DNA of 44,783 nt from Conexibacter sp. (GTDB lineage: Bacteria; Actinomycetota; Thermoleophilia; Solirubrobacterales; Solirubrobacteraceae): the NCBI GenBank assembly GCA_025964325.1, contig JAOPZA010000083.1:1-44783 (forward strand), written 5' to 3'. Numbering within the stretch: position 1 is the first letter of the stretch; each line of letters starts with the position of its first letter. Made by a program: the position numbers and the translations under genes. The notes under the pieces were generated by a model. The model was not told where the DNA came from. It saw only the letters and a program-made list of their open reading frames with translations, and made no database searches. Positions 1 through 44,783 of this stretch are shown piece after piece.

Positions 1-117
1 GAGGACGAGCTGTGGCACGTCCCGGCGCGGTCGGAAGGCGCGTCAGACCGGCGCCGGCAGCGTCGGTCATCGGGCGGAGCCGCGCTAACGTCGCGCAAGG
101 CGGAGCGAGGAACGGGA

Positions 118-798
118 GTCGCGACGGACACCAAGCCCCACACGAATGCCGGCGAGGCGGACACCGGGGACCCGCGCCCCGCCACCGTCACCTTCGCGAC
201 GACCGAGCACTTCGCGCTGCAGGGCGCGCGCTCGGCGACGATCGCCGAGTCGACCGGCCGCGCGACCATGTTCCTCGGCGCGGTCTCCGGCGCGCTGGTC
301 GCCCTCGGATTGGTCGCGACGGCGACCCGCGTCGGAACCGCGTTCTATGCCTTCGGCCTGGTCATCCTCTCCACGCTCGCCTTCGTCGGGCTCGTGACGT
401 TCGAACGCGTCCTGCAAACCGGCATCGAGGACTACGGCTACGCACGGCGCATCGCGCGACTCCGCGCCTACTACTTCGACAGCGCCCCGGAGCTCGCTCC
501 CTACCTGCTCACCGTCCCGCCCGCAGAGCGACTCGCCGTCCAGGGCCTGGGGGGCGGGCGCGGGCAGGGATTCCTCACGGTAGCTGGCATGGTCGCCGTG
601 ATCACGGCGGTGCTCGCCGGCTCGGCCGCCGGCCTGCTCGGCGCCATCGTCACTGACCATTCGCTGGCCGCCGCACTCGTCACCGGCGCCGTCATCGCCG
701 GCATCGTGCTGATCGCGCTGATGCGATTCCAGGGCGCCGCCTGGCAGCGCGCCAGCATGGCGCCGGGCATCGCCGAGGAGGAAGAAGGACCGCAGTGA
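118..798 (+). CDS. Four-helix integral membrane protein, start uncertain
   Basis: About 226 residues if read from 118. A soluble N-terminus (TTEHFALQGARSATIAES) is followed by two close hydrophobic helices (about 52-100), a cytosolic-looking segment rich in Arg/Tyr, and two more helices near 160-205, ending in an acidic tail. I recognise no catalytic motif; it resembles small uncharacterised actinobacterial membrane proteins. The start is a problem. This frame is open from base 1 but has no ATG, GTG or TTG before 268, and the ATG at 268 would remove the soluble segment and begin at the edge of helix 1. A purine-rich Shine-Dalgarno-like stretch (102-110) sits 7 nt before a GTC at 118. The gene may start at a rare codon, carry a start mutation, or enter from upstream of the window. 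Family unknown; coding nature fairly sure. Confidence 0.6.
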   Translation, partial: VATDTKPHTNAGEADTGDPRPATVTFATTEHFALQGARSATIAESTGRATMFLGAVSGALVALGLVATATRVGTAFYAFGLVILSTLAFVGLVTFERVLQTGIEDYGYARRIARLRAYYFDSAPELAPYLLTVPPAERLAVQGLGGGRGQGFLTVAGMVAVITAVLAGSAAGLLGAIVTDHSLAAALVTGAVIAGIVLIALMRFQGAAWQRASMAPGIAEEEEGPQ

Positions 799-838
799 GC
801 GCGGGCCGAATCATCGACTGGGTCGGTATCAGCGCCGC

Positions 839-869
839 TTGACATACCCCTAGGGGGTAGGAGTACACT
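839..869 (+). promoter_or_regulatory. Copper operon promoter with CsoR-like operator
   Basis: A perfect -35 TTGACA (839-844) is followed by the dyad TACCCCTAGGGGGTA (845-859) and a candidate -10 TACACT (864-869), a 19-bp spacer. The C-tract/G-tract dyad flanked by TA matches the operator type described for CsoR copper sensors. The long spacer with an internal dyad would also suit a MerR/CueR activator. The downstream genes are a copper-type P1B ATPase and a His/Met-rich secreted protein, so copper control is the natural reading. No csoR or merR gene is in the window, so the sensor is encoded elsewhere. Confidence 0.75.
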
Positions 870-896
870 CGCCCTTCCGCTGACGAAAGGACTCCC

Positions 897-989
897 CTGT
901 TCGACTCCCGCTCCTCCTCGACCTCCAGCCCGGATGAAGCGACGCCGGATGGTCCCGAAGCCGGCTACGACGCCGAGGCCGCGTCATGA
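897..989 (+). CDS. Possible 30-codon leader ORF (CTG start)
   Basis: Between the copper promoter and the 986 gene, one frame runs 30 codons and ends in a TGA that overlaps the next ATG as ATGA, the arrangement of translationally coupled genes. An AAAGGA Shine-Dalgarno-like sequence (887-892) precedes CTG at 897. The peptide would be Ser/Asp/Glu/Pro-rich with no cysteine or histidine. There is no canonical start codon, so this may simply be 5' UTR. Confidence 0.2.
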   Translation: MFDSRSSSTSSPDEATPDGPEAGYDAEAAS

Positions 990-1876
990 GCGCGCTCGTG
1001 CGACTCGCCGGCTTCGCGGCCGCACTGGCGCTGCTCTTCGGCGCCGCGCTCGCCGTCGGCGGCGTCATCGGACCCGACCGCGACCGCTCCGCCAAGGCCG
1101 ACAACTCCGGCCAGCCGAGCGCGGGCGCTCACGGGATGACGGGCATGTCGGCCACCGACGGCGACGCGCACGGCGGCGGAGCGATGGCCGCTCAGCCCGT
1201 CCGCGGCCTCGCGGTCAGCGACAACGGCCTGACCCTGAAGCTCGCTCGCACGAGCGCGCAGCCCGGCAAGCCGTTCGACCTCGCCTTCCGCATCCTCGGG
1301 CGCGACGGGCAGACCGTGCGCGACTTCGACGTCGAGCGCACCAAGCGCATGCACCTCATCGTCGTGCGGCGCGACATGACCGGCTTCCAGCATCTGCATC
1401 CGATCGAAGCCGCGGACGGCACCTGGTCGGTGCCGGTGACGCTGCGCGAGGCCGGCTCCTACCGGTTCTTCGCCGACTTCTCCGTCGCAGGCAAGCCCCG
1501 CACGCTCGCCGATGACGTCGCCGTCGACGGGTCGGTCCGCTCCGCGGAGCTGCCCGCACCTGTGAAGAGCGCGGAGGTCGACGGTCTGCGCGTGGGACTG
1601 ACCGAGAGCGCCAGCCATGCCGGGGGACCGTCCGGGCTGGCGTTCGGCGTGACCCGCGGCGGCACGCCGGTCGCGGTCCAGGACTACCTGGGCGCCAAGG
1701 GCCACCTGGTCGCGCTCCGCGAAGGCGACCTCGCGTTCCTGCACGTGCACCCCGACGAGGACAGCCTGAAGTTCATGGCCGCGTTCCCGACCGCCGGCCG
1801 GTACCGTCTGTTCCTGCAATTCCAGGTCGACGGCAAGGTCCACACCGCCGCCTTCACCCAGGAGGTCGCGCGATGA
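986..1876 (+). CDS. Secreted two-domain His/Met-rich copper-associated protein
   Basis: 296 residues. An N-terminal hydrophobic segment (about 5-28) is a signal peptide or anchor. A low-complexity Met/His/Gly linker follows (about 48-72, with HGMTGM and AHGGGAM), a composition common in periplasmic copper proteins. Two beta-rich repeats come next, each ending in a His pair before Pro: H136-L-H138-P in the first and H253-V-H255-P in the second. It lies directly downstream of the copper operator and overlaps copA by ATGA, so it should be co-expressed with the exporter. The likely role, by inference, is binding or chaperoning extracytoplasmic copper delivered by CopA. I cannot assign a named family; related proteins in actinobacterial copper loci are annotated as hypothetical. 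Confidence 0.8.
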   Translation: MSALVRLAGFAAALALLFGAALAVGGVIGPDRDRSAKADNSGQPSAGAHGMTGMSATDGDAHGGGAMAAQPVRGLAVSDNGLTLKLARTSAQPGKPFDLAFRILGRDGQTVRDFDVERTKRMHLIVVRRDMTGFQHLHPIEAADGTWSVPVTLREAGSYRFFADFSVAGKPRTLADDVAVDGSVRSAELPAPVKSAEVDGLRVGLTESASHAGGPSGLAFGVTRGGTPVAVQDYLGAKGHLVALREGDLAFLHVHPDEDSLKFMAAFPTAGRYRLFLQFQVDGKVHTAAFTQEVAR

Positions 1877-4179
1877 GCACCACCGCCCCCGAGCACGTCG
1901 AGCTGCCGATCACGGGCATGACCTGCGCATCGTGCGCGAACCGCATCGAACGCAAGCTCAACAGGCTTGACGGCGTGAGCGCCACGGTGAACTACGCCAC
2001 CGAGAAGGCCCGGGTCGAGTTCGACCCTGGCACGGTCGCCCCCCAGCAGCTCGTCGAAGCCGTCGAGGCCGCGGGCTACCAGGCCGTGTTGCCTTCGACG
2101 GAACCCGCGACCGGCCAGGACATCGCCGATGTCGACGAGACCGCGCCGTTGCGGCGACGACTCATCCTCGCAGCGTTGCTGTCCATTCCCGCGCTGCTGT
2201 TGTCGATGGTGCCGGCGCTGCAGTTCGACAACTTCCAGTGGCTGTCGCTGCAGCTCGTGACGCCGGTGGTGCTGTGGGCGGCGTGGCCGTTTCACAAGGC
2301 GGCGTGGGCGAACCTCCGGCACGGCGCGGCGACGATGGACACGCTCGTGAGCGTCGGCACCCTCGCCGCCTGGCTGTGGTCGCTGTACGCCCTCTTCATC
2401 GGCGACGCCGGCATGAACCACATGCGGATGGCCTTCGACGTCATCCCCAAGTCCGGGGCGGGCGCCGACCAGATCTACCTGGAGACCGCGGGCATCGTCA
2501 CCACCTTCCTGCTCGCGGGACGCTACTTCGAGGCGAAGGCAAGGCGCCGCGCCGGTGCGGCCCTGAAGGCGCTGCTGGAGCTCGGCGCCAAGGACGTCGC
2601 GCTGCTCGACGCCGAAGGCAACGAGCGCCGCGTCCCCGTCGAGCAGCTCGCGGTCGGCGACCGCTTCGTCGTCCGGCCGGGCGAGAAGGTCGCGACCGAC
2701 GGCACCGTGGAGGAAGGCAGGTCGGCCGTGGACATGAGCACGCTCACCGGCGAGTCCGTGCCCGTCGAGGTCCAGCCCGGCTCGGAGCTGGCGGGCGCGA
2801 CCGTCAACGCCGGCGGCCGGCTCGTCATCCGCGCGACCAAGGTCGGCGCCGACACCGCGCTCGCGCAGATCGCCCGCCTGGTCGAAGACGCCCAAACCGG
2901 CAAGGCCCCGGTACAGCGCCTGGCGGACCGCATCTCCGGCATCTTCGTGCCCGTCGTGATCGCGCTGTCGGTCGCCACGCTGGGGTTCTGGCTCGGCACC
3001 GGCGAAAGCGCGACGTTCGCGTTCACGGCTGCCGTCGCCGTGCTCATCATCGCCTGCCCGTGCGCGCTCGGGCTCGCCACGCCGACGGCACTGATGGTCG
3101 GCACGGGCCGCGGCGCGCAGCTGGGGCTGCTCATCAAGGGCCCGGAGGTCCTGGAGTCGACGCGCCGCGTCGACACCGTCCTCCTCGACAAGACCGGCAC
3201 CGTCACGACCGGCAGGATGAGCCTGGTCGACGTCACCGTCGCCGACGGCGTCGAGCGGTCCGAGGCGCTGCGACTGGTGGGGGCGCTCGAGAACGCGTCG
3301 GAGCACCCCATCGCACAAGCGATCGCGAAGACTGCGGCGGCGGAAGGACCGCTGCCAGCCGTCGAGGACTTCACCAACCGCGAAGGCCTCGGTGTCGAAG
3401 GCGTCGTCGACGGCCGCGCGCTCGTCGTCGGACGGCCCGCGCTGCTCGCCGACTGGGCGATGCATCTTCCGCCCGAGCTCGACGCCGCTCGCCGAGCGGC
3501 CCAGACGCGCGGGCAGACGGCCATCGCCGCCGGCTGGGACGGGCACGCGAGCGCCGTGTTCGTCGTCGCCGACACCGTCAAGGACAGCTCGGCGGAGGCC
3601 GTCGCGTCGCTGAAGGCGCTTGGTTTGCGACCGGTGCTGCTCACCGGCGACAACGAGACGACCGCGCGCGCCGTAGCCGCTGAGGTCGGCATCGACGAGG
3701 TCATCGCCGAGGTGCTGCCGTCCGCCAAGGCCGACGTCGTGCGCCGCCTGCAGGCCGAGGGTCGGGTCGTCGCCATGGTCGGCGACGGCGTCAACGACGC
3801 GCCCGCCCTCGCACAGGCCGACCTTGGGCTGAGCATCGGAACGGGGACCGACGTCGCGATCGAGGCATCCGACCTCACGTTGGTCTCCGGCGACCTGCGC
3901 GCCGCCGCCGACGCCATCCGCTTGAGCCGCGCGACGCTGCGCACCATCAAGCAGAACCTGGCGTGGGCGTTCGGCTACAACCTCGCCGCCATCCCACTCG
4001 CAGCGGTCGGGCTGCTCAGCCCCGTCATCGCGAGTCTCGCGATGGTCTTCTCCAGCATCAGCGTGGTCGGCAACGCGCTGCGCCTGCGCCACTTCCGAGC
4101 GCAACGCCCGGGCGCCGCGGCCACCACGACCACGACCCCCGCGGGCCGCGCGGAGGTCTCAGCCGAGCAGGGCCCCTAG
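1873..4179 (+). CDS. copA: Copper-translocating P1B-type ATPase CopA
   Basis: 768 residues, a normal length for CopA with one metal-binding domain. It exports Cu(I) from the cytosol using ATP. Visible features: an N-terminal HMA domain with GMTCASC (C18, C21); the transmembrane CPC signature C395-P396-C397, typical of Cu(I)/Ag(I) pumps; the actuator motif T292-G-E-S; the phosphorylated aspartate D439 in DKTGT; and the hinge motif GDGVND (637-642). Hydrophobic helices lie around 95-215, 350-400 and 690-735. The ATG overlaps the preceding stop by 4 nt, so it belongs to the copper-induced operon starting at the 839-869 promoter. Its stop overlaps the convergent 4176 gene within the palindrome CTAG. 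CPC rather than SPC or TPC supports copper over zinc or cobalt. Confidence 0.97.
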   Translation: MSTTAPEHVELPITGMTCASCANRIERKLNRLDGVSATVNYATEKARVEFDPGTVAPQQLVEAVEAAGYQAVLPSTEPATGQDIADVDETAPLRRRLILAALLSIPALLLSMVPALQFDNFQWLSLQLVTPVVLWAAWPFHKAAWANLRHGAATMDTLVSVGTLAAWLWSLYALFIGDAGMNHMRMAFDVIPKSGAGADQIYLETAGIVTTFLLAGRYFEAKARRRAGAALKALLELGAKDVALLDAEGNERRVPVEQLAVGDRFVVRPGEKVATDGTVEEGRSAVDMSTLTGESVPVEVQPGSELAGATVNAGGRLVIRATKVGADTALAQIARLVEDAQTGKAPVQRLADRISGIFVPVVIALSVATLGFWLGTGESATFAFTAAVAVLIIACPCALGLATPTALMVGTGRGAQLGLLIKGPEVLESTRRVDTVLLDKTGTVTTGRMSLVDVTVADGVERSEALRLVGALENASEHPIAQAIAKTAAAEGPLPAVEDFTNREGLGVEGVVDGRALVVGRPALLADWAMHLPPELDAARRAAQTRGQTAIAAGWDGHASAVFVVADTVKDSSAEAVASLKALGLRPVLLTGDNETTARAVAAEVGIDEVIAEVLPSAKADVVRRLQAEGRVVAMVGDGVNDAPALAQADLGLSIGTGTDVAIEASDLTLVSGDLRAAADAIRLSRATLRTIKQNLAWAFGYNLAAIPLAAVGLLSPVIASLAMVFSSISVVGNALRLRHFRAQRPGAAATTTTTPAGRAEVSAEQGP

Positions 4180-4757
4180 ATCCGGTGCGCCGCGGTCTCA
4201 CGCAGCGTCGCCGCGACCGGCAGGTCCTCGATCTGCGGCGGCCCCGTCAGCGCGCTGCCCTCGGCCGCCGGCTGCACGCGTTCCTGGAGGAAGCGGTCGC
4301 GCGCCGCTGTCGAACTCCACGCGTCGATGACGCACCAGCCGGTCTCGGTCGGTCCGTTCACGTGCAGGGTGAGCTCGTCGGGCGTCTGCCGATCGGGCAG
4401 CACTCGCGCGTGGATCGCCTCGAAGCTGTCCGCATCGAGCCCCGGCAGGTCGACGACCTGCACGAGCTCCGGCACAGCGCCGCTGCCCGGAAGCAGCTCC
4501 GCGACCTCGATCGCGCGCACCTGCGGCGGCGACATCCCGGCCGCGGCCGTGACCGGCGCGATCTGCTCGTCGCGGAAGCGCTCGAAATGCGCCATGTCCT
4601 CCCACACGTCGATCACGCGCCAGCCGTCCTGGTAGGGACCGGCCGCGTGGAACACGCCGCCCGGCGCCATCCGGCCGCCGAGATCCATGGTGTCGATGAC
4701 CTCGTCGTATTGCTGCCTGCTCGACCCGGGGAAGTCGAGGATCAACGCTACGGTCAT
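4176..4757 (-). CDS. Protein with two ABM-like (dimeric alpha/beta barrel) repeats
   Basis: 193 residues made of two similar halves (about 1-95 and 96-193). Each half contains a beta strand with GW-x-VIDxW followed by a helix ending in F-x-x-x-R/Q. This is the pattern of antibiotic-biosynthesis-monooxygenase-type ferredoxin-like domains (GWRVIDVWED and GWCVIDAWSS). Such proteins may be small monooxygenases or ligand-binding folds; no cofactor residues are diagnostic here, so the activity is unknown. An AGGAGG ribosome site lies 7-12 nt before the ATG. It converges on copA with overlapping stops, so transcription of one could interfere with the other. It shows no sign of being copper-related. 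Confidence 0.8.
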   Translation of the reverse strand: MTVALILDFPGSSRQQYDEVIDTMDLGGRMAPGGVFHAAGPYQDGWRVIDVWEDMAHFERFRDEQIAPVTAAAGMSPPQVRAIEVAELLPGSGAVPELVQVVDLPGLDADSFEAIHARVLPDRQTPDELTLHVNGPTETGWCVIDAWSSTAARDRFLQERVQPAAEGSALTGPPQIEDLPVAATLRETAAHRI

Positions 4758-5133
4758 GGTGCAGCCTCCTGGTCGTGGCGCTCTCCCATCACGCGCATCT
4801 TCGGTGCAACGACGCTCCGGATCAAGGGGTCTCGTGCTCTGGCGCGCAGACGGCGCGCTCGCGCTCCGTCAGGGGAGCGCTTCTCAGGAGGCCACGCCCG
4901 CGGTTGAGGATCGGTCCGACGGACCAGATTCGTGCGGCCGTCGGTGCATGTGACGCGTACCCACCGCCTCACCCCGCTATCGCCCGAACGCGCTGCCGCC
5001 GGGGACGTCCAGTGCGAGCTGCGCCCGTCGCACCAGCGCCCGCGTCCCTATCGCGCGCGCCTGCAGCGCTCCGGCGACGGCGCGGCTGCGCCGCTCCAGC
5101 TCGCGAGGTCCACCGGCACGGCGAACAGCGAGC
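4758..5133 (-). other. Intergenic stretch with possible acyl-CoA dehydrogenase C-terminal remnant
   Basis: Between the ABM gene and the end of the aldehyde dehydrogenase no full gene is visible. On the minus strand, from about 5133 to a TAG at 4977-4979, one frame reads ELERRSRAVAGALQARAIG and ends RRAQLALDVPGGSAFGR. This looks like the last helix of acyl-CoA dehydrogenases, where an LD-x-x-GGSAF motif is followed by 'SPLERLxRD'. The latter part is missing, so it would be a decayed stub. The rest (4758-4976) holds only upstream DNA of the ABM gene. Confidence 0.25.
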
Positions 5134-6603
5134 TCACGCCGCCGGCGACCTCGCGAGCACGCACACGTTCTTCACCTGGGTGTACTCGTGGAGCGCCGTG
5201 ATGCCCTTCTCGCGTCCGATCCCGCTCTTCTTGTAGCCACCGAAGGGCAGCTCGACGCCGCTGCCGGCGCCGGCGCCGTAGGTGTTGACGAACACCTGCC
5301 CGGCCTCGAGCCGGCTGGCGACGAAGTGCGCGCGGCCGGCGTCGCGCGTCCACACGCCCGCCGCCAGGCCGAAGTCGCTGTCGTTGGCGAGCGCGAGCGC
5401 CTGCTGCTCGCCGTCGAACTCGATCACCCCGACGACCGGCCCGAAGATCTCCTCGCGCGCGATCCGACTGCCCGGGTCGACCGCGTCGAAGACCGTGGGT
5501 CGGACGAAGAAGCCGCCCTCGGCCACGCCTTCGACCGCAGCTTCGCCGCCCGCGACGAGCCGTGCGCCGTCGGCCCGCGCGCCGCGGATCGCGTCGCGGA
5601 TCCGGTCGCGCTGGCGCAGCGAGATCACCGGCCCCATGTCGGCGCCCTCGAGCGGCGGGCCGACCGTCACGCGCGCCGATGCGTCGGCGATTCGCTCGAC
5701 GAGGTCGTCGCGCACCGCGCGATCGACGAGGATCCGCGTCCCCGCCGAGCACACCTGCCCGGCCGTCACCAGCGCGGAGGCGACGATCGCATGCGCGGCG
5801 GCGTCGAGGTCGGCGTCGGCGAAGACGAGCTGCGGCGACTTGCCGCCGAGCTCGAGCGTGACCGGCGTGATCTGCTGCGCGGCCGTCTGCATGATCGCCG
5901 TCCCGGTCGTGACCGAGCCGGTGAAGGTGACGTGCGCGACGTGCTCGTGCGAGACGAGGCGCTGCCCGGCCTCCGCCCCGCCGGGCACGACGTTCAAGGC
6001 GCCGGGCGGCAGGCCGGTCTCGTTCAGGACGTGCGCGAGCGCGAGCACGGCGGCCGGGGCCTGCTCGGTCGGCTTCACGACGACGGTGTTGCCGGCGGCG
6101 AGCGCCGGCGCGCTGCTGCGGGCGAGCATCTGCAGCGGACCGTTGAACGGCGTCACGACCGCGCACACGCCCCACGGCTCGCGCACGGTGTAGTCGATGT
6201 GGTCGCTCGAGAGCGGGATCGACTCGCCGTGCAGCTTGTCGGCGATCCCGGCGTAGTACTCGAAGTAGCGCGCGGCGTTGGCCGCGTCCGCTCGCGCGAA
6301 GCCGGCAGGGTGCCCGGTGTAGCGCATGACCGCTTCGGCGAGCGGCTCGGCGTTCGCGCGCACTGCCGCTGCGAGCCGCTGCAGCCAGCGACCGCGCTCC
6401 TCGCCGGGCAGCTCGCCCCAGGCGCCGCGGAAGGCGCGGCGAGCGGCGGCGACCGCTTCGTCGATCTCGGCGATCCCCGCGAGCGGCGCGCGGCCGATCG
6501 CGGCGCCGCTCGAGGGGTCGATCAGCTCCGCGGCCCCTCCGCTCGCCGTGGCCCGCTCCTCACCGTCGATCAACACGCAGTACGTGTCCGTCGTGATCGC
6601 CAT
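5134..6603 (-). CDS. NAD(P)-dependent aldehyde dehydrogenase
   Basis: 489 residues, typical for the ALDH superfamily; it oxidises an aldehyde to the acid. Visible landmarks are the TPFNGP motif with the oxyanion-hole Asn (about 150), general base E251 in LELGGKSP, and nucleophile C285 in GQVCSAG, with the usual 34-residue spacing. The cofactor region (VVVKPTEQAP, FTGSVTTG) is intact. The ATG at 6603 is preceded by GGGGAGGA; longer frames upstream only read into the ligase gene. It is the last gene of the thiolase transcription unit and overlaps the ligase C-terminus by 44 nt. Substrate unknown; context suggests an aldehyde released by the neighbouring C-C cleaving enzymes. Confidence 0.92.
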   Translation of the reverse strand: MAITTDTYCVLIDGEERATASGGAAELIDPSSGAAIGRAPLAGIAEIDEAVAAARRAFRGAWGELPGEERGRWLQRLAAAVRANAEPLAEAVMRYTGHPAGFARADAANAARYFEYYAGIADKLHGESIPLSSDHIDYTVREPWGVCAVVTPFNGPLQMLARSSAPALAAGNTVVVKPTEQAPAAVLALAHVLNETGLPPGALNVVPGGAEAGQRLVSHEHVAHVTFTGSVTTGTAIMQTAAQQITPVTLELGGKSPQLVFADADLDAAAHAIVASALVTAGQVCSAGTRILVDRAVRDDLVERIADASARVTVGPPLEGADMGPVISLRQRDRIRDAIRGARADGARLVAGGEAAVEGVAEGGFFVRPTVFDAVDPGSRIAREEIFGPVVGVIEFDGEQQALALANDSDFGLAAGVWTRDAGRAHFVASRLEAGQVFVNTYGAGAGSGVELPFGGYKKSGIGREKGITALHEYTQVKNVCVLARSPAA

Positions 6604-8230
6604 GCGTCCTCCCCTCGTCGTCGCTCGACGGCGCCGCGCTCTGCGGGCCGTCCAAGTCGGCCAGCGCGCGCCGGGCGAGCTTGCCGGTTTCCGTCTTCGG
6701 CAGCTGCTCGACGACGTGGATGCGCGCCGGGACCTTGTAGCCCGCGATCCCCGCGGCGCACCAGGCCCGCAGCGCCGCGGGGTCCGCGTGGTGCCCGACC
6801 GCCGGGACGACGAACGCGACGACGGCCTGGCCGGCCTTGGCATCCTCGACGCCGACGACCGCGGCCTGGCCGACGTCCTCGTGGCGCACGAGGAACTCCT
6901 CGACCTCGCTCGGCGCGACGTTGATGCCGCCGGTCTTGATCATCTCCGTGCCGCGAGCGGAGAAGTGCAGGCAGCCGTCGGCGTCGAGCGAGGCGAGGTC
7001 GCCGCTGCGGAACCAGCCGTCGTCGTCGAAGACCGCGCTGCCGGCGTCCGTCCCGAGGTAGCCGCGCATCACGTAGCCGCGCACGCGCACCTCGCCGACC
7101 TCGCCGGCCGGCAGGACGGCGCCGTCCTCGCCGACGATCCGCAGCTCGACGCCCGGCAGCGGCGGCCCCTGGCTCTCCAGCTTGCGCTCGAGCGGCCACG
7201 CGACCGGCGTGACGCAGCAGTTGCCGTACGTCTCGGTGCCCCCGTAGATGTTGCAGATCTCGGGGATCGCCAGCTCGCGCGCCGCGCGTCGGACGTCGGC
7301 GGCGCCGCCCAGCGTCAGCCCCGTTCGCATCGACGCCGTGCGTCGCACGTCGAAGTCCGGGTGCATGAGCAGCGCGTTCGTCATGTTCGGCAACGTGTAG
7401 CCGGCCGTCGCCTCGTGGGCCTCGATCAGCTCGAGTGCCTCGCCCGCGTCGAAGGCCGGCTGCAGGACCAGCGCCGCACCGTGCGTGAGCGTCGCCGGCA
7501 CCGCGTTGGCGGCGCCGTAGGCCCAGAACAGCGGAACCGAGACCCAGACGCGGTCCTCGCTGCGCAGCCCCATCCGCTCACCGATCGCGAAGCCGTTCTC
7601 GATCACCGCGTACTGCTGCAGCGGGACGGCCTTCGGCCGCGAGGTCGACCCGGACGTGTAGAGCACGAACGCATCGTCGGCGGCCGAGGTGTGCTCCGGC
7701 TCGGCCGCCGGCGCCGCCGCGCCGGCGGCCAGCACGTCGTCGAGCGCGTGGACCCCCGCCGGCCGCAGACCGGAGCCGATCGCGACGACGGCGCGCAGCC
7801 GCGGGTAGCGCTCCGCGGCCCACGTGGCGTCCTCGAGCTCCGGCAGCAGCTCGCCCAGCGTCGCGAGGAAGTCGCTCGCGCGGAAGCGGTCGAGCGTGAC
7901 GAGCACGTCGGCGCCGGAGTGGGCGAGCATGTAGTCGAGGTCCCACGCCTTCACGAACGTGTTGAAGGCAGCGACGCGCGCGCCGAGTCGCATCGCGCCG
8001 AAGGCGGTGCAGAGCCACTCCCAGCGGTTGGTGCAGAGCAGTCCGACGGTGCTGCCGCGCCGGACGCCGAGCGTGCGCAGTCCGGCCGCGAAGGCGTCGA
8101 CGCGCCGCTCGAGCTCGGCCGCGCTCAGCGTCTCCTCTGCGGAGATGACCGCGAGTGCGTCGGGGTCGCGCTCCGCCAGCTCGGCGACCAGCTCGGCGAG
8201 GTGACGGCTGCGAGGCCGCGGCGCGGTCAT
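6560..8230 (-). CDS. Acyl-CoA synthetase (AMP-forming, ANL superfamily)
   Basis: 556 residues. It activates a carboxylic acid to its CoA thioester through an acyl-adenylate. The P-loop-like motif YTSGSTSRPKAVP, the YGGTETYG adenylate motif, the hinge-region RSGDL and the C-terminal catalytic Lys in PKTETGKLARR are all visible. It resembles medium/long-chain or 3-(methylthio)propionyl-CoA-type ligases; specificity cannot be read. The start at 8230 overlaps the OB-fold stop (ATGA). The C-terminal tail after the catalytic Lys is rich in Asp/His and extends into the ALDH start region, so the tail may be a read-through extension. The gene is co-transcribed with two thiolase homologues, so its product may feed them. 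Confidence 0.9.
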   Translation of the reverse strand: MTAPRPRSRHLAELVAELAERDPDALAVISAEETLSAAELERRVDAFAAGLRTLGVRRGSTVGLLCTNRWEWLCTAFGAMRLGARVAAFNTFVKAWDLDYMLAHSGADVLVTLDRFRASDFLATLGELLPELEDATWAAERYPRLRAVVAIGSGLRPAGVHALDDVLAAGAAAPAAEPEHTSAADDAFVLYTSGSTSRPKAVPLQQYAVIENGFAIGERMGLRSEDRVWVSVPLFWAYGAANAVPATLTHGAALVLQPAFDAGEALELIEAHEATAGYTLPNMTNALLMHPDFDVRRTASMRTGLTLGGAADVRRAARELAIPEICNIYGGTETYGNCCVTPVAWPLERKLESQGPPLPGVELRIVGEDGAVLPAGEVGEVRVRGYVMRGYLGTDAGSAVFDDDGWFRSGDLASLDADGCLHFSARGTEMIKTGGINVAPSEVEEFLVRHEDVGQAAVVGVEDAKAGQAVVAFVVPAVGHHADPAALRAWCAAGIAGYKVPARIHVVEQLPKTETGKLARRALADLDGPQSAAPSSDDEGRTHGDHDGHVLRVDRR

Positions 8231-8700
8231 CTGCGCAGGCGGAAGAAGAGGTCGGTGATGCGACCGACGCGCTCCTCGCGGAACGCGATCTCGACCTCGC
8301 GCCCGATCTTCAGCTCCGCGACCGCCGTGGCGTCGCTGCTGAGGTCGACGCCCTCGACGAAGCCGGGCAGCGCCGTGTCCGCGCCGTGGGGCTTGACGTA
8401 GCCGAGCACGTAGGGCGGCTCCGGCAGCCCGTCGATCGCGAGGTGCATGATCGTGAACAGCTCGAGCGTGCCGGCCGGCTCGAGCTCGACGAAGCCCTCC
8501 GTGCGGCAGAAGTCGCGATCGCAGATCGGCCGGGCGGGCGCGAGGACCCGCTCGCAGACGGGGCAGCGGGTCCCGAGCAGCTGCTTGTCGTCGCGCAGCG
8601 TGCGCAGGAAGGTGGCGGTCGTGACGTCGGCGGTGTGCTGGTAGGTGAGGTCCCACCGCTGCTCGACGATCCACGGTTCGGTGACGACGGCTCTGCTCAT
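8227..8700 (-). CDS. Zn-ribbon OB-fold protein (DUF35 type), thiolase partner
   Basis: 157 residues. An N-terminal helix is followed by a rubredoxin-like zinc ribbon with CPVC (near residue 46) and a second Cys pair CDRDFC, then an OB-fold beta domain. Such proteins form complexes with thiolase-like subunits, for example the ChsH2 DUF35 domain with the aldolase Ltp2, and are encoded next to them, as here. Both ends overlap neighbours by 4 nt (ATGA), predicting tight coupling with the thiolase upstream and the ligase downstream. It probably has no catalysis of its own; it likely supports folding or acyl-CoA binding of the partner. Confidence 0.88.
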   Translation of the reverse strand: MSRAVVTEPWIVEQRWDLTYQHTADVTTATFLRTLRDDKQLLGTRCPVCERVLAPARPICDRDFCRTEGFVELEPAGTLELFTIMHLAIDGLPEPPYVLGYVKPHGADTALPGFVEGVDLSSDATAVAELKIGREVEIAFREERVGRITDLFFRLRR

Positions 8701-9905
8701 GCTCTGCGCTCCCCGGTGAGGACTGCGACATTGAAGAACTGGTGGGACCCGCCGGCTCCCGTCGCGACGGCGGTCTGCGCGCCCCGGACCTGGTGCGCGC
8801 CGGCGCGGCCCTGCACCTGCAGGGTCGCCTCCGCGAAGCGGACCATCGCCGTGACGCTGATCGGGTTCGTGCAGATGACGCCGCCCGACGGATTCAGTGG
8901 GATCTCGCCGTCGAGGTCGAAGAAGCCCTCCTCGAACAGCGGGGCGGCGGTGCCGAGGTCGGCGAGGCCGAGCGCCTCGGCGTTGTGGATCTCGACGGGC
9001 GTGAACGAGGCGTAGGTCTCGACGACGTCGATCTGGTTGCGGGGATCGGTGATCCCCGCCATCGCATAGGCGCGCTCCGCCGCGACGGCGAGCGCCTCCG
9101 CGTCGCCGTAGTCGAAGCCGCGCTCGGACAGCTCGAGGCGGTCCCCGATGAAGTAGGTCTCCCCCGACATCGCGACGCCGGAGATCCACGCCGGCACGTG
9201 GCGGCGCTCGTCGACGGCGTCGGCGGAGGCGAGCACGACGGCGCAGCCGCCGGCCGACTGCGGGCAGGCATCGAGAAGCTTCAGCGGCCACGCCAGCGTG
9301 CGCGACTCGAGCACCTCGTCGATCGTGACCTCGCGGCGGATGTGCGCGTTCGGGTTGAGCGCGCCGTTGTGGTGCGCCTTGACCGACACGCGCGCCATCT
9401 GGCGCTCGGTGAGCCCATGGCGGTGCATGTAGCGCACCGCTGACATCGCGATCATCGTGATCGTCGTGAAGGGCAGGTCGCGCTCGTAGAACGGATCCCA
9501 GATCTTGTTGAAGATCTTCTGCGCGTCGCCGCTCTCGCGCACCCGGTCGGCACCGACGACGAGGACCCGGTCATAGAGTCCCGAGGCGACGTGGTGGTAG
9601 CCGGCCTGCACGGCCGAGAGGCCGGTCGCGCCGCCGGTCTGGACCCGCATCACGGGCTTCAGGCGGCCGCCGATGTAGTCGACGCACCAGCGCTCGGCGT
9701 GGTTGACGCCCATCAGCGACTCGGGCGCGAGCGCGAGCACGACCGCGTCGATGTCGTCGATCGTCATCTCGGCGGCCGCCAGCGCGGACTGCGCCGACTC
9801 GTGGAGCAGCTCGACGTAGGTCGGCGCCTCGCGCGTCGGGCCGAAGCGCGTCTGGCCGACGCCGATCGCGGCGACCGGCTGGGGTCTGAGCACGGAGGCG
9901 GACAT
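8697..9905 (-). CDS. Thiolase-family protein lacking the nucleophilic Cys (SCP-x/Ltp-like)
   Basis: 402 residues with a full thiolase fold. Conserved landmarks are the N-terminal AIGVGQTRFG, the LVVGADRV strand and the C-terminal NPSGG. At the position of the catalytic Cys (usual CASG) the sequence is QTGGATG, so Cys is Gly. The usual GHP of the C-terminal active site reads TNP, so the His is missing too. A Tyr in ETYASFTP matches the region where Ltp2-type retro-aldolases carry a catalytic Tyr. With the neighbouring OB-fold protein this points to an aldolase-like or otherwise non-thiolytic C-C lyase, by inference. Start ATG 9905 shares one base with the preceding stop. Confidence 0.88.
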   Translation of the reverse strand: MSASVLRPQPVAAIGVGQTRFGPTREAPTYVELLHESAQSALAAAEMTIDDIDAVVLALAPESLMGVNHAERWCVDYIGGRLKPVMRVQTGGATGLSAVQAGYHHVASGLYDRVLVVGADRVRESGDAQKIFNKIWDPFYERDLPFTTITMIAMSAVRYMHRHGLTERQMARVSVKAHHNGALNPNAHIRREVTIDEVLESRTLAWPLKLLDACPQSAGGCAVVLASADAVDERRHVPAWISGVAMSGETYFIGDRLELSERGFDYGDAEALAVAAERAYAMAGITDPRNQIDVVETYASFTPVEIHNAEALGLADLGTAAPLFEEGFFDLDGEIPLNPSGGVICTNPISVTAMVRFAEATLQVQGRAGAHQVRGAQTAVATGAGGSHQFFNVAVLTGERRA

Positions 9906-10990
9906 CACGCCTGCCGCCCGATCACGAGCACGGTCTGGAACTGCCCGGCGAAGCCGCCGGCGATCTGGGCGACCGCGCGCTCGACTCCGGCGCCGGCGCG
10001 CAGCTGCGAGACCGCGTCGACGACCTTGCGCAGCGGGCCGCCGAACGGCGCCTCGCCGCGCAGCGATCCACCGCCCCGGTTGACCGGCTGGGCGCCGGCG
10101 AGCGCGAGCTCGAGCGCCTCCTCGGGCGCGCAGAGACCGAGCGGCGCGTAGGCGAGCAGCTCGGCGTCGGGCGAGTAGTCGTGCAGCTGCCAGTCGCCGA
10201 CCTCGGCGGCCGCGTCGCGCACGCCGGCGCGCTCGTAGGCGTCGGCGGCGGCGCGGGCGAGGTGCGGGAGCCCGACGAGGTCCCGCTCGGCGACGCGGCC
10301 GGAGTCGGTGCACCAGCCGGCGCCGTCGAGGCTGATCCCCTCGCTGCCGGCGCGCCCGCTGCGCTCGACCACGATCGAGAAGGCGGCGTCGGTCTCGCGC
10401 GGGCACTCGAGCGCCCGCAGCGGCCACGCCACGAGCGGGGAGGCGAGCACGTCGGCGGGTGTCATGCCGTCCGCGTGGTTGCGTGCGGCGACGGCGGCGG
10501 CCGCCGCCTCCGCCCGCGCTCGGTCGGGCGCCGCGGCGCGGTGCGCGGAGGCCTGGAGCGCAGTCGCGGCGAGCGCGCTGAGGCCGCCGTCGCGCTCGTA
10601 GAAGGGCTCGACGGAGAGCCGCTCGGCCGCCTGGATCGAGCCGCCGGCCGTCTCGGAGGCCTTGCCCCAGGAGGAGACGAGCAGCCGCTCGTGCGTCCCG
10701 GAGAGGATTTGCAGGTAGGCCGTCACGAGCGCGTGGGCCGGCGAGCTCGCGACGTTGATCTCTTCGTTGAGGTAGGCGCCGGCGGGGCCGGACGTGAGCA
10801 TCGAGGAGATCGCGCGCCCGTCGACCTGGTCGGAGGCGGCGATCACGACGCCGTCCAGCTCAGCGCGGGTCAGGCCCGCGTCGACGAGCGCCGCGGTCGC
10901 GCTCTGGTAGATGAGCCATTCGAGGCTGGACGGGGCGTCGCCCGGCTGGGGCATGGCGGCCCCGACGCCGCTGAGTGTCACGGTGGTCAT
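9905..10990 (-). CDS. Second thiolase-like protein without Cys/His active site
   Basis: 361 residues, a divergent thiolase homologue. The nucleophile region reads NVASSPAHAL (no Cys) and the C-terminal GHP region reads GEAPFGG (no His). It is first in the five-gene unit and may be a structural or regulatory partner of the next thiolase; heteromeric pairs are known among OB-fold-associated thiolase-like proteins. A central Ala/Arg-rich stretch is of low complexity. The ATG at 10990 lies only a few bases after the predicted transcription start of the 10999-11027 promoter, so the mRNA may be essentially leaderless. Confidence 0.85.
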   Translation of the reverse strand: MTTVTLSGVGAAMPQPGDAPSSLEWLIYQSATAALVDAGLTRAELDGVVIAASDQVDGRAISSMLTSGPAGAYLNEEINVASSPAHALVTAYLQILSGTHERLLVSSWGKASETAGGSIQAAERLSVEPFYERDGGLSALAATALQASAHRAAAPDRARAEAAAAAVAARNHADGMTPADVLASPLVAWPLRALECPRETDAAFSIVVERSGRAGSEGISLDGAGWCTDSGRVAERDLVGLPHLARAAADAYERAGVRDAAAEVGDWQLHDYSPDAELLAYAPLGLCAPEEALELALAGAQPVNRGGGSLRGEAPFGGPLRKVVDAVSQLRAGAGVERAVAQIAGGFAGQFQTVLVIGRQA

Positions 10991-10998
10991 GCTGTCGC

Positions 10999-11027
10999 AC
11001 AGTACAGTTCTACTGCTTTGATTTCAA
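10999..11027 (-). promoter_or_regulatory. Promoter and dyad operator of the thiolase operon
   Basis: On the minus strand TTGAAA (11027-11022), a 17-bp spacer and TACTGT (11004-10999) form a good sigma-70-like promoter. A perfect dyad CAGTA-N6-TACTG (11000-11015) overlaps the -10 and the adjoining spacer, so a bound protein would block RNA polymerase. The same architecture recurs upstream of the XRE-cupin regulator (27326-27354) and, in a variant, upstream of the ABC operon (25286-25322). Confidence 0.7.
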
Positions 11028-11077
11028 TGTGCTTGGACATCTGCAGCGAGGAACGCCGAGTCCTCGATCACGCCGAT

Positions 11078-11100
11078 CCGCCGGCGCCGTGCGCCGGCGG
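11078..11100 (-). terminator. GC-rich hairpin after the ligase gene
   Basis: CCGCCGGCGC, loop CGT and GCGCCGGCGG form a perfect 10-bp stem 10 nt past the stop of the acetoacetyl-CoA-synthetase-like gene. There is no T-run, as is common in high-GC actinobacteria. It probably marks the end of the long upstream operon. Confidence 0.55.
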
Positions 11101-11109
11101 GCCGCAGGC

Positions 11110-13023
11110 TCATGCCGCGTGCTCCCGCGCCCAGGCGACGAATGCGTCGAGCGCGTCCGGGTTCGCGAGCGCGTCGCGGCTCGCGACCTGCTCCGGCGCG
11201 GCGCCCATCAGGATCCGCTTGACCGGGACCTCGAGCAGCTTGCCCGAGAGCGTGCGCGGCACCTCCGCGACCTGGTGCACCTCGTTCGGGACGTGGCGCG
11301 GCGAGCAGTCGGTGCGGATCCGCATGCGCAGTCGCGCGGCGAGCGCGTCGTCGAGCACGGCGCCGTCGCGGAGCACGACGAACAGCGGCATCCAGCCCTC
11401 GGTGCCGGCGCGCGGCACGTCGACGACGAGTGCGTCGAGCACGTCGTCCTCGACCGCGACCGCGCGGTAGATCTCGGCCGTTCCGATGCGCACGCCGCCG
11501 CGGTTGATCGTCGCGTCGCTGCGGCCCGAGATGATCGCGCTGCCGCGCTCGGTGATCTCGATCCAGTCGCCGTGGCGCCACACCCGCGGATAGGTCGAGA
11601 AGTACGCCTCGCGCAGCCGCACGTCGCCGGGGTCGTTCCACAGCCGCACGGGCATCGACGGCATCGGCTCCGTGATCACGAGCTCGCCGACCGCGCCGAC
11701 GAGCGCGCGCCCCTGCTCGTCCCACGCCTCGACCTTCGCCCCCAGCGCGCGGGCCTGCAGCTCGCCGGCGTAGACGGGGAGCGTCGGCACGCCGCCGACG
11801 AACGCCGTGCAGAGATCGGTTCCGCCGCTGGTCGAGAAGAGCCACGTGTCGGCGCCGAGCTGCTCGTAGACCCACGCGAAGCCTTCGGGCGAGAGCGGCG
11901 AGCCGGTCGAGCCGACCGCGCGCAGGGCCGACAGGTCGCGACCGCGCGCCGGCACCAGGTCGGCGTTCATCGCGGCGGCGATGAACGCCGCGCTCGTGCC
12001 GAACGTGGAGACGCGCGCCTGCGCCGCGAGGTCCCACAGCGCCTCGCCGGCCGGCGTGCCGTCGTAGAGCACGACCGAGGCGTCGCTCAAGAGGACGCCC
12101 ACGAGGAAGTTCCACATCATCCAGCCGGTCGTGGTGAACCAGAAGATCCGATCGCCCTCCTGCGCGTCGAGCTGGAGATGCGCGATCTTCAACTGCTCCA
12201 GCAGGATCCCGCCGTGCCCGTGGACGATCGCCTTCGGCACGCCCGTCGTCCCCGAGCTGTAGAGGATCCACAGCGGGTGATCGAACGGCACCCGCGCGAA
12301 CGTCAGCGGCGCGCGGGCGGGCCCGAGGAAGCCATCCTCCCAGCCGCTGCCGTCGAGCTGGCCGAAGCGCACGAGCCGCGCGCCGGTGGCGGCGGCGATC
12401 CGCTCGCCGACCGCGCGGCGGTCGAAGTCGCGCCCGCCGTAGCGATAGCCGTCGACGGCCAGCAGCACCGTCGGCTCGATCTGGGCGAAACGATCGACGA
12501 CGGCCTCGGCCCCGAACTCGGGCGCCGCGACCGACCAGATCGCGCCGATGCTCGCGCACGCGAGCAGTGCGGCGACCGTGTCGGGCACGTTCGGCAGGTA
12601 GGCGGCGACGCGATCGCCCGGACCGACGCCGAGCGCGCGCAAGCCGGCCGCGATCCGCGCCGTCCGCTCGCGCAACTCGCCCCAGGTCCAGGCGGCGAGC
12701 TGCTGCGACTCCGACGCGTGCCGGATCGCGATCCGCTCGTCCGGCTTGTCGCGGAAGAGGTGCTCGGCGTAGGACACGCGCGCGCCCGGGAACCACTCGG
12801 TCCCGGGCATCTCCCGCGCCCCGAGCACGCGCTCGTAGCCCCCCTCGACGGCGAAGTGCTCCCAGACGAGCGCCCAGAAGCGCCCGACGTCCTCGACCGA
12901 CCAGCGCCACAGCTCGCGGTAGTCCTCCGGCAGCCCGTGCTCGCGCGCGAAGCGCGTCATCGTCGCCCGCTCGATGCGCTCGGGCGACGGCTGCCACAGC
13001 GGCACCGGCTCGCGGTCGCTCAC
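11110..13023 (-). CDS. aacS: Acetoacetyl-CoA synthetase-like ligase (AacS family)
   Basis: 637 residues, the usual length for acetoacetate-CoA ligases and longer than typical acyl-CoA ligases. It should form a beta-ketoacyl-CoA from a beta-keto acid with ATP. Motifs: an ACS-type N-terminal cap, YSSGTTGVPKAIVHGHGG with the His-Gly-His typical of AacS, STSGGTDLC, and the C-terminal LSGKLLEVPVK catalytic Lys. GTG at 13023 overlaps the HyuB stop as GTGA. Standing directly after a ketone-carboxylase-like pair, it would activate the beta-keto acid those enzymes make, as in acetone (acetoacetate) or acetophenone (benzoylacetate) degradation. The true substrate may be larger than acetoacetate. Confidence 0.85.
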   Translation of the reverse strand: MSDREPVPLWQPSPERIERATMTRFAREHGLPEDYRELWRWSVEDVGRFWALVWEHFAVEGGYERVLGAREMPGTEWFPGARVSYAEHLFRDKPDERIAIRHASESQQLAAWTWGELRERTARIAAGLRALGVGPGDRVAAYLPNVPDTVAALLACASIGAIWSVAAPEFGAEAVVDRFAQIEPTVLLAVDGYRYGGRDFDRRAVGERIAAATGARLVRFGQLDGSGWEDGFLGPARAPLTFARVPFDHPLWILYSSGTTGVPKAIVHGHGGILLEQLKIAHLQLDAQEGDRIFWFTTTGWMMWNFLVGVLLSDASVVLYDGTPAGEALWDLAAQARVSTFGTSAAFIAAAMNADLVPARGRDLSALRAVGSTGSPLSPEGFAWVYEQLGADTWLFSTSGGTDLCTAFVGGVPTLPVYAGELQARALGAKVEAWDEQGRALVGAVGELVITEPMPSMPVRLWNDPGDVRLREAYFSTYPRVWRHGDWIEITERGSAIISGRSDATINRGGVRIGTAEIYRAVAVEDDVLDALVVDVPRAGTEGWMPLFVVLRDGAVLDDALAARLRMRIRTDCSPRHVPNEVHQVAEVPRTLSGKLLEVPVKRILMGAAPEQVASRDALANPDALDAFVAWAREHAA

Positions 13024-15179
13024 AGCTCGGTCAGCTGGAAGTCGACGACCGGCTCCTCCCCCTTGCGGACGAAGTCGACCCACAGCGCGCGGCCGGTCGT
13101 CGGATCGAGGTACTGACGCAGCTCGAGCTGCTCGTGGAGGCGGATCGCGGCGCCGAGCTGCTCGGGCGCGACGACGCGGTACGGCGTGACCGCGCGCCAG
13201 TCGTCGCCGAGCGGCCCCAGGATCGCGCCGCTGGCCGCGGCCTGGACGAGGATCTCGTCGCCGTCGCGCACGAGGTTCACGACGTCCGCCCAGCGACGCA
13301 CGATCGGCAGCTCGCGCGGCGCGTGGTCGCGGCCGCTGTCGGGCAGCTCGGCGAGCCGCGCGGCGAGCGCCTGCCCGCGCTCTCGCGCGGTCGCCGCCTC
13401 GTCGACCGCGACCCCGTCGACCACGACGCCGTAGAGGGAGCGGGCGCAGTCGCGCGAGACGCTGCCGTCGAGCACGTCACGCAGCACCTCCGCGATGTCG
13501 CGCTCGAGCGGGTCGCCGTAGCCGCCGCCGTTCTGCGTCACGTGGTTCATCACGTCGTGCGGACCGAGCCGGATCGTGCACTTCGCCTCGGCGATCTCGC
13601 GCCGCCCGCCGGCGCCGTCGAGGTCGAGCACGCTCGACCCGGCGGCCATCCGCTCGCGCCAGTCGGACTCGACCGCGGTCTCGTAGAGGCTCGTCGCCCC
13701 GGGGTTGCCGCCGAAGACGCCGATCGTCGTCGGCACCGTGGCGCCCTGCGTGCCGCAGGTCGCGATCAGCTCGTCGGTGTCGTAGACGGCGAGCGCGAAC
13801 TCGATCCCGTTGCCGCCGCGCTGACGACCGGCGCCGCCGGTGTCGGTCGCCTCGCGGCGCCACAGGTAGAAGACGGGCTGGTGAGCCTCGTTCAGCTCGA
13901 CGTCCATGAACTGGCTGACCGGCACGACCATCGAGCCGCCGGTGTCGACGCCGTCACGGAACGAGAAAGCCGACCCGCCCCAGCCCTGCGCGTCCATGAA
14001 CATCGTCGCGAACGGCTCGCCGAACTGGTTCATGCCGCCGAACTGGCTCAGCAGCCACGATCCGTCGGGCGGCCCGCAGACCCAGTCCTGGTGCCCTTCG
14101 GAGAACGCGAGCAGCTTCGCCAGGCACGTCTCGGCGGTCGCGCTCGCGATCCAGGCACCGGCGACCGACCCCGCCGACAGCGGCATCGGCGGCTCCGCGC
14201 TGACGACGGTGTTGGGCGGGAAGTCGATGTCGATCGAGCGCATCAGCCCGGCGTTCCAGGGCAGGTCGGAGCCGAACAGCGCGAGCATGATCGCGCCGAT
14301 CGCGCCGTAGCTGCCGGAGGCCGACCCGTTGCCCATGCCGGCGATCGCGGCGTCGGTGCCCGCGTAGTCGAAGCGGATCCGGTCGCCCGCCTTCGTCATC
14401 GTGCAGAGCACCTTGTAGAGGCGGTTCTCCTGGCCGTCGTGGTCGACGAAGCCGACGTGCTGGAAGCGGCCGTCGGGCAGGCCTTCGATCCACTCGCCCA
14501 TCCGCGCGGCGGTGCGCGCGATCGTCGTCTCCATCGTCTGACGCACGGCCTCGCCGCCGTACTCCTCGGAGGCCTCGCGCAGCCGCGCCTGCGAGACGCG
14601 GTGGGCCGAGAGGAAGGCGGAGAAGTCGTTGCCCAGCATCGCGGGCAGGCGCGAGTTCGCCATGATCGTGTCCCACACGCCGCGGTTCACGCGCCCCTCG
14701 TCGACGATCCGCGACAGCGGGATGATCAGACCCTCCTGGTAGAGGTCGGTCGCCGTCGGGCACCACGAGCCCGGGTTCATGCCGCCGACATCCATCACGT
14801 GCGCCATGCAGCCGGTCCACGCGACGAGCTCGCCGTCGTGGAAGAACGGCGAGACGAACTGCACGTCGGACTGGTGGATGCCGGCGCGGAACGGGTCGCT
14901 GCTGAGGAACACGTCGCCCGGGTTGACGTCGTCGCCGTAGCGCTCGATCACCTGCTTGATCAGCAGCTGCATGACGAACATCGGCAGCGTGTAGAAGACG
15001 CCGCAGACGGCGAGGTCGCCGTTAGGCGCGTAGAGCCCGAAGTTGTAGTCCTGCGCGTGCACGACGGGCGAGCCGGAGGCGTGCACGATCGTCGTCGAGC
15101 CCTCCTCGTTGATCGCCCAGAGCCGGTGCGAGATCACCTCGAAGGTGATCGGGTCGATCGCCGCAGCGAGCTCAGCCAT
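13020..15179 (-). CDS. HyuB/acetone-carboxylase alpha-like subunit with C-terminal gamma-like extension
   Basis: 719 residues. Residues 1 to about 560 are a hydantoinase B/oxoprolinase domain (DPITFEVISHRLWAINEE start, DPFRAGIHQSDV, GGNPGA, VTQNGGGYGDP near the end of the core). The usual HyuB length is about 550-600. The extra C-terminus (about 620-719) contains LELRQYLDPTTGRALWVDF, resembling the small gamma-type subunit of acetone carboxylases; I infer a fusion. Partnered with the HyuA gene, whose 3' end it overlaps by 8 nt, it would carry out ATP-dependent ketone carboxylation. A hydantoinase or oxoprolinase role is the alternative, but the adjacent beta-keto-acid ligase favours carboxylation. 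Confidence 0.85.
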   Translation of the reverse strand: MAELAAAIDPITFEVISHRLWAINEEGSTTIVHASGSPVVHAQDYNFGLYAPNGDLAVCGVFYTLPMFVMQLLIKQVIERYGDDVNPGDVFLSSDPFRAGIHQSDVQFVSPFFHDGELVAWTGCMAHVMDVGGMNPGSWCPTATDLYQEGLIIPLSRIVDEGRVNRGVWDTIMANSRLPAMLGNDFSAFLSAHRVSQARLREASEEYGGEAVRQTMETTIARTAARMGEWIEGLPDGRFQHVGFVDHDGQENRLYKVLCTMTKAGDRIRFDYAGTDAAIAGMGNGSASGSYGAIGAIMLALFGSDLPWNAGLMRSIDIDFPPNTVVSAEPPMPLSAGSVAGAWIASATAETCLAKLLAFSEGHQDWVCGPPDGSWLLSQFGGMNQFGEPFATMFMDAQGWGGSAFSFRDGVDTGGSMVVPVSQFMDVELNEAHQPVFYLWRREATDTGGAGRQRGGNGIEFALAVYDTDELIATCGTQGATVPTTIGVFGGNPGATSLYETAVESDWRERMAAGSSVLDLDGAGGRREIAEAKCTIRLGPHDVMNHVTQNGGGYGDPLERDIAEVLRDVLDGSVSRDCARSLYGVVVDGVAVDEAATARERGQALAARLAELPDSGRDHAPRELPIVRRWADVVNLVRDGDEILVQAAASGAILGPLGDDWRAVTPYRVVAPEQLGAAIRLHEQLELRQYLDPTTGRALWVDFVRKGEEPVVDFQLTEL

Positions 15180-17334
15180 TGAGCGCCTCCTCCATCTGCC
15201 GCACGGTGGCGGGGTTCGTCGTCGGGTCGATCGAGACGTTGCCGTGCGCGTCCACCACGGCGGACTGACCGGCGCCGATCACGATGTTCGTGTCGGCCAG
15301 CTCGAAGATCGCGGGGCCGGTCACCTGCACGCCCGGGCGCAGCGCCTGCTCGTCGTAGACGGCGGCGTCGCTCCAGCCGCCGAAGTAGACGCGGTCGTGG
15401 CGGATCGGGTCGGGCTGGGGCTCGTCGCTCGGCTCGCTCGGGCGCAGGGTCGGTGGCGAGGTCGAGGCGGTCGCGACGACGCGCCAGTTGACGAACTCGA
15501 CGCCGGCCTCGGTGAAGGCCGAGCCCTCGCCGAAGCGCTGCTCGTAGGTCTCGATGAAGCGGGCCACGAGGCGGTCGAGCCCGGCCGGCGTCACCGGATG
15601 CTCCGGCAGCTCGATCGTGAGCTCGTGGATCTGGAAGCGGAAGCGCATGTCGACGAAGTGCTCGACGCGGATCGCGTCGCGCTCGATCCCCTGCGATGCG
15701 AGCCGCGCGACCGACTCGCGCTCGACCTCCGCGAGCACGGCGCCCACGGCGTCGGCATCGACGTGCTCGGAGGCGACCGAGCTCCCGGGCGGCGTCATGA
15801 AGCTGCGCGTCGCCTCGTGCGTCACGACCAGCTCGGAGGCCGCGATCCCGAGTGCGGAGTGGACCGACGCCGTGACGGGCACGACGATCCGCTTCACCCC
15901 GAGCCCGGCGCCGAATGCGTGCGCGTGGACGGGCCCGGCGCCGCCGAAGGCGACGAGGACGAAGTTGCGCGGGTCGTGCCCGCGGTGGATCGTCGCCTGG
16001 CGGATCAGGTCCGCCATGCGCGAGTCGACGATCCGCTTGATGCCCTCCGCCGCCTGCTCGACCGTCAGGCCGAGCGGCTCGGCGACGTGCTCGCGGATCG
16101 CCCGCTCGGCGCCGTCGCGATCGAGCGTCTTGCGGCCGCCGAGGAAGCTGGTCGGATTGATCAAGCCGAGCACGACGTCGGCGTCGGTGACGGTCGGCTC
16201 CACGCCGCCGCCGCCGTAGCAGACCGGTCCGGGGACGGCACCCGCGCTGTCGGGTCCGACCTGCAGCGCGCCGTCGCGCACGCGGGCGATCGAGCCGCCG
16301 CCGGCGCCGATCGTCTCGATGCCGACCGACGGCACCGCAATCGGCTGGTGGTCCATCAGCGTCGTCGGCTGCAGCAGGGGACGTCCGTCGACGACGAGGC
16401 CGACATCGAAGCTCGTGCCGCCCATGTCGGCCGTCACGACGTTGCGCTCGCCCATCGTCTCGGCGACGAGGCGGGAGCCGACGACACCGCCGACCGGCCC
16501 GGAGAGCAGGAACGAGACCGGGCGGACCGCGGCCTGGTCGACCGCGGCGAGGCCGCCGTTGGACTGCATCAGGAGCGGCTGGTGCGACAGCCGCGCCTCG
16601 CGCAGCGTCGCGTCGAGCGAGGTCGTCACGCGACGGACCTCCGGCCCGAGGAACGCGTTGACCGCGGTCGTGACCATGCGAGCGTACTCGCCGATCCGCG
16701 GCAGCACCTCGGACGAGATCGAGACGTAGACCTCCGGCGCCTCCTCGGCGACGAGCTCGGCGACGCGCTGCTCGTGCTGCGGGTGCTCGGTGCACCACAG
16801 CAGGCAGACGGCGATCGCCTCGACGCCCTCGCTCAGCAGCTCGCGGATCGAGGCGCGCGTCGCGTCCTCGTCGAGCGGTCGCACGACGCGGCCGGCGTAG
16901 TCGACGCGCTCGGGCACCTCGCGCACGAGGCGGCGATCGATCACCGACCTGTGCTTGACGAGCCGACGCCAGTCCTTCAGCTCTGCCTCCTCGAGGCCGA
17001 AGCCCTTCATGCCGCGCATGATCGTCGTGCTGTTGCCGAAGCCCTCCGTCAGCAGCACGCCCGTCTTCGCGCCCTTGCGCTGCAGCAGGCCGTTGGTGGC
17101 GACGGTCGTGCCATGCGAGAAGCGGCGGATCGATGCGACGAACGCGTCGCGCTCGATGCCGGCGTCGGCCGCGGCGAGCGCGAACGTCGCGAGCACGCCG
17201 TCGACGAGGTTCTCTGGGGTCGTCGGCGCCTTGTAGCGCCGAACCGCGCCGCTGCGCTGCAGCACGACCGTGTCGGTGAACGTGCCGCCGATGTCCGACG
17301 CGACGTAGAAGTCTCCCTGCATGCTCTCGCTCAT
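15172..17334 (-). CDS. HyuA/acetone-carboxylase beta-like ATPase subunit
   Basis: 720 residues. It shows the actin-like ATPase signature near the N-terminus (VASDIGGTFTD), SHGTTVATNGLLQRKG, the central LSGPVGGVVG and ADMGGTSFD phosphate-binding loops, and FGGAGPVHA. In hydantoinases this subunit uses ATP to activate the substrate carbonyl; in acetone/acetophenone carboxylases it phosphorylates the enol and carboxyphosphate intermediates. I chose ATG 17334 (GAGAG five bases upstream). GTG 17346, which overlaps the dehydrogenase stop as GTGA, or ATG 17322 are alternatives. Its own promoter is predicted at 17401-17429, within the 3' tail of the preceding gene. Confidence 0.88.
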   Translation of the reverse strand: MSESMQGDFYVASDIGGTFTDTVVLQRSGAVRRYKAPTTPENLVDGVLATFALAAADAGIERDAFVASIRRFSHGTTVATNGLLQRKGAKTGVLLTEGFGNSTTIMRGMKGFGLEEAELKDWRRLVKHRSVIDRRLVREVPERVDYAGRVVRPLDEDATRASIRELLSEGVEAIAVCLLWCTEHPQHEQRVAELVAEEAPEVYVSISSEVLPRIGEYARMVTTAVNAFLGPEVRRVTTSLDATLREARLSHQPLLMQSNGGLAAVDQAAVRPVSFLLSGPVGGVVGSRLVAETMGERNVVTADMGGTSFDVGLVVDGRPLLQPTTLMDHQPIAVPSVGIETIGAGGGSIARVRDGALQVGPDSAGAVPGPVCYGGGGVEPTVTDADVVLGLINPTSFLGGRKTLDRDGAERAIREHVAEPLGLTVEQAAEGIKRIVDSRMADLIRQATIHRGHDPRNFVLVAFGGAGPVHAHAFGAGLGVKRIVVPVTASVHSALGIAASELVVTHEATRSFMTPPGSSVASEHVDADAVGAVLAEVERESVARLASQGIERDAIRVEHFVDMRFRFQIHELTIELPEHPVTPAGLDRLVARFIETYEQRFGEGSAFTEAGVEFVNWRVVATASTSPPTLRPSEPSDEPQPDPIRHDRVYFGGWSDAAVYDEQALRPGVQVTGPAIFELADTNIVIGAGQSAVVDAHGNVSIDPTTNPATVRQMEEALNG

Positions 17335-17342
17335 CACCACTC

Positions 17343-18476
17343 TCACATCGTTGGACGACGACGCCGCCGCGGCCCGCTCTCCCCGGTCCCGCGACGGCCG
17401 ACACTACACCTGCACTGGACAAAGAGCAACTGTGTTGGACGCCCCGCGCTTGCGTTGGCGGGGTCGACCACCAACACGACGCGGTCGGCCGGCGCGCTCT
17501 CCTCGAGCATGCGGTGCGCCTGCTCGGCCTGCTCGAGCGGGAACGTCGCGGCGACCTGCGGCCGCACCGTGCCCCGCTCCACGAGCCGGGCCGCGAGCGC
17601 GAGCTCGTCGATCGTCGCGTGCGGGCTGCCGAGCAGCGTCAGCTCCCGCACGATCGCGCGCCCGACGAGCGCGGCGCCGTCGAGCGGGGCATCTGCGACG
17701 TTGCCGACGAGCGCCGCGCGGCCGCCGCGCGCGAGCGCCTGGAGCGTGAGCTCGAGCGTCGGCGGACCCGCGCAGTCGATCGCGAGCGGGACGCCCTCAG
17801 GCGCAAGCCGGCGGATCTCGGCGAGCGGATCCGCAGCAGCGGCGACGACGGAGTCGGCGCCGGCGGCGAGGAGCGCCGCGCGCTTGCCCTCCGCGCGCGT
17901 CACGGCGATCACGCGCAGGCCGGCCGCGTGCGCGAGCGCGACCGCGTGGATCCCGACGCCGCCCCCGGCCCCGACGACGAGCAGCGTCTCGCCGACGCCG
18001 CCGCCCAAGCGGCGCAGCGCGTGGAGCCCGGTGCCGATGCCGCAGGGCAGCAGCGCGCCGTCGACGAATGAGAGTGCGTCCGGCAGCCGGACGACGTCCG
18101 CCGGGAGCGCGGCGACGAACTCGGCGTAGCCGCCCGGCGCGCGCTCGCCGCGAAAGCGCGACCCGCCGCCGGCCGTGACGCGCTGGCCGAGCACGACGCG
18201 GTCCCCGACGCGCAGCGGCTCGCTGCCGCGCCTGGCGCCCGCGTCTGCGCCGACGGCGGCGACCTCGCCCGCGATCTCGTGGCCGAGCACGCGCGGCGTC
18301 GAGCCGCCGAGGCGCCCGCGGCGCGCGAGCAGGTCGTGCCCGCAGACGCCACACGCTCGGACGCGCACGAGCACCTCATCGGGCGCCGGCTCGGGGCGCG
18401 CGAGTCGAACCGGCACGGGCCGCTCCGCGCCGCCGAACGCCTCGAGCTCCACGGCCCGCATCGTCGGTGCGCTCAT
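17343..18476 (-). CDS. Zinc-dependent alcohol dehydrogenase (MDR family)
   Basis: 377 residues. GroES-like domain with catalytic-zinc ligands in CGVCGHD and GHEIAGEVAAVG, then a Rossmann domain with GAGGGVGIHA. The loop that normally holds four structural-zinc cysteines is replaced by an Arg/Gly segment without Cys. It likely oxidises a secondary or primary alcohol to ketone or aldehyde, a sensible step before ketone carboxylation. The conserved fold ends near VVLVVDP. The last 30 or so residues are Arg-rich and overlap the predicted HyuA promoter, so the tail looks like a read-through extension. The ATG overlaps the CoA-transferase stop by 4 nt. Confidence 0.88.
   Translation of the reverse strand: MSAPTMRAVELEAFGGAERPVPVRLARPEPAPDEVLVRVRACGVCGHDLLARRGRLGGSTPRVLGHEIAGEVAAVGADAGARRGSEPLRVGDRVVLGQRVTAGGGSRFRGERAPGGYAEFVAALPADVVRLPDALSFVDGALLPCGIGTGLHALRRLGGGVGETLLVVGAGGGVGIHAVALAHAAGLRVIAVTRAEGKRAALLAAGADSVVAAAADPLAEIRRLAPEGVPLAIDCAGPPTLELTLQALARGGRAALVGNVADAPLDGAALVGRAIVRELTLLGSPHATIDELALAARLVERGTVRPQVAATFPLEQAEQAHRMLEESAPADRVVLVVDPANASAGRPTQLLFVQCRCSVGRRGTGESGPRRRRRPTM
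17401..17429 (-). promoter_or_regulatory. Candidate internal promoter before the HyuA gene
   Basis: Minus strand TTGCTC (17429-17424), a 17-bp spacer and TAGTGT (17406-17401). The -10 context GTGTAGTGT is shared with the binding-protein promoter at 23674-23703. It would allow the carboxylase and ligase genes to be expressed apart from the importer. Confidence 0.45.
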
Positions 18477-19630
18477 CGCCGCTCGCTCCCGGACTCGGCC
18501 GGGCGCTGCTCGCCTGCGCGATCGGGCGCGGACGCGCCCCTCGGCGGCACGTCGTCGAGCAGCTCCGCCAGCAGCCGCTCCCCGTCGCCCCCGAGCGCGG
18601 GCGCCGGCCCGAGCGGCTGCCGGCGCAGCGACGGCGGCAGCGGCACGACCGGGACCGGCGCGCCGGTCGCGTCGGCGGCGAAGAGGCCGCGCGCGGCGAT
18701 CTGCGGATCGCTCGGCGCGAGCGCGCGCTCGTGCACCGGCGCAACGGGCACGTCGGCGGCCCACAGCGCGTCCAGCCATACCTCGCGCGGGCGGGTGGCG
18801 ATCGCGCTCGCGAGCCGCTCGCGGATCTCCGGCGCGCGCTGGCGCCGCTGGTGATGCGTCGCGAGCGCGGGATCCTCGCGCCAGTCGCGCCACTCGAGGA
18901 CGTCGCACAGGGAGCACCAGAACTTGTCCTCGATCACGGCGAAGCTCAGCAGATGCCCGTCGGCGGCCGCGACGACGGCGTAGGCGGGCTCGGAGCCGCC
19001 GTCGCGCAGCGGCGCTCTGACCGAGCCCCAGAAGACGGCGCTGTCGAGCATCGCGACGTCGAGCTCCGCGCCGGCGCCGGTCGCGCCGCGCTCGTTCAGC
19101 GCCGCGACGATCGCGAGCGTGGCCATCGTCCCCGAGGCGAGGTCGACCATCGGGATCCCGATCTCGTGCGCGCCGCTCGTCCACGAGCCGGCCGGCTCGG
19201 CCTCGACCGCGCCGCCGACGCCGAGGTAGTTGAGGTCGTGACCGGGGACGTCGACGTAGGGCCCGGCCGCGCCGAAGCCGGAGATCGAGCAGTAGACGAC
19301 ATCCGGGCGCAACGCCGAGATGGTCGCGTAGTCGGCCGCCAGCCGCGCGGCGACGCCGGGCCGGAAGCCCTCGACGAGCACGTCGCTGCGGACCGCGAGA
19401 CGGTGCAGGTCGATGCGGCCCTGCTCGCTCTTGAGGTCGAGCACGATCGACTCCTTGCCGGCGTTCACGACGCGGAACATCGGCGGGTCGATCGTCCGTC
19501 CGGCGTCGCCGACGGGCGGCTCGACCTTGATCACGCGCGCGCCCAGCCCGGCGAGCAGCAGCGTCGTATAGGGACCCGGCAGCTGCTGGGTGAGGTCGAG
19601 CACGGTGATCCCGTGCAGCGCGCCGGCCAT
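18473..19630 (-). CDS. CaiB/BaiF-type (family III) CoA-transferase
   Basis: 385 residues, normal for the family. It transfers CoA between acids through an aspartyl anhydride. Visible: N-terminal VLDLTQQLPGPYTTLLLAGLGA and VIKVEPP, LDLKSEQG, the GHDLNYLGVGG block with the conserved Asp, and the C-terminal domain with PVAPVHE. A polar Arg/Glu-rich tail follows. It lies between cyclase-family hydrolases and an alcohol dehydrogenase in one tight cluster (7-nt gap before, 4-nt overlap after), so it probably activates an acid intermediate of the same pathway. Confidence 0.9.
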   Translation of the reverse strand: MAGALHGITVLDLTQQLPGPYTTLLLAGLGARVIKVEPPVGDAGRTIDPPMFRVVNAGKESIVLDLKSEQGRIDLHRLAVRSDVLVEGFRPGVAARLAADYATISALRPDVVYCSISGFGAAGPYVDVPGHDLNYLGVGGAVEAEPAGSWTSGAHEIGIPMVDLASGTMATLAIVAALNERGATGAGAELDVAMLDSAVFWGSVRAPLRDGGSEPAYAVVAAADGHLLSFAVIEDKFWCSLCDVLEWRDWREDPALATHHQRRQRAPEIRERLASAIATRPREVWLDALWAADVPVAPVHERALAPSDPQIAARGLFAADATGAPVPVVPLPPSLRRQPLGPAPALGGDGERLLAELLDDVPPRGASAPDRAGEQRPAESGSERR

Positions 19631-19637
19631 CGCTGCC

Positions 19638-20540
19638 CTAGAGGATCGCGACGGGCGCGAGCGGGCTGGCCGTCGCCCCGCGCAGCGGCAGCGGCGTGGC
19701 GACGAACAGGAACTCGCGGGCGCCCGCCGCGGCCAGCTCGCCGAGCACGAGGTTCTCGATCAGCGGCACGCCGTGGTCGCGCAGCAGCAGCTCGTGCACG
19801 GGGAAGCCGCCGGTGGAGCGCTCGTCGAGGCGTTCGATCGCGTAGTTGTCGGCCCCGACGACGGCGACGTCGCGCGCGACGAGCCAGGCCGCGCCCGCCG
19901 CCACGAGCCCGGGCTCGCCGGCGAAGTAGGCGGCGCCGTCGCCGCCGTGCGCGGTCATCCAACCGGTGTGCAACAGCACGACGTCGCCGGCGCGCGGGGC
20001 GCCGCCGCCGCGCTCGCAGCAGCGTTCCAGCACCGTGTCGTCGATCGCGAAGTCGACCGGAAGGACGTCGACGCCCACCTCCGCCGCGACGTCGAGCAAC
20101 AGCCCGCGGGCCACGATCGGGCCGAGCGCGTCGGCGCCGCAGCGGGCCGCACCGCTGCTGCGCACGGCGCGCTGGTCGTGGCCGTTGTAGAGGTGCTCGT
20201 CGTACCAGACGTGCGCGAGCGCGTCGACATGCGTTCCGGTGTGCGTGCCGAGCGCGACGACGTCTTCGGCAAAGCGCGAGCGCCCGAGCAGTCGACCGCC
20301 GAGCGCGTAGTCGCCGGCGTCGCGGACCATGTGGTGCGCGAGCGGCGGACGCCCGCGCGAGACGGGCGTGCCCGCGTCGAGCGGCTGGGCCAGCGAGACG
20401 ACGCGGCCCTCGCCGACCGCCTCGACCGCCGCGCGCACGCGCGCGGGCGTCAGCAGGTTGAGCGCGCCGCGCTCGTCCTCCGCGCCCCAGCGCCCCCAGT
20501 TGCCGGGCGCCGACGAGCCCGAGCGCTCGGCCACGCTCAT
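19638..20540 (-). CDS. Cyclase-family metal-dependent hydrolase (kynurenine formamidase-like), copy 1
   Basis: 300 residues. The signature THTGTHVDALAHV (near residue 105) is the H-x-GTH-x-D metal-binding motif of the cyclase/KynB family, and LLHTGWM, GADNYAIE and FPVHELLL follow as in that family. Members hydrolyse amides, lactones or cyclic ketones, or act in polyketide cyclisation. It is paired with a second, shorter homologue directly upstream (ATGA overlap). Either could open a ring or hydrolyse a 1,3-diketone-like intermediate; the substrate cannot be read. Confidence 0.88.
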   Translation of the reverse strand: MSVAERSGSSAPGNWGRWGAEDERGALNLLTPARVRAAVEAVGEGRVVSLAQPLDAGTPVSRGRPPLAHHMVRDAGDYALGGRLLGRSRFAEDVVALGTHTGTHVDALAHVWYDEHLYNGHDQRAVRSSGAARCGADALGPIVARGLLLDVAAEVGVDVLPVDFAIDDTVLERCCERGGGAPRAGDVVLLHTGWMTAHGGDGAAYFAGEPGLVAAGAAWLVARDVAVVGADNYAIERLDERSTGGFPVHELLLRDHGVPLIENLVLGELAAAGAREFLFVATPLPLRGATASPLAPVAIL

Positions 20541-21277
20541 CTCCCGATCTCGCGCACGAGCGCGACCGGGGCGATCGGCGAGGCGTCGGAGCCCTCCAGC
20601 CGCAGCGGCGCGAAGGCGAGCAGGAACCACCGCCCGAGGAGCGTCGCGACGCCCGGCCCGAGGTTCTCGATCACGAGCACCTCGGAGCCGAGCAGGCGCG
20701 TGTGCACGGGGAAGTCGAAACGCTCGGGGCGACGTCCGTGCGGGCAGTCCGGCGTCAGCATGTCGACGCCGAGGACGTTGATCCGTCGCTCGAGCAGGTA
20801 GTCGGCGGCATCCGCCGTCAGGTAGGGATGGTCGTAGTAGGACGGCTCCTCGTAGCGCTCGGCGAAGCCGAAGTAGAGCAGCAACCCGTCGCCCGGCTCG
20901 ATGCCGGGATCGAGGGCGCGCAGCTCGTCGCCGCCGAGCGGCTCGCCGGCGCCGCGGCGCACGTCGAGCGCGGTCGCGCGACAGGCGAAGCGCTCGACGC
21001 CGTACTGGTCGATCGAGTGGCCGCCGGGGAAGAAGTGCCGCGCGGCGTCGACGTGCGTGCCCGCGTGGGCGGGCGTCGTCAGGTGCGTGCCGGAGATGCG
21101 CCCGCCGGGGATGTCGTGCTCGATGTCGAGCTCGGCGACCTGCATGACGGTGCGCTCGGTGCCGCGCCAGCCGGCCATGCCGGCATGGATCGGCTGTGCG
21201 AGGTCGACGACTCGCAGGTCGGTGCGGTCGGCCGGGAGCGGCCAGGTCTCCGCGCTCGGACTCAGGGGTGCTGACAA
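20537..21277 (-). CDS. Cyclase-family metal-dependent hydrolase, copy 2
   Basis: 246 residues, with HAGTHVDAARHF as the metal motif and VIENLGPGVATLLGRWF matching the family C-terminus. It starts at TTG 21277: GGAG lies 6 nt upstream, and the next in-frame start would cut into the conserved N-terminus. It shares only modest similarity with the following copy (end motif SPIAPVALVREIG versus SPLAPVAIL), so the pair may be two subunits or enzymes for successive steps. The gap to the permease is 22 nt, so it belongs to the importer operon. Confidence 0.87.
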   Translation of the reverse strand: MSAPLSPSAETWPLPADRTDLRVVDLAQPIHAGMAGWRGTERTVMQVAELDIEHDIPGGRISGTHLTTPAHAGTHVDAARHFFPGGHSIDQYGVERFACRATALDVRRGAGEPLGGDELRALDPGIEPGDGLLLYFGFAERYEEPSYYDHPYLTADAADYLLERRINVLGVDMLTPDCPHGRRPERFDFPVHTRLLGSEVLVIENLGPGVATLLGRWFLLAFAPLRLEGSDASPIAPVALVREIGR

Positions 21278-21299
21278 AGGTGGCTCCTGTCCAAATCCG

Positions 21300-22430
21300 T
21301 TAGGAGGCCGCCATCGCGGGCGGCGGTGACTCCGGCGCGTCGGCCGGGACGTGCGCCGCCTTGCGACGGCGGCTGCGCTCGGCGAGCACCGGGGTCGCGA
21401 TCGCGATCAGCAGCACGAAGCCGTAGAAGACGGGCTGCACCCACAGTGCGACCTTCAGCAGCACGAGCCCGTTGAACCCGACTGCGACCAGCAGGACGCC
21501 GAGCAGCGTGCCGATCGGGTTGAAGCGCCCGACGCGGACGGCGGAGGCGCCGAGGAAGGCGGAGGCGAACCCCGGCAGCAGGTAGCCGCTGCCGATGTCG
21601 GGTTGCCCGGAGCCGATCTTCGCCGCCTGCACGAGCCCGGCGAGCGCGGCGATCGCGCCGGCCAGCATGAAGGCGAGCACGGTCAGCTTGACGGTCCGCA
21701 CGCCCGCGAGGCGCGCCGCGTCGTAGTTGGCGCCGGTGGCGTACATCTGCCGTCCGGCCGGTGTCTGCTCGAGCAGGTACCAGATCGCGACCACCACGGC
21801 GAGCGCCAGGAAGAGCGGGTAGACGAAGCCGCCGACACTGCCCTGGCCGGCCTTCAGGAACCCGGGGTCGACCTTGAGGAAGAGCACCTCACCGCCCGTG
21901 TACCAGGTGATCAGCCCTATCAGGACGGTCTGCGTCGCAAGCGTCACGACGAACGAGTTGAGGCGCAGCAGCGCGACGATCAGACCGTTCACCAGACCCA
22001 CGACGATCCCGGCGCCCAGGCACAGCAGCGCCGCGAGCGGCCATGGCAGGCCCGTCCGGCCCTGCAGCCCGATCGCCAGCACCCCCGCGATGCTCAACAC
22101 CGCCGTGATCGAGAGGTCGAAGCCGCCCACCACGAGCGCGACCATCGCCGCGATCGCGACGAGGATCAGGACCGCCTGGTTGCTCAGCGTCGTCTCGAGG
22201 TTCGAGAGGGTCGGGAACGTATGGGGTCGCAGCGCCGAGAAGACGATGATCATCACGACCAGCACGACGACCATCCCCCACTGCTGCGCGAAGCGGATCC
22301 AGTCCACCTCGCGCTTCCGCCGCGGCGTGCCGGAGCCGCCGGCGGAGGGGTCCGAGACCCCTCCGCCGCTGCTGTCGGGCCCCGACGGGGCGCCGTTCGA
22401 AGCGCGCTTGGTCGACAGCGTCCGGCTCAT
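21300..22430 (-). CDS. Ribose-type ABC transporter permease
   Basis: 376 residues with about nine or ten hydrophobic helices (from MVVVLVVMIIVFSAL on) and the signature GGFDLSITAVLSIAG of RbsC-like permeases. The first 45 or so residues are Ser/Gly/Pro/Lys-rich and contain a perfect hairpin at DNA level (22341-22367). A GTG at 22307 (VDWIRF) with GGAAG upstream could be the real start. It is one base after the binding-protein stop if ATG 22430 is used. It forms the membrane channel with the ATPase and the lipoprotein next door. Confidence 0.9.
   Translation of the reverse strand: MSRTLSTKRASNGAPSGPDSSGGGVSDPSAGGSGTPRRKREVDWIRFAQQWGMVVVLVVMIIVFSALRPHTFPTLSNLETTLSNQAVLILVAIAAMVALVVGGFDLSITAVLSIAGVLAIGLQGRTGLPWPLAALLCLGAGIVVGLVNGLIVALLRLNSFVVTLATQTVLIGLITWYTGGEVLFLKVDPGFLKAGQGSVGGFVYPLFLALAVVVAIWYLLEQTPAGRQMYATGANYDAARLAGVRTVKLTVLAFMLAGAIAALAGLVQAAKIGSGQPDIGSGYLLPGFASAFLGASAVRVGRFNPIGTLLGVLLVAVGFNGLVLLKVALWVQPVFYGFVLLIAIATPVLAERSRRRKAAHVPADAPESPPPAMAAS
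22341..22367 (-). repeat. Perfect 12-bp stem hairpin between binding protein and permease
   Basis: GGCGGAGGGGTC, loop CGA, GACCCCTCCGCC. It lies 65 nt past the binding-protein stop, within the low-complexity start of the permease frame, with no T-run after it. This placement fits an mRNA-stabilising or attenuating stem that raises binding-protein levels over permease, as in many ABC operons. Confidence 0.6.
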
Positions 22431-22431
22431 C

Positions 22432-23604
22432 TCAGCCTCTCCAGAGCTTCTCGTACGCGGCACGGAAGTCGAAGTCACCCGACCAGTACTGGCCTGGCTT
22501 GACGGTCGAGACGTTCGACTGGTCCATCAGGCGATTCGCCTGCACGATCAGCGGTGCGGCGGCGCTTCCCTGCACGATGCGGTTGGCGTTGTCCATCGCC
22601 TCCCAGCCCGCGAGGAAGTACGACGTCGCCACGACGGCGGCGTAGCTCGGGTCGCTGGCGACCGTCTGGAACGACTGTCTCTCGCCGTTGCCGCCGACGA
22701 CCTTGACTCTGTCGGTCAGGCCGGAGGCTCTGATCGCGTTCGTCGAGTCGACGGCCGTCTCGTCGGCCGGGCTGAAGATCCAGTTGATGCCGGGATCCTG
22801 TTGCAACAGCGACTGGATGCGGCCCGGCAGGGACGTGCCCCACTCGCTGATTCTGACCGCGATCACCGTCGACTTGCAGCTCGGGCAGAGCGCTCTGTAC
22901 TCGTTCAGGAATGCGTCTCTGCGGATGATCGACGTGCCGAACTCGGGGTAGTACATGACGAGCGCGTCGGTCTTCTTGCCGCCCTTCGAGAGCGCGTAGT
23001 CGGCCGAGTCTCTGCCGACCGGCTCCGAGATCTGCGCGTCGCCGTTGGCGAAGTCGACGTTGTCTCTGCCGCTCGTCGCCCCACACGTCGTGCAGACGAC
23101 TCTGATGCCCTGCGCCTGGGCCTGTCTGAGCAGGTCGCCCACGGCGGTCGGCAGGATCGCGCCGAGCGCGATCACGTTCGGCTTCAGCTGGATCGCAGCC
23201 TGCACCGCGCTCGACCAGCCCTGCGCGTTGCCTCTGCCGTCGAGCAGCGTCGTCTTCCAGCCGAGTGCCTTCGCTGCCTCGACGTGCGCCTGGCTGAGCG
23301 CGCGGCAGCCCTCGATCTGGATGCTGCACGAGACCGCGACGAGCGTTCTCCCGGCTGCAGCCGGGGGGCTGCTGGCCGGCAGCTTCGACTTCGCCGCCGT
23401 CCACGCCGCCTTCTCGGCGCTCGCCGCAGAGACCGCTGCGGAGATCGCGTCGCCGCCGCCGGCTGAGCTCGTCGTGCTCGACGCGCTGCCCGACGACGTG
23501 CTGCCCGACGCTCCACTCGATGAGTTGGAGCTCGAACCGCAGCCGGCTGCAAATGCCGCCACGGCAAGCACGAGCGCCAGCGCAAACGTCCTTGACCCTC
23601 TCAT
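22432..23604 (-). CDS. Sugar-type ABC transporter substrate-binding lipoprotein
   Basis: 390 residues. Signal peptide with lipobox FAAGC (Cys22), a Ser/Thr/Gly linker (to about 50), then a periplasmic-binding-protein fold of the ribose/galactose class (Peripla_BP_4). The mature domain has two CxxC-like pairs (CTTC, CPSC), which may form disulfides. A strong AGGAGGAGAGGG site precedes the ATG. Codon use is odd: 14 of 21 Arg codons are AGA, one is AGG, and only six are CGN, whereas the permease next door uses CGN wherever I checked. It has its own predicted promoter (23674-23703). The ligand is probably the substrate of this island rather than a sugar, by inference. Confidence 0.92.
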   Translation of the reverse strand: MRGSRTFALALVLAVAAFAAGCGSSSNSSSGASGSTSSGSASSTTSSAGGGDAISAAVSAASAEKAAWTAAKSKLPASSPPAAAGRTLVAVSCSIQIEGCRALSQAHVEAAKALGWKTTLLDGRGNAQGWSSAVQAAIQLKPNVIALGAILPTAVGDLLRQAQAQGIRVVCTTCGATSGRDNVDFANGDAQISEPVGRDSADYALSKGGKKTDALVMYYPEFGTSIIRRDAFLNEYRALCPSCKSTVIAVRISEWGTSLPGRIQSLLQQDPGINWIFSPADETAVDSTNAIRASGLTDRVKVVGGNGERQSFQTVASDPSYAAVVATSYFLAGWEAMDNANRIVQGSAAAPLIVQANRLMDQSNVSTVKPGQYWSGDFDFRAAYEKLWRG

Positions 23605-23673
23605 CCCTCTCCTCCTGTGAGACGGTGTGCCCGGACTGCGGGCGTGTGCAGCGAGGTTGCTGCCTGTCCGATC

Positions 23674-23703
23674 ACACTACACACGGTCCGACGGCCGAGT
23701 CAA
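23674..23703 (-). promoter_or_regulatory. Promoter of the binding-protein gene
   Basis: Minus strand TTGACT (23703-23698), 18-bp spacer, TAGTGT (23679-23674). The -35 overlaps the ATPase stop codon. The transcript would start about 60 nt before the binding-protein ATG, giving it expression independent of the ATPase. Confidence 0.6.
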
Positions 23704-25232
23704 GCGCGGGCGGCCGCCAGGCTGAGCCGCCCGATCGCATCGGGCGTCGCCAGGTCGCCTTCGAGCGTGCCCTCGTGGCGACCGGCGACGAAGACCATCA
23801 CGCGGTCGCCGATCACGCTCGCCTCCTCGAGGTCGGAGGTGATCCACAGCACCGCGAGGCCGGCGTCTGCCTCGGCGCGCAGGCGCGCGTAGATCTCCCC
23901 GCGCGTCCGGATGTCGATGCCCTGCGTCGGCTCGTCGACGACGAGCACGCGCGGACTCAGCCGCAGCCACTTCGCGATCAGCGCCTTCTGCTGGTTGCCG
24001 CCGCTGAGCGTCCGGAAGATGCGGTCCGGGTCGGGCGGCTCGACGTTCAGCTCGACGATCAGGCGCGCGGCCTCGCGACGTGCGGTGCGCTCGCTCAGCC
24101 GGCCCGCGGTCGCGAGCGAGCTCCAGTCGGTCGCGAGGATGTTCTCCGCCACCGTCAGGTCCTGGAAGGAGGCGAGTCCCTGCCGGTCACTCGGGAGGTA
24201 GGCGATGCCGAGCCGCTTGGCGTTCACGGGCTCGGAGACGTCGAGCTCGACGCCGTCGACCTCGACGTGGCCGCCTTCGACGTGGGTCAGGCCGTAGAGC
24301 GCGCGCCCGATCTGCGAGGCGCCGCACCCGACCGGTCCCGTCAGCACGAGGATCTCCCGCTCGCGCAGCGCCAGCTCGACCGGCTCGAGCCCCGCTGCGC
24401 TGAAGCGCGACAGGCGCAGCAACTCGCGTCGCTGCCCGGCGGACTCCGCGTCGGAGGCCGGCTCGGCGCGGCGCTGCTCGACGTCGCCGAGCATCAGCTC
24501 GGCGAGCTCGTCGTGCGACAGCTCGACCGTCGCTCTCGTCGCCACGACGCGCCCGTCGCGCAGGACGGTCACGCGATCGGTCAGCGCCAGCAGCTCCGGC
24601 AGCCGGTGGGAGATGTAGACGAGCGCGGTGCCGCCTTCGGCGAGTCTGCGCAGCGAGGCGAACAGCCGGTCCACCTCCTCCTGCGGCAGCGACGCGGTCG
24701 GTTCGTCGAGCACGAGCAGCGCCTCGTCCTCGAACTCGCCGAGCGCGCGGGCGATCGTGACGAGCGTGCGCTCCGCGGGCGCGAGCGAGGCGACGGTGGC
24801 GCCGGGGTCGACGTCGAGGCCGACGCGGGCGCACAGCTCGCGTACCCGAGCGAAGTGCCGGCGCCAGCGGATCCGGCCGCTCCCACCGGCGAAGCCGGCC
24901 GCGCCGAAGCCGAGGTTGTCGGCGACCGAGCAGTCGCCGACGAGCGCGAGGTCCTGGTGCACGAAGCCCATCCCGACGCGTCGCACGTCGGCGACCGAGA
25001 AGGGCGCCTCGAGCGCGGTGCCGTTGACGCGCAGCGTCGGCGAGCCGTCGGGCCGGTGGAAGCCCGAGAGCACCTTCACGAGCGTCGACTTGCCCGAGCC
25101 GTTCGGCCCGATCAGCCCGTGGATCTCACCGCGTCCGACATCGAGGTCGACGCCGCGGAGGACGGTCACGCCGGCGAACGACTTCCACAGGTCGCGGACC
25201 TCGAGGGCCGGCGTGTCGTGCGTGCTCGCCAT
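23700..25232 (-). CDS. Ribose-type ABC transporter ATPase (two nucleotide-binding domains)
   Basis: 510 residues, the standard length for RbsA/XylG-type tandem ATPases. Domain 1: Walker A GPNGSGKST (near 40) and Walker B LLVLDEPTA. Its signature motif is degenerate: LAPAERTLVTIARAL where LSxGxxQ is usual. Domain 2 has GPVGCGASQIG instead of a full Walker A (no GKS/T), an intact LSGGNQQK signature and LVVDEPTQGID. One degenerate site is normal in this family. ATG 25232 has GGAGGAGAG upstream. It is the first gene of the long operon driven by 25286-25322. Confidence 0.93.
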   Translation of the reverse strand: MASTHDTPALEVRDLWKSFAGVTVLRGVDLDVGRGEIHGLIGPNGSGKSTLVKVLSGFHRPDGSPTLRVNGTALEAPFSVADVRRVGMGFVHQDLALVGDCSVADNLGFGAAGFAGGSGRIRWRRHFARVRELCARVGLDVDPGATVASLAPAERTLVTIARALGEFEDEALLVLDEPTASLPQEEVDRLFASLRRLAEGGTALVYISHRLPELLALTDRVTVLRDGRVVATRATVELSHDELAELMLGDVEQRRAEPASDAESAGQRRELLRLSRFSAAGLEPVELALREREILVLTGPVGCGASQIGRALYGLTHVEGGHVEVDGVELDVSEPVNAKRLGIAYLPSDRQGLASFQDLTVAENILATDWSSLATAGRLSERTARREAARLIVELNVEPPDPDRIFRTLSGGNQQKALIAKWLRLSPRVLVVDEPTQGIDIRTRGEIYARLRAEADAGLAVLWITSDLEEASVIGDRVMVFVAGRHEGTLEGDLATPDAIGRLSLAAARA

Positions 25233-25257
25233 CTCTCCTCCGTGTGCCGCAGTCGAG

Positions 25258-25277
25258 CCGATGTCTAGTGTCATCGG
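25258..25277 (-). promoter_or_regulatory. Inverted repeat in the 5' leader of the ABC operon
   Basis: CCGATGTCTAGTGTCATCGG has 6-bp perfect arms (CCGATG/CATCGG) around 8 nt. It lies between the predicted -10 and the ATPase ATG, so it could be a second operator or a small leader hairpin. Nothing identifies its ligand. Confidence 0.4.
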
Positions 25278-25285
25278 TCTTATTT

Positions 25286-25322
25286 CAGTATGACTGTACA
25301 GCGCGTCGCATCGCCGCGTCAA
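25286..25322 (-). promoter_or_regulatory. Promoter and dyad operator of the ABC/ketone operon
   Basis: Minus strand TTGACG (25322-25317), 18-bp spacer and TACAGT (25298-25293). The dyad CAGTA-N6-TACAG (25286-25301) overlaps the -10. On the minus strand it reads CTGTACAGTCATACTG and matches the thiolase-operon operator at CWGTACAGT and TACTG. Confidence 0.6.
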
Positions 25323-25354
25323 CGTCGGAGCTTGCCGACGGCGGCGCGGAGGAG

Positions 25355-25783
25355 TCAGCCGCCGGCGAGCGAGCGGCGGCTGCGAAAGCGCCACACGCCG
25401 CCGCGCTCCACGAGCTCGTCCTCGAAGGTCGCGCTGACGAGCAGCCGCGGCGGCGCGGCCGCGCTCGATGCGATCACGAGGCTGTAGCAGCGCGCCGGCA
25501 CGACCTGCTCGCCGTCGACCGGCACGGGGTCGCCGAGCAGCCGGTTGGCGACCCAGTGCCGCACCGTCAGCCCGTCGGCGCCCCACGTCTCGTGGCAGGC
25601 GTCCACGTACGCACGCAGCGCCGGCCGACCCCGGACGACCTGCCCGGCGGACGAGCGGAACTCGCCGTCGGCGACGAAACAGTCGGACCAGCCGGCCGCG
25701 TCGCCCGTGTCGATCGCGTACGCGTAGCGCGTGTAGAGCGCGTCGATCTGCGCGTCGCGCTGGAGGTCGATCGCTGCCGCCAT
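25355..25783 (-). CDS. NTF2-like/SnoaL-fold protein
   Basis: 142 residues. The pattern Q-x-D-ALYTRYAYAID-x-GD-x-x-GWSDCFVADGEF is that of SnoaL_4-type cone-shaped alpha+beta folds, often small isomerases, hydratases or small subunits of ring-hydroxylating dioxygenases. A His-containing strand (VRHWVANRLL) matches the usual active-site strand. It lies 3 nt after the SDR stop, so the pair is co-transcribed and may act on the same intermediate. No large dioxygenase subunit is in the window, which makes an isomerase/hydratase-like role more likely. Confidence 0.8.
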   Translation of the reverse strand: MAAAIDLQRDAQIDALYTRYAYAIDTGDAAGWSDCFVADGEFRSSAGQVVRGRPALRAYVDACHETWGADGLTVRHWVANRLLGDPVPVDGEQVVPARCYSLVIASSAAAPPRLLVSATFEDELVERGGVWRFRSRRSLAGG

Positions 25784-25786
25784 CGG

Positions 25787-26551
25787 TCAGATGCCACGAC
25801 CGCCGTCGACCTGCAGAGCGCTGCCGGTGATGAACGAGGCGTCGTCGGAGGCGAGGAAGGCCGCGGCCGCGGCGATCTCGTCGGCACGGCCGAGGCGGCC
25901 GATCGGCGTCGCCTTCGCGGTCGTGTGGTCGCCGCTGCCGAACTGCGAGAGCATCGGCGTGTCGGTCGAGACCGGGTTGACCGAGTTGACGCGGATCCCG
26001 AACTCGGCAAGCTCGATCGCGAGCTGTCTCGCGAGCACGACCGCGCCGCCCTTCGCCGCGGTGTAGGCGCACAGCTGCGGGCGCGGGCGGATGCCCGACA
26101 TCGAAGCGGTCACGAGGATCACGCCGGAGGCCTGCCGCTTCATGATCGGCACGACGATCCGCGCCGCGAGGAAGATCGCCGTCAGGTTGACGTCGATCGC
26201 GCGCCGCCAGGTCTCGTCGTCCACGTCCTCGACGAGGGCGGCGACCTGGGGCAGGCCGGCGTTGTTGTAGTAGACGTCGAGCGACCCGAAGCGCTCGAGC
26301 GCGAGGTCGACCGAGCGCTGCACGGCGGCGGCGTCGGTCACGTCGACGGTGACCGCGACGGCGCGCTCCCCCGCGTCCGCGGCCGCGACGGTTGCCTCGG
26401 CGGCGGCGCCATCGATGTCGACGGCGACGACGTTCGCGCCCTCGGCGAGGAAGCGCTCTACGCTCGCGCGTCCGATTCCCGATCCGGCACCGGTGATGAT
26501 CGCGGTCCGGCCCTCGAGCCTGCGCGCGGGCACTGCAGTGTGATTGGCCAT
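25787..26551 (-). CDS. Short-chain dehydrogenase/reductase (classical SDR)
   Basis: 254 residues. Cofactor motif TGAGSGIG (20-27), an Asp at the end of strand 2 (VAVDID) suggesting NAD over NADP, NNAG, and catalytic Ser in the 150 region with Y163-x-x-x-K167. The C-terminal VDGGRGI is standard. It likely interconverts a hydroxy and a keto group, perhaps an early oxidation of the imported substrate. GGAGC precedes the ATG weakly. A pair of ACTACACAA repeats lies about 45-70 nt upstream. Confidence 0.92.
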   Translation of the reverse strand: MANHTAVPARRLEGRTAIITGAGSGIGRASVERFLAEGANVVAVDIDGAAAEATVAAADAGERAVAVTVDVTDAAAVQRSVDLALERFGSLDVYYNNAGLPQVAALVEDVDDETWRRAIDVNLTAIFLAARIVVPIMKRQASGVILVTASMSGIRPRPQLCAYTAAKGGAVVLARQLAIELAEFGIRVNSVNPVSTDTPMLSQFGSGDHTTAKATPIGRLGRADEIAAAAAFLASDDASFITGSALQVDGGRGI

Positions 26552-26595
26552 CGATGCTCCAGTTCGCGTGACGGTCCGCCAACGCTAACAGCTGG

Positions 26596-26622
26596 ACTAC
26601 ACAAGATCCAGTCGCACTACAC
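26596..26622 (-). repeat. ACTACACAA direct repeat upstream of the SDR gene
   Basis: Two copies of ACTACACAA start at 26596 and 26616, exactly 20 bp apart, about two helical turns, in the 93-nt gap before the SDR gene. The first copy is also flanked by CTGGA/TCCAG arms. This is consistent with a dimeric regulator binding one DNA face, or with overlapping promoter elements (GTGTAGT on the minus strand). Confidence 0.4.
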
Positions 26623-26644
26623 AACTGCGACGCGTGTCGCAGCG

Positions 26645-27256
26645 TCAGCCGACGTCGCTTCTCGCCTCCGGCGCCATCACCCAGAGCACCCGCACGGGCC
26701 GCTTGGTCTCGTTCAGCAGTCGATGTGGCTGCTGTGCGTCGAAGGCGATGTAGTCGCCCTGTTCGAGCACCTCGCGGCGGTCGCCGAGCTCGATCGTCAC
26801 GCGACCCTCGATCACGATGCCGTAGTCGCGGCCGGAGTGGGAGCCGGCGCCGGGGCGCGAGGAGCCCCCGGGGATGATCTGCACCTCGGCGACGTGCAGA
26901 TACGGGTCGTCGAGCTCCATCATGTACTCGCGCCGGCACTGCGGATCCTCGATCACGCGCCGCTCGGCGCGGCGCACGACGGGCGAGCGCGGAGCATGGT
27001 GCGCGTCGCCTTCGAGCAGGTCGCTCGGCCGCACCGCGAGCGCCTCGGCGATCGCCGCGAGCGACAGCAGCGAGGGGCTCGCCTCGCCGCGCTCGATCTG
27101 GCTCAGCAGGCTGGGGCTGACGTCGGCCTTCTCCGCGACCGAGCGCAGCGTCTGTCCGCGGCGCACCCGCAGCTCGCGCAGGCGGATCCCGAGCGCCTCC
27201 GTCGGCGAACGAGGCGTGCCGACGGAGGCCGGCTGCGGTGGCGCCTCGTCAGCCAT
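26645..27256 (-). CDS. XRE-family regulator with C-terminal cupin, copy 1
   Basis: 203 residues. An HTH_3 domain (about 25-80, with SVAEKADVSPSLLSQIERGE) and a cupin-2 sensor domain (about 115-195, HSGRDYGIVIEG, GDYIAFDA, PHRLLNET). Such proteins usually repress catabolic operons until the cupin binds a small ligand. I chose ATG 27256. A longer frame to ATG 27340 exists, but that ATG lies upstream of the predicted -10 (27331-27326). The promoter carries the shared dyad, suggesting autoregulation. It closely resembles the next gene. Confidence 0.88.
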   Translation of the reverse strand: MADEAPPQPASVGTPRSPTEALGIRLRELRVRRGQTLRSVAEKADVSPSLLSQIERGEASPSLLSLAAIAEALAVRPSDLLEGDAHHAPRSPVVRRAERRVIEDPQCRREYMMELDDPYLHVAEVQIIPGGSSRPGAGSHSGRDYGIVIEGRVTIELGDRREVLEQGDYIAFDAQQPHRLLNETKRPVRVLWVMAPEARSDVG

Positions 27257-27325
27257 CACGCGTGTGGCGCCGGACGGAGACAGTGGTCGCCGCTGCCGAT
27301 CTCGCTCGGTCCCATGCCGTGCGCA

Positions 27326-27354
27326 AACGTACAGTTCCATCGCTTTCGGTGCAA
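27326..27354 (-). promoter_or_regulatory. Promoter and operator of XRE-cupin gene 1
   Basis: Minus strand TTGCAC (27354-27349), 17-bp spacer, TACGTT (27331-27326). Spacer end and -10 read GAACTGTACG, nearly identical to the thiolase promoter. On the plus strand GTACAGTTC is shared exactly, with a weaker right half-site (CATCG). Confidence 0.6.
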
Positions 27355-27379
27355 CTCAGGCATACAGCGTCCTGGTCGC

Positions 27380-28057
27380 TCAGCTGGCGCTGGGAGCGGC
27401 CCGGCGGCGGCGCCCGGATCTGGCCGCCGCGCGGCGCGACGTGCTCTCCCGAGCGCGATCGTGGGCGATGATCCACATCAGGCGGGCATCGCGATCGGAC
27501 TCGTTCACGAGCCGGTGCGGAACGTCCGCGTCGAACGCGATGTAGTCGCCCTCCTCGAGCGTCTCGCGTCTCGTCGAGAGCTCCACGATGGCGGTTCCCT
27601 CGAGCACGATCCCGTAGTCGCGGCCGGAGTGGGCGGCGAGACTGGGCCGCGACGAGCCACCGGGCGGCAGGTAGAGCTCGGCGACCTCGAGGTACGGGTC
27701 GTCGACGTGCATCAGGTACTCGCGCCGGCAGAGCTTGTCGTCGATCACGCGCCGCTGGTCGCGCCGCACGATCGGTGAGCGCTCCTCGGGCTGCTCCGGA
27801 TCGTCGAGCAGCAGGCCGGGCCGCACGTCGAGCGCGTCGGCGATCGCGACGAGCGAGAGCAGCGAGGGGCTCGCCTCGCCCCGCTCGATCTGGCTCAGCA
27901 GGCTGGGACTGACCTGGGCGATGCCGGCGACCGCGCGCAGGCTGAGGCCGCGTTCGGCGCGCAGGACGCGCAGGCGCCGGCTCAGCGTCTCGGTGACGGT
28001 CTCGGTCGCCCGCTCTCGCTTTTCGGTGGGTGCTCTGTCCTCGGCCTTCGTTCCCAT
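27380..28057 (-). CDS. XRE-family regulator with C-terminal cupin, copy 2
   Basis: 225 residues. Same architecture as the neighbouring regulator: HTH (about 27-80, with AQVSPSLLSQIERGE) and cupin (LPPGGSSRP, HSGRDYGIVLEG, GDYIAFDADVPHRL). An Arg/Ser/Ala-rich tail of about 20 residues is added at the C-terminus. ATG 28057 follows a G-rich site (GGGGGACGGG). It is divergent from the plus-strand aldehyde dehydrogenase with about 200 bp between starts, where a partial copy of the shared dyad lies (28170-28185). It and copy 1 look like a tandem duplication that diverged, perhaps to sense different intermediates. Confidence 0.88.
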   Translation of the reverse strand: MGTKAEDRAPTEKRERATETVTETLSRRLRVLRAERGLSLRAVAGIAQVSPSLLSQIERGEASPSLLSLVAIADALDVRPGLLLDDPEQPEERSPIVRRDQRRVIDDKLCRREYLMHVDDPYLEVAELYLPPGGSSRPSLAAHSGRDYGIVLEGTAIVELSTRRETLEEGDYIAFDADVPHRLVNESDRDARLMWIIAHDRARESTSRRAAARSGRRRRAAPSAS

Positions 28058-28168
28058 GTTCCCGTCCCCCCACCGACCCTGTCTCGACCTCACCACCGTA
28101 GCGCTCGGCAGCCTATCGCGCGCAATCGGGTTCGCCAGTTCTGGGCGAGCACTCGCACAGCACACAGA

Positions 28169-28185
28169 ACAGTATGGGTGGACAG
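28169..28185. promoter_or_regulatory. Weaker copy of the shared operator in the divergent region
   Basis: CAGTA-N6-GACAG at 28170-28185; on the minus strand the right part reads CATACTGTT, a plausible -10 (TACTGT) for regulator 2. One half-site matches the consensus fully, the other partly. No good -35 is seen. Confidence 0.35.
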
Positions 28186-28258
28186 CATAAGGGCATCTGT
28201 GCGACGATCGAAACCCGGACCCGCGGCGCGGCGCGCCGCGCCGATCAGAGGAGAAGAG

Positions 28259-29650
28259 ATGGGGCTCGTGCAATCGCCAGGCCTCGCCGAGGGCTTCCTC
28301 GACGGCGCCCGTCAGAACCTGAGCGACGAGGACGTCGAGCGCGCGGTCGCCGCGCTCGTCGAGGTCGCACCGACCGTCCGGCGGCTCAGCAGCGACGACC
28401 GCGCGGTCGTGCTGGAGCGCGTCGCGAGCGCCCTCGCGCGCGACGCCGAGCAGCTCGCCGAGACGCTGACGGCCGAGAGCGGCTTTCTCACGCATCGCGA
28501 CATGGTGCTCGAGGTGCAGCGCGCGGTCGAGGTCTTCACGCACGCCGCGGCCGTCGCCCGTGTCGGGCTCGACGAGGCGCTCAACGTCGACGCGGTCGCC
28601 CGCGCCCGCGACGCGATCGGGCTCGTGCGCCACGAACCGATCGGCCCGGTGCTCGGCATCACCGCGTTCAACGGCCCGCTGCTGATCGCCGCCCACAAGG
28701 TGGCGCCCGCGATCGTCGCCGGCGCGCCGATCGTCCTCAAGCCTTCGCCGCGCGTGCCGGCGGCCGCGGTCGCGCTGGCCGAGCTGGTCGTCGCCTCCGG
28801 GTGGCCGGCCGCCGCGCTCGCCGTCCTGCCGGTCGACGACGACGCGACGATGCGGCTGATCCGCGACCCCCGCCTGCCGATCGTCAGCTTCACCGGCGGC
28901 GCCTTCGGCTGGGCGATCAAGGACGCCGTCCCGCGCAAGCGCGTCCACCTCGAGCTCGGCGGCGTCGGCGCGGTGATCGTCGCGGCCGACGCCGACCTCG
29001 AGACCGCCGCGTCCGAGTGCGCGGCGGGCGGCTTCGTGCGCTCCGGGCAGGCGTGCATCGCGGTCCAGCGGATCTACGTCGAGCGGCCGGCCTACGAGCG
29101 CTTTGCCGCGCTGCTGGCCGACCACGTCCGCCAGATGGTGACCGGGGATCCCGGCGACCCCCGCACGACGGTTGGCCCGCTCGTCGACGAGGCCGCCGCG
29201 ATCCGCGTCGAGGCGATCATCGCCGACGCGCTCGGGAAGGGCGCGCGCGTCCTCTGCGGCGGGACGCGCGAGGGACGGATCGTGGCGCCGACCGTGCTCG
29301 CGGACGTCACGCCCGCGATGGACGTGGCGCGCCGCGAGGCCTTCGGTCCGGTCGTCGCCGTCGTGCCGGTCGACAGCCTCGCCGAGGCCGTCGAGGAGAC
29401 GAACGCCGTCCCCGGCGCGATCCACGCCGGCGTCTACACGAGCGACATCGACATCGCGCTCACCGTCGCCGACGCGATCCGCGCGGGCGGCGTGATCGTC
29501 AACGGCCCCTCGTCCTGGCGGGTGGACCTGATGCCCTACGGCGGCGTCGGCGACTCCGGCTTCGGCCGCGAGGGCATCCGCGCGATGGTCGCCGAGTACA
29601 CCGAGCCGAAGGTGCTGATCATCCGCCACCGCCCGCGCGAGCTGTCGTAG
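28259..29650 (+). CDS. NAD(P)-dependent aldehyde dehydrogenase, divergent gene
   Basis: 463 residues. Nucleophile C266 in SGQACIAVQR, general base E232 in LELGGVGA, ITAFNGP for the oxyanion Asn, and a C-terminal PYGGVGDSGFGREG. It is closest in style to ALDHs for short or aromatic aldehydes (benzaldehyde or lactaldehyde type). ATG 28259 follows GAGGAGAAGAG; the frame is open further upstream to 28178 but without a better site. It is the only island gene on the plus strand, divergent from regulator 2, so probably controlled by it. Confidence 0.92.
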   Translation: MGLVQSPGLAEGFLDGARQNLSDEDVERAVAALVEVAPTVRRLSSDDRAVVLERVASALARDAEQLAETLTAESGFLTHRDMVLEVQRAVEVFTHAAAVARVGLDEALNVDAVARARDAIGLVRHEPIGPVLGITAFNGPLLIAAHKVAPAIVAGAPIVLKPSPRVPAAAVALAELVVASGWPAAALAVLPVDDDATMRLIRDPRLPIVSFTGGAFGWAIKDAVPRKRVHLELGGVGAVIVAADADLETAASECAAGGFVRSGQACIAVQRIYVERPAYERFAALLADHVRQMVTGDPGDPRTTVGPLVDEAAAIRVEAIIADALGKGARVLCGGTREGRIVAPTVLADVTPAMDVARREAFGPVVAVVPVDSLAEAVEETNAVPGAIHAGVYTSDIDIALTVADAIRAGGVIVNGPSSWRVDLMPYGGVGDSGFGREGIRAMVAEYTEPKVLIIRHRPRELS

Positions 29651-29732
29651 ACCCCGAGCTGTCGCGGACGACGACCACGCAGACGCCGGTCATCCCGCTC
29701 GGCCCGATGCACTCATCGCGCTCGCGCGGCCG

Positions 29733-30233
29733 TCACGGAATCGCTGGAGGTGCGCGCTCGGTGATCGGCGCGCCGGCGGAGGAGGCTGCGCTTCTGATCG
29801 CGTCGGCGGCTCCGCTGGCCCCCTGCAACGCGGAGGAGTCGAGCTGCCCGCTTCTCGCTCTTGTCGCGAAGGCGCTCACCAGGCCCGCGAATCTCGTCAA
29901 CGGCGAGAACAGCTTGCTGAGTGCTGGGCTTGCGCGTGCGTCCTGCGCCGCGATTCTGACCTCGTGAACGACGAACAACCCGGCCGCCGCGGCTCTCACG
30001 AGCGCGACTCTGTGATGCAGCGGATCGCGGAACGCGCCGGCGCGAAACGGCTTGTAGACGTAGCGGTGAAACGCACCCAGTGCGAGACCCGCGTGGAGCA
30101 GGAACTTCGTCTTGGCGAAGTGGATCGTCGGCGCGCTCCCGGTCGTACCGGATCCGCTTGTGCTCGACTGCGTGCCGCATGCAGCGACGGCGAGCGCCGC
30201 GACGAGCAGCAGGGCAACGCTGAGACGATGCAT
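29733..30233 (-). CDS. Lipoprotein of unknown function
   Basis: 166 residues. Signal peptide with lipobox VAACG (Cys19), a Ser/Thr/Gly linker, then an Ala-rich mostly helical domain. Phrases such as IHFAKTKFLLHAGLALGAFHRYVYKPFRAGAF suggest one conserved helical bundle; I do not recognise the family. GGGAGCGAAGA precedes the ATG. At least seven Arg codons are AGA, as in the ABC binding lipoprotein and unlike most genes here. It is convergent with the aldehyde dehydrogenase (82-nt gap) and probably not part of the pathway. Confidence 0.7.
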   Translation of the reverse strand: MHRLSVALLLVAALAVAACGTQSSTSGSGTTGSAPTIHFAKTKFLLHAGLALGAFHRYVYKPFRAGAFRDPLHHRVALVRAAAAGLFVVHEVRIAAQDARASPALSKLFSPLTRFAGLVSAFATRARSGQLDSSALQGASGAADAIRSAASSAGAPITERAPPAIP

Positions 30234-30371
30234 TCTTCGCTCCCTCTCTTGGGAGGCTTCGCGACGAAGCTCAGTTTCGATGACGGGCGACCGTGCTACC
30301 CCCGGCAGCGCGCTTTCAACCAAGCGAGCATCGTCGGCGGCCGCGCGTTCAGGTCCCGTCCATGTCGAGCC

Positions 30372-30437
30372 CGCGTAGTGCTGCTGGTCGACGACCAGGA
30401 CCTCGTCCGTGCCGGACCGAGAGGCATCCTGCGGAGA
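30372..30437 (+). pseudogene. Response-regulator N-terminal stub
   Basis: In the 291-nt gap between lipoprotein and phosphatase one frame reads RVVLLVDDQDLVRAG, the hallmark start of a NarL/LuxR-type receiver domain (acidic pair DD in the metal site). It then degenerates within about 20 codons, so the receiver's phosphorylatable Asp is absent. It has no ribosome site of its own. A decayed remnant; nothing else is seen in the gap. Confidence 0.55.
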
Positions 30438-30524
30438 CGTCCAAGCGGACCCGGACAAAAGAGCGGGCGCGCCACGGACTCCCTATGATGCCGCTTCCTC
30501 GCCTCGAGCAATGGCGGTGGCGCA

Positions 30525-32972
30525 ATGGATGATGAGCACGTTCATGGACTCCGCCAGGCTCGACACCCCATTTCACCGGCGCGTCCGAACGCCGCGAGCG
30601 TCGAGGGCGTGAGGGCGCTCTCGGTCAGCTCGGCGTTGCGCTCGCCGCCCGGGGTCGTCCGCGCCGTCTTCGTGCTCGGCGCCGCCGCCGGGCTCGTCGG
30701 CCTGCGTCGCAGTCGGGAGCGCGTAGCGCTTGACGCTCGGCGCCTGCAGATGCTCAAAGCGGTCGCGCAGATCGCCGACGCCTCCGAGACCGTCCAGGAG
30801 ACCGTCGGGCTTCTCGGGGAGCTCCTCGTGCCGCAGTTGGCCGACATCTGCGTGATCGACGTGGTGCGCGACGATCGTATTGACCGGCTCGCCGTCGCGG
30901 TCGCCGGACCTGCGGCGGCGACGATCGAGGCGGCTCTGCGACGGCGCGCGTCTGTCGCGGGGCCTGCCGAGGGCGCGATGCGTTCGAACGAGCCCGTCCT
31001 GCACGAGCGCTGGAGCGACGCGTCCTTGCGGAGCGTCGCGCTCGGCGACGAGGACCTCGCGTTCCTGCGATCGCTCGAGCTCCGCTCGAGCATCAGCGTG
31101 CCGCTGCGAGCGCGCCGGCACGCGATCGGCTCGATGGCGCTGATCGTGACGAGCCGCTCGGGTCGCAGATACGACCGCGAGGACCTGGAGTTCGGCGAGA
31201 TCCTCAGCGGTCGCGTCGCGCTGGCGCTCGACAACGCGGGCCTCTTCTCGGAGCTCGAGGCGCTGGAGGCGCAGCAGACGGCCGCGCTCGGCAGCCTCGC
31301 GGAGGCGGTGACGATGCAGAACGCGCGGGGCGAGCTCGTCTACGCAAACGAGGCGGCGGCGCGCGCGTTCGGCTTCCGCTCGGCGCAGGAGCTGCTCGCG
31401 ACGCCCTTGGAGCAGCTCAACGACGCCTACGAGTCCTACAACGAGGACGGCTCGCCGCTCCGCAGCGAGCAGCTGCCGAGCCGCCAGGTGCTGGCGGGCG
31501 AGCCGGCGTCGCCGCTGACCATCCGCGCAATCCACCGCGCCACGGGCGAGGAGCGCTGGCGGATCATCAAGACGACCGCTGTGGCAGACGACGGGGGCGT
31601 GCCGCGGCTGGCGGTCAACGTGATCGAGGACGTCACGGAGGTCAAGCGCGCCGAGCTCGCACAGCGCTTTCTCGCGCGCGCCGGCGAGCTGCTCTCGTCC
31701 TCGCTCGACTACGAGGAGACGCTGGCGCAGGTCACGCGCCTGGCGGTGCCGGAGCTGGCCGACTGGTGCGGGGTCTCGCTGCCCGACGACCATGGATACC
31801 TGCGCTCGGTCGCGGTTGCGCACGTGGACCCAACGATGGTGCGATTCGCGCAGGACTACAACCAGCGCTACCCGACGAAGACGAGCGATCCCGCCGGCGC
31901 GGCGCAGGTGGTGCGCGACGGCGAGTCGCAGGTCGTCAACGAGATCACCGACGAGCTGCTCGAGCAGGCGATCGCCGATCGCGAGCAGCTCGACGCGATC
32001 CGCACGCTGGGCATGCGGGCGGTGATGATCGTTCCGATCGTCGCGGCCGGCGGCGTGGTCGGGACGATCAACTTCGTCAGTGCCGAGTCCGGTCGCACGT
32101 TCACGCCCGCGGACGTGGCGCTCGCCGAGGAGATCGGCCGCCGGGCCGGCACTGCGATCGAGAACGCCCGCCTCTACACCGAGCGGTCGTACGTCGCGCA
32201 CACGCTGCAGGCGAGCCTGCTGCCCGACGAGCTGCCGCGGATCCCGCGCTTCGAGGTCGCGTCGCTCTATCGGCCCGCCGGCGAAGCGAGCTTCGTCGGC
32301 GGGGACTTCTACGACGCCTTCGAGACCGCTGCCGGGTGGATGCTCGTCGTCGGCGACGTGACCGGGCGTGGCGTCGAGGCCGCAGCGCTGACGGCGCAGG
32401 CGCGCCATACCGTGCGCGCGGTCGGCGCGCTGCTGGCGGATCCGGCGGCCGCGATCGATCGGCTCAACCGCACGCTTGCCGCCAAGCCGCAGCTGTCGAT
32501 CTGCACCGTCGCCATCGTGCTGCTCACGGAGACCGAAGCGGCGGCGACGGCGACGGTGGTCTGTGCCGGGCACCCGCGGCCGCTGCTCGTCCGTGACGGG
32601 GCCGTGCGCCCGGTCGGATCGGGCGGGCCGATGGTCGGAGCGTGGCAGGACAGCGTTTGGGAGAGCGAGCGCTTCGAGCTCGAGCCGAACGACCTGTTGG
32701 TGCTCTACACCGATGGCGTGACCGACGCGCGGGCCGGCGCGGAGCGCTTCAGCGACGAGCGCTTGATTGCCGCGGTGCGCGATGCCGCCGATGCCGACGA
32801 CGCCGTCGCCCGCGTCCTCGCGGCGGTCGAGGCGTTCGAGCGCGGGCCGCAGGCGGACGACACCGCGCTCGTGGTGGCTCGACGCCTCGCGCGCCCACCG
32901 CGCAGAGCGAGCGCTGCGTCGGCGGCACGGAGCAGACAACGACGCGGCCCCGCGAGAAGTCCACCGCGCTAG
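30525..32972 (+). CDS. GAF-PAS-GAF-PP2C (SpoIIE/RsbU-type) phosphatase
   Basis: 815 residues. A short hydrophobic helix near 42-60, a GAF domain (about 75-240), a PAS domain (about 245-375, starting at QNARGELVYANEAAARAFGF), a second GAF (about 385-550) and a PP2C/SpoIIE phosphatase domain (about 560-795). Metal-binding Asp residues are visible: D594 in GGDFYD, D611 in GDVTGRG, D730 in YTDG and D778/D779 in ADDT. Such enzymes dephosphorylate anti-anti-sigma factors and link environmental signals to stress sigma factors. No anti-sigma partner is adjacent. Start 30525 is the longest; GTG 30609 just before the hydrophobic helix is an alternative. Confidence 0.9.
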   Translation: MDDEHVHGLRQARHPISPARPNAASVEGVRALSVSSALRSPPGVVRAVFVLGAAAGLVGLRRSRERVALDARRLQMLKAVAQIADASETVQETVGLLGELLVPQLADICVIDVVRDDRIDRLAVAVAGPAAATIEAALRRRASVAGPAEGAMRSNEPVLHERWSDASLRSVALGDEDLAFLRSLELRSSISVPLRARRHAIGSMALIVTSRSGRRYDREDLEFGEILSGRVALALDNAGLFSELEALEAQQTAALGSLAEAVTMQNARGELVYANEAAARAFGFRSAQELLATPLEQLNDAYESYNEDGSPLRSEQLPSRQVLAGEPASPLTIRAIHRATGEERWRIIKTTAVADDGGVPRLAVNVIEDVTEVKRAELAQRFLARAGELLSSSLDYEETLAQVTRLAVPELADWCGVSLPDDHGYLRSVAVAHVDPTMVRFAQDYNQRYPTKTSDPAGAAQVVRDGESQVVNEITDELLEQAIADREQLDAIRTLGMRAVMIVPIVAAGGVVGTINFVSAESGRTFTPADVALAEEIGRRAGTAIENARLYTERSYVAHTLQASLLPDELPRIPRFEVASLYRPAGEASFVGGDFYDAFETAAGWMLVVGDVTGRGVEAAALTAQARHTVRAVGALLADPAAAIDRLNRTLAAKPQLSICTVAIVLLTETEAAATATVVCAGHPRPLLVRDGAVRPVGSGGPMVGAWQDSVWESERFELEPNDLLVLYTDGVTDARAGAERFSDERLIAAVRDAADADDAVARVLAAVEAFERGPQADDTALVVARRLARPPRRASAASAARSRQRRGPARSPPR

Positions 32973-32986
32973 CAGGGTCGGCGCGC

Positions 32987-33396
32987 CTACTCGGCGCCGA
33001 CGACCTTGAAGGTCGAGCTGACGAAGACGTGGTGCGGCCAGTTGACGCCGATTATTCGACGTTGTACTGACCGTTGCTCAACAGCGCGACACGGTTCACG
33101 GTGCCTCCAGGGTAGGCTGCCAGCGCAGCGGCCTTGGCCTTGTCCGCCGCTGTTCCGGTGATGATCGTGCCCGACCCGTCACTGAAGTTCGGCGGGATCT
33201 GACCGACCTGCGTGGCCGGGCTCGGTGCGCCGCGCTGGAACGGGATCACTTTCCCGACCGTCGCCGCGTTCGCGCTGCTGCTCGAACCCGAGCTGGCGAT
33301 CGCGTAGCCACCGGTCGCAAGCGTGATCGCGGCGAGGCCGGCAGCGATGGACGTGGTGAGCTTCCGCCTGCTGAAGATCCTGCGCTCGAGGGTCAT
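32987..33396 (-). pseudogene. Secreted PepSY-like protein broken by a frameshift
   Basis: From ATG 33396 the frame encodes a signal peptide (KLTTSIAAGLAAITLATGG), a linker, and a PepSY-like segment (AAALAAYPGGTVNRVALL, then SNGQYNVE) and stops at TAA 33052-33054 after 114 residues. Shifting frame at the stop continues the domain as IIGVNWPHHVFVSSTFKVV and ends at TAG 32987. The join suggests loss of one nucleotide near 33056. The intact form would be about 136 residues, secreted, of unknown function. It converges on the phosphatase gene (14-nt gap). A sequencing error is possible. Confidence 0.6.
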
Positions 33397-33639
33397 GGTG
33401 GTTCGTCCCCTTGCATCGTGAGTTGCTGTTGATCCCACTATGCGGCGAGGCGCTGGCACCTCCCTGTGAGGAGCCATGGAAAAGCCTGTGAAGGCCGGAG
33501 CTGGTGTGAGCTTCATCCGGCGCCTCCTTCGGACTGACTGGTGCGAGCACCCGCCAGCCTCCAAGGAGGGCCGAATGGAGAGCGTCCGCAGGAGCTGGCC
33601 CGCCATGTCGCCGATGAACGTGACGTAGCCGGCGTCGCC

Positions 33640-33778
33640 CTGTCCGACCGTCGGGCGTCGAGACGGGCGGTCCGCCGATCTGCCACACGTAGCCGTTGCG
33701 CCCGTCTGCCGCGCGGAACATCACGCTGGCGCCGACCTGGATCTGGCGCACCGCGGCCTTGACGGTCGGCGATTGTCT
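33640..33778 (-). pseudogene. Fragment of a lectin/rhamnosidase-like domain
   Basis: The 462-nt gap 33397-33858 has no intact gene. On the minus strand about 45 codons read VRQIQVGASVMFRAADGRNG and on to YVWQI, matching the laminin-G-like beta strand of alpha-L-rhamnosidases and related secreted hydrolases (usual GVMFRA-D-x-x-NGYMWQ). Flanks lose similarity, with a TGA just upstream. It looks like an isolated relic. Confidence 0.4.
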
Positions 33779-33858
33779 AGGTCAATCGGTTGACTGCACC
33801 CTGCGCCAACCTCTCAGGAAGGCAGCCAGCGCGGTCTCGCCACTGCGCGAGAGCTCTC

Positions 33859-34674
33859 TCAGATCGAGCGGATAGCGCCTCCATCGAGCGGAATCATCGC
33901 GCCGGTCATGTACGACGCAGCCGGAGAGAGGACGAACGCGGCAAGTCGCCCGAACTCCTCGGGCTCGCCGTACCTGCGCAGCGGAATGCCCTCGGACTTG
34001 CGGGCACGCACCGCGTCGGGGTCGCCGCTCAGGGCATCGAGCTGACGCACTCGGTCGGTGGCGATCCTGACCGGCAGGATCCCGTTCACCCGGACGCCGG
34101 ACGGACCGATCTCGTCGGCGAGCGTCTTGACCACCCCGGCGAGGCCCGGGAACAGACCGTTCGAGACGGCGAGATCCGCGAGCGGCACGCGCACCGACGA
34201 GGCCAGCACGAAGACGACCGAGCCGCCTGTACCTGCGAGACCGCCGCCCCCGTGCTCCTTGCCGTCGGTGCCCGCGAGATGTGCGCCCAGCAGCCGAGCG
34301 AGGCGCACGCCACCGAGGAAGACGGTTTCGAACGCAGCGCGCCAGGCTTCGTCCGGCGTGGTCGCGACCGTTCCCGGCGGCGTTCCTCCGACGCTGACCA
34401 GCGCACCGTCGAGTCGGCCGAACCGGTCCTCGGCGACTGCGATCAGCCGCTCGGGCGTAGCAGCATCGGCATTGTCGGCTGCGACCCAGGCGACGCCGTT
34501 CGCGCTCGCCGCACCTTGCGCGAGGCGCGTCGCCGCCGCAGCCGCGGAAGCCCCCCGACGGGAGCTGAGAACCACTCGCGCACCCTCCCTCACGAGCGCC
34601 TCGGCCGCCGCGAAGCCGAGGCCGCGACTGCCGCCCGTGACGAGGTAGACCCTGTCGCGCAAGTCGAGATCCAT
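33859..34674 (-). CDS. Atypical SDR lacking the YxxxK catalytic pair
   Basis: 271 residues. The Rossmann motif TGGSRGLG (13-20) and C-terminal LDGG are present. At the active site, the segment after SSVRVPLAD reads L168-A-V-S-N172 where Tyr-x-x-x-Lys is expected. This is characteristic of a catalytically unusual SDR subgroup often annotated as 3-oxoacyl-ACP reductase. NADP-type binding is likely (SSRR after strand 2). ATG 34674 has AGGG 6 nt upstream; GTG 34677 is the alternative. No operon partner. It may have a non-redox or different chemistry. Confidence 0.85.
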   Translation of the reverse strand: MDLDLRDRVYLVTGGSRGLGFAAAEALVREGARVVLSSRRGASAAAAATRLAQGAASANGVAWVAADNADAATPERLIAVAEDRFGRLDGALVSVGGTPPGTVATTPDEAWRAAFETVFLGGVRLARLLGAHLAGTDGKEHGGGGLAGTGGSVVFVLASSVRVPLADLAVSNGLFPGLAGVVKTLADEIGPSGVRVNGILPVRIATDRVRQLDALSGDPDAVRARKSEGIPLRRYGEPEEFGRLAAFVLSPAASYMTGAMIPLDGGAIRSI

Positions 34675-34819
34675 CACGCACCCTGCTCACGACCAGCATA
34701 GGACGCGACGCGCGATCTTCGAGCGCGTCGCCGTTCACGACGGCGCCCTCGCGATCTCCTCGCGCGTCTGATCCCATCCCAGGCGCACGAGCCGAATCCG
34801 GTCTTGGCGGGGAGCGGCG

Positions 34820-35068
34820 GTGAGCATCCCGGGGCGGCGCCCGGGGCGGCGCGGCCCGATCGCGATCACACCGGACGGGAAGACCGTGTACGTGATCACC
34901 AGCGATGCGGTCACATCGGTCGACACGGCGACGAACACGGTTGGCGGTCCCATCAGCGCCTCCGCGGGGCACCTGGGTCTACCCGCCCCAGTCGAGACGG
35001 GACCCAGCCCCATTGCCAACGGCCGCGATCTGCGGCAACGTGGTGCGCCGTGCGCAGAAGTCAGATGA
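34820..35068 (+). pseudogene. YVTN beta-propeller repeat fragment
   Basis: Within the 415-nt gap before the serine hydrolase one frame carries PIAITPDGKTVYVITSD followed by VDTATNTVGGPI and GPSPIA. That is one complete YVTN-type propeller repeat and the start of the next, after which similarity ends. Full proteins carry six or more repeats and a signal peptide, both missing here. Likely a gene relic, although the 82-codon frame is open. Confidence 0.5.
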
Positions 35069-35089
35069 CCCGCCGACCGAGGAGATCGC

Positions 35090-36235
35090 ATGAACCGCTT
35101 CGCCCGTTGGAGCCCGCCGATCTGCGCCCTGTCCGCCGGGGCCATGGCGCTGGCGCTTCCCGCCGCCGGTCTGGCGGCGGCGCCGACCCCCGACGGCGGG
35201 GTCCAGCGCGGGCTCGAACGGCTCGTCGCCGCGCCCGGCGGCCCTCCCGGCGCGATCGTGACCCTGTACCGCCACGGACGCACGACGGTGCTGCGCGCCG
35301 GCCGCGCCGACGTGCGACGCTCCGGCGCGCCGCGCGCCGCGGACCACATGCGCATCGCCAGCATCGCCAAGGCGTTCAGCGGCGCGGTCGCGCTGCACCT
35401 CGTCCGACAGCGCCAGCTCGGCCTCGACGACACGATCGGCCAGCGGCTCCCCGACCTTCCCGCCGCGTGGGCGCCGGTCACGGTGCGCCAACTGCTCAAC
35501 CACACGAGCGGGCTGCCCGACTACACGAAGTCCGACGGCTTCGTCAAGCAGGCCCAGACGAACCCGCGCGGCTACGTCTCACCGAGCCGGATCATCGACT
35601 GGGTACGCGGAAAGCGGCTCGTCTTCCCGTCCGGCTCGCGCTTCGAGTACTCGAACACCGACAACATCGTCGTCGGGCTGATCGCCCAGACCGTCACCAA
35701 GAAGCCGTACGGCACGCTCCTGGACGAGATCGTGTTCGGTCCCGCCGGCCTGCGGCAGACGAGCTTCCCGACGACCGTCGCGTTGCCGGCGCCGTCGATC
35801 CACGGCTACGTCGTGACGCCGGGCTCGAAGCCGCAGGACGTCACCAGCTTCCTGAGCCCGAGCGGCGCCTGGGCCTCGGGCGCGATCGTCTCCACGCCGA
35901 GCGACCTGAGCCGCTTCATCCGCGGCGACCTCGGCCTCGCGTTCTTCGGCGCCGCCCAGCAACGCGAACAGCTCCGATTCGTCCCCGGCTCCTCCAGCCC
36001 TCCCGGCCCCGGCACCAACTCGGCCGGCCTTGCGATCTTCCGCTACCGGACGCGGTGCGGCACGGTGTACGGGCACACGGGGAACTTCCCCGGCTACGTG
36101 CAGTGGGCCGCCGCGACAGCCGACGGGACCCGCTCGGTCACCAGCTCGCTGAACATCCCGGCACCGACCGGCGCCCTGCTCACGCAGCTGCGATCGCTGC
36201 AGACCTCGGCCGTCTGCGCGCTGCTCGGCAGATGA
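35090..36235 (+). CDS. Secreted serine hydrolase (class C beta-lactamase/DD-peptidase fold)
   Basis: 381 residues. Signal peptide (LSAGAMALALPAAGLAAAP), then a penicillin-binding-protein-like hydrolase fold: nucleophile S91-I-A-K94, Y187-S-N189, and H329-T-G331 in place of KTG, typical of the family of D-aminopeptidases, esterases and carboxypeptidase-like proteins. GGAG lies 5 nt before the ATG. It acts outside the membrane, probably on cell-wall or ester substrates rather than beta-lactams. It stands alone, downstream of the YVTN relic. Confidence 0.9.
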   Translation: MNRFARWSPPICALSAGAMALALPAAGLAAAPTPDGGVQRGLERLVAAPGGPPGAIVTLYRHGRTTVLRAGRADVRRSGAPRAADHMRIASIAKAFSGAVALHLVRQRQLGLDDTIGQRLPDLPAAWAPVTVRQLLNHTSGLPDYTKSDGFVKQAQTNPRGYVSPSRIIDWVRGKRLVFPSGSRFEYSNTDNIVVGLIAQTVTKKPYGTLLDEIVFGPAGLRQTSFPTTVALPAPSIHGYVVTPGSKPQDVTSFLSPSGAWASGAIVSTPSDLSRFIRGDLGLAFFGAAQQREQLRFVPGSSSPPGPGTNSAGLAIFRYRTRCGTVYGHTGNFPGYVQWAAATADGTRSVTSSLNIPAPTGALLTQLRSLQTSAVCALLGR

Positions 36236-36365
36236 CCCGATGAGCACCGGGTCGCTGCGGGGGAAGGCCACGTCCCCCCGGCGAGAGCATCCAGGTCCAC
36301 CTCGCCGTCTCGACCTGCCGGTAGCCCTGCCGCGAGCGGCGGGGCCGCGCCGGAGGCGAGACGAC

Positions 36366-36710
36366 ATGGAGAACGCGGTCACGATCCCTTCCGCCGAGCG
36401 GCGGCGACCCATCGTGGCCGCGCGCTCGACGTCGCTCGCCCTCGTCGAGCTCACTGCCGTCGTCGGGGTCTTCGGCGCGGTCGAGCTGGTGCTGTTCGCC
36501 GACGACCCGGCGACGCCGCGGGTCGCGTTCTTCTACCCCGCCGTCGCCGGGATCCACGCGGCCGCGGGCCTGCTCGCCTGGTGGCGGCGCACGGCGAACC
36601 GGATGGGCGCGCTGTTGATGGCCGGCGGCGTCGTCTGGCTGCTCGCCGCACTCGCCGCCACGACGATCCCTCCCTCGTCGCGGTCGGACTGATCATCGCG
36701 ACCGTCCCGA
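36366..36710 (+). pseudogene. Truncated membrane N-terminus of a sensor kinase-like protein
   Basis: ATG 36366 with a good GGAGGCGAG site starts a 108-codon frame with three hydrophobic helices and NRMGALLMAGGVVWLLAAL, as in the N-terminal membrane region of actinobacterial sensor histidine kinases. It ends in a different frame (SSRSD, TGA at 36690). In the alternative frame the helix continues as DPSLVAVGLIIATVP up to about 36708, so one nucleotide appears lost near 36662. After that the similarity stops where the transposase remnant begins. No kinase core is left. Confidence 0.55.
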
Positions 36711-36734
36711 CCTCGCCCGCATCGGCTTCGCACA

Positions 36735-37375
36735 GTCATCAGATATCCACCAAAGCGGGGGAACTCCAAGGATCTGGTCGGCGGTCTTGGTCCACGAACG
36801 GGCGCGGGTTGTCGTTCCAGGTGTCGATCCAAGCGCGGATGTCGGTGTTGAGCTGACGGACCGAGCGGTGTGCGCCGCGGCGCAGCTGCTTGTTCGTCGG
36901 TTCGGCAAACTAGCGCTCGATCAGGTTCAGCCACGAGCTCGACGTGGGCGTGAAGTGCAAGACGAAGCGGGGATGGGTGGCCAGCGAGCATTAGATCGCC
37001 GGCGTCTTGCGCGTCGAGCTGGTCTCGAGCACCAGGTGTACCTGTAGGTGGTCGGGGACCGCGCGGTCGATGGTCTGCAGGAACTGCTTGAACTCGATCG
37101 CGCGATGATGCGAGCGCAGCGCGCCGATAACCTTGCCCGTGGTGATGTCCAAAGCGGCGTAGAGGCTTGAGGTTCCCGAGCGCTTGTAGTCGTGCGCCGC
37201 GCGCTGCGGGACGCCCGGCAGCATCGGCAGGATCGGCGCCGTACGGGTCCAGCGCCTGGATCTGGAACTTCTCATCGACGCAGCGCACCACCGCGCGCTC
37301 GGGCGGGTTGAGATAGACCCCGACGAGGGTGTCCGAGCACGGTCGTCACGGAGTCGTTTGTCGACCAAGAGGTGC
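36735..37375 (-). mobile_element. Degraded IS630-family transposase
   Basis: The minus strand contains the IS630 DDE core in pieces. One frame has VYLNPPERAVVRCVDEKFQI, the next ILPMLPGVPQRAAHDYKR, SLYAALDITTGKVIGALRSH and FLQTIDRAVPDHLQVHLVL, and further on NKQLRRGAHRSVRQLNTDI and TKTADQIL. There are at least two frameshifts (about 37330 and 37240), a TAA near 36991 and a further in-frame TAG in the LNLIER-FAE region. The N-terminal HTH half is missing. It is inactive. I could not define terminal repeats or a target duplication. Confidence 0.75.
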
Positions 37376-37465
37376 CACGAGTGCGGTGCGTGGTCCGCGT
37401 GCCGCGAATGGGCCTCGATGCTCGCCGGCGGCGTCGTTCCCGCCGATGTCGCCTCGGCAGCGTCC

Positions 37466-37966
37466 TTAGGTCAGGTCGTCGGTCGAGTTGATCTCTGTCG
37501 CCAAAGCGGCGCGGTTGGCGAAGTTCAGAAGGCCGACGACGGCGATCGCGTCGTGGACCTCGGCGGCGGACAGGTGATCGCGCAGTTCGGCGACTGCATC
37601 AGCCGCCTCGCGTGGCGCGAGCGTCAGTCGCCGGGCGAACGCGACCAGCGCTTGATCGCGCGCGCTGCCGTCTGGACCACCGCCAAGCTGCTTCAGCAAC
37701 GCCGCGTGGACCTCGGTCGAGTACTCGGCGCCGTTCGCCTGACAGGTCGCCAACGCCAGCAGCTCGCGCTCACGACGCCCCAGCTCAGCAGGCCCATAGA
37801 GGACGGCCTCGGAGAGCACCAGAAACGCGCGCACCACCTCGGCGCGCGGACCCATCGCACGCAAGATCGCCATCACCGACCCTCCCCGCTCGCGGGCCGC
37901 GGCGAACTCAGCCGCGAGCGCCGGACTCGCGGTCGCGTCGTCGGGAAGTGGGAGCCGGGAGTCCAT
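37466..37966 (-). CDS. Carboxymuconolactone decarboxylase/AhpD-like protein
   Basis: 166 residues, all helical. The core ELLALATCQANGAEYSTEVH (about 79-98) matches the CMD family pattern E..ila...y-x-w..H. The CxxC of peroxidase-type AhpD is not present (only one Cys), so it is more likely of the decarboxylase-like or unknown-activity type. It starts at ATG 37966, preceded directly by TTGGAGG, rather close for a ribosome site; GTG 38029 is an alternative. No pathway partner nearby. Confidence 0.8.
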   Translation of the reverse strand: MDSRLPLPDDATASPALAAEFAAARERGGSVMAILRAMGPRAEVVRAFLVLSEAVLYGPAELGRRERELLALATCQANGAEYSTEVHAALLKQLGGGPDGSARDQALVAFARRLTLAPREAADAVAELRDHLSAAEVHDAIAVVGLLNFANRAALATEINSTDDLT

Positions 37967-38025
37967 CCTCCAAGCATGACGAATGCAACGACCCTCGGCG
38001 GCCGAATGCTGACCCGATGACGACG

Positions 38026-38600
38026 TCACCGGAAGAAGAGCCGGCTCTCGCTATGCGGGACGAGAAGCCGCGCAGGATCGAAGCGTGGGAGTGGCTGCCT
38101 CTCCGTCGAGCGTCCGGTGTGGGCGCTCGCAAACTCCTGGTTGCTGATCGTTTCCGCCGTGCGGGACAGGAGCCGCTCGAACTTGTCGAACGCGTCCGTC
38201 CAACCGTCGCGGTGAAGCGCGCGCCGCTCCTCCGTCTTGAACGGGCCCTGCGTGAAGGCGACCTTCGTCGATCGAGAAAGAGCCCGGAACGACAGGTCGA
38301 CCTCGGTCTCGACGTCGTCGGGTCGGGCTCCTCTGAAACGAACGTGTATGCGAGGCAGCCAGGCGGTCGACTTCGCGAACTCGCCGCTCAGATAGAAGTG
38401 CTCGCGCGCCGGGGTGCGCATTTGGATCCGATAGCTCTCTCCGACGGGCGGGGTCGAACTCCAAGCTCGGGGTCCCGAAGCCCTTCGGCCCCGACCACTT
38501 CGCTTACTCGTTCCCCTCGCTGAAGACCACGACTACGACCGAAGGAGCCGCCGGACGACCGAAGAAGCCGCTGGAAAGAACGTCGGATGGTCGCGCTGGG
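38026..38600 (-). pseudogene. AHSA1/SRPBCC domain protein, decayed
   Basis: The 3' part (from about 38440) reads GESYRIQMRTPAREHFYLSG, then GWTDAFDKFERLL, as in Aha1/CalC-type START-fold proteins. Upstream, another frame supplies AKWSGPKGFGTPSLEFDPA, so a one-base shift lies near 38445. Further upstream a TAA interrupts at about 38508, and the N-terminal part is only recognisable as HPTF and VVFSEG fragments. An ATG at 38421 could still give a 131-residue product, but it would lack the first half of the fold. Confidence 0.6.
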
Positions 38601-38659
38601 CCATGTGCGCGCGCCTGCGGGATCCTCTGGCAGCCTGTGGCCGGAAAGGCGACCGCGAA

Positions 38660-38884
38660 CTACCGTCGCAGACGACCGCGGTGCATCGTCGAGAACAGGT
38701 AGACGGCGGCCATCACCGCGATGATGGCGATCCAGCCGCCGGTCGTCCCGAGGCCGTGGAACAGCAGGCGGAAGAGGATGAAGTGGCGGACGAGCCGGAG
38801 CAGGATTCGCGCTTGCGAGCCCGTGAGCCTGGCGGCGAACGTCGGCGCGTGACCGAGCGCGAGCGTATGAAGCGAGGCGATCAC
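38660..38884 (-). CDS. Small membrane protein of unknown function
   Basis: 74 residues from GTG 38884 (a longer start at 38935 is possible). An amphipathic Arg/Leu-rich half (ARILLRLVRHFILFRLLF) precedes one clear transmembrane helix (GWIAIIAVMAAVYLF) and a basic tail. No ribosome site is obvious. It resembles many uncharacterised one-helix actinobacterial proteins; it could also be non-coding. Confidence 0.45.
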   Translation of the reverse strand: MIASLHTLALGHAPTFAARLTGSQARILLRLVRHFILFRLLFHGLGTTGGWIAIIAVMAAVYLFSTMHRGRLRR

Positions 38885-39024
38885 ACTTCGAATGGTAGCC
38901 ACCGTCCGTGGCACGTCTGCGCCCAAAACCACCACGAAAGCGTCCGCGGCGCGCGGGGCTGATCGACCGAAGCTCGCCCGACGCCGTTGGCGTACCGGCG
39001 ACAGGATCTTCAGTTACGCCTGGA

Positions 39025-39630
39025 TCAGCTGGCTGGGGTGATCTTGAGGCGGTAGTGCCGGGTGTGGCTCGGGTTCGTGACGGTGAAGGTGGCGTGGCGG
39101 GTGCCGGCCTTCAGCGTGCGGCGAGCGATGGTACGGCCGTTGGAGGTCAGCCGGGCGGTGGCGGCCTTCTTGGTCTTGACGGTGCAGGTGACCTTGATCT
39201 TCTTGGCCGACGTGGTCTTCGTGACCTTGCAAGTGACGGTCGCGGAGGGTCCGGTCGCGCCGCGGGAGCCCGGTGCGCCGGTGGGACCCTTGGCGCCGGC
39301 CGTGCCGAGAGGGCCGGTGGGGAGGTCGCCGCCGGCGCCCGTGAGGGTCGCGGCGACCGGACTGCCGGTGTTGCCGGTGTTGCCGGTGTTGTCGGTGATC
39401 GAGAGCGTCGCGCTCTTGGCGCCCGGTGATGTCGGGGCGAAGCGCACGTCGACGGTGCAGCTGTCGTTGTGCGCGAGTGTCTAGCCTGAGCAGGTGTCGT
39501 CGCTGAGCAGGAACTCGCCCCGGTCGGGGCCCGTGCCGTTGCCCAGCAGCACCGTGGCGCTGGCGGTAGCGAGGCCGGGCTTGTCGTCGGCGTTGCGATC
39601 GGCGATCGCCACGGAGAACGGGTTCGACAC
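39025..39630 (-). pseudogene. FG-GAP/ASH/collagen-like surface protein with nonsense codon
   Basis: Read through one TAG (39481-39483), the frame encodes an FG-GAP-like repeat (FSVAIADRNADDKPGLATA, LLGNGTG), an ASH-type domain (CTVDVRFAPTSPGAKSATLS), a short collagen-like Gly-x-y stretch (GPLGTAGAKGPTGAPGSRG), and a cysteine-containing Lys-rich C-terminal domain. The stop replaces an expected Gln (TCSG-stop-TLA, usual CAG). The GTG at 39630 follows a TGA, so the N-terminus and earlier repeats are missing. The part after the stop (39025-39447) is a 140-codon open frame. Likely a relic of a secreted repeat protein. Confidence 0.6.
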
Positions 39631-39632
39631 GA

Positions 39633-39946
39633 CTCAGCCCTCCCGCCAGCGATTTCGGAAGCCGTTACGGGAACCGGCAGAATTGGTACAACGAAAAAGG
39701 CAACATCTCATCCTCCAATGACAGCCGATCAGAAGTGTGATCGGACGCATTGGGTAAGTTGTGCCCCTCGCTATCCGTTGCACAACAGCCGCGCAGGCAC
39801 ATCAGCACATGCGCGCAACAGCGGTCACAGTCAAACAACGAGGCGCGCGCACGGTTGAAATTAGATGAGGGCCGAACCGGCAGCGGATTCAGATTGAGCA
39901 GCGGCGTGCCAGACGACGAGGATTGGGAGGACACTCCCATGGCTGC
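39633..39946. other. Gene-free stretch of lower GC
   Basis: Visibly more A/T-rich than its surroundings (for example around 39670-39800). I see no convincing gene, RNA or repeat; short open frames here have no ribosome sites or recognisable protein features. It separates the repeat-protein relic from the LysR gene and may be a junction of transferred DNA. Confidence 0.4.
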
Positions 39947-40927
39947 TCAAGCGGGCCAACCGCGTTGTTGATTTTGTCTCGCTAATGACCTTGCTCGTTG
40001 TCCCCATTTCGGTATCCAGACGTTGGTGTCGGGCGGGTCGGTCCGTCTGGAGTTGAGGTAGTCGCAAAGTTTGGTGAGTGCGGGATGGGGGTTGTCGTCG
40101 CGCCAGATCAGTGACATCGGGTAGACCGGGGTGGGGTCGCGTATTGGTATGCGTCGCAGGTCGTAGCGGTCGGGCCACAGGTATCTCGTGCGCTCTCCGG
40201 CAAGGTTCGCGAGCGTGGAGGAGTCAGCGAGCACGTCAAGCAGGTGCTCGGTCCCGAAGTGGGGGCCGACCCGCTCGATCGTGAGCCCGAACGCGTCGGC
40301 GAGGTCGTCGTAGTAGATGTCCCACTCGCTTCCTGGGAGCATGCCGGGCATCCAAATCTGTTGTCCGACAAGCTCGGCGAGGGTGACCGAGCGAGCGGAG
40401 GCCAGCGGATGGGTGGGTCCGACGAGGAGCTGGTGAGCGTCATCGACTGCTGGCATCGCCTCGATCCCTGGTGGCAGCCGTGACACCGGGGAGCCCACTG
40501 CCCGGAACGAGGCGTCGATGGTCCCGGCTTCGATGGCGGCGATGGCCGCTTGCGCGCTATCGACGATGGTCACAAGGTCGAGCTCGATATCGGGATGGGC
40601 CTCGTGGAACCCTCGCACCACGGCGGCGGGCGCGGTTCGGTAGCTCATGATGTCGAGGCGCAGCGCGCGCCGGCCGGGTCGCACGGAGTCCGCGGCCCGC
40701 TGCTCGACGCGCAGTAGCTCGCGCGCGTGCGGGAGAAACGCCTGGCCGTCGATCGTGAGCTGGGCGCCGCGGGCCGTGCGGGTGAACAGCCGCACATCCA
40801 GATATTTCTCCAGCGTCGCGATGCGCTTGGAGACGGCCTGCTGAGTGATCGACAGCACGGCGGCGGCTTGCTGAAACTGGCCGGCGTCCGCGGCGACGAC
40901 GAAGGTACGAACGGCGTCGAGGTCCAC
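39947..40927 (-). CDS. LysR-family transcriptional regulator
   Basis: 326 residues. N-terminal winged HTH (about 2-60: LDAVRTFVVAADAGQFQQAA, ITQQAVSKRIATLE, LFTR) and a LysR-substrate domain (about 88-300). GTG 40927 places the HTH at the very N-terminus as usual; the open frame extends to 41014 with no support. It is divergent from the MFS gene with 124 bp between, so it probably controls that transporter. Two dyads lie there (40946-40960, 41006-41024). Confidence 0.92.
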   Translation of the reverse strand: MDLDAVRTFVVAADAGQFQQAAAVLSITQQAVSKRIATLEKYLDVRLFTRTARGAQLTIDGQAFLPHARELLRVEQRAADSVRPGRRALRLDIMSYRTAPAAVVRGFHEAHPDIELDLVTIVDSAQAAIAAIEAGTIDASFRAVGSPVSRLPPGIEAMPAVDDAHQLLVGPTHPLASARSVTLAELVGQQIWMPGMLPGSEWDIYYDDLADAFGLTIERVGPHFGTEHLLDVLADSSTLANLAGERTRYLWPDRYDLRRIPIRDPTPVYPMSLIWRDDNPHPALTKLCDYLNSRRTDPPDTNVWIPKWGQRARSLARQNQQRGWPA

Positions 40928-40945
40928 GCACGAGACCGTACTAGA

Positions 40946-40960
40946 ACAACAAAGGGTTGT
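40946..40960. promoter_or_regulatory. Dyad near the LysR start
   Basis: ACAAC-AAAGG-GTTGT, perfect 5-bp arms with a 5-nt centre, 19 bp from the LysR start. A possible autoregulatory site. Confidence 0.4.
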
Positions 40961-41005
40961 GGCGTGCGCCGGATGGGTTGTTTGATCCCCCTCCTCGGCG
41001 TTGAT

Positions 41006-41024
41006 TTGATTCATCGTGATTCAA
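41006..41024. promoter_or_regulatory. Candidate LysR box before the MFS gene
   Basis: TTGATTCATCGTGATTCAA is a near-perfect dyad with outer arms TTGA/TCAA and an AT-rich character, 28 bp before the transporter start. The position and T-n11-A-like spacing suit a LysR recognition site. Confidence 0.45.
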
Positions 41025-41051
41025 CCACGAGTTGTGCCATGCGGATGAAGG

Positions 41052-42350
41052 GTGCGGAGCTTGGTGGCGAGACGATCCCTGGGGCGCCAGTTCGGCTGGC
41101 TGTGGACGGCCTACGCGGTCAGCGCCTACGGCTCTGGGCTGGCGCTTGGGGCCTTCCCGCTGATCGCCGTGCTGGTGCTGCACGCCAGCCCAGCCCAGGT
41201 GTCCGCGCTGTCCGCGGTGGGGCCGGCGGTGGGCGCGCTGATCGCGCTGCCGCTCGCGCCCTGGGCGGAGTTTCGCCGCAAGCGGCCAGTGATGATCGTG
41301 ATGGACCTGTCCCGCTTCGTGGTCATGACGACGATTCCGGTCGCCTACGCCTTCGCCTGGCTGAGTTTCGTCCAACTGCTCGTCGTCTCGGCCGTGGTGG
41401 CCGCGGGCAAGATCGCGTTCAATGCGGCCAGCGGCGCCTACCTCAAGACCCTGGTGCGGCCAGATGACCTGCTGATGGCGAACGCGCGGTTCGAGTCCAC
41501 GAACTGGAGTTCCCTCGCGGTCGGGCCGCCGCTGGGCGGGGCGGCGATCGGCTTGTTCGGCCCGGTCACGACCGTCGTGGCCGATGCGCTCAGCTACCTG
41601 TTCTCGGCGCTGGGCATCACCGCGATTCGCGGTCGCGAAGAAGCGCCACAGAGGGCCGAGAAGGGCCAGGTCCGGGCCGGCGAGCTACTTGACGGCTGGC
41701 GGCACATCCTGACCCATCCCGTCCTGCGAGCGCTCTACCTCAACAACATGCTTGTCGGTGGGCTGATCATGGCCACCGAGCCGCTGTTGGCCGTGCTCCT
41801 GCTCCGCCAGCTCGGCTTCCCACCCTGGCAGTACGGGCTGGCCTTCGCCGCCCCCTGCGTCGGCGGTCTCATCGGCTCCCGGCTGGCCCGTCGTGTCGCG
41901 GCCCGCTATGGCCAGCACCGGGTCTTCCGGACCGTAGGCACTTTGCGCGCCATCTGGCTGATCGGCCTGGCCTTCGTCCGTCCCGGCGTGGTCGGCCTCG
42001 TCACCGTGATGGCTGTCGAGCTGGCGATCATCATCAGCATGAGCCTGTACAACCCCGTACTCGCCACCTACCGGCTCGAACACACCCCCAAGCACCGCAT
42101 CGCCCGCACGCTATCGGCGTGGTCAATCGGCCAGCAGGCGTCGATCGCCATCTTCACCGCACTCGGCGGGCTGCTCGCCGACATCAGCAGCCCCCGCATC
42201 GCTCTCACGGTCGCCGGACTGCTCATCCTCGCCAGCCCGCTGCTACTGCCCCGCCGCCCAAGTCCCGCGCCCGTAGCTGACCGCGAACCGGCTACCGCCG
42301 GCTCAGTCCCTCGACAACCGATCCCAAGCAGTACGCCAGCACAGCCATGA
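41052..42350 (+). CDS. MFS transporter (probable drug/metabolite efflux)
   Basis: 432 residues with about 12 hydrophobic helices and a central charged loop (REEAPQRAEKGQ near 200). The fold resembles the enterobactin-exporter/MefA-type efflux group of the major facilitator superfamily (LVRPDDLLMANARFES after helix 4 is typical). GTG 41052 follows GAAGG closely; ATGs at 41040 and 41046 lie just upstream. Divergent from a LysR regulator, so inducible export of a toxic or signalling compound is likely. Substrate unknown. Confidence 0.9.
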   Translation: MRSLVARRSLGRQFGWLWTAYAVSAYGSGLALGAFPLIAVLVLHASPAQVSALSAVGPAVGALIALPLAPWAEFRRKRPVMIVMDLSRFVVMTTIPVAYAFAWLSFVQLLVVSAVVAAGKIAFNAASGAYLKTLVRPDDLLMANARFESTNWSSLAVGPPLGGAAIGLFGPVTTVVADALSYLFSALGITAIRGREEAPQRAEKGQVRAGELLDGWRHILTHPVLRALYLNNMLVGGLIMATEPLLAVLLLRQLGFPPWQYGLAFAAPCVGGLIGSRLARRVAARYGQHRVFRTVGTLRAIWLIGLAFVRPGVVGLVTVMAVELAIIISMSLYNPVLATYRLEHTPKHRIARTLSAWSIGQQASIAIFTALGGLLADISSPRIALTVAGLLILASPLLLPRRPSPAPVADREPATAGSVPRQPIPSSTPAQP

Positions 42351-42416
42351 CTGCCCTGCTCCAGCGCGAGCAGCCCAAGCGGCTGCTGGCCGACTGGCTC
42401 GCGGGCTGTCGGCCTC

Positions 42417-43064
42417 CTAGTCGCGTCCGACGCGGCGTTGCACTTCGCCTTCCTCGATCGCGAGGTTGCCGTACGTGGGCTCGCCGGCGCGCTCGTAGGA
42501 GAGCTGCAGCGTGCCGTTGGGGTAGGCGACAGACTCGAGCAGGCGCAGCCTGGTGGGCACGGTCCCGTCGGCGAACACGTGCTTGCCGCTGCCGAGCAGC
42601 AGCGGGTAGAGCCACAGGTCGAGCCGGTCGACGAGCCCGAGGCGCAGCAGCGACTGGACGAGGTCGAGGCTGCCGATGACGTGGACCTCGTCGTGGCGCT
42701 GCGTCAGGCGAGCGACGCTCTCGGCGAGGTCGCCGGTCAGCAGTGTCGAGCCGCGCCAGCCCAGCGGCTCCGCCAGGCTGCGGCTGGCGACGTGCTTGGG
42801 GACGTGGTTGAGCAGCGCGGTGAACGGGATCTCCTGTGGCGCGGTCGGCCAGTAGCCGGCGAAGATCTCGTAGGTCTTGCGGCCCAGCAGCAGGGCGTCC
42901 ATGCCGCTCGCGCGCTCGAACATGACGTCGCCGGACTCGCGATCGAGCAGGGGCGCCTGCCACCCGCCGTGCGCGAAGCCGCCCTCGCGATCCTCGTCGG
43001 GCCCGCCGGGCGCCTGTGCCACGCCGTCGAGCGTCACGAACTCGGTCACGACAAGCTTGCCCAT
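42417..43064 (-). CDS. RibD C-terminal/dihydrofolate reductase-like protein
   Basis: 215 residues. Typical layout: MGKLVVTEFVTLDGV at the start, MDALLLGRKTYEIFAGYWP, TLLTGDLAES, VHVIGSLDLVQSLL and LYPLLLGSGKHVF. This family binds NADPH; true DHFR or riboflavin activity is usually not proven. GAGAGGAAAC precedes the ATG. It converges on the MFS gene (66-nt gap). No riboflavin genes lie nearby. Confidence 0.9.
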   Translation of the reverse strand: MGKLVVTEFVTLDGVAQAPGGPDEDREGGFAHGGWQAPLLDRESGDVMFERASGMDALLLGRKTYEIFAGYWPTAPQEIPFTALLNHVPKHVASRSLAEPLGWRGSTLLTGDLAESVARLTQRHDEVHVIGSLDLVQSLLRLGLVDRLDLWLYPLLLGSGKHVFADGTVPTRLRLLESVAYPNGTLQLSYERAGEPTYGNLAIEEGEVQRRVGRD

Positions 43065-43649
43065 GGTGTTTCCTCTCTCTCGTGTGTCGCGGTCTCATCC
43101 CAGAGACTGCGTCGTCGCGCCGAAGTCATCGCCGCGACCTTCGCGCCCGCCGCGCGGGCGCGATCGCCTGCGTCGACGCTTCGCGTTTCGCGACGCGCGT
43201 CAGGCGGGCGGCGTGCGGGACGAGCGGCGCGGGACGCGACGACGGAGGACGGCATGGCTGACGCACGCGCCCGCGCGCTTCGTCGAACGGGAGGGGCACG
43301 CGCGGGTGCAGTCCGAGCACGACGGCGAGACTGGATTCTGGACTCGAGCTCCGCCAGGTCACTAAGAAGCTGTTTCGGAATGAAGCGCTATGTCTCCTGA
43401 GCTGGAGCTAGTCGTCGCTGTCGGCGACAGTCGGAGGTCGTGGAGGTGTCGTCTCGCAGGGGAGTACGGCTCGGCGTGATGGGCGCGATGACCGGCCTCG
43501 GTCGCGCCACGCGGGGGAGCGCGCTGGAGAGATGGGCGCCCTGAGGCCACGTCGGCGTGGGTGGCGGCGCCTGCGCCGTCGACGACCAGATGTGCCGCGG
43601 CAGGACCACGGCTGGAAGCGAGCTTCCGGCAACGCGTCCTTCCGGGTTC
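43065..43649. other. 585-nt gap without an intact gene
   Basis: No frame shows a convincing product. On the plus strand about 43270-43363 reads FVEREGHARVQSEHDGETG, reminiscent of one helicase-associated repeat, and ends in a stop; it may be a relic. The remainder up to the TetR stop has only GC-driven open frames without family features. Confidence 0.35.
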
Positions 43650-44198
43650 TCAGGCGCTGTCGATCGTGGTGAGGAAGTCGGCGAAGGCCCGGTGCGTGCG
43701 TGTGGTGTTGCCGGTTGCGTCGAGGTCCATGAGGAGGCCGCGGATGACGGCGAGCACGACGGTGGCGAGCTCGGGTCGGCCGAGGCTGCGCATGCCGTCC
43801 TCGAGCGGTGCGAGCCAGTCGGTGGTCGCGGTCCGCCGGAAGCCAGGCCAGAGTGGTTCTCCCGCGCTGTCGTGCAGCGGGCTGAACATGCGTAGGTAGG
43901 GCTCGCCCTGCGGCCCGGAGATCGCCGACCATGCGCGGGCCAGGGTCGCCGGGTAGGGCTCGTCGGGTCGCAGGCGTATGAGTTCGGTGAAGGCCTCGAG
44001 CTGGCGCTGCCGGGCCTGTCCCAGGACCTCGCGGAGCAGTCCGTCACGGGTCTCGAAGTGGTAGATCAGCATCCGGCTCGAGGTGCCCGTGGCGGCCGCC
44101 AACGGCCCGAGCCGATCAGGGAGCCCGTGCTCCAGCGCGTAGTCGGTGCACGCGTCGAGAAGCCGCTGCTTGATCTGCGGTTGGCGCTGCCTGCCCAT
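43650..44198 (-). CDS. TetR-family transcriptional regulator
   Basis: 182 residues. N-terminal HTH (about 8-55, with TGTSSRMLIYHFETRDGLLREVL, a typical TetR recognition helix) and a helical ligand domain. ATG 44198 is preferred over GTG 44201. It faces the alpha/beta hydrolase gene, with 76 bp between starts that contain a dyad (44213-44230). It therefore probably represses both genes until a ligand, perhaps the hydrolase substrate, binds. Confidence 0.9.
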   Translation of the reverse strand: MGRQRQPQIKQRLLDACTDYALEHGLPDRLGPLAAATGTSSRMLIYHFETRDGLLREVLGQARQRQLEAFTELIRLRPDEPYPATLARAWSAISGPQGEPYLRMFSPLHDSAGEPLWPGFRRTATTDWLAPLEDGMRSLGRPELATVVLAVIRGLLMDLDATGNTTRTHRAFADFLTTIDSA

Positions 44199-44212
44199 CA
44201 CGTCATCTTTTC

Positions 44213-44230
44213 ACGTAACGAACGATACGT
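44213..44230. promoter_or_regulatory. Candidate TetR operator
   Basis: ACGTAACGAACGATACGT: perfect 5-bp arms ACGTA/TACGT and 7 of 9 positions symmetric overall, midway between the divergent TetR and hydrolase genes. Confidence 0.5.
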
Positions 44231-44274
44231 CTACGATTGCTTTAGACCAGATCGAGACAGGATGGGAGGTCATG

Positions 44275-44783
44275 ATGAGGGTCGTTTTCGTGCATGGGGC
44301 ATGCGTCAAGGACGGATCGTGGTGGTGGCACCGAACCGGTGAGCTGCTCGCCGAGCGGGGCGTCGTCAGCGAGGCGCCCGCCCTGCCCAGCTGCGGCGAG
44401 ACGCGTGTGCCGACGGGTGCGCAAGGAGCCGGGCTGGCCGAAGATGTCGCCTCGGTCCGGCACGTCCTGACCGCGAGCGACGAGCCGACCGTCGTGGTCG
44501 CCCACAGCTACGGCGGCATCGTCACCGCGGAGGCAGCGGCGGGGGTCGACGCTGTCCGCCATCTGCTGCTCGTGTCCAGCTACCTGCCCGAGGTCGGGCA
44601 GAGCCTCTCCTCGTTCGGCGGCGAGGAGCCCGCCCCGTTTCTCGACATCGATCCCGAGGGCGGCACGTTCACCGTCCGGCCGGAGGCCCTGGCCGAGACG
44701 TTCCTGCAAGATTGCGATCCGGAGATCCAGCGACAGGCCATCGACAAGACGGCCCGGCAGAGCCTGGCGGTCCTCGAGCAACC
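44275..44783 (+). CDS. Alpha/beta hydrolase, cut by window end
   Basis: 169 residues visible; no stop before the window ends. Strand 1 and oxyanion loop VVFVHGACVKDGSWWW; nucleophile elbow AHSYGG with S78; LLVSSYLPE follows, as in EstC/salicylate-esterase-like hydrolases. ATG 44275 has GGGAGG 5 nt upstream (ATG 44272 is too close). The catalytic Asp and His should lie beyond the end. Divergent from a TetR regulator. Substrate unknown. Confidence 0.88.
   Translation, partial: MRVVFVHGACVKDGSWWWHRTGELLAERGVVSEAPALPSCGETRVPTGAQGAGLAEDVASVRHVLTASDEPTVVVAHSYGGIVTAEAAAGVDAVRHLLLVSSYLPEVGQSLSSFGGEEPAPFLDIDPEGGTFTVRPEALAETFLQDCDPEIQRQAIDKTARQSLAVLEQ

Follow-up and report, generated by a model that had tools for sequence, protein, structure and literature searches.

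Predicted operator dyads at the promoters of a catabolic gene island encoding two XRE-cupin regulators in Conexibacter sp.

Results

The catabolic island and its paired regulators

The window, which is the whole stretch of DNA that was analysed (44,783 nucleotides), comprises contig G000:C62 in full, part of a draft genome of 4.34 Mb. The thiolase operon (5134-10990, minus), annotated with Pfam and NCBIfam, comprises two thiolase-like genes, a small ORF (8227-8700), an acyl-CoA ligase gene and an aldehyde dehydrogenase gene. It is followed by a longer set of genes (11110-25232, minus) for an ABC transporter (ATPase, substrate-binding protein and permease) and for several enzymes, namely two Cyclase-family proteins, a CoA-transferase III, an alcohol dehydrogenase, a hydantoinase A/B-like pair and an acetoacetate-CoA ligase. 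The ligase assignment scored 883.6 bits against a cut-off of 639, and the hydantoinase-like pair was nearest to caprolactamase and acetophenone carboxylase, with scores below the cut-offs of both. Genes for an SDR dehydrogenase and a SnoaL-like protein (25355-26551, minus) complete this series, and a further aldehyde dehydrogenase gene (28259-29650, plus) is transcribed divergently from the second of two regulator genes. We infer that the island plausibly breaks down an alcohol or a ketone.

Both regulators combine an XRE helix-turn-helix with a Cupin_2 domain, and HTH_3 and Cupin_2 were above the Pfam cut-offs in each. Regulator 1 (26645-27259, minus) probably starts at an in-frame ATG at about 27258, and gave E-values of 1.8e-12 for HTH_3 and 2.9e-16 for Cupin_2 over 26645-27316. 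A leaderless transcript was also considered for this gene, and dropped when the ATG at 27315 proved to be out of frame. Regulator 2 (27380-28057, minus) is a paralogue with 60% identity to regulator 1. The recognition segment, VSPSLLSQIERGEASPSLLSL, is identical in the two proteins, so that both should read the same site. Two paralogous regulators standing in tandem with the same recognition helix are the least ordinary aspect of the island.

The best full-length NCBIfam match of regulator 2 was PuuR (E 3.3e-14), the helix-turn-helix plus cupin repressor of putrescine use in Escherichia coli. Membership of that family was rejected, since the cut-off lies at 211 bits and the regulators reached 45.5 and 52.9, and their neighbours are not putrescine genes. 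The BoxR/BzdR-like regulators of anaerobic benzoate metabolism (NF006015) were set aside as well, the scores of 48.1 and 49.5 bits falling short of the cut-off of 204; here the likeness was confined to the helix-turn-helix region, and the island regulators carry a cupin domain instead.

Three strong dyads and their rarity in the genome

The original prediction placed one dyad operator at several promoters of the island, and three of its sites were present as described, with 0, 1 and 2 mismatches to CAGTA-N6-TACTG. The P1 dyad (11000-11015, CAGTACAGTTCTACTG) is intergenic, matches CAGTA-N6-TACTG without mismatch, and lies 10 bp ahead of the start codon of the thiolase-like operon (ATG, 10990), where it overlaps a -10 element, TACTGT (10999-11004, minus), with the -35 element TTGAAA at 11022-11027. 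A leaderless transcript is possible at this promoter, the ATG being 8 bp past the -10. The P3 dyad (25286-25301, CAGTATGACTGTACAG), also intergenic and with one mismatch, precedes the sugar-type ABC operon, whose ATPase gene spans 23700-25232, and overlaps a possible -10, TACAGT (25293-25298, minus), with TTGACG as -35 at 25317-25322. The P6 dyad (28170-28185, CAGTATGGGTGGACAG), the weaker of the three as had been noted, has two mismatches and occupies the intergenic region between regulator 2 (minus) and aldehyde dehydrogenase (plus).

The expectation that a genome-wide search would return few extra matches was borne out. The 11000 dyad is the only exact match to CAGTA-N6-TACTG in the genome, and exact matches to CAGTA-N6-TACWG occur at two places, both on the window contig. 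When the pattern was written as CWGTAY-N4-RTACWG, the 25286 dyad was the only place without mismatch, the P6 dyad had one mismatch, and the four places in the genome with at most one mismatch (25286, 11000, 28170 and 42329) were all on this contig, although the weight of this count rests on the absence of further sites, since the pattern was derived from the first three dyads. At three mismatches or fewer the motif was not enriched in the window (38 matches against 33.9 expected from shuffles), so that only the strong sites are meaningful. The site at 42329 (score 11.2 with the matrix described below) falls at the coding end of a transporter-like gene, within its last codons, and is probably a chance match, and a site at 8039 (score 10.6), inside the acyl-CoA ligase gene, was likewise treated as chance.

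A symmetric matrix of 16 columns was built solely from the three dyads at 11000, 25286 and 28170, and scored against a background of 400 kb from the same genome and relatives. When each dyad was left out in turn, it ranked 2nd, 2nd and 4th among the 44,768 positions of the window, with 0, 0 and 1 equal or better matches per 400 kb of background. Intergenic matches scoring at least 7.9 numbered seven in 1.1 kb of the island and eight in 43 kb of background intergenic DNA, which contained none scoring at least 14, and there were none scoring at least 7.9 in the remaining 4.1 kb of intergenic DNA of the window. The seven island matches include the three training dyads and one at 10992 that overlaps a training dyad; those at 23664, 26609 and 27352 are independent. 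It could be argued that dyads chosen by eye are chance occurrences, given that matches with up to three mismatches are no commoner than in shuffled sequence and that one of the four sites first listed is not a dyad (see below), but the leave-one-out ranks, the near-uniqueness of the strong sites in the genome, and the prediction of sites in other genomes make this extremely improbable.

Additional sites and the regulator 1 promoter

The matrix revealed sites that the original prediction had missed. The best match in the window after the training dyads was a fourth dyad, P2 (17402-17417, CACTACACCTGCACTG), with a score of 14.6, and the 400-kb background contained no match of 14 or more. P2 overlaps a possible promoter, TTGCTC-17-TAGTGT (minus), ahead of the hydantoinase-like genes. 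It is located within the tail of the alcohol dehydrogenase ORF, in a stretch that resembles non-coding DNA (GC3 0.71, against 0.92 for the whole ORF) and that begins after the alignment with the homologue has ended. This ORF extends about 40 codons beyond the homologue alignment (17343-17470) with weak coding bias, and a lost stop codon or an assembly frameshift is a possible cause of its length.

Weaker matches were found at three other places. One of these, P4 (26609-26624, CAGTCGCACTACACAA, score 8.0), is in the SDR promoter and has a tandem partial copy at 26589-26604 (CAGCTGGACTACACAA, score 4.3), 20 bp away and identical at 13 of 16 positions; the pair may possibly represent two operator copies on the same face of the DNA. 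Another (23664-23679, CTGTCCGATCACACTA, score 9.7) lies between the genes for the ABC ATPase and the substrate-binding protein, and the third (27352-27367, CAACTCAGGCATACAG, score 7.9) covers part of the -35 in the promoter of regulator 1. Counting 17402 together with the weaker sites at 23664, 26609 and 27352, nearly every promoter of the island has a copy. A second motif of the type TGTCCA, suspected by eye, was treated as weaker half-sites of the same matrix.

The regulator 1 promoter, P5, had been credited with a dyad variant at 27327-27342 (ACGTACAGTTCCATCG). This is not a dyad: five of its ten arm positions are mismatched, and its score of 4.2 ranked 66th in the window. Of the four island promoters to which sites had been assigned, those of the thiolase operon, the ABC operon and the regulator 2/ALDH region retained theirs, and that of regulator 1 was left with a half-site and the weak dyad at 27352, in contrast to the regulator 2 promoter, which has a strong dyad in common with the divergent ALDH gene. 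The half-site, at the P5 -10, is a promoter element (27329-27346, minus, AAAGCNNTNGAACTGTAC); the -35 of P5 is TTGCAC (27349-27354) and its -10 is TACGTT (27326-27331). The same element is found at P1 (11002-11019), with no mismatch at either place, and a genome scan allowing two mismatches located it nowhere besides P1 and P5. Written as the minus-strand promoter stretch AAAGCnnTnGAACTGTAC, what 11000 and 27327 have in common likewise had no further match in the genome at up to two mismatches. The claim that the two promoters have the same geometry held, with TTGAAA-17-TACTGT at one and TTGCAC-17-TACGTT at the other (both minus), and both spacers ending in GAACTG.

Because the sites overlap -10 boxes, part of their similarity may be promoter consensus, and it was considered whether they are mainly the core-promoter signature of a particular sigma factor (a -10 of the form TAnnnT following CTG, with a 17-bp spacer) rather than an operator. 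The predicted -10 hexamers within the dyads at P1, P2 and P3 would fit this reading, as would the agreement of P1 and P5 in spacer length and in the bases around the -10. However, a signature of this kind is difficult to reconcile with the scarcity of matches in the 43 kb of background intergenic DNA, which came from the same genome and relatives, or with the conservation of the outer half-site and of the symmetry, and we regard it as unlikely, also in view of the enrichment of sites next to XRE-cupin genes in other genomes.

Recurrence of the site beside related regulators

Among the genomes searched, only G053, G134 and G340 were found to have an orthologue of regulator 1 (54-60% identity). 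The three loci each have at least two of the cyclase, CoA-transferase III, SDR, aldehyde dehydrogenase, acyl-CoA ligase, thiolase and alcohol dehydrogenase genes in common with the window, the thiolase operon is conserved in the orthologous loci, and in other genera the regulator occurs together with cyclase, CoA-transferase and SDR genes. At all three there was a matrix match just 3' of the regulator gene and ahead of the next conserved gene (CAGCCTGACTGGACAG, CAATCTCATCAAACAG and CGGTCTGAGTAGACAC). With a threshold rate of 3e-4, three of three orthologues had a site where 0.8 was expected, and 6 of 300 column-permuted matrices performed as well.

A more distant XRE-cupin protein, in genome G070 (39% identical to regulator 1), has CTGTTCAGTGATACTG in its own promoter. 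This site is identical to the 25286 site at 14 of 16 bases and adjoins an ABC permease gene, and its location at about -35, rather than at -10, argues against a core-promoter signature. The G070 protein and its relatives make up a supported clade adjacent to the window group, to which it is joined by a weak branch. Sites at a rate of 1e-4 flanked 7 of the 18 XRE-cupin genes in this clade, against 1.5 expected, and none of 300 column-permuted matrices did as well; since the clade was defined through G070, that genome should be discounted, leaving 6 of 17. The comparison with permuted matrices on the 18 clade genes and the three orthologues is the fair test, because the six larger clade loci (12 matches in 5.1 kb) were mostly picked for a site already seen, and their figure is biased. 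Among individual loci, CTGTACACGCGTACAG occurs just 3' of the G035 regulator, and the G004 XRE-cupin locus has several intergenic sites; about half of the related regulators were without a convincing site. A scan of the genome contigs with regulator 1 returned only remote cupin matches in Proteobacteria (27-39% identity), which were not used.

What is read from the sequences themselves comprises the sites, where they stand in the promoters, how nearly unique they are in the genome, and their recurrence beside related regulators. It was also considered whether the dyads might be operators for some other regulator, encoded elsewhere in the genome, instead of the two XRE-cupin proteins. Look-alike palindromes, CAGTACGnnCGTACTG, were seen at eight places in G211 and four in G056, both of one genus. 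They may be a repeat or be bound by an unrelated factor, so similar sites may be in use there by something other than the XRE-cupin proteins. Nevertheless, in the genome studied here the sites are nearly confined to this contig, XRE-cupin genes of other genera also have such sites beside them, and XRE-cupin factors typically control neighbouring genes (PMC7901475), and we consider a distant regulator to be distinctly improbable.

Discussion

The matrix matches beside XRE-cupin genes of other genomes lend support to the original proposal of one operator for the island with the XRE-cupin proteins as its putative binders, and we consider it quite probable, on sequence evidence, that the dyads serve a local XRE-cupin regulon as its operators. 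In such a regulon, dimers of regulator 1, regulator 2 or both would occupy copies of C(A/T)GTAY-N4-RTAC(A/T)G in the promoters of the catabolic operons and in the regulators' own promoters, where the bound protein would most likely block RNA polymerase at the -10 or -35 and so repress transcription. Repression is favoured by the predicted -10 boxes inside the dyads at 11000, 17402 and 25286, and the G070 site at about -35 would fit the same mode of action. A substrate or intermediate of the pathway, held in the cupin domain, would then release the regulators, and uptake through the ABC transporter and degradation would be switched on. We infer the binding proteins, repression over activation, and the ligand.

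Known XRE-cupin proteins of Pseudomonas bind palindromes as dimers, repress neighbouring metabolic genes, and are released on sensing a metabolite (PMC7901475, PMC10965056). PsdR, PauR, ErfA and relatives in P. aeruginosa resemble the island regulators in having an N-terminal XRE helix-turn-helix and a C-terminal cupin domain, in exerting local control over neighbouring enzyme or transporter genes, as predicted for the island, and in using a palindromic dimer site of about 15-16 bp, as is also predicted here. Consistent with this comparison, palindromic sites were present at the promoters of neighbouring enzyme and transporter genes at 11000, 25286, 28170 and 17402, and the matrix was predictive at related regulators. 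The site sequence differs (the PsdR site is TTAAG-N5-CTTAA; PMC10965056), as does the host lineage, and the island has several operators over about 23 kb and two tandem paralogues, in contrast to the single regulator of the P. aeruginosa systems. No closer case came out of a literature search for an XRE-cupin operator in actinobacteria. The island is very probably controlled by an ordinary local switch, a predicted regulon of a known kind with a new site sequence, and it offers a concrete candidate operator for a little-studied XRE-cupin lineage, together with a predicted regulon for a catabolic cluster that combines alcohol/ketone oxidation, a hydantoinase/carboxylase-like pair, acetoacetate-CoA ligase and thiolase.

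A more tentative idea, which we hold to be doubtful, is that the two regulators, with their diverged cupin domains, compete for or jointly occupy the same operators as homo- or heterodimers, so that the island would read two metabolites through one DNA site. If true, a paralogue pair acting on one operator would lend itself to studying, in a simple setting, how duplicated sensors split one regulon.

Other occurrences of the dyad in the order

When 232 genomes of the order were scanned for the exact dyad, XRE-cupin genes seldom had a site beside them (only in the window and in G035), and most other sites were chance-like. This counts against the proposed regulon; the scan is a weak test. A perfect dyad, CTGTACAGCCGTACAG, directly precedes an SDR gene in a different family of the order (L178, 2194-2209; G099:C111), where a search of 6 kb found no relative of the window regulators. 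The dyad pair in G097 was rejected, as it lies in AT-rich DNA with no long standard-code ORF and no resemblance to the island. Its contig (L177; G097:C142) is an AT-rich sequence of 7.3 kb in a GC-rich bin, has almost no standard-code ORFs of at least 90 aa, and is perhaps a contaminant.
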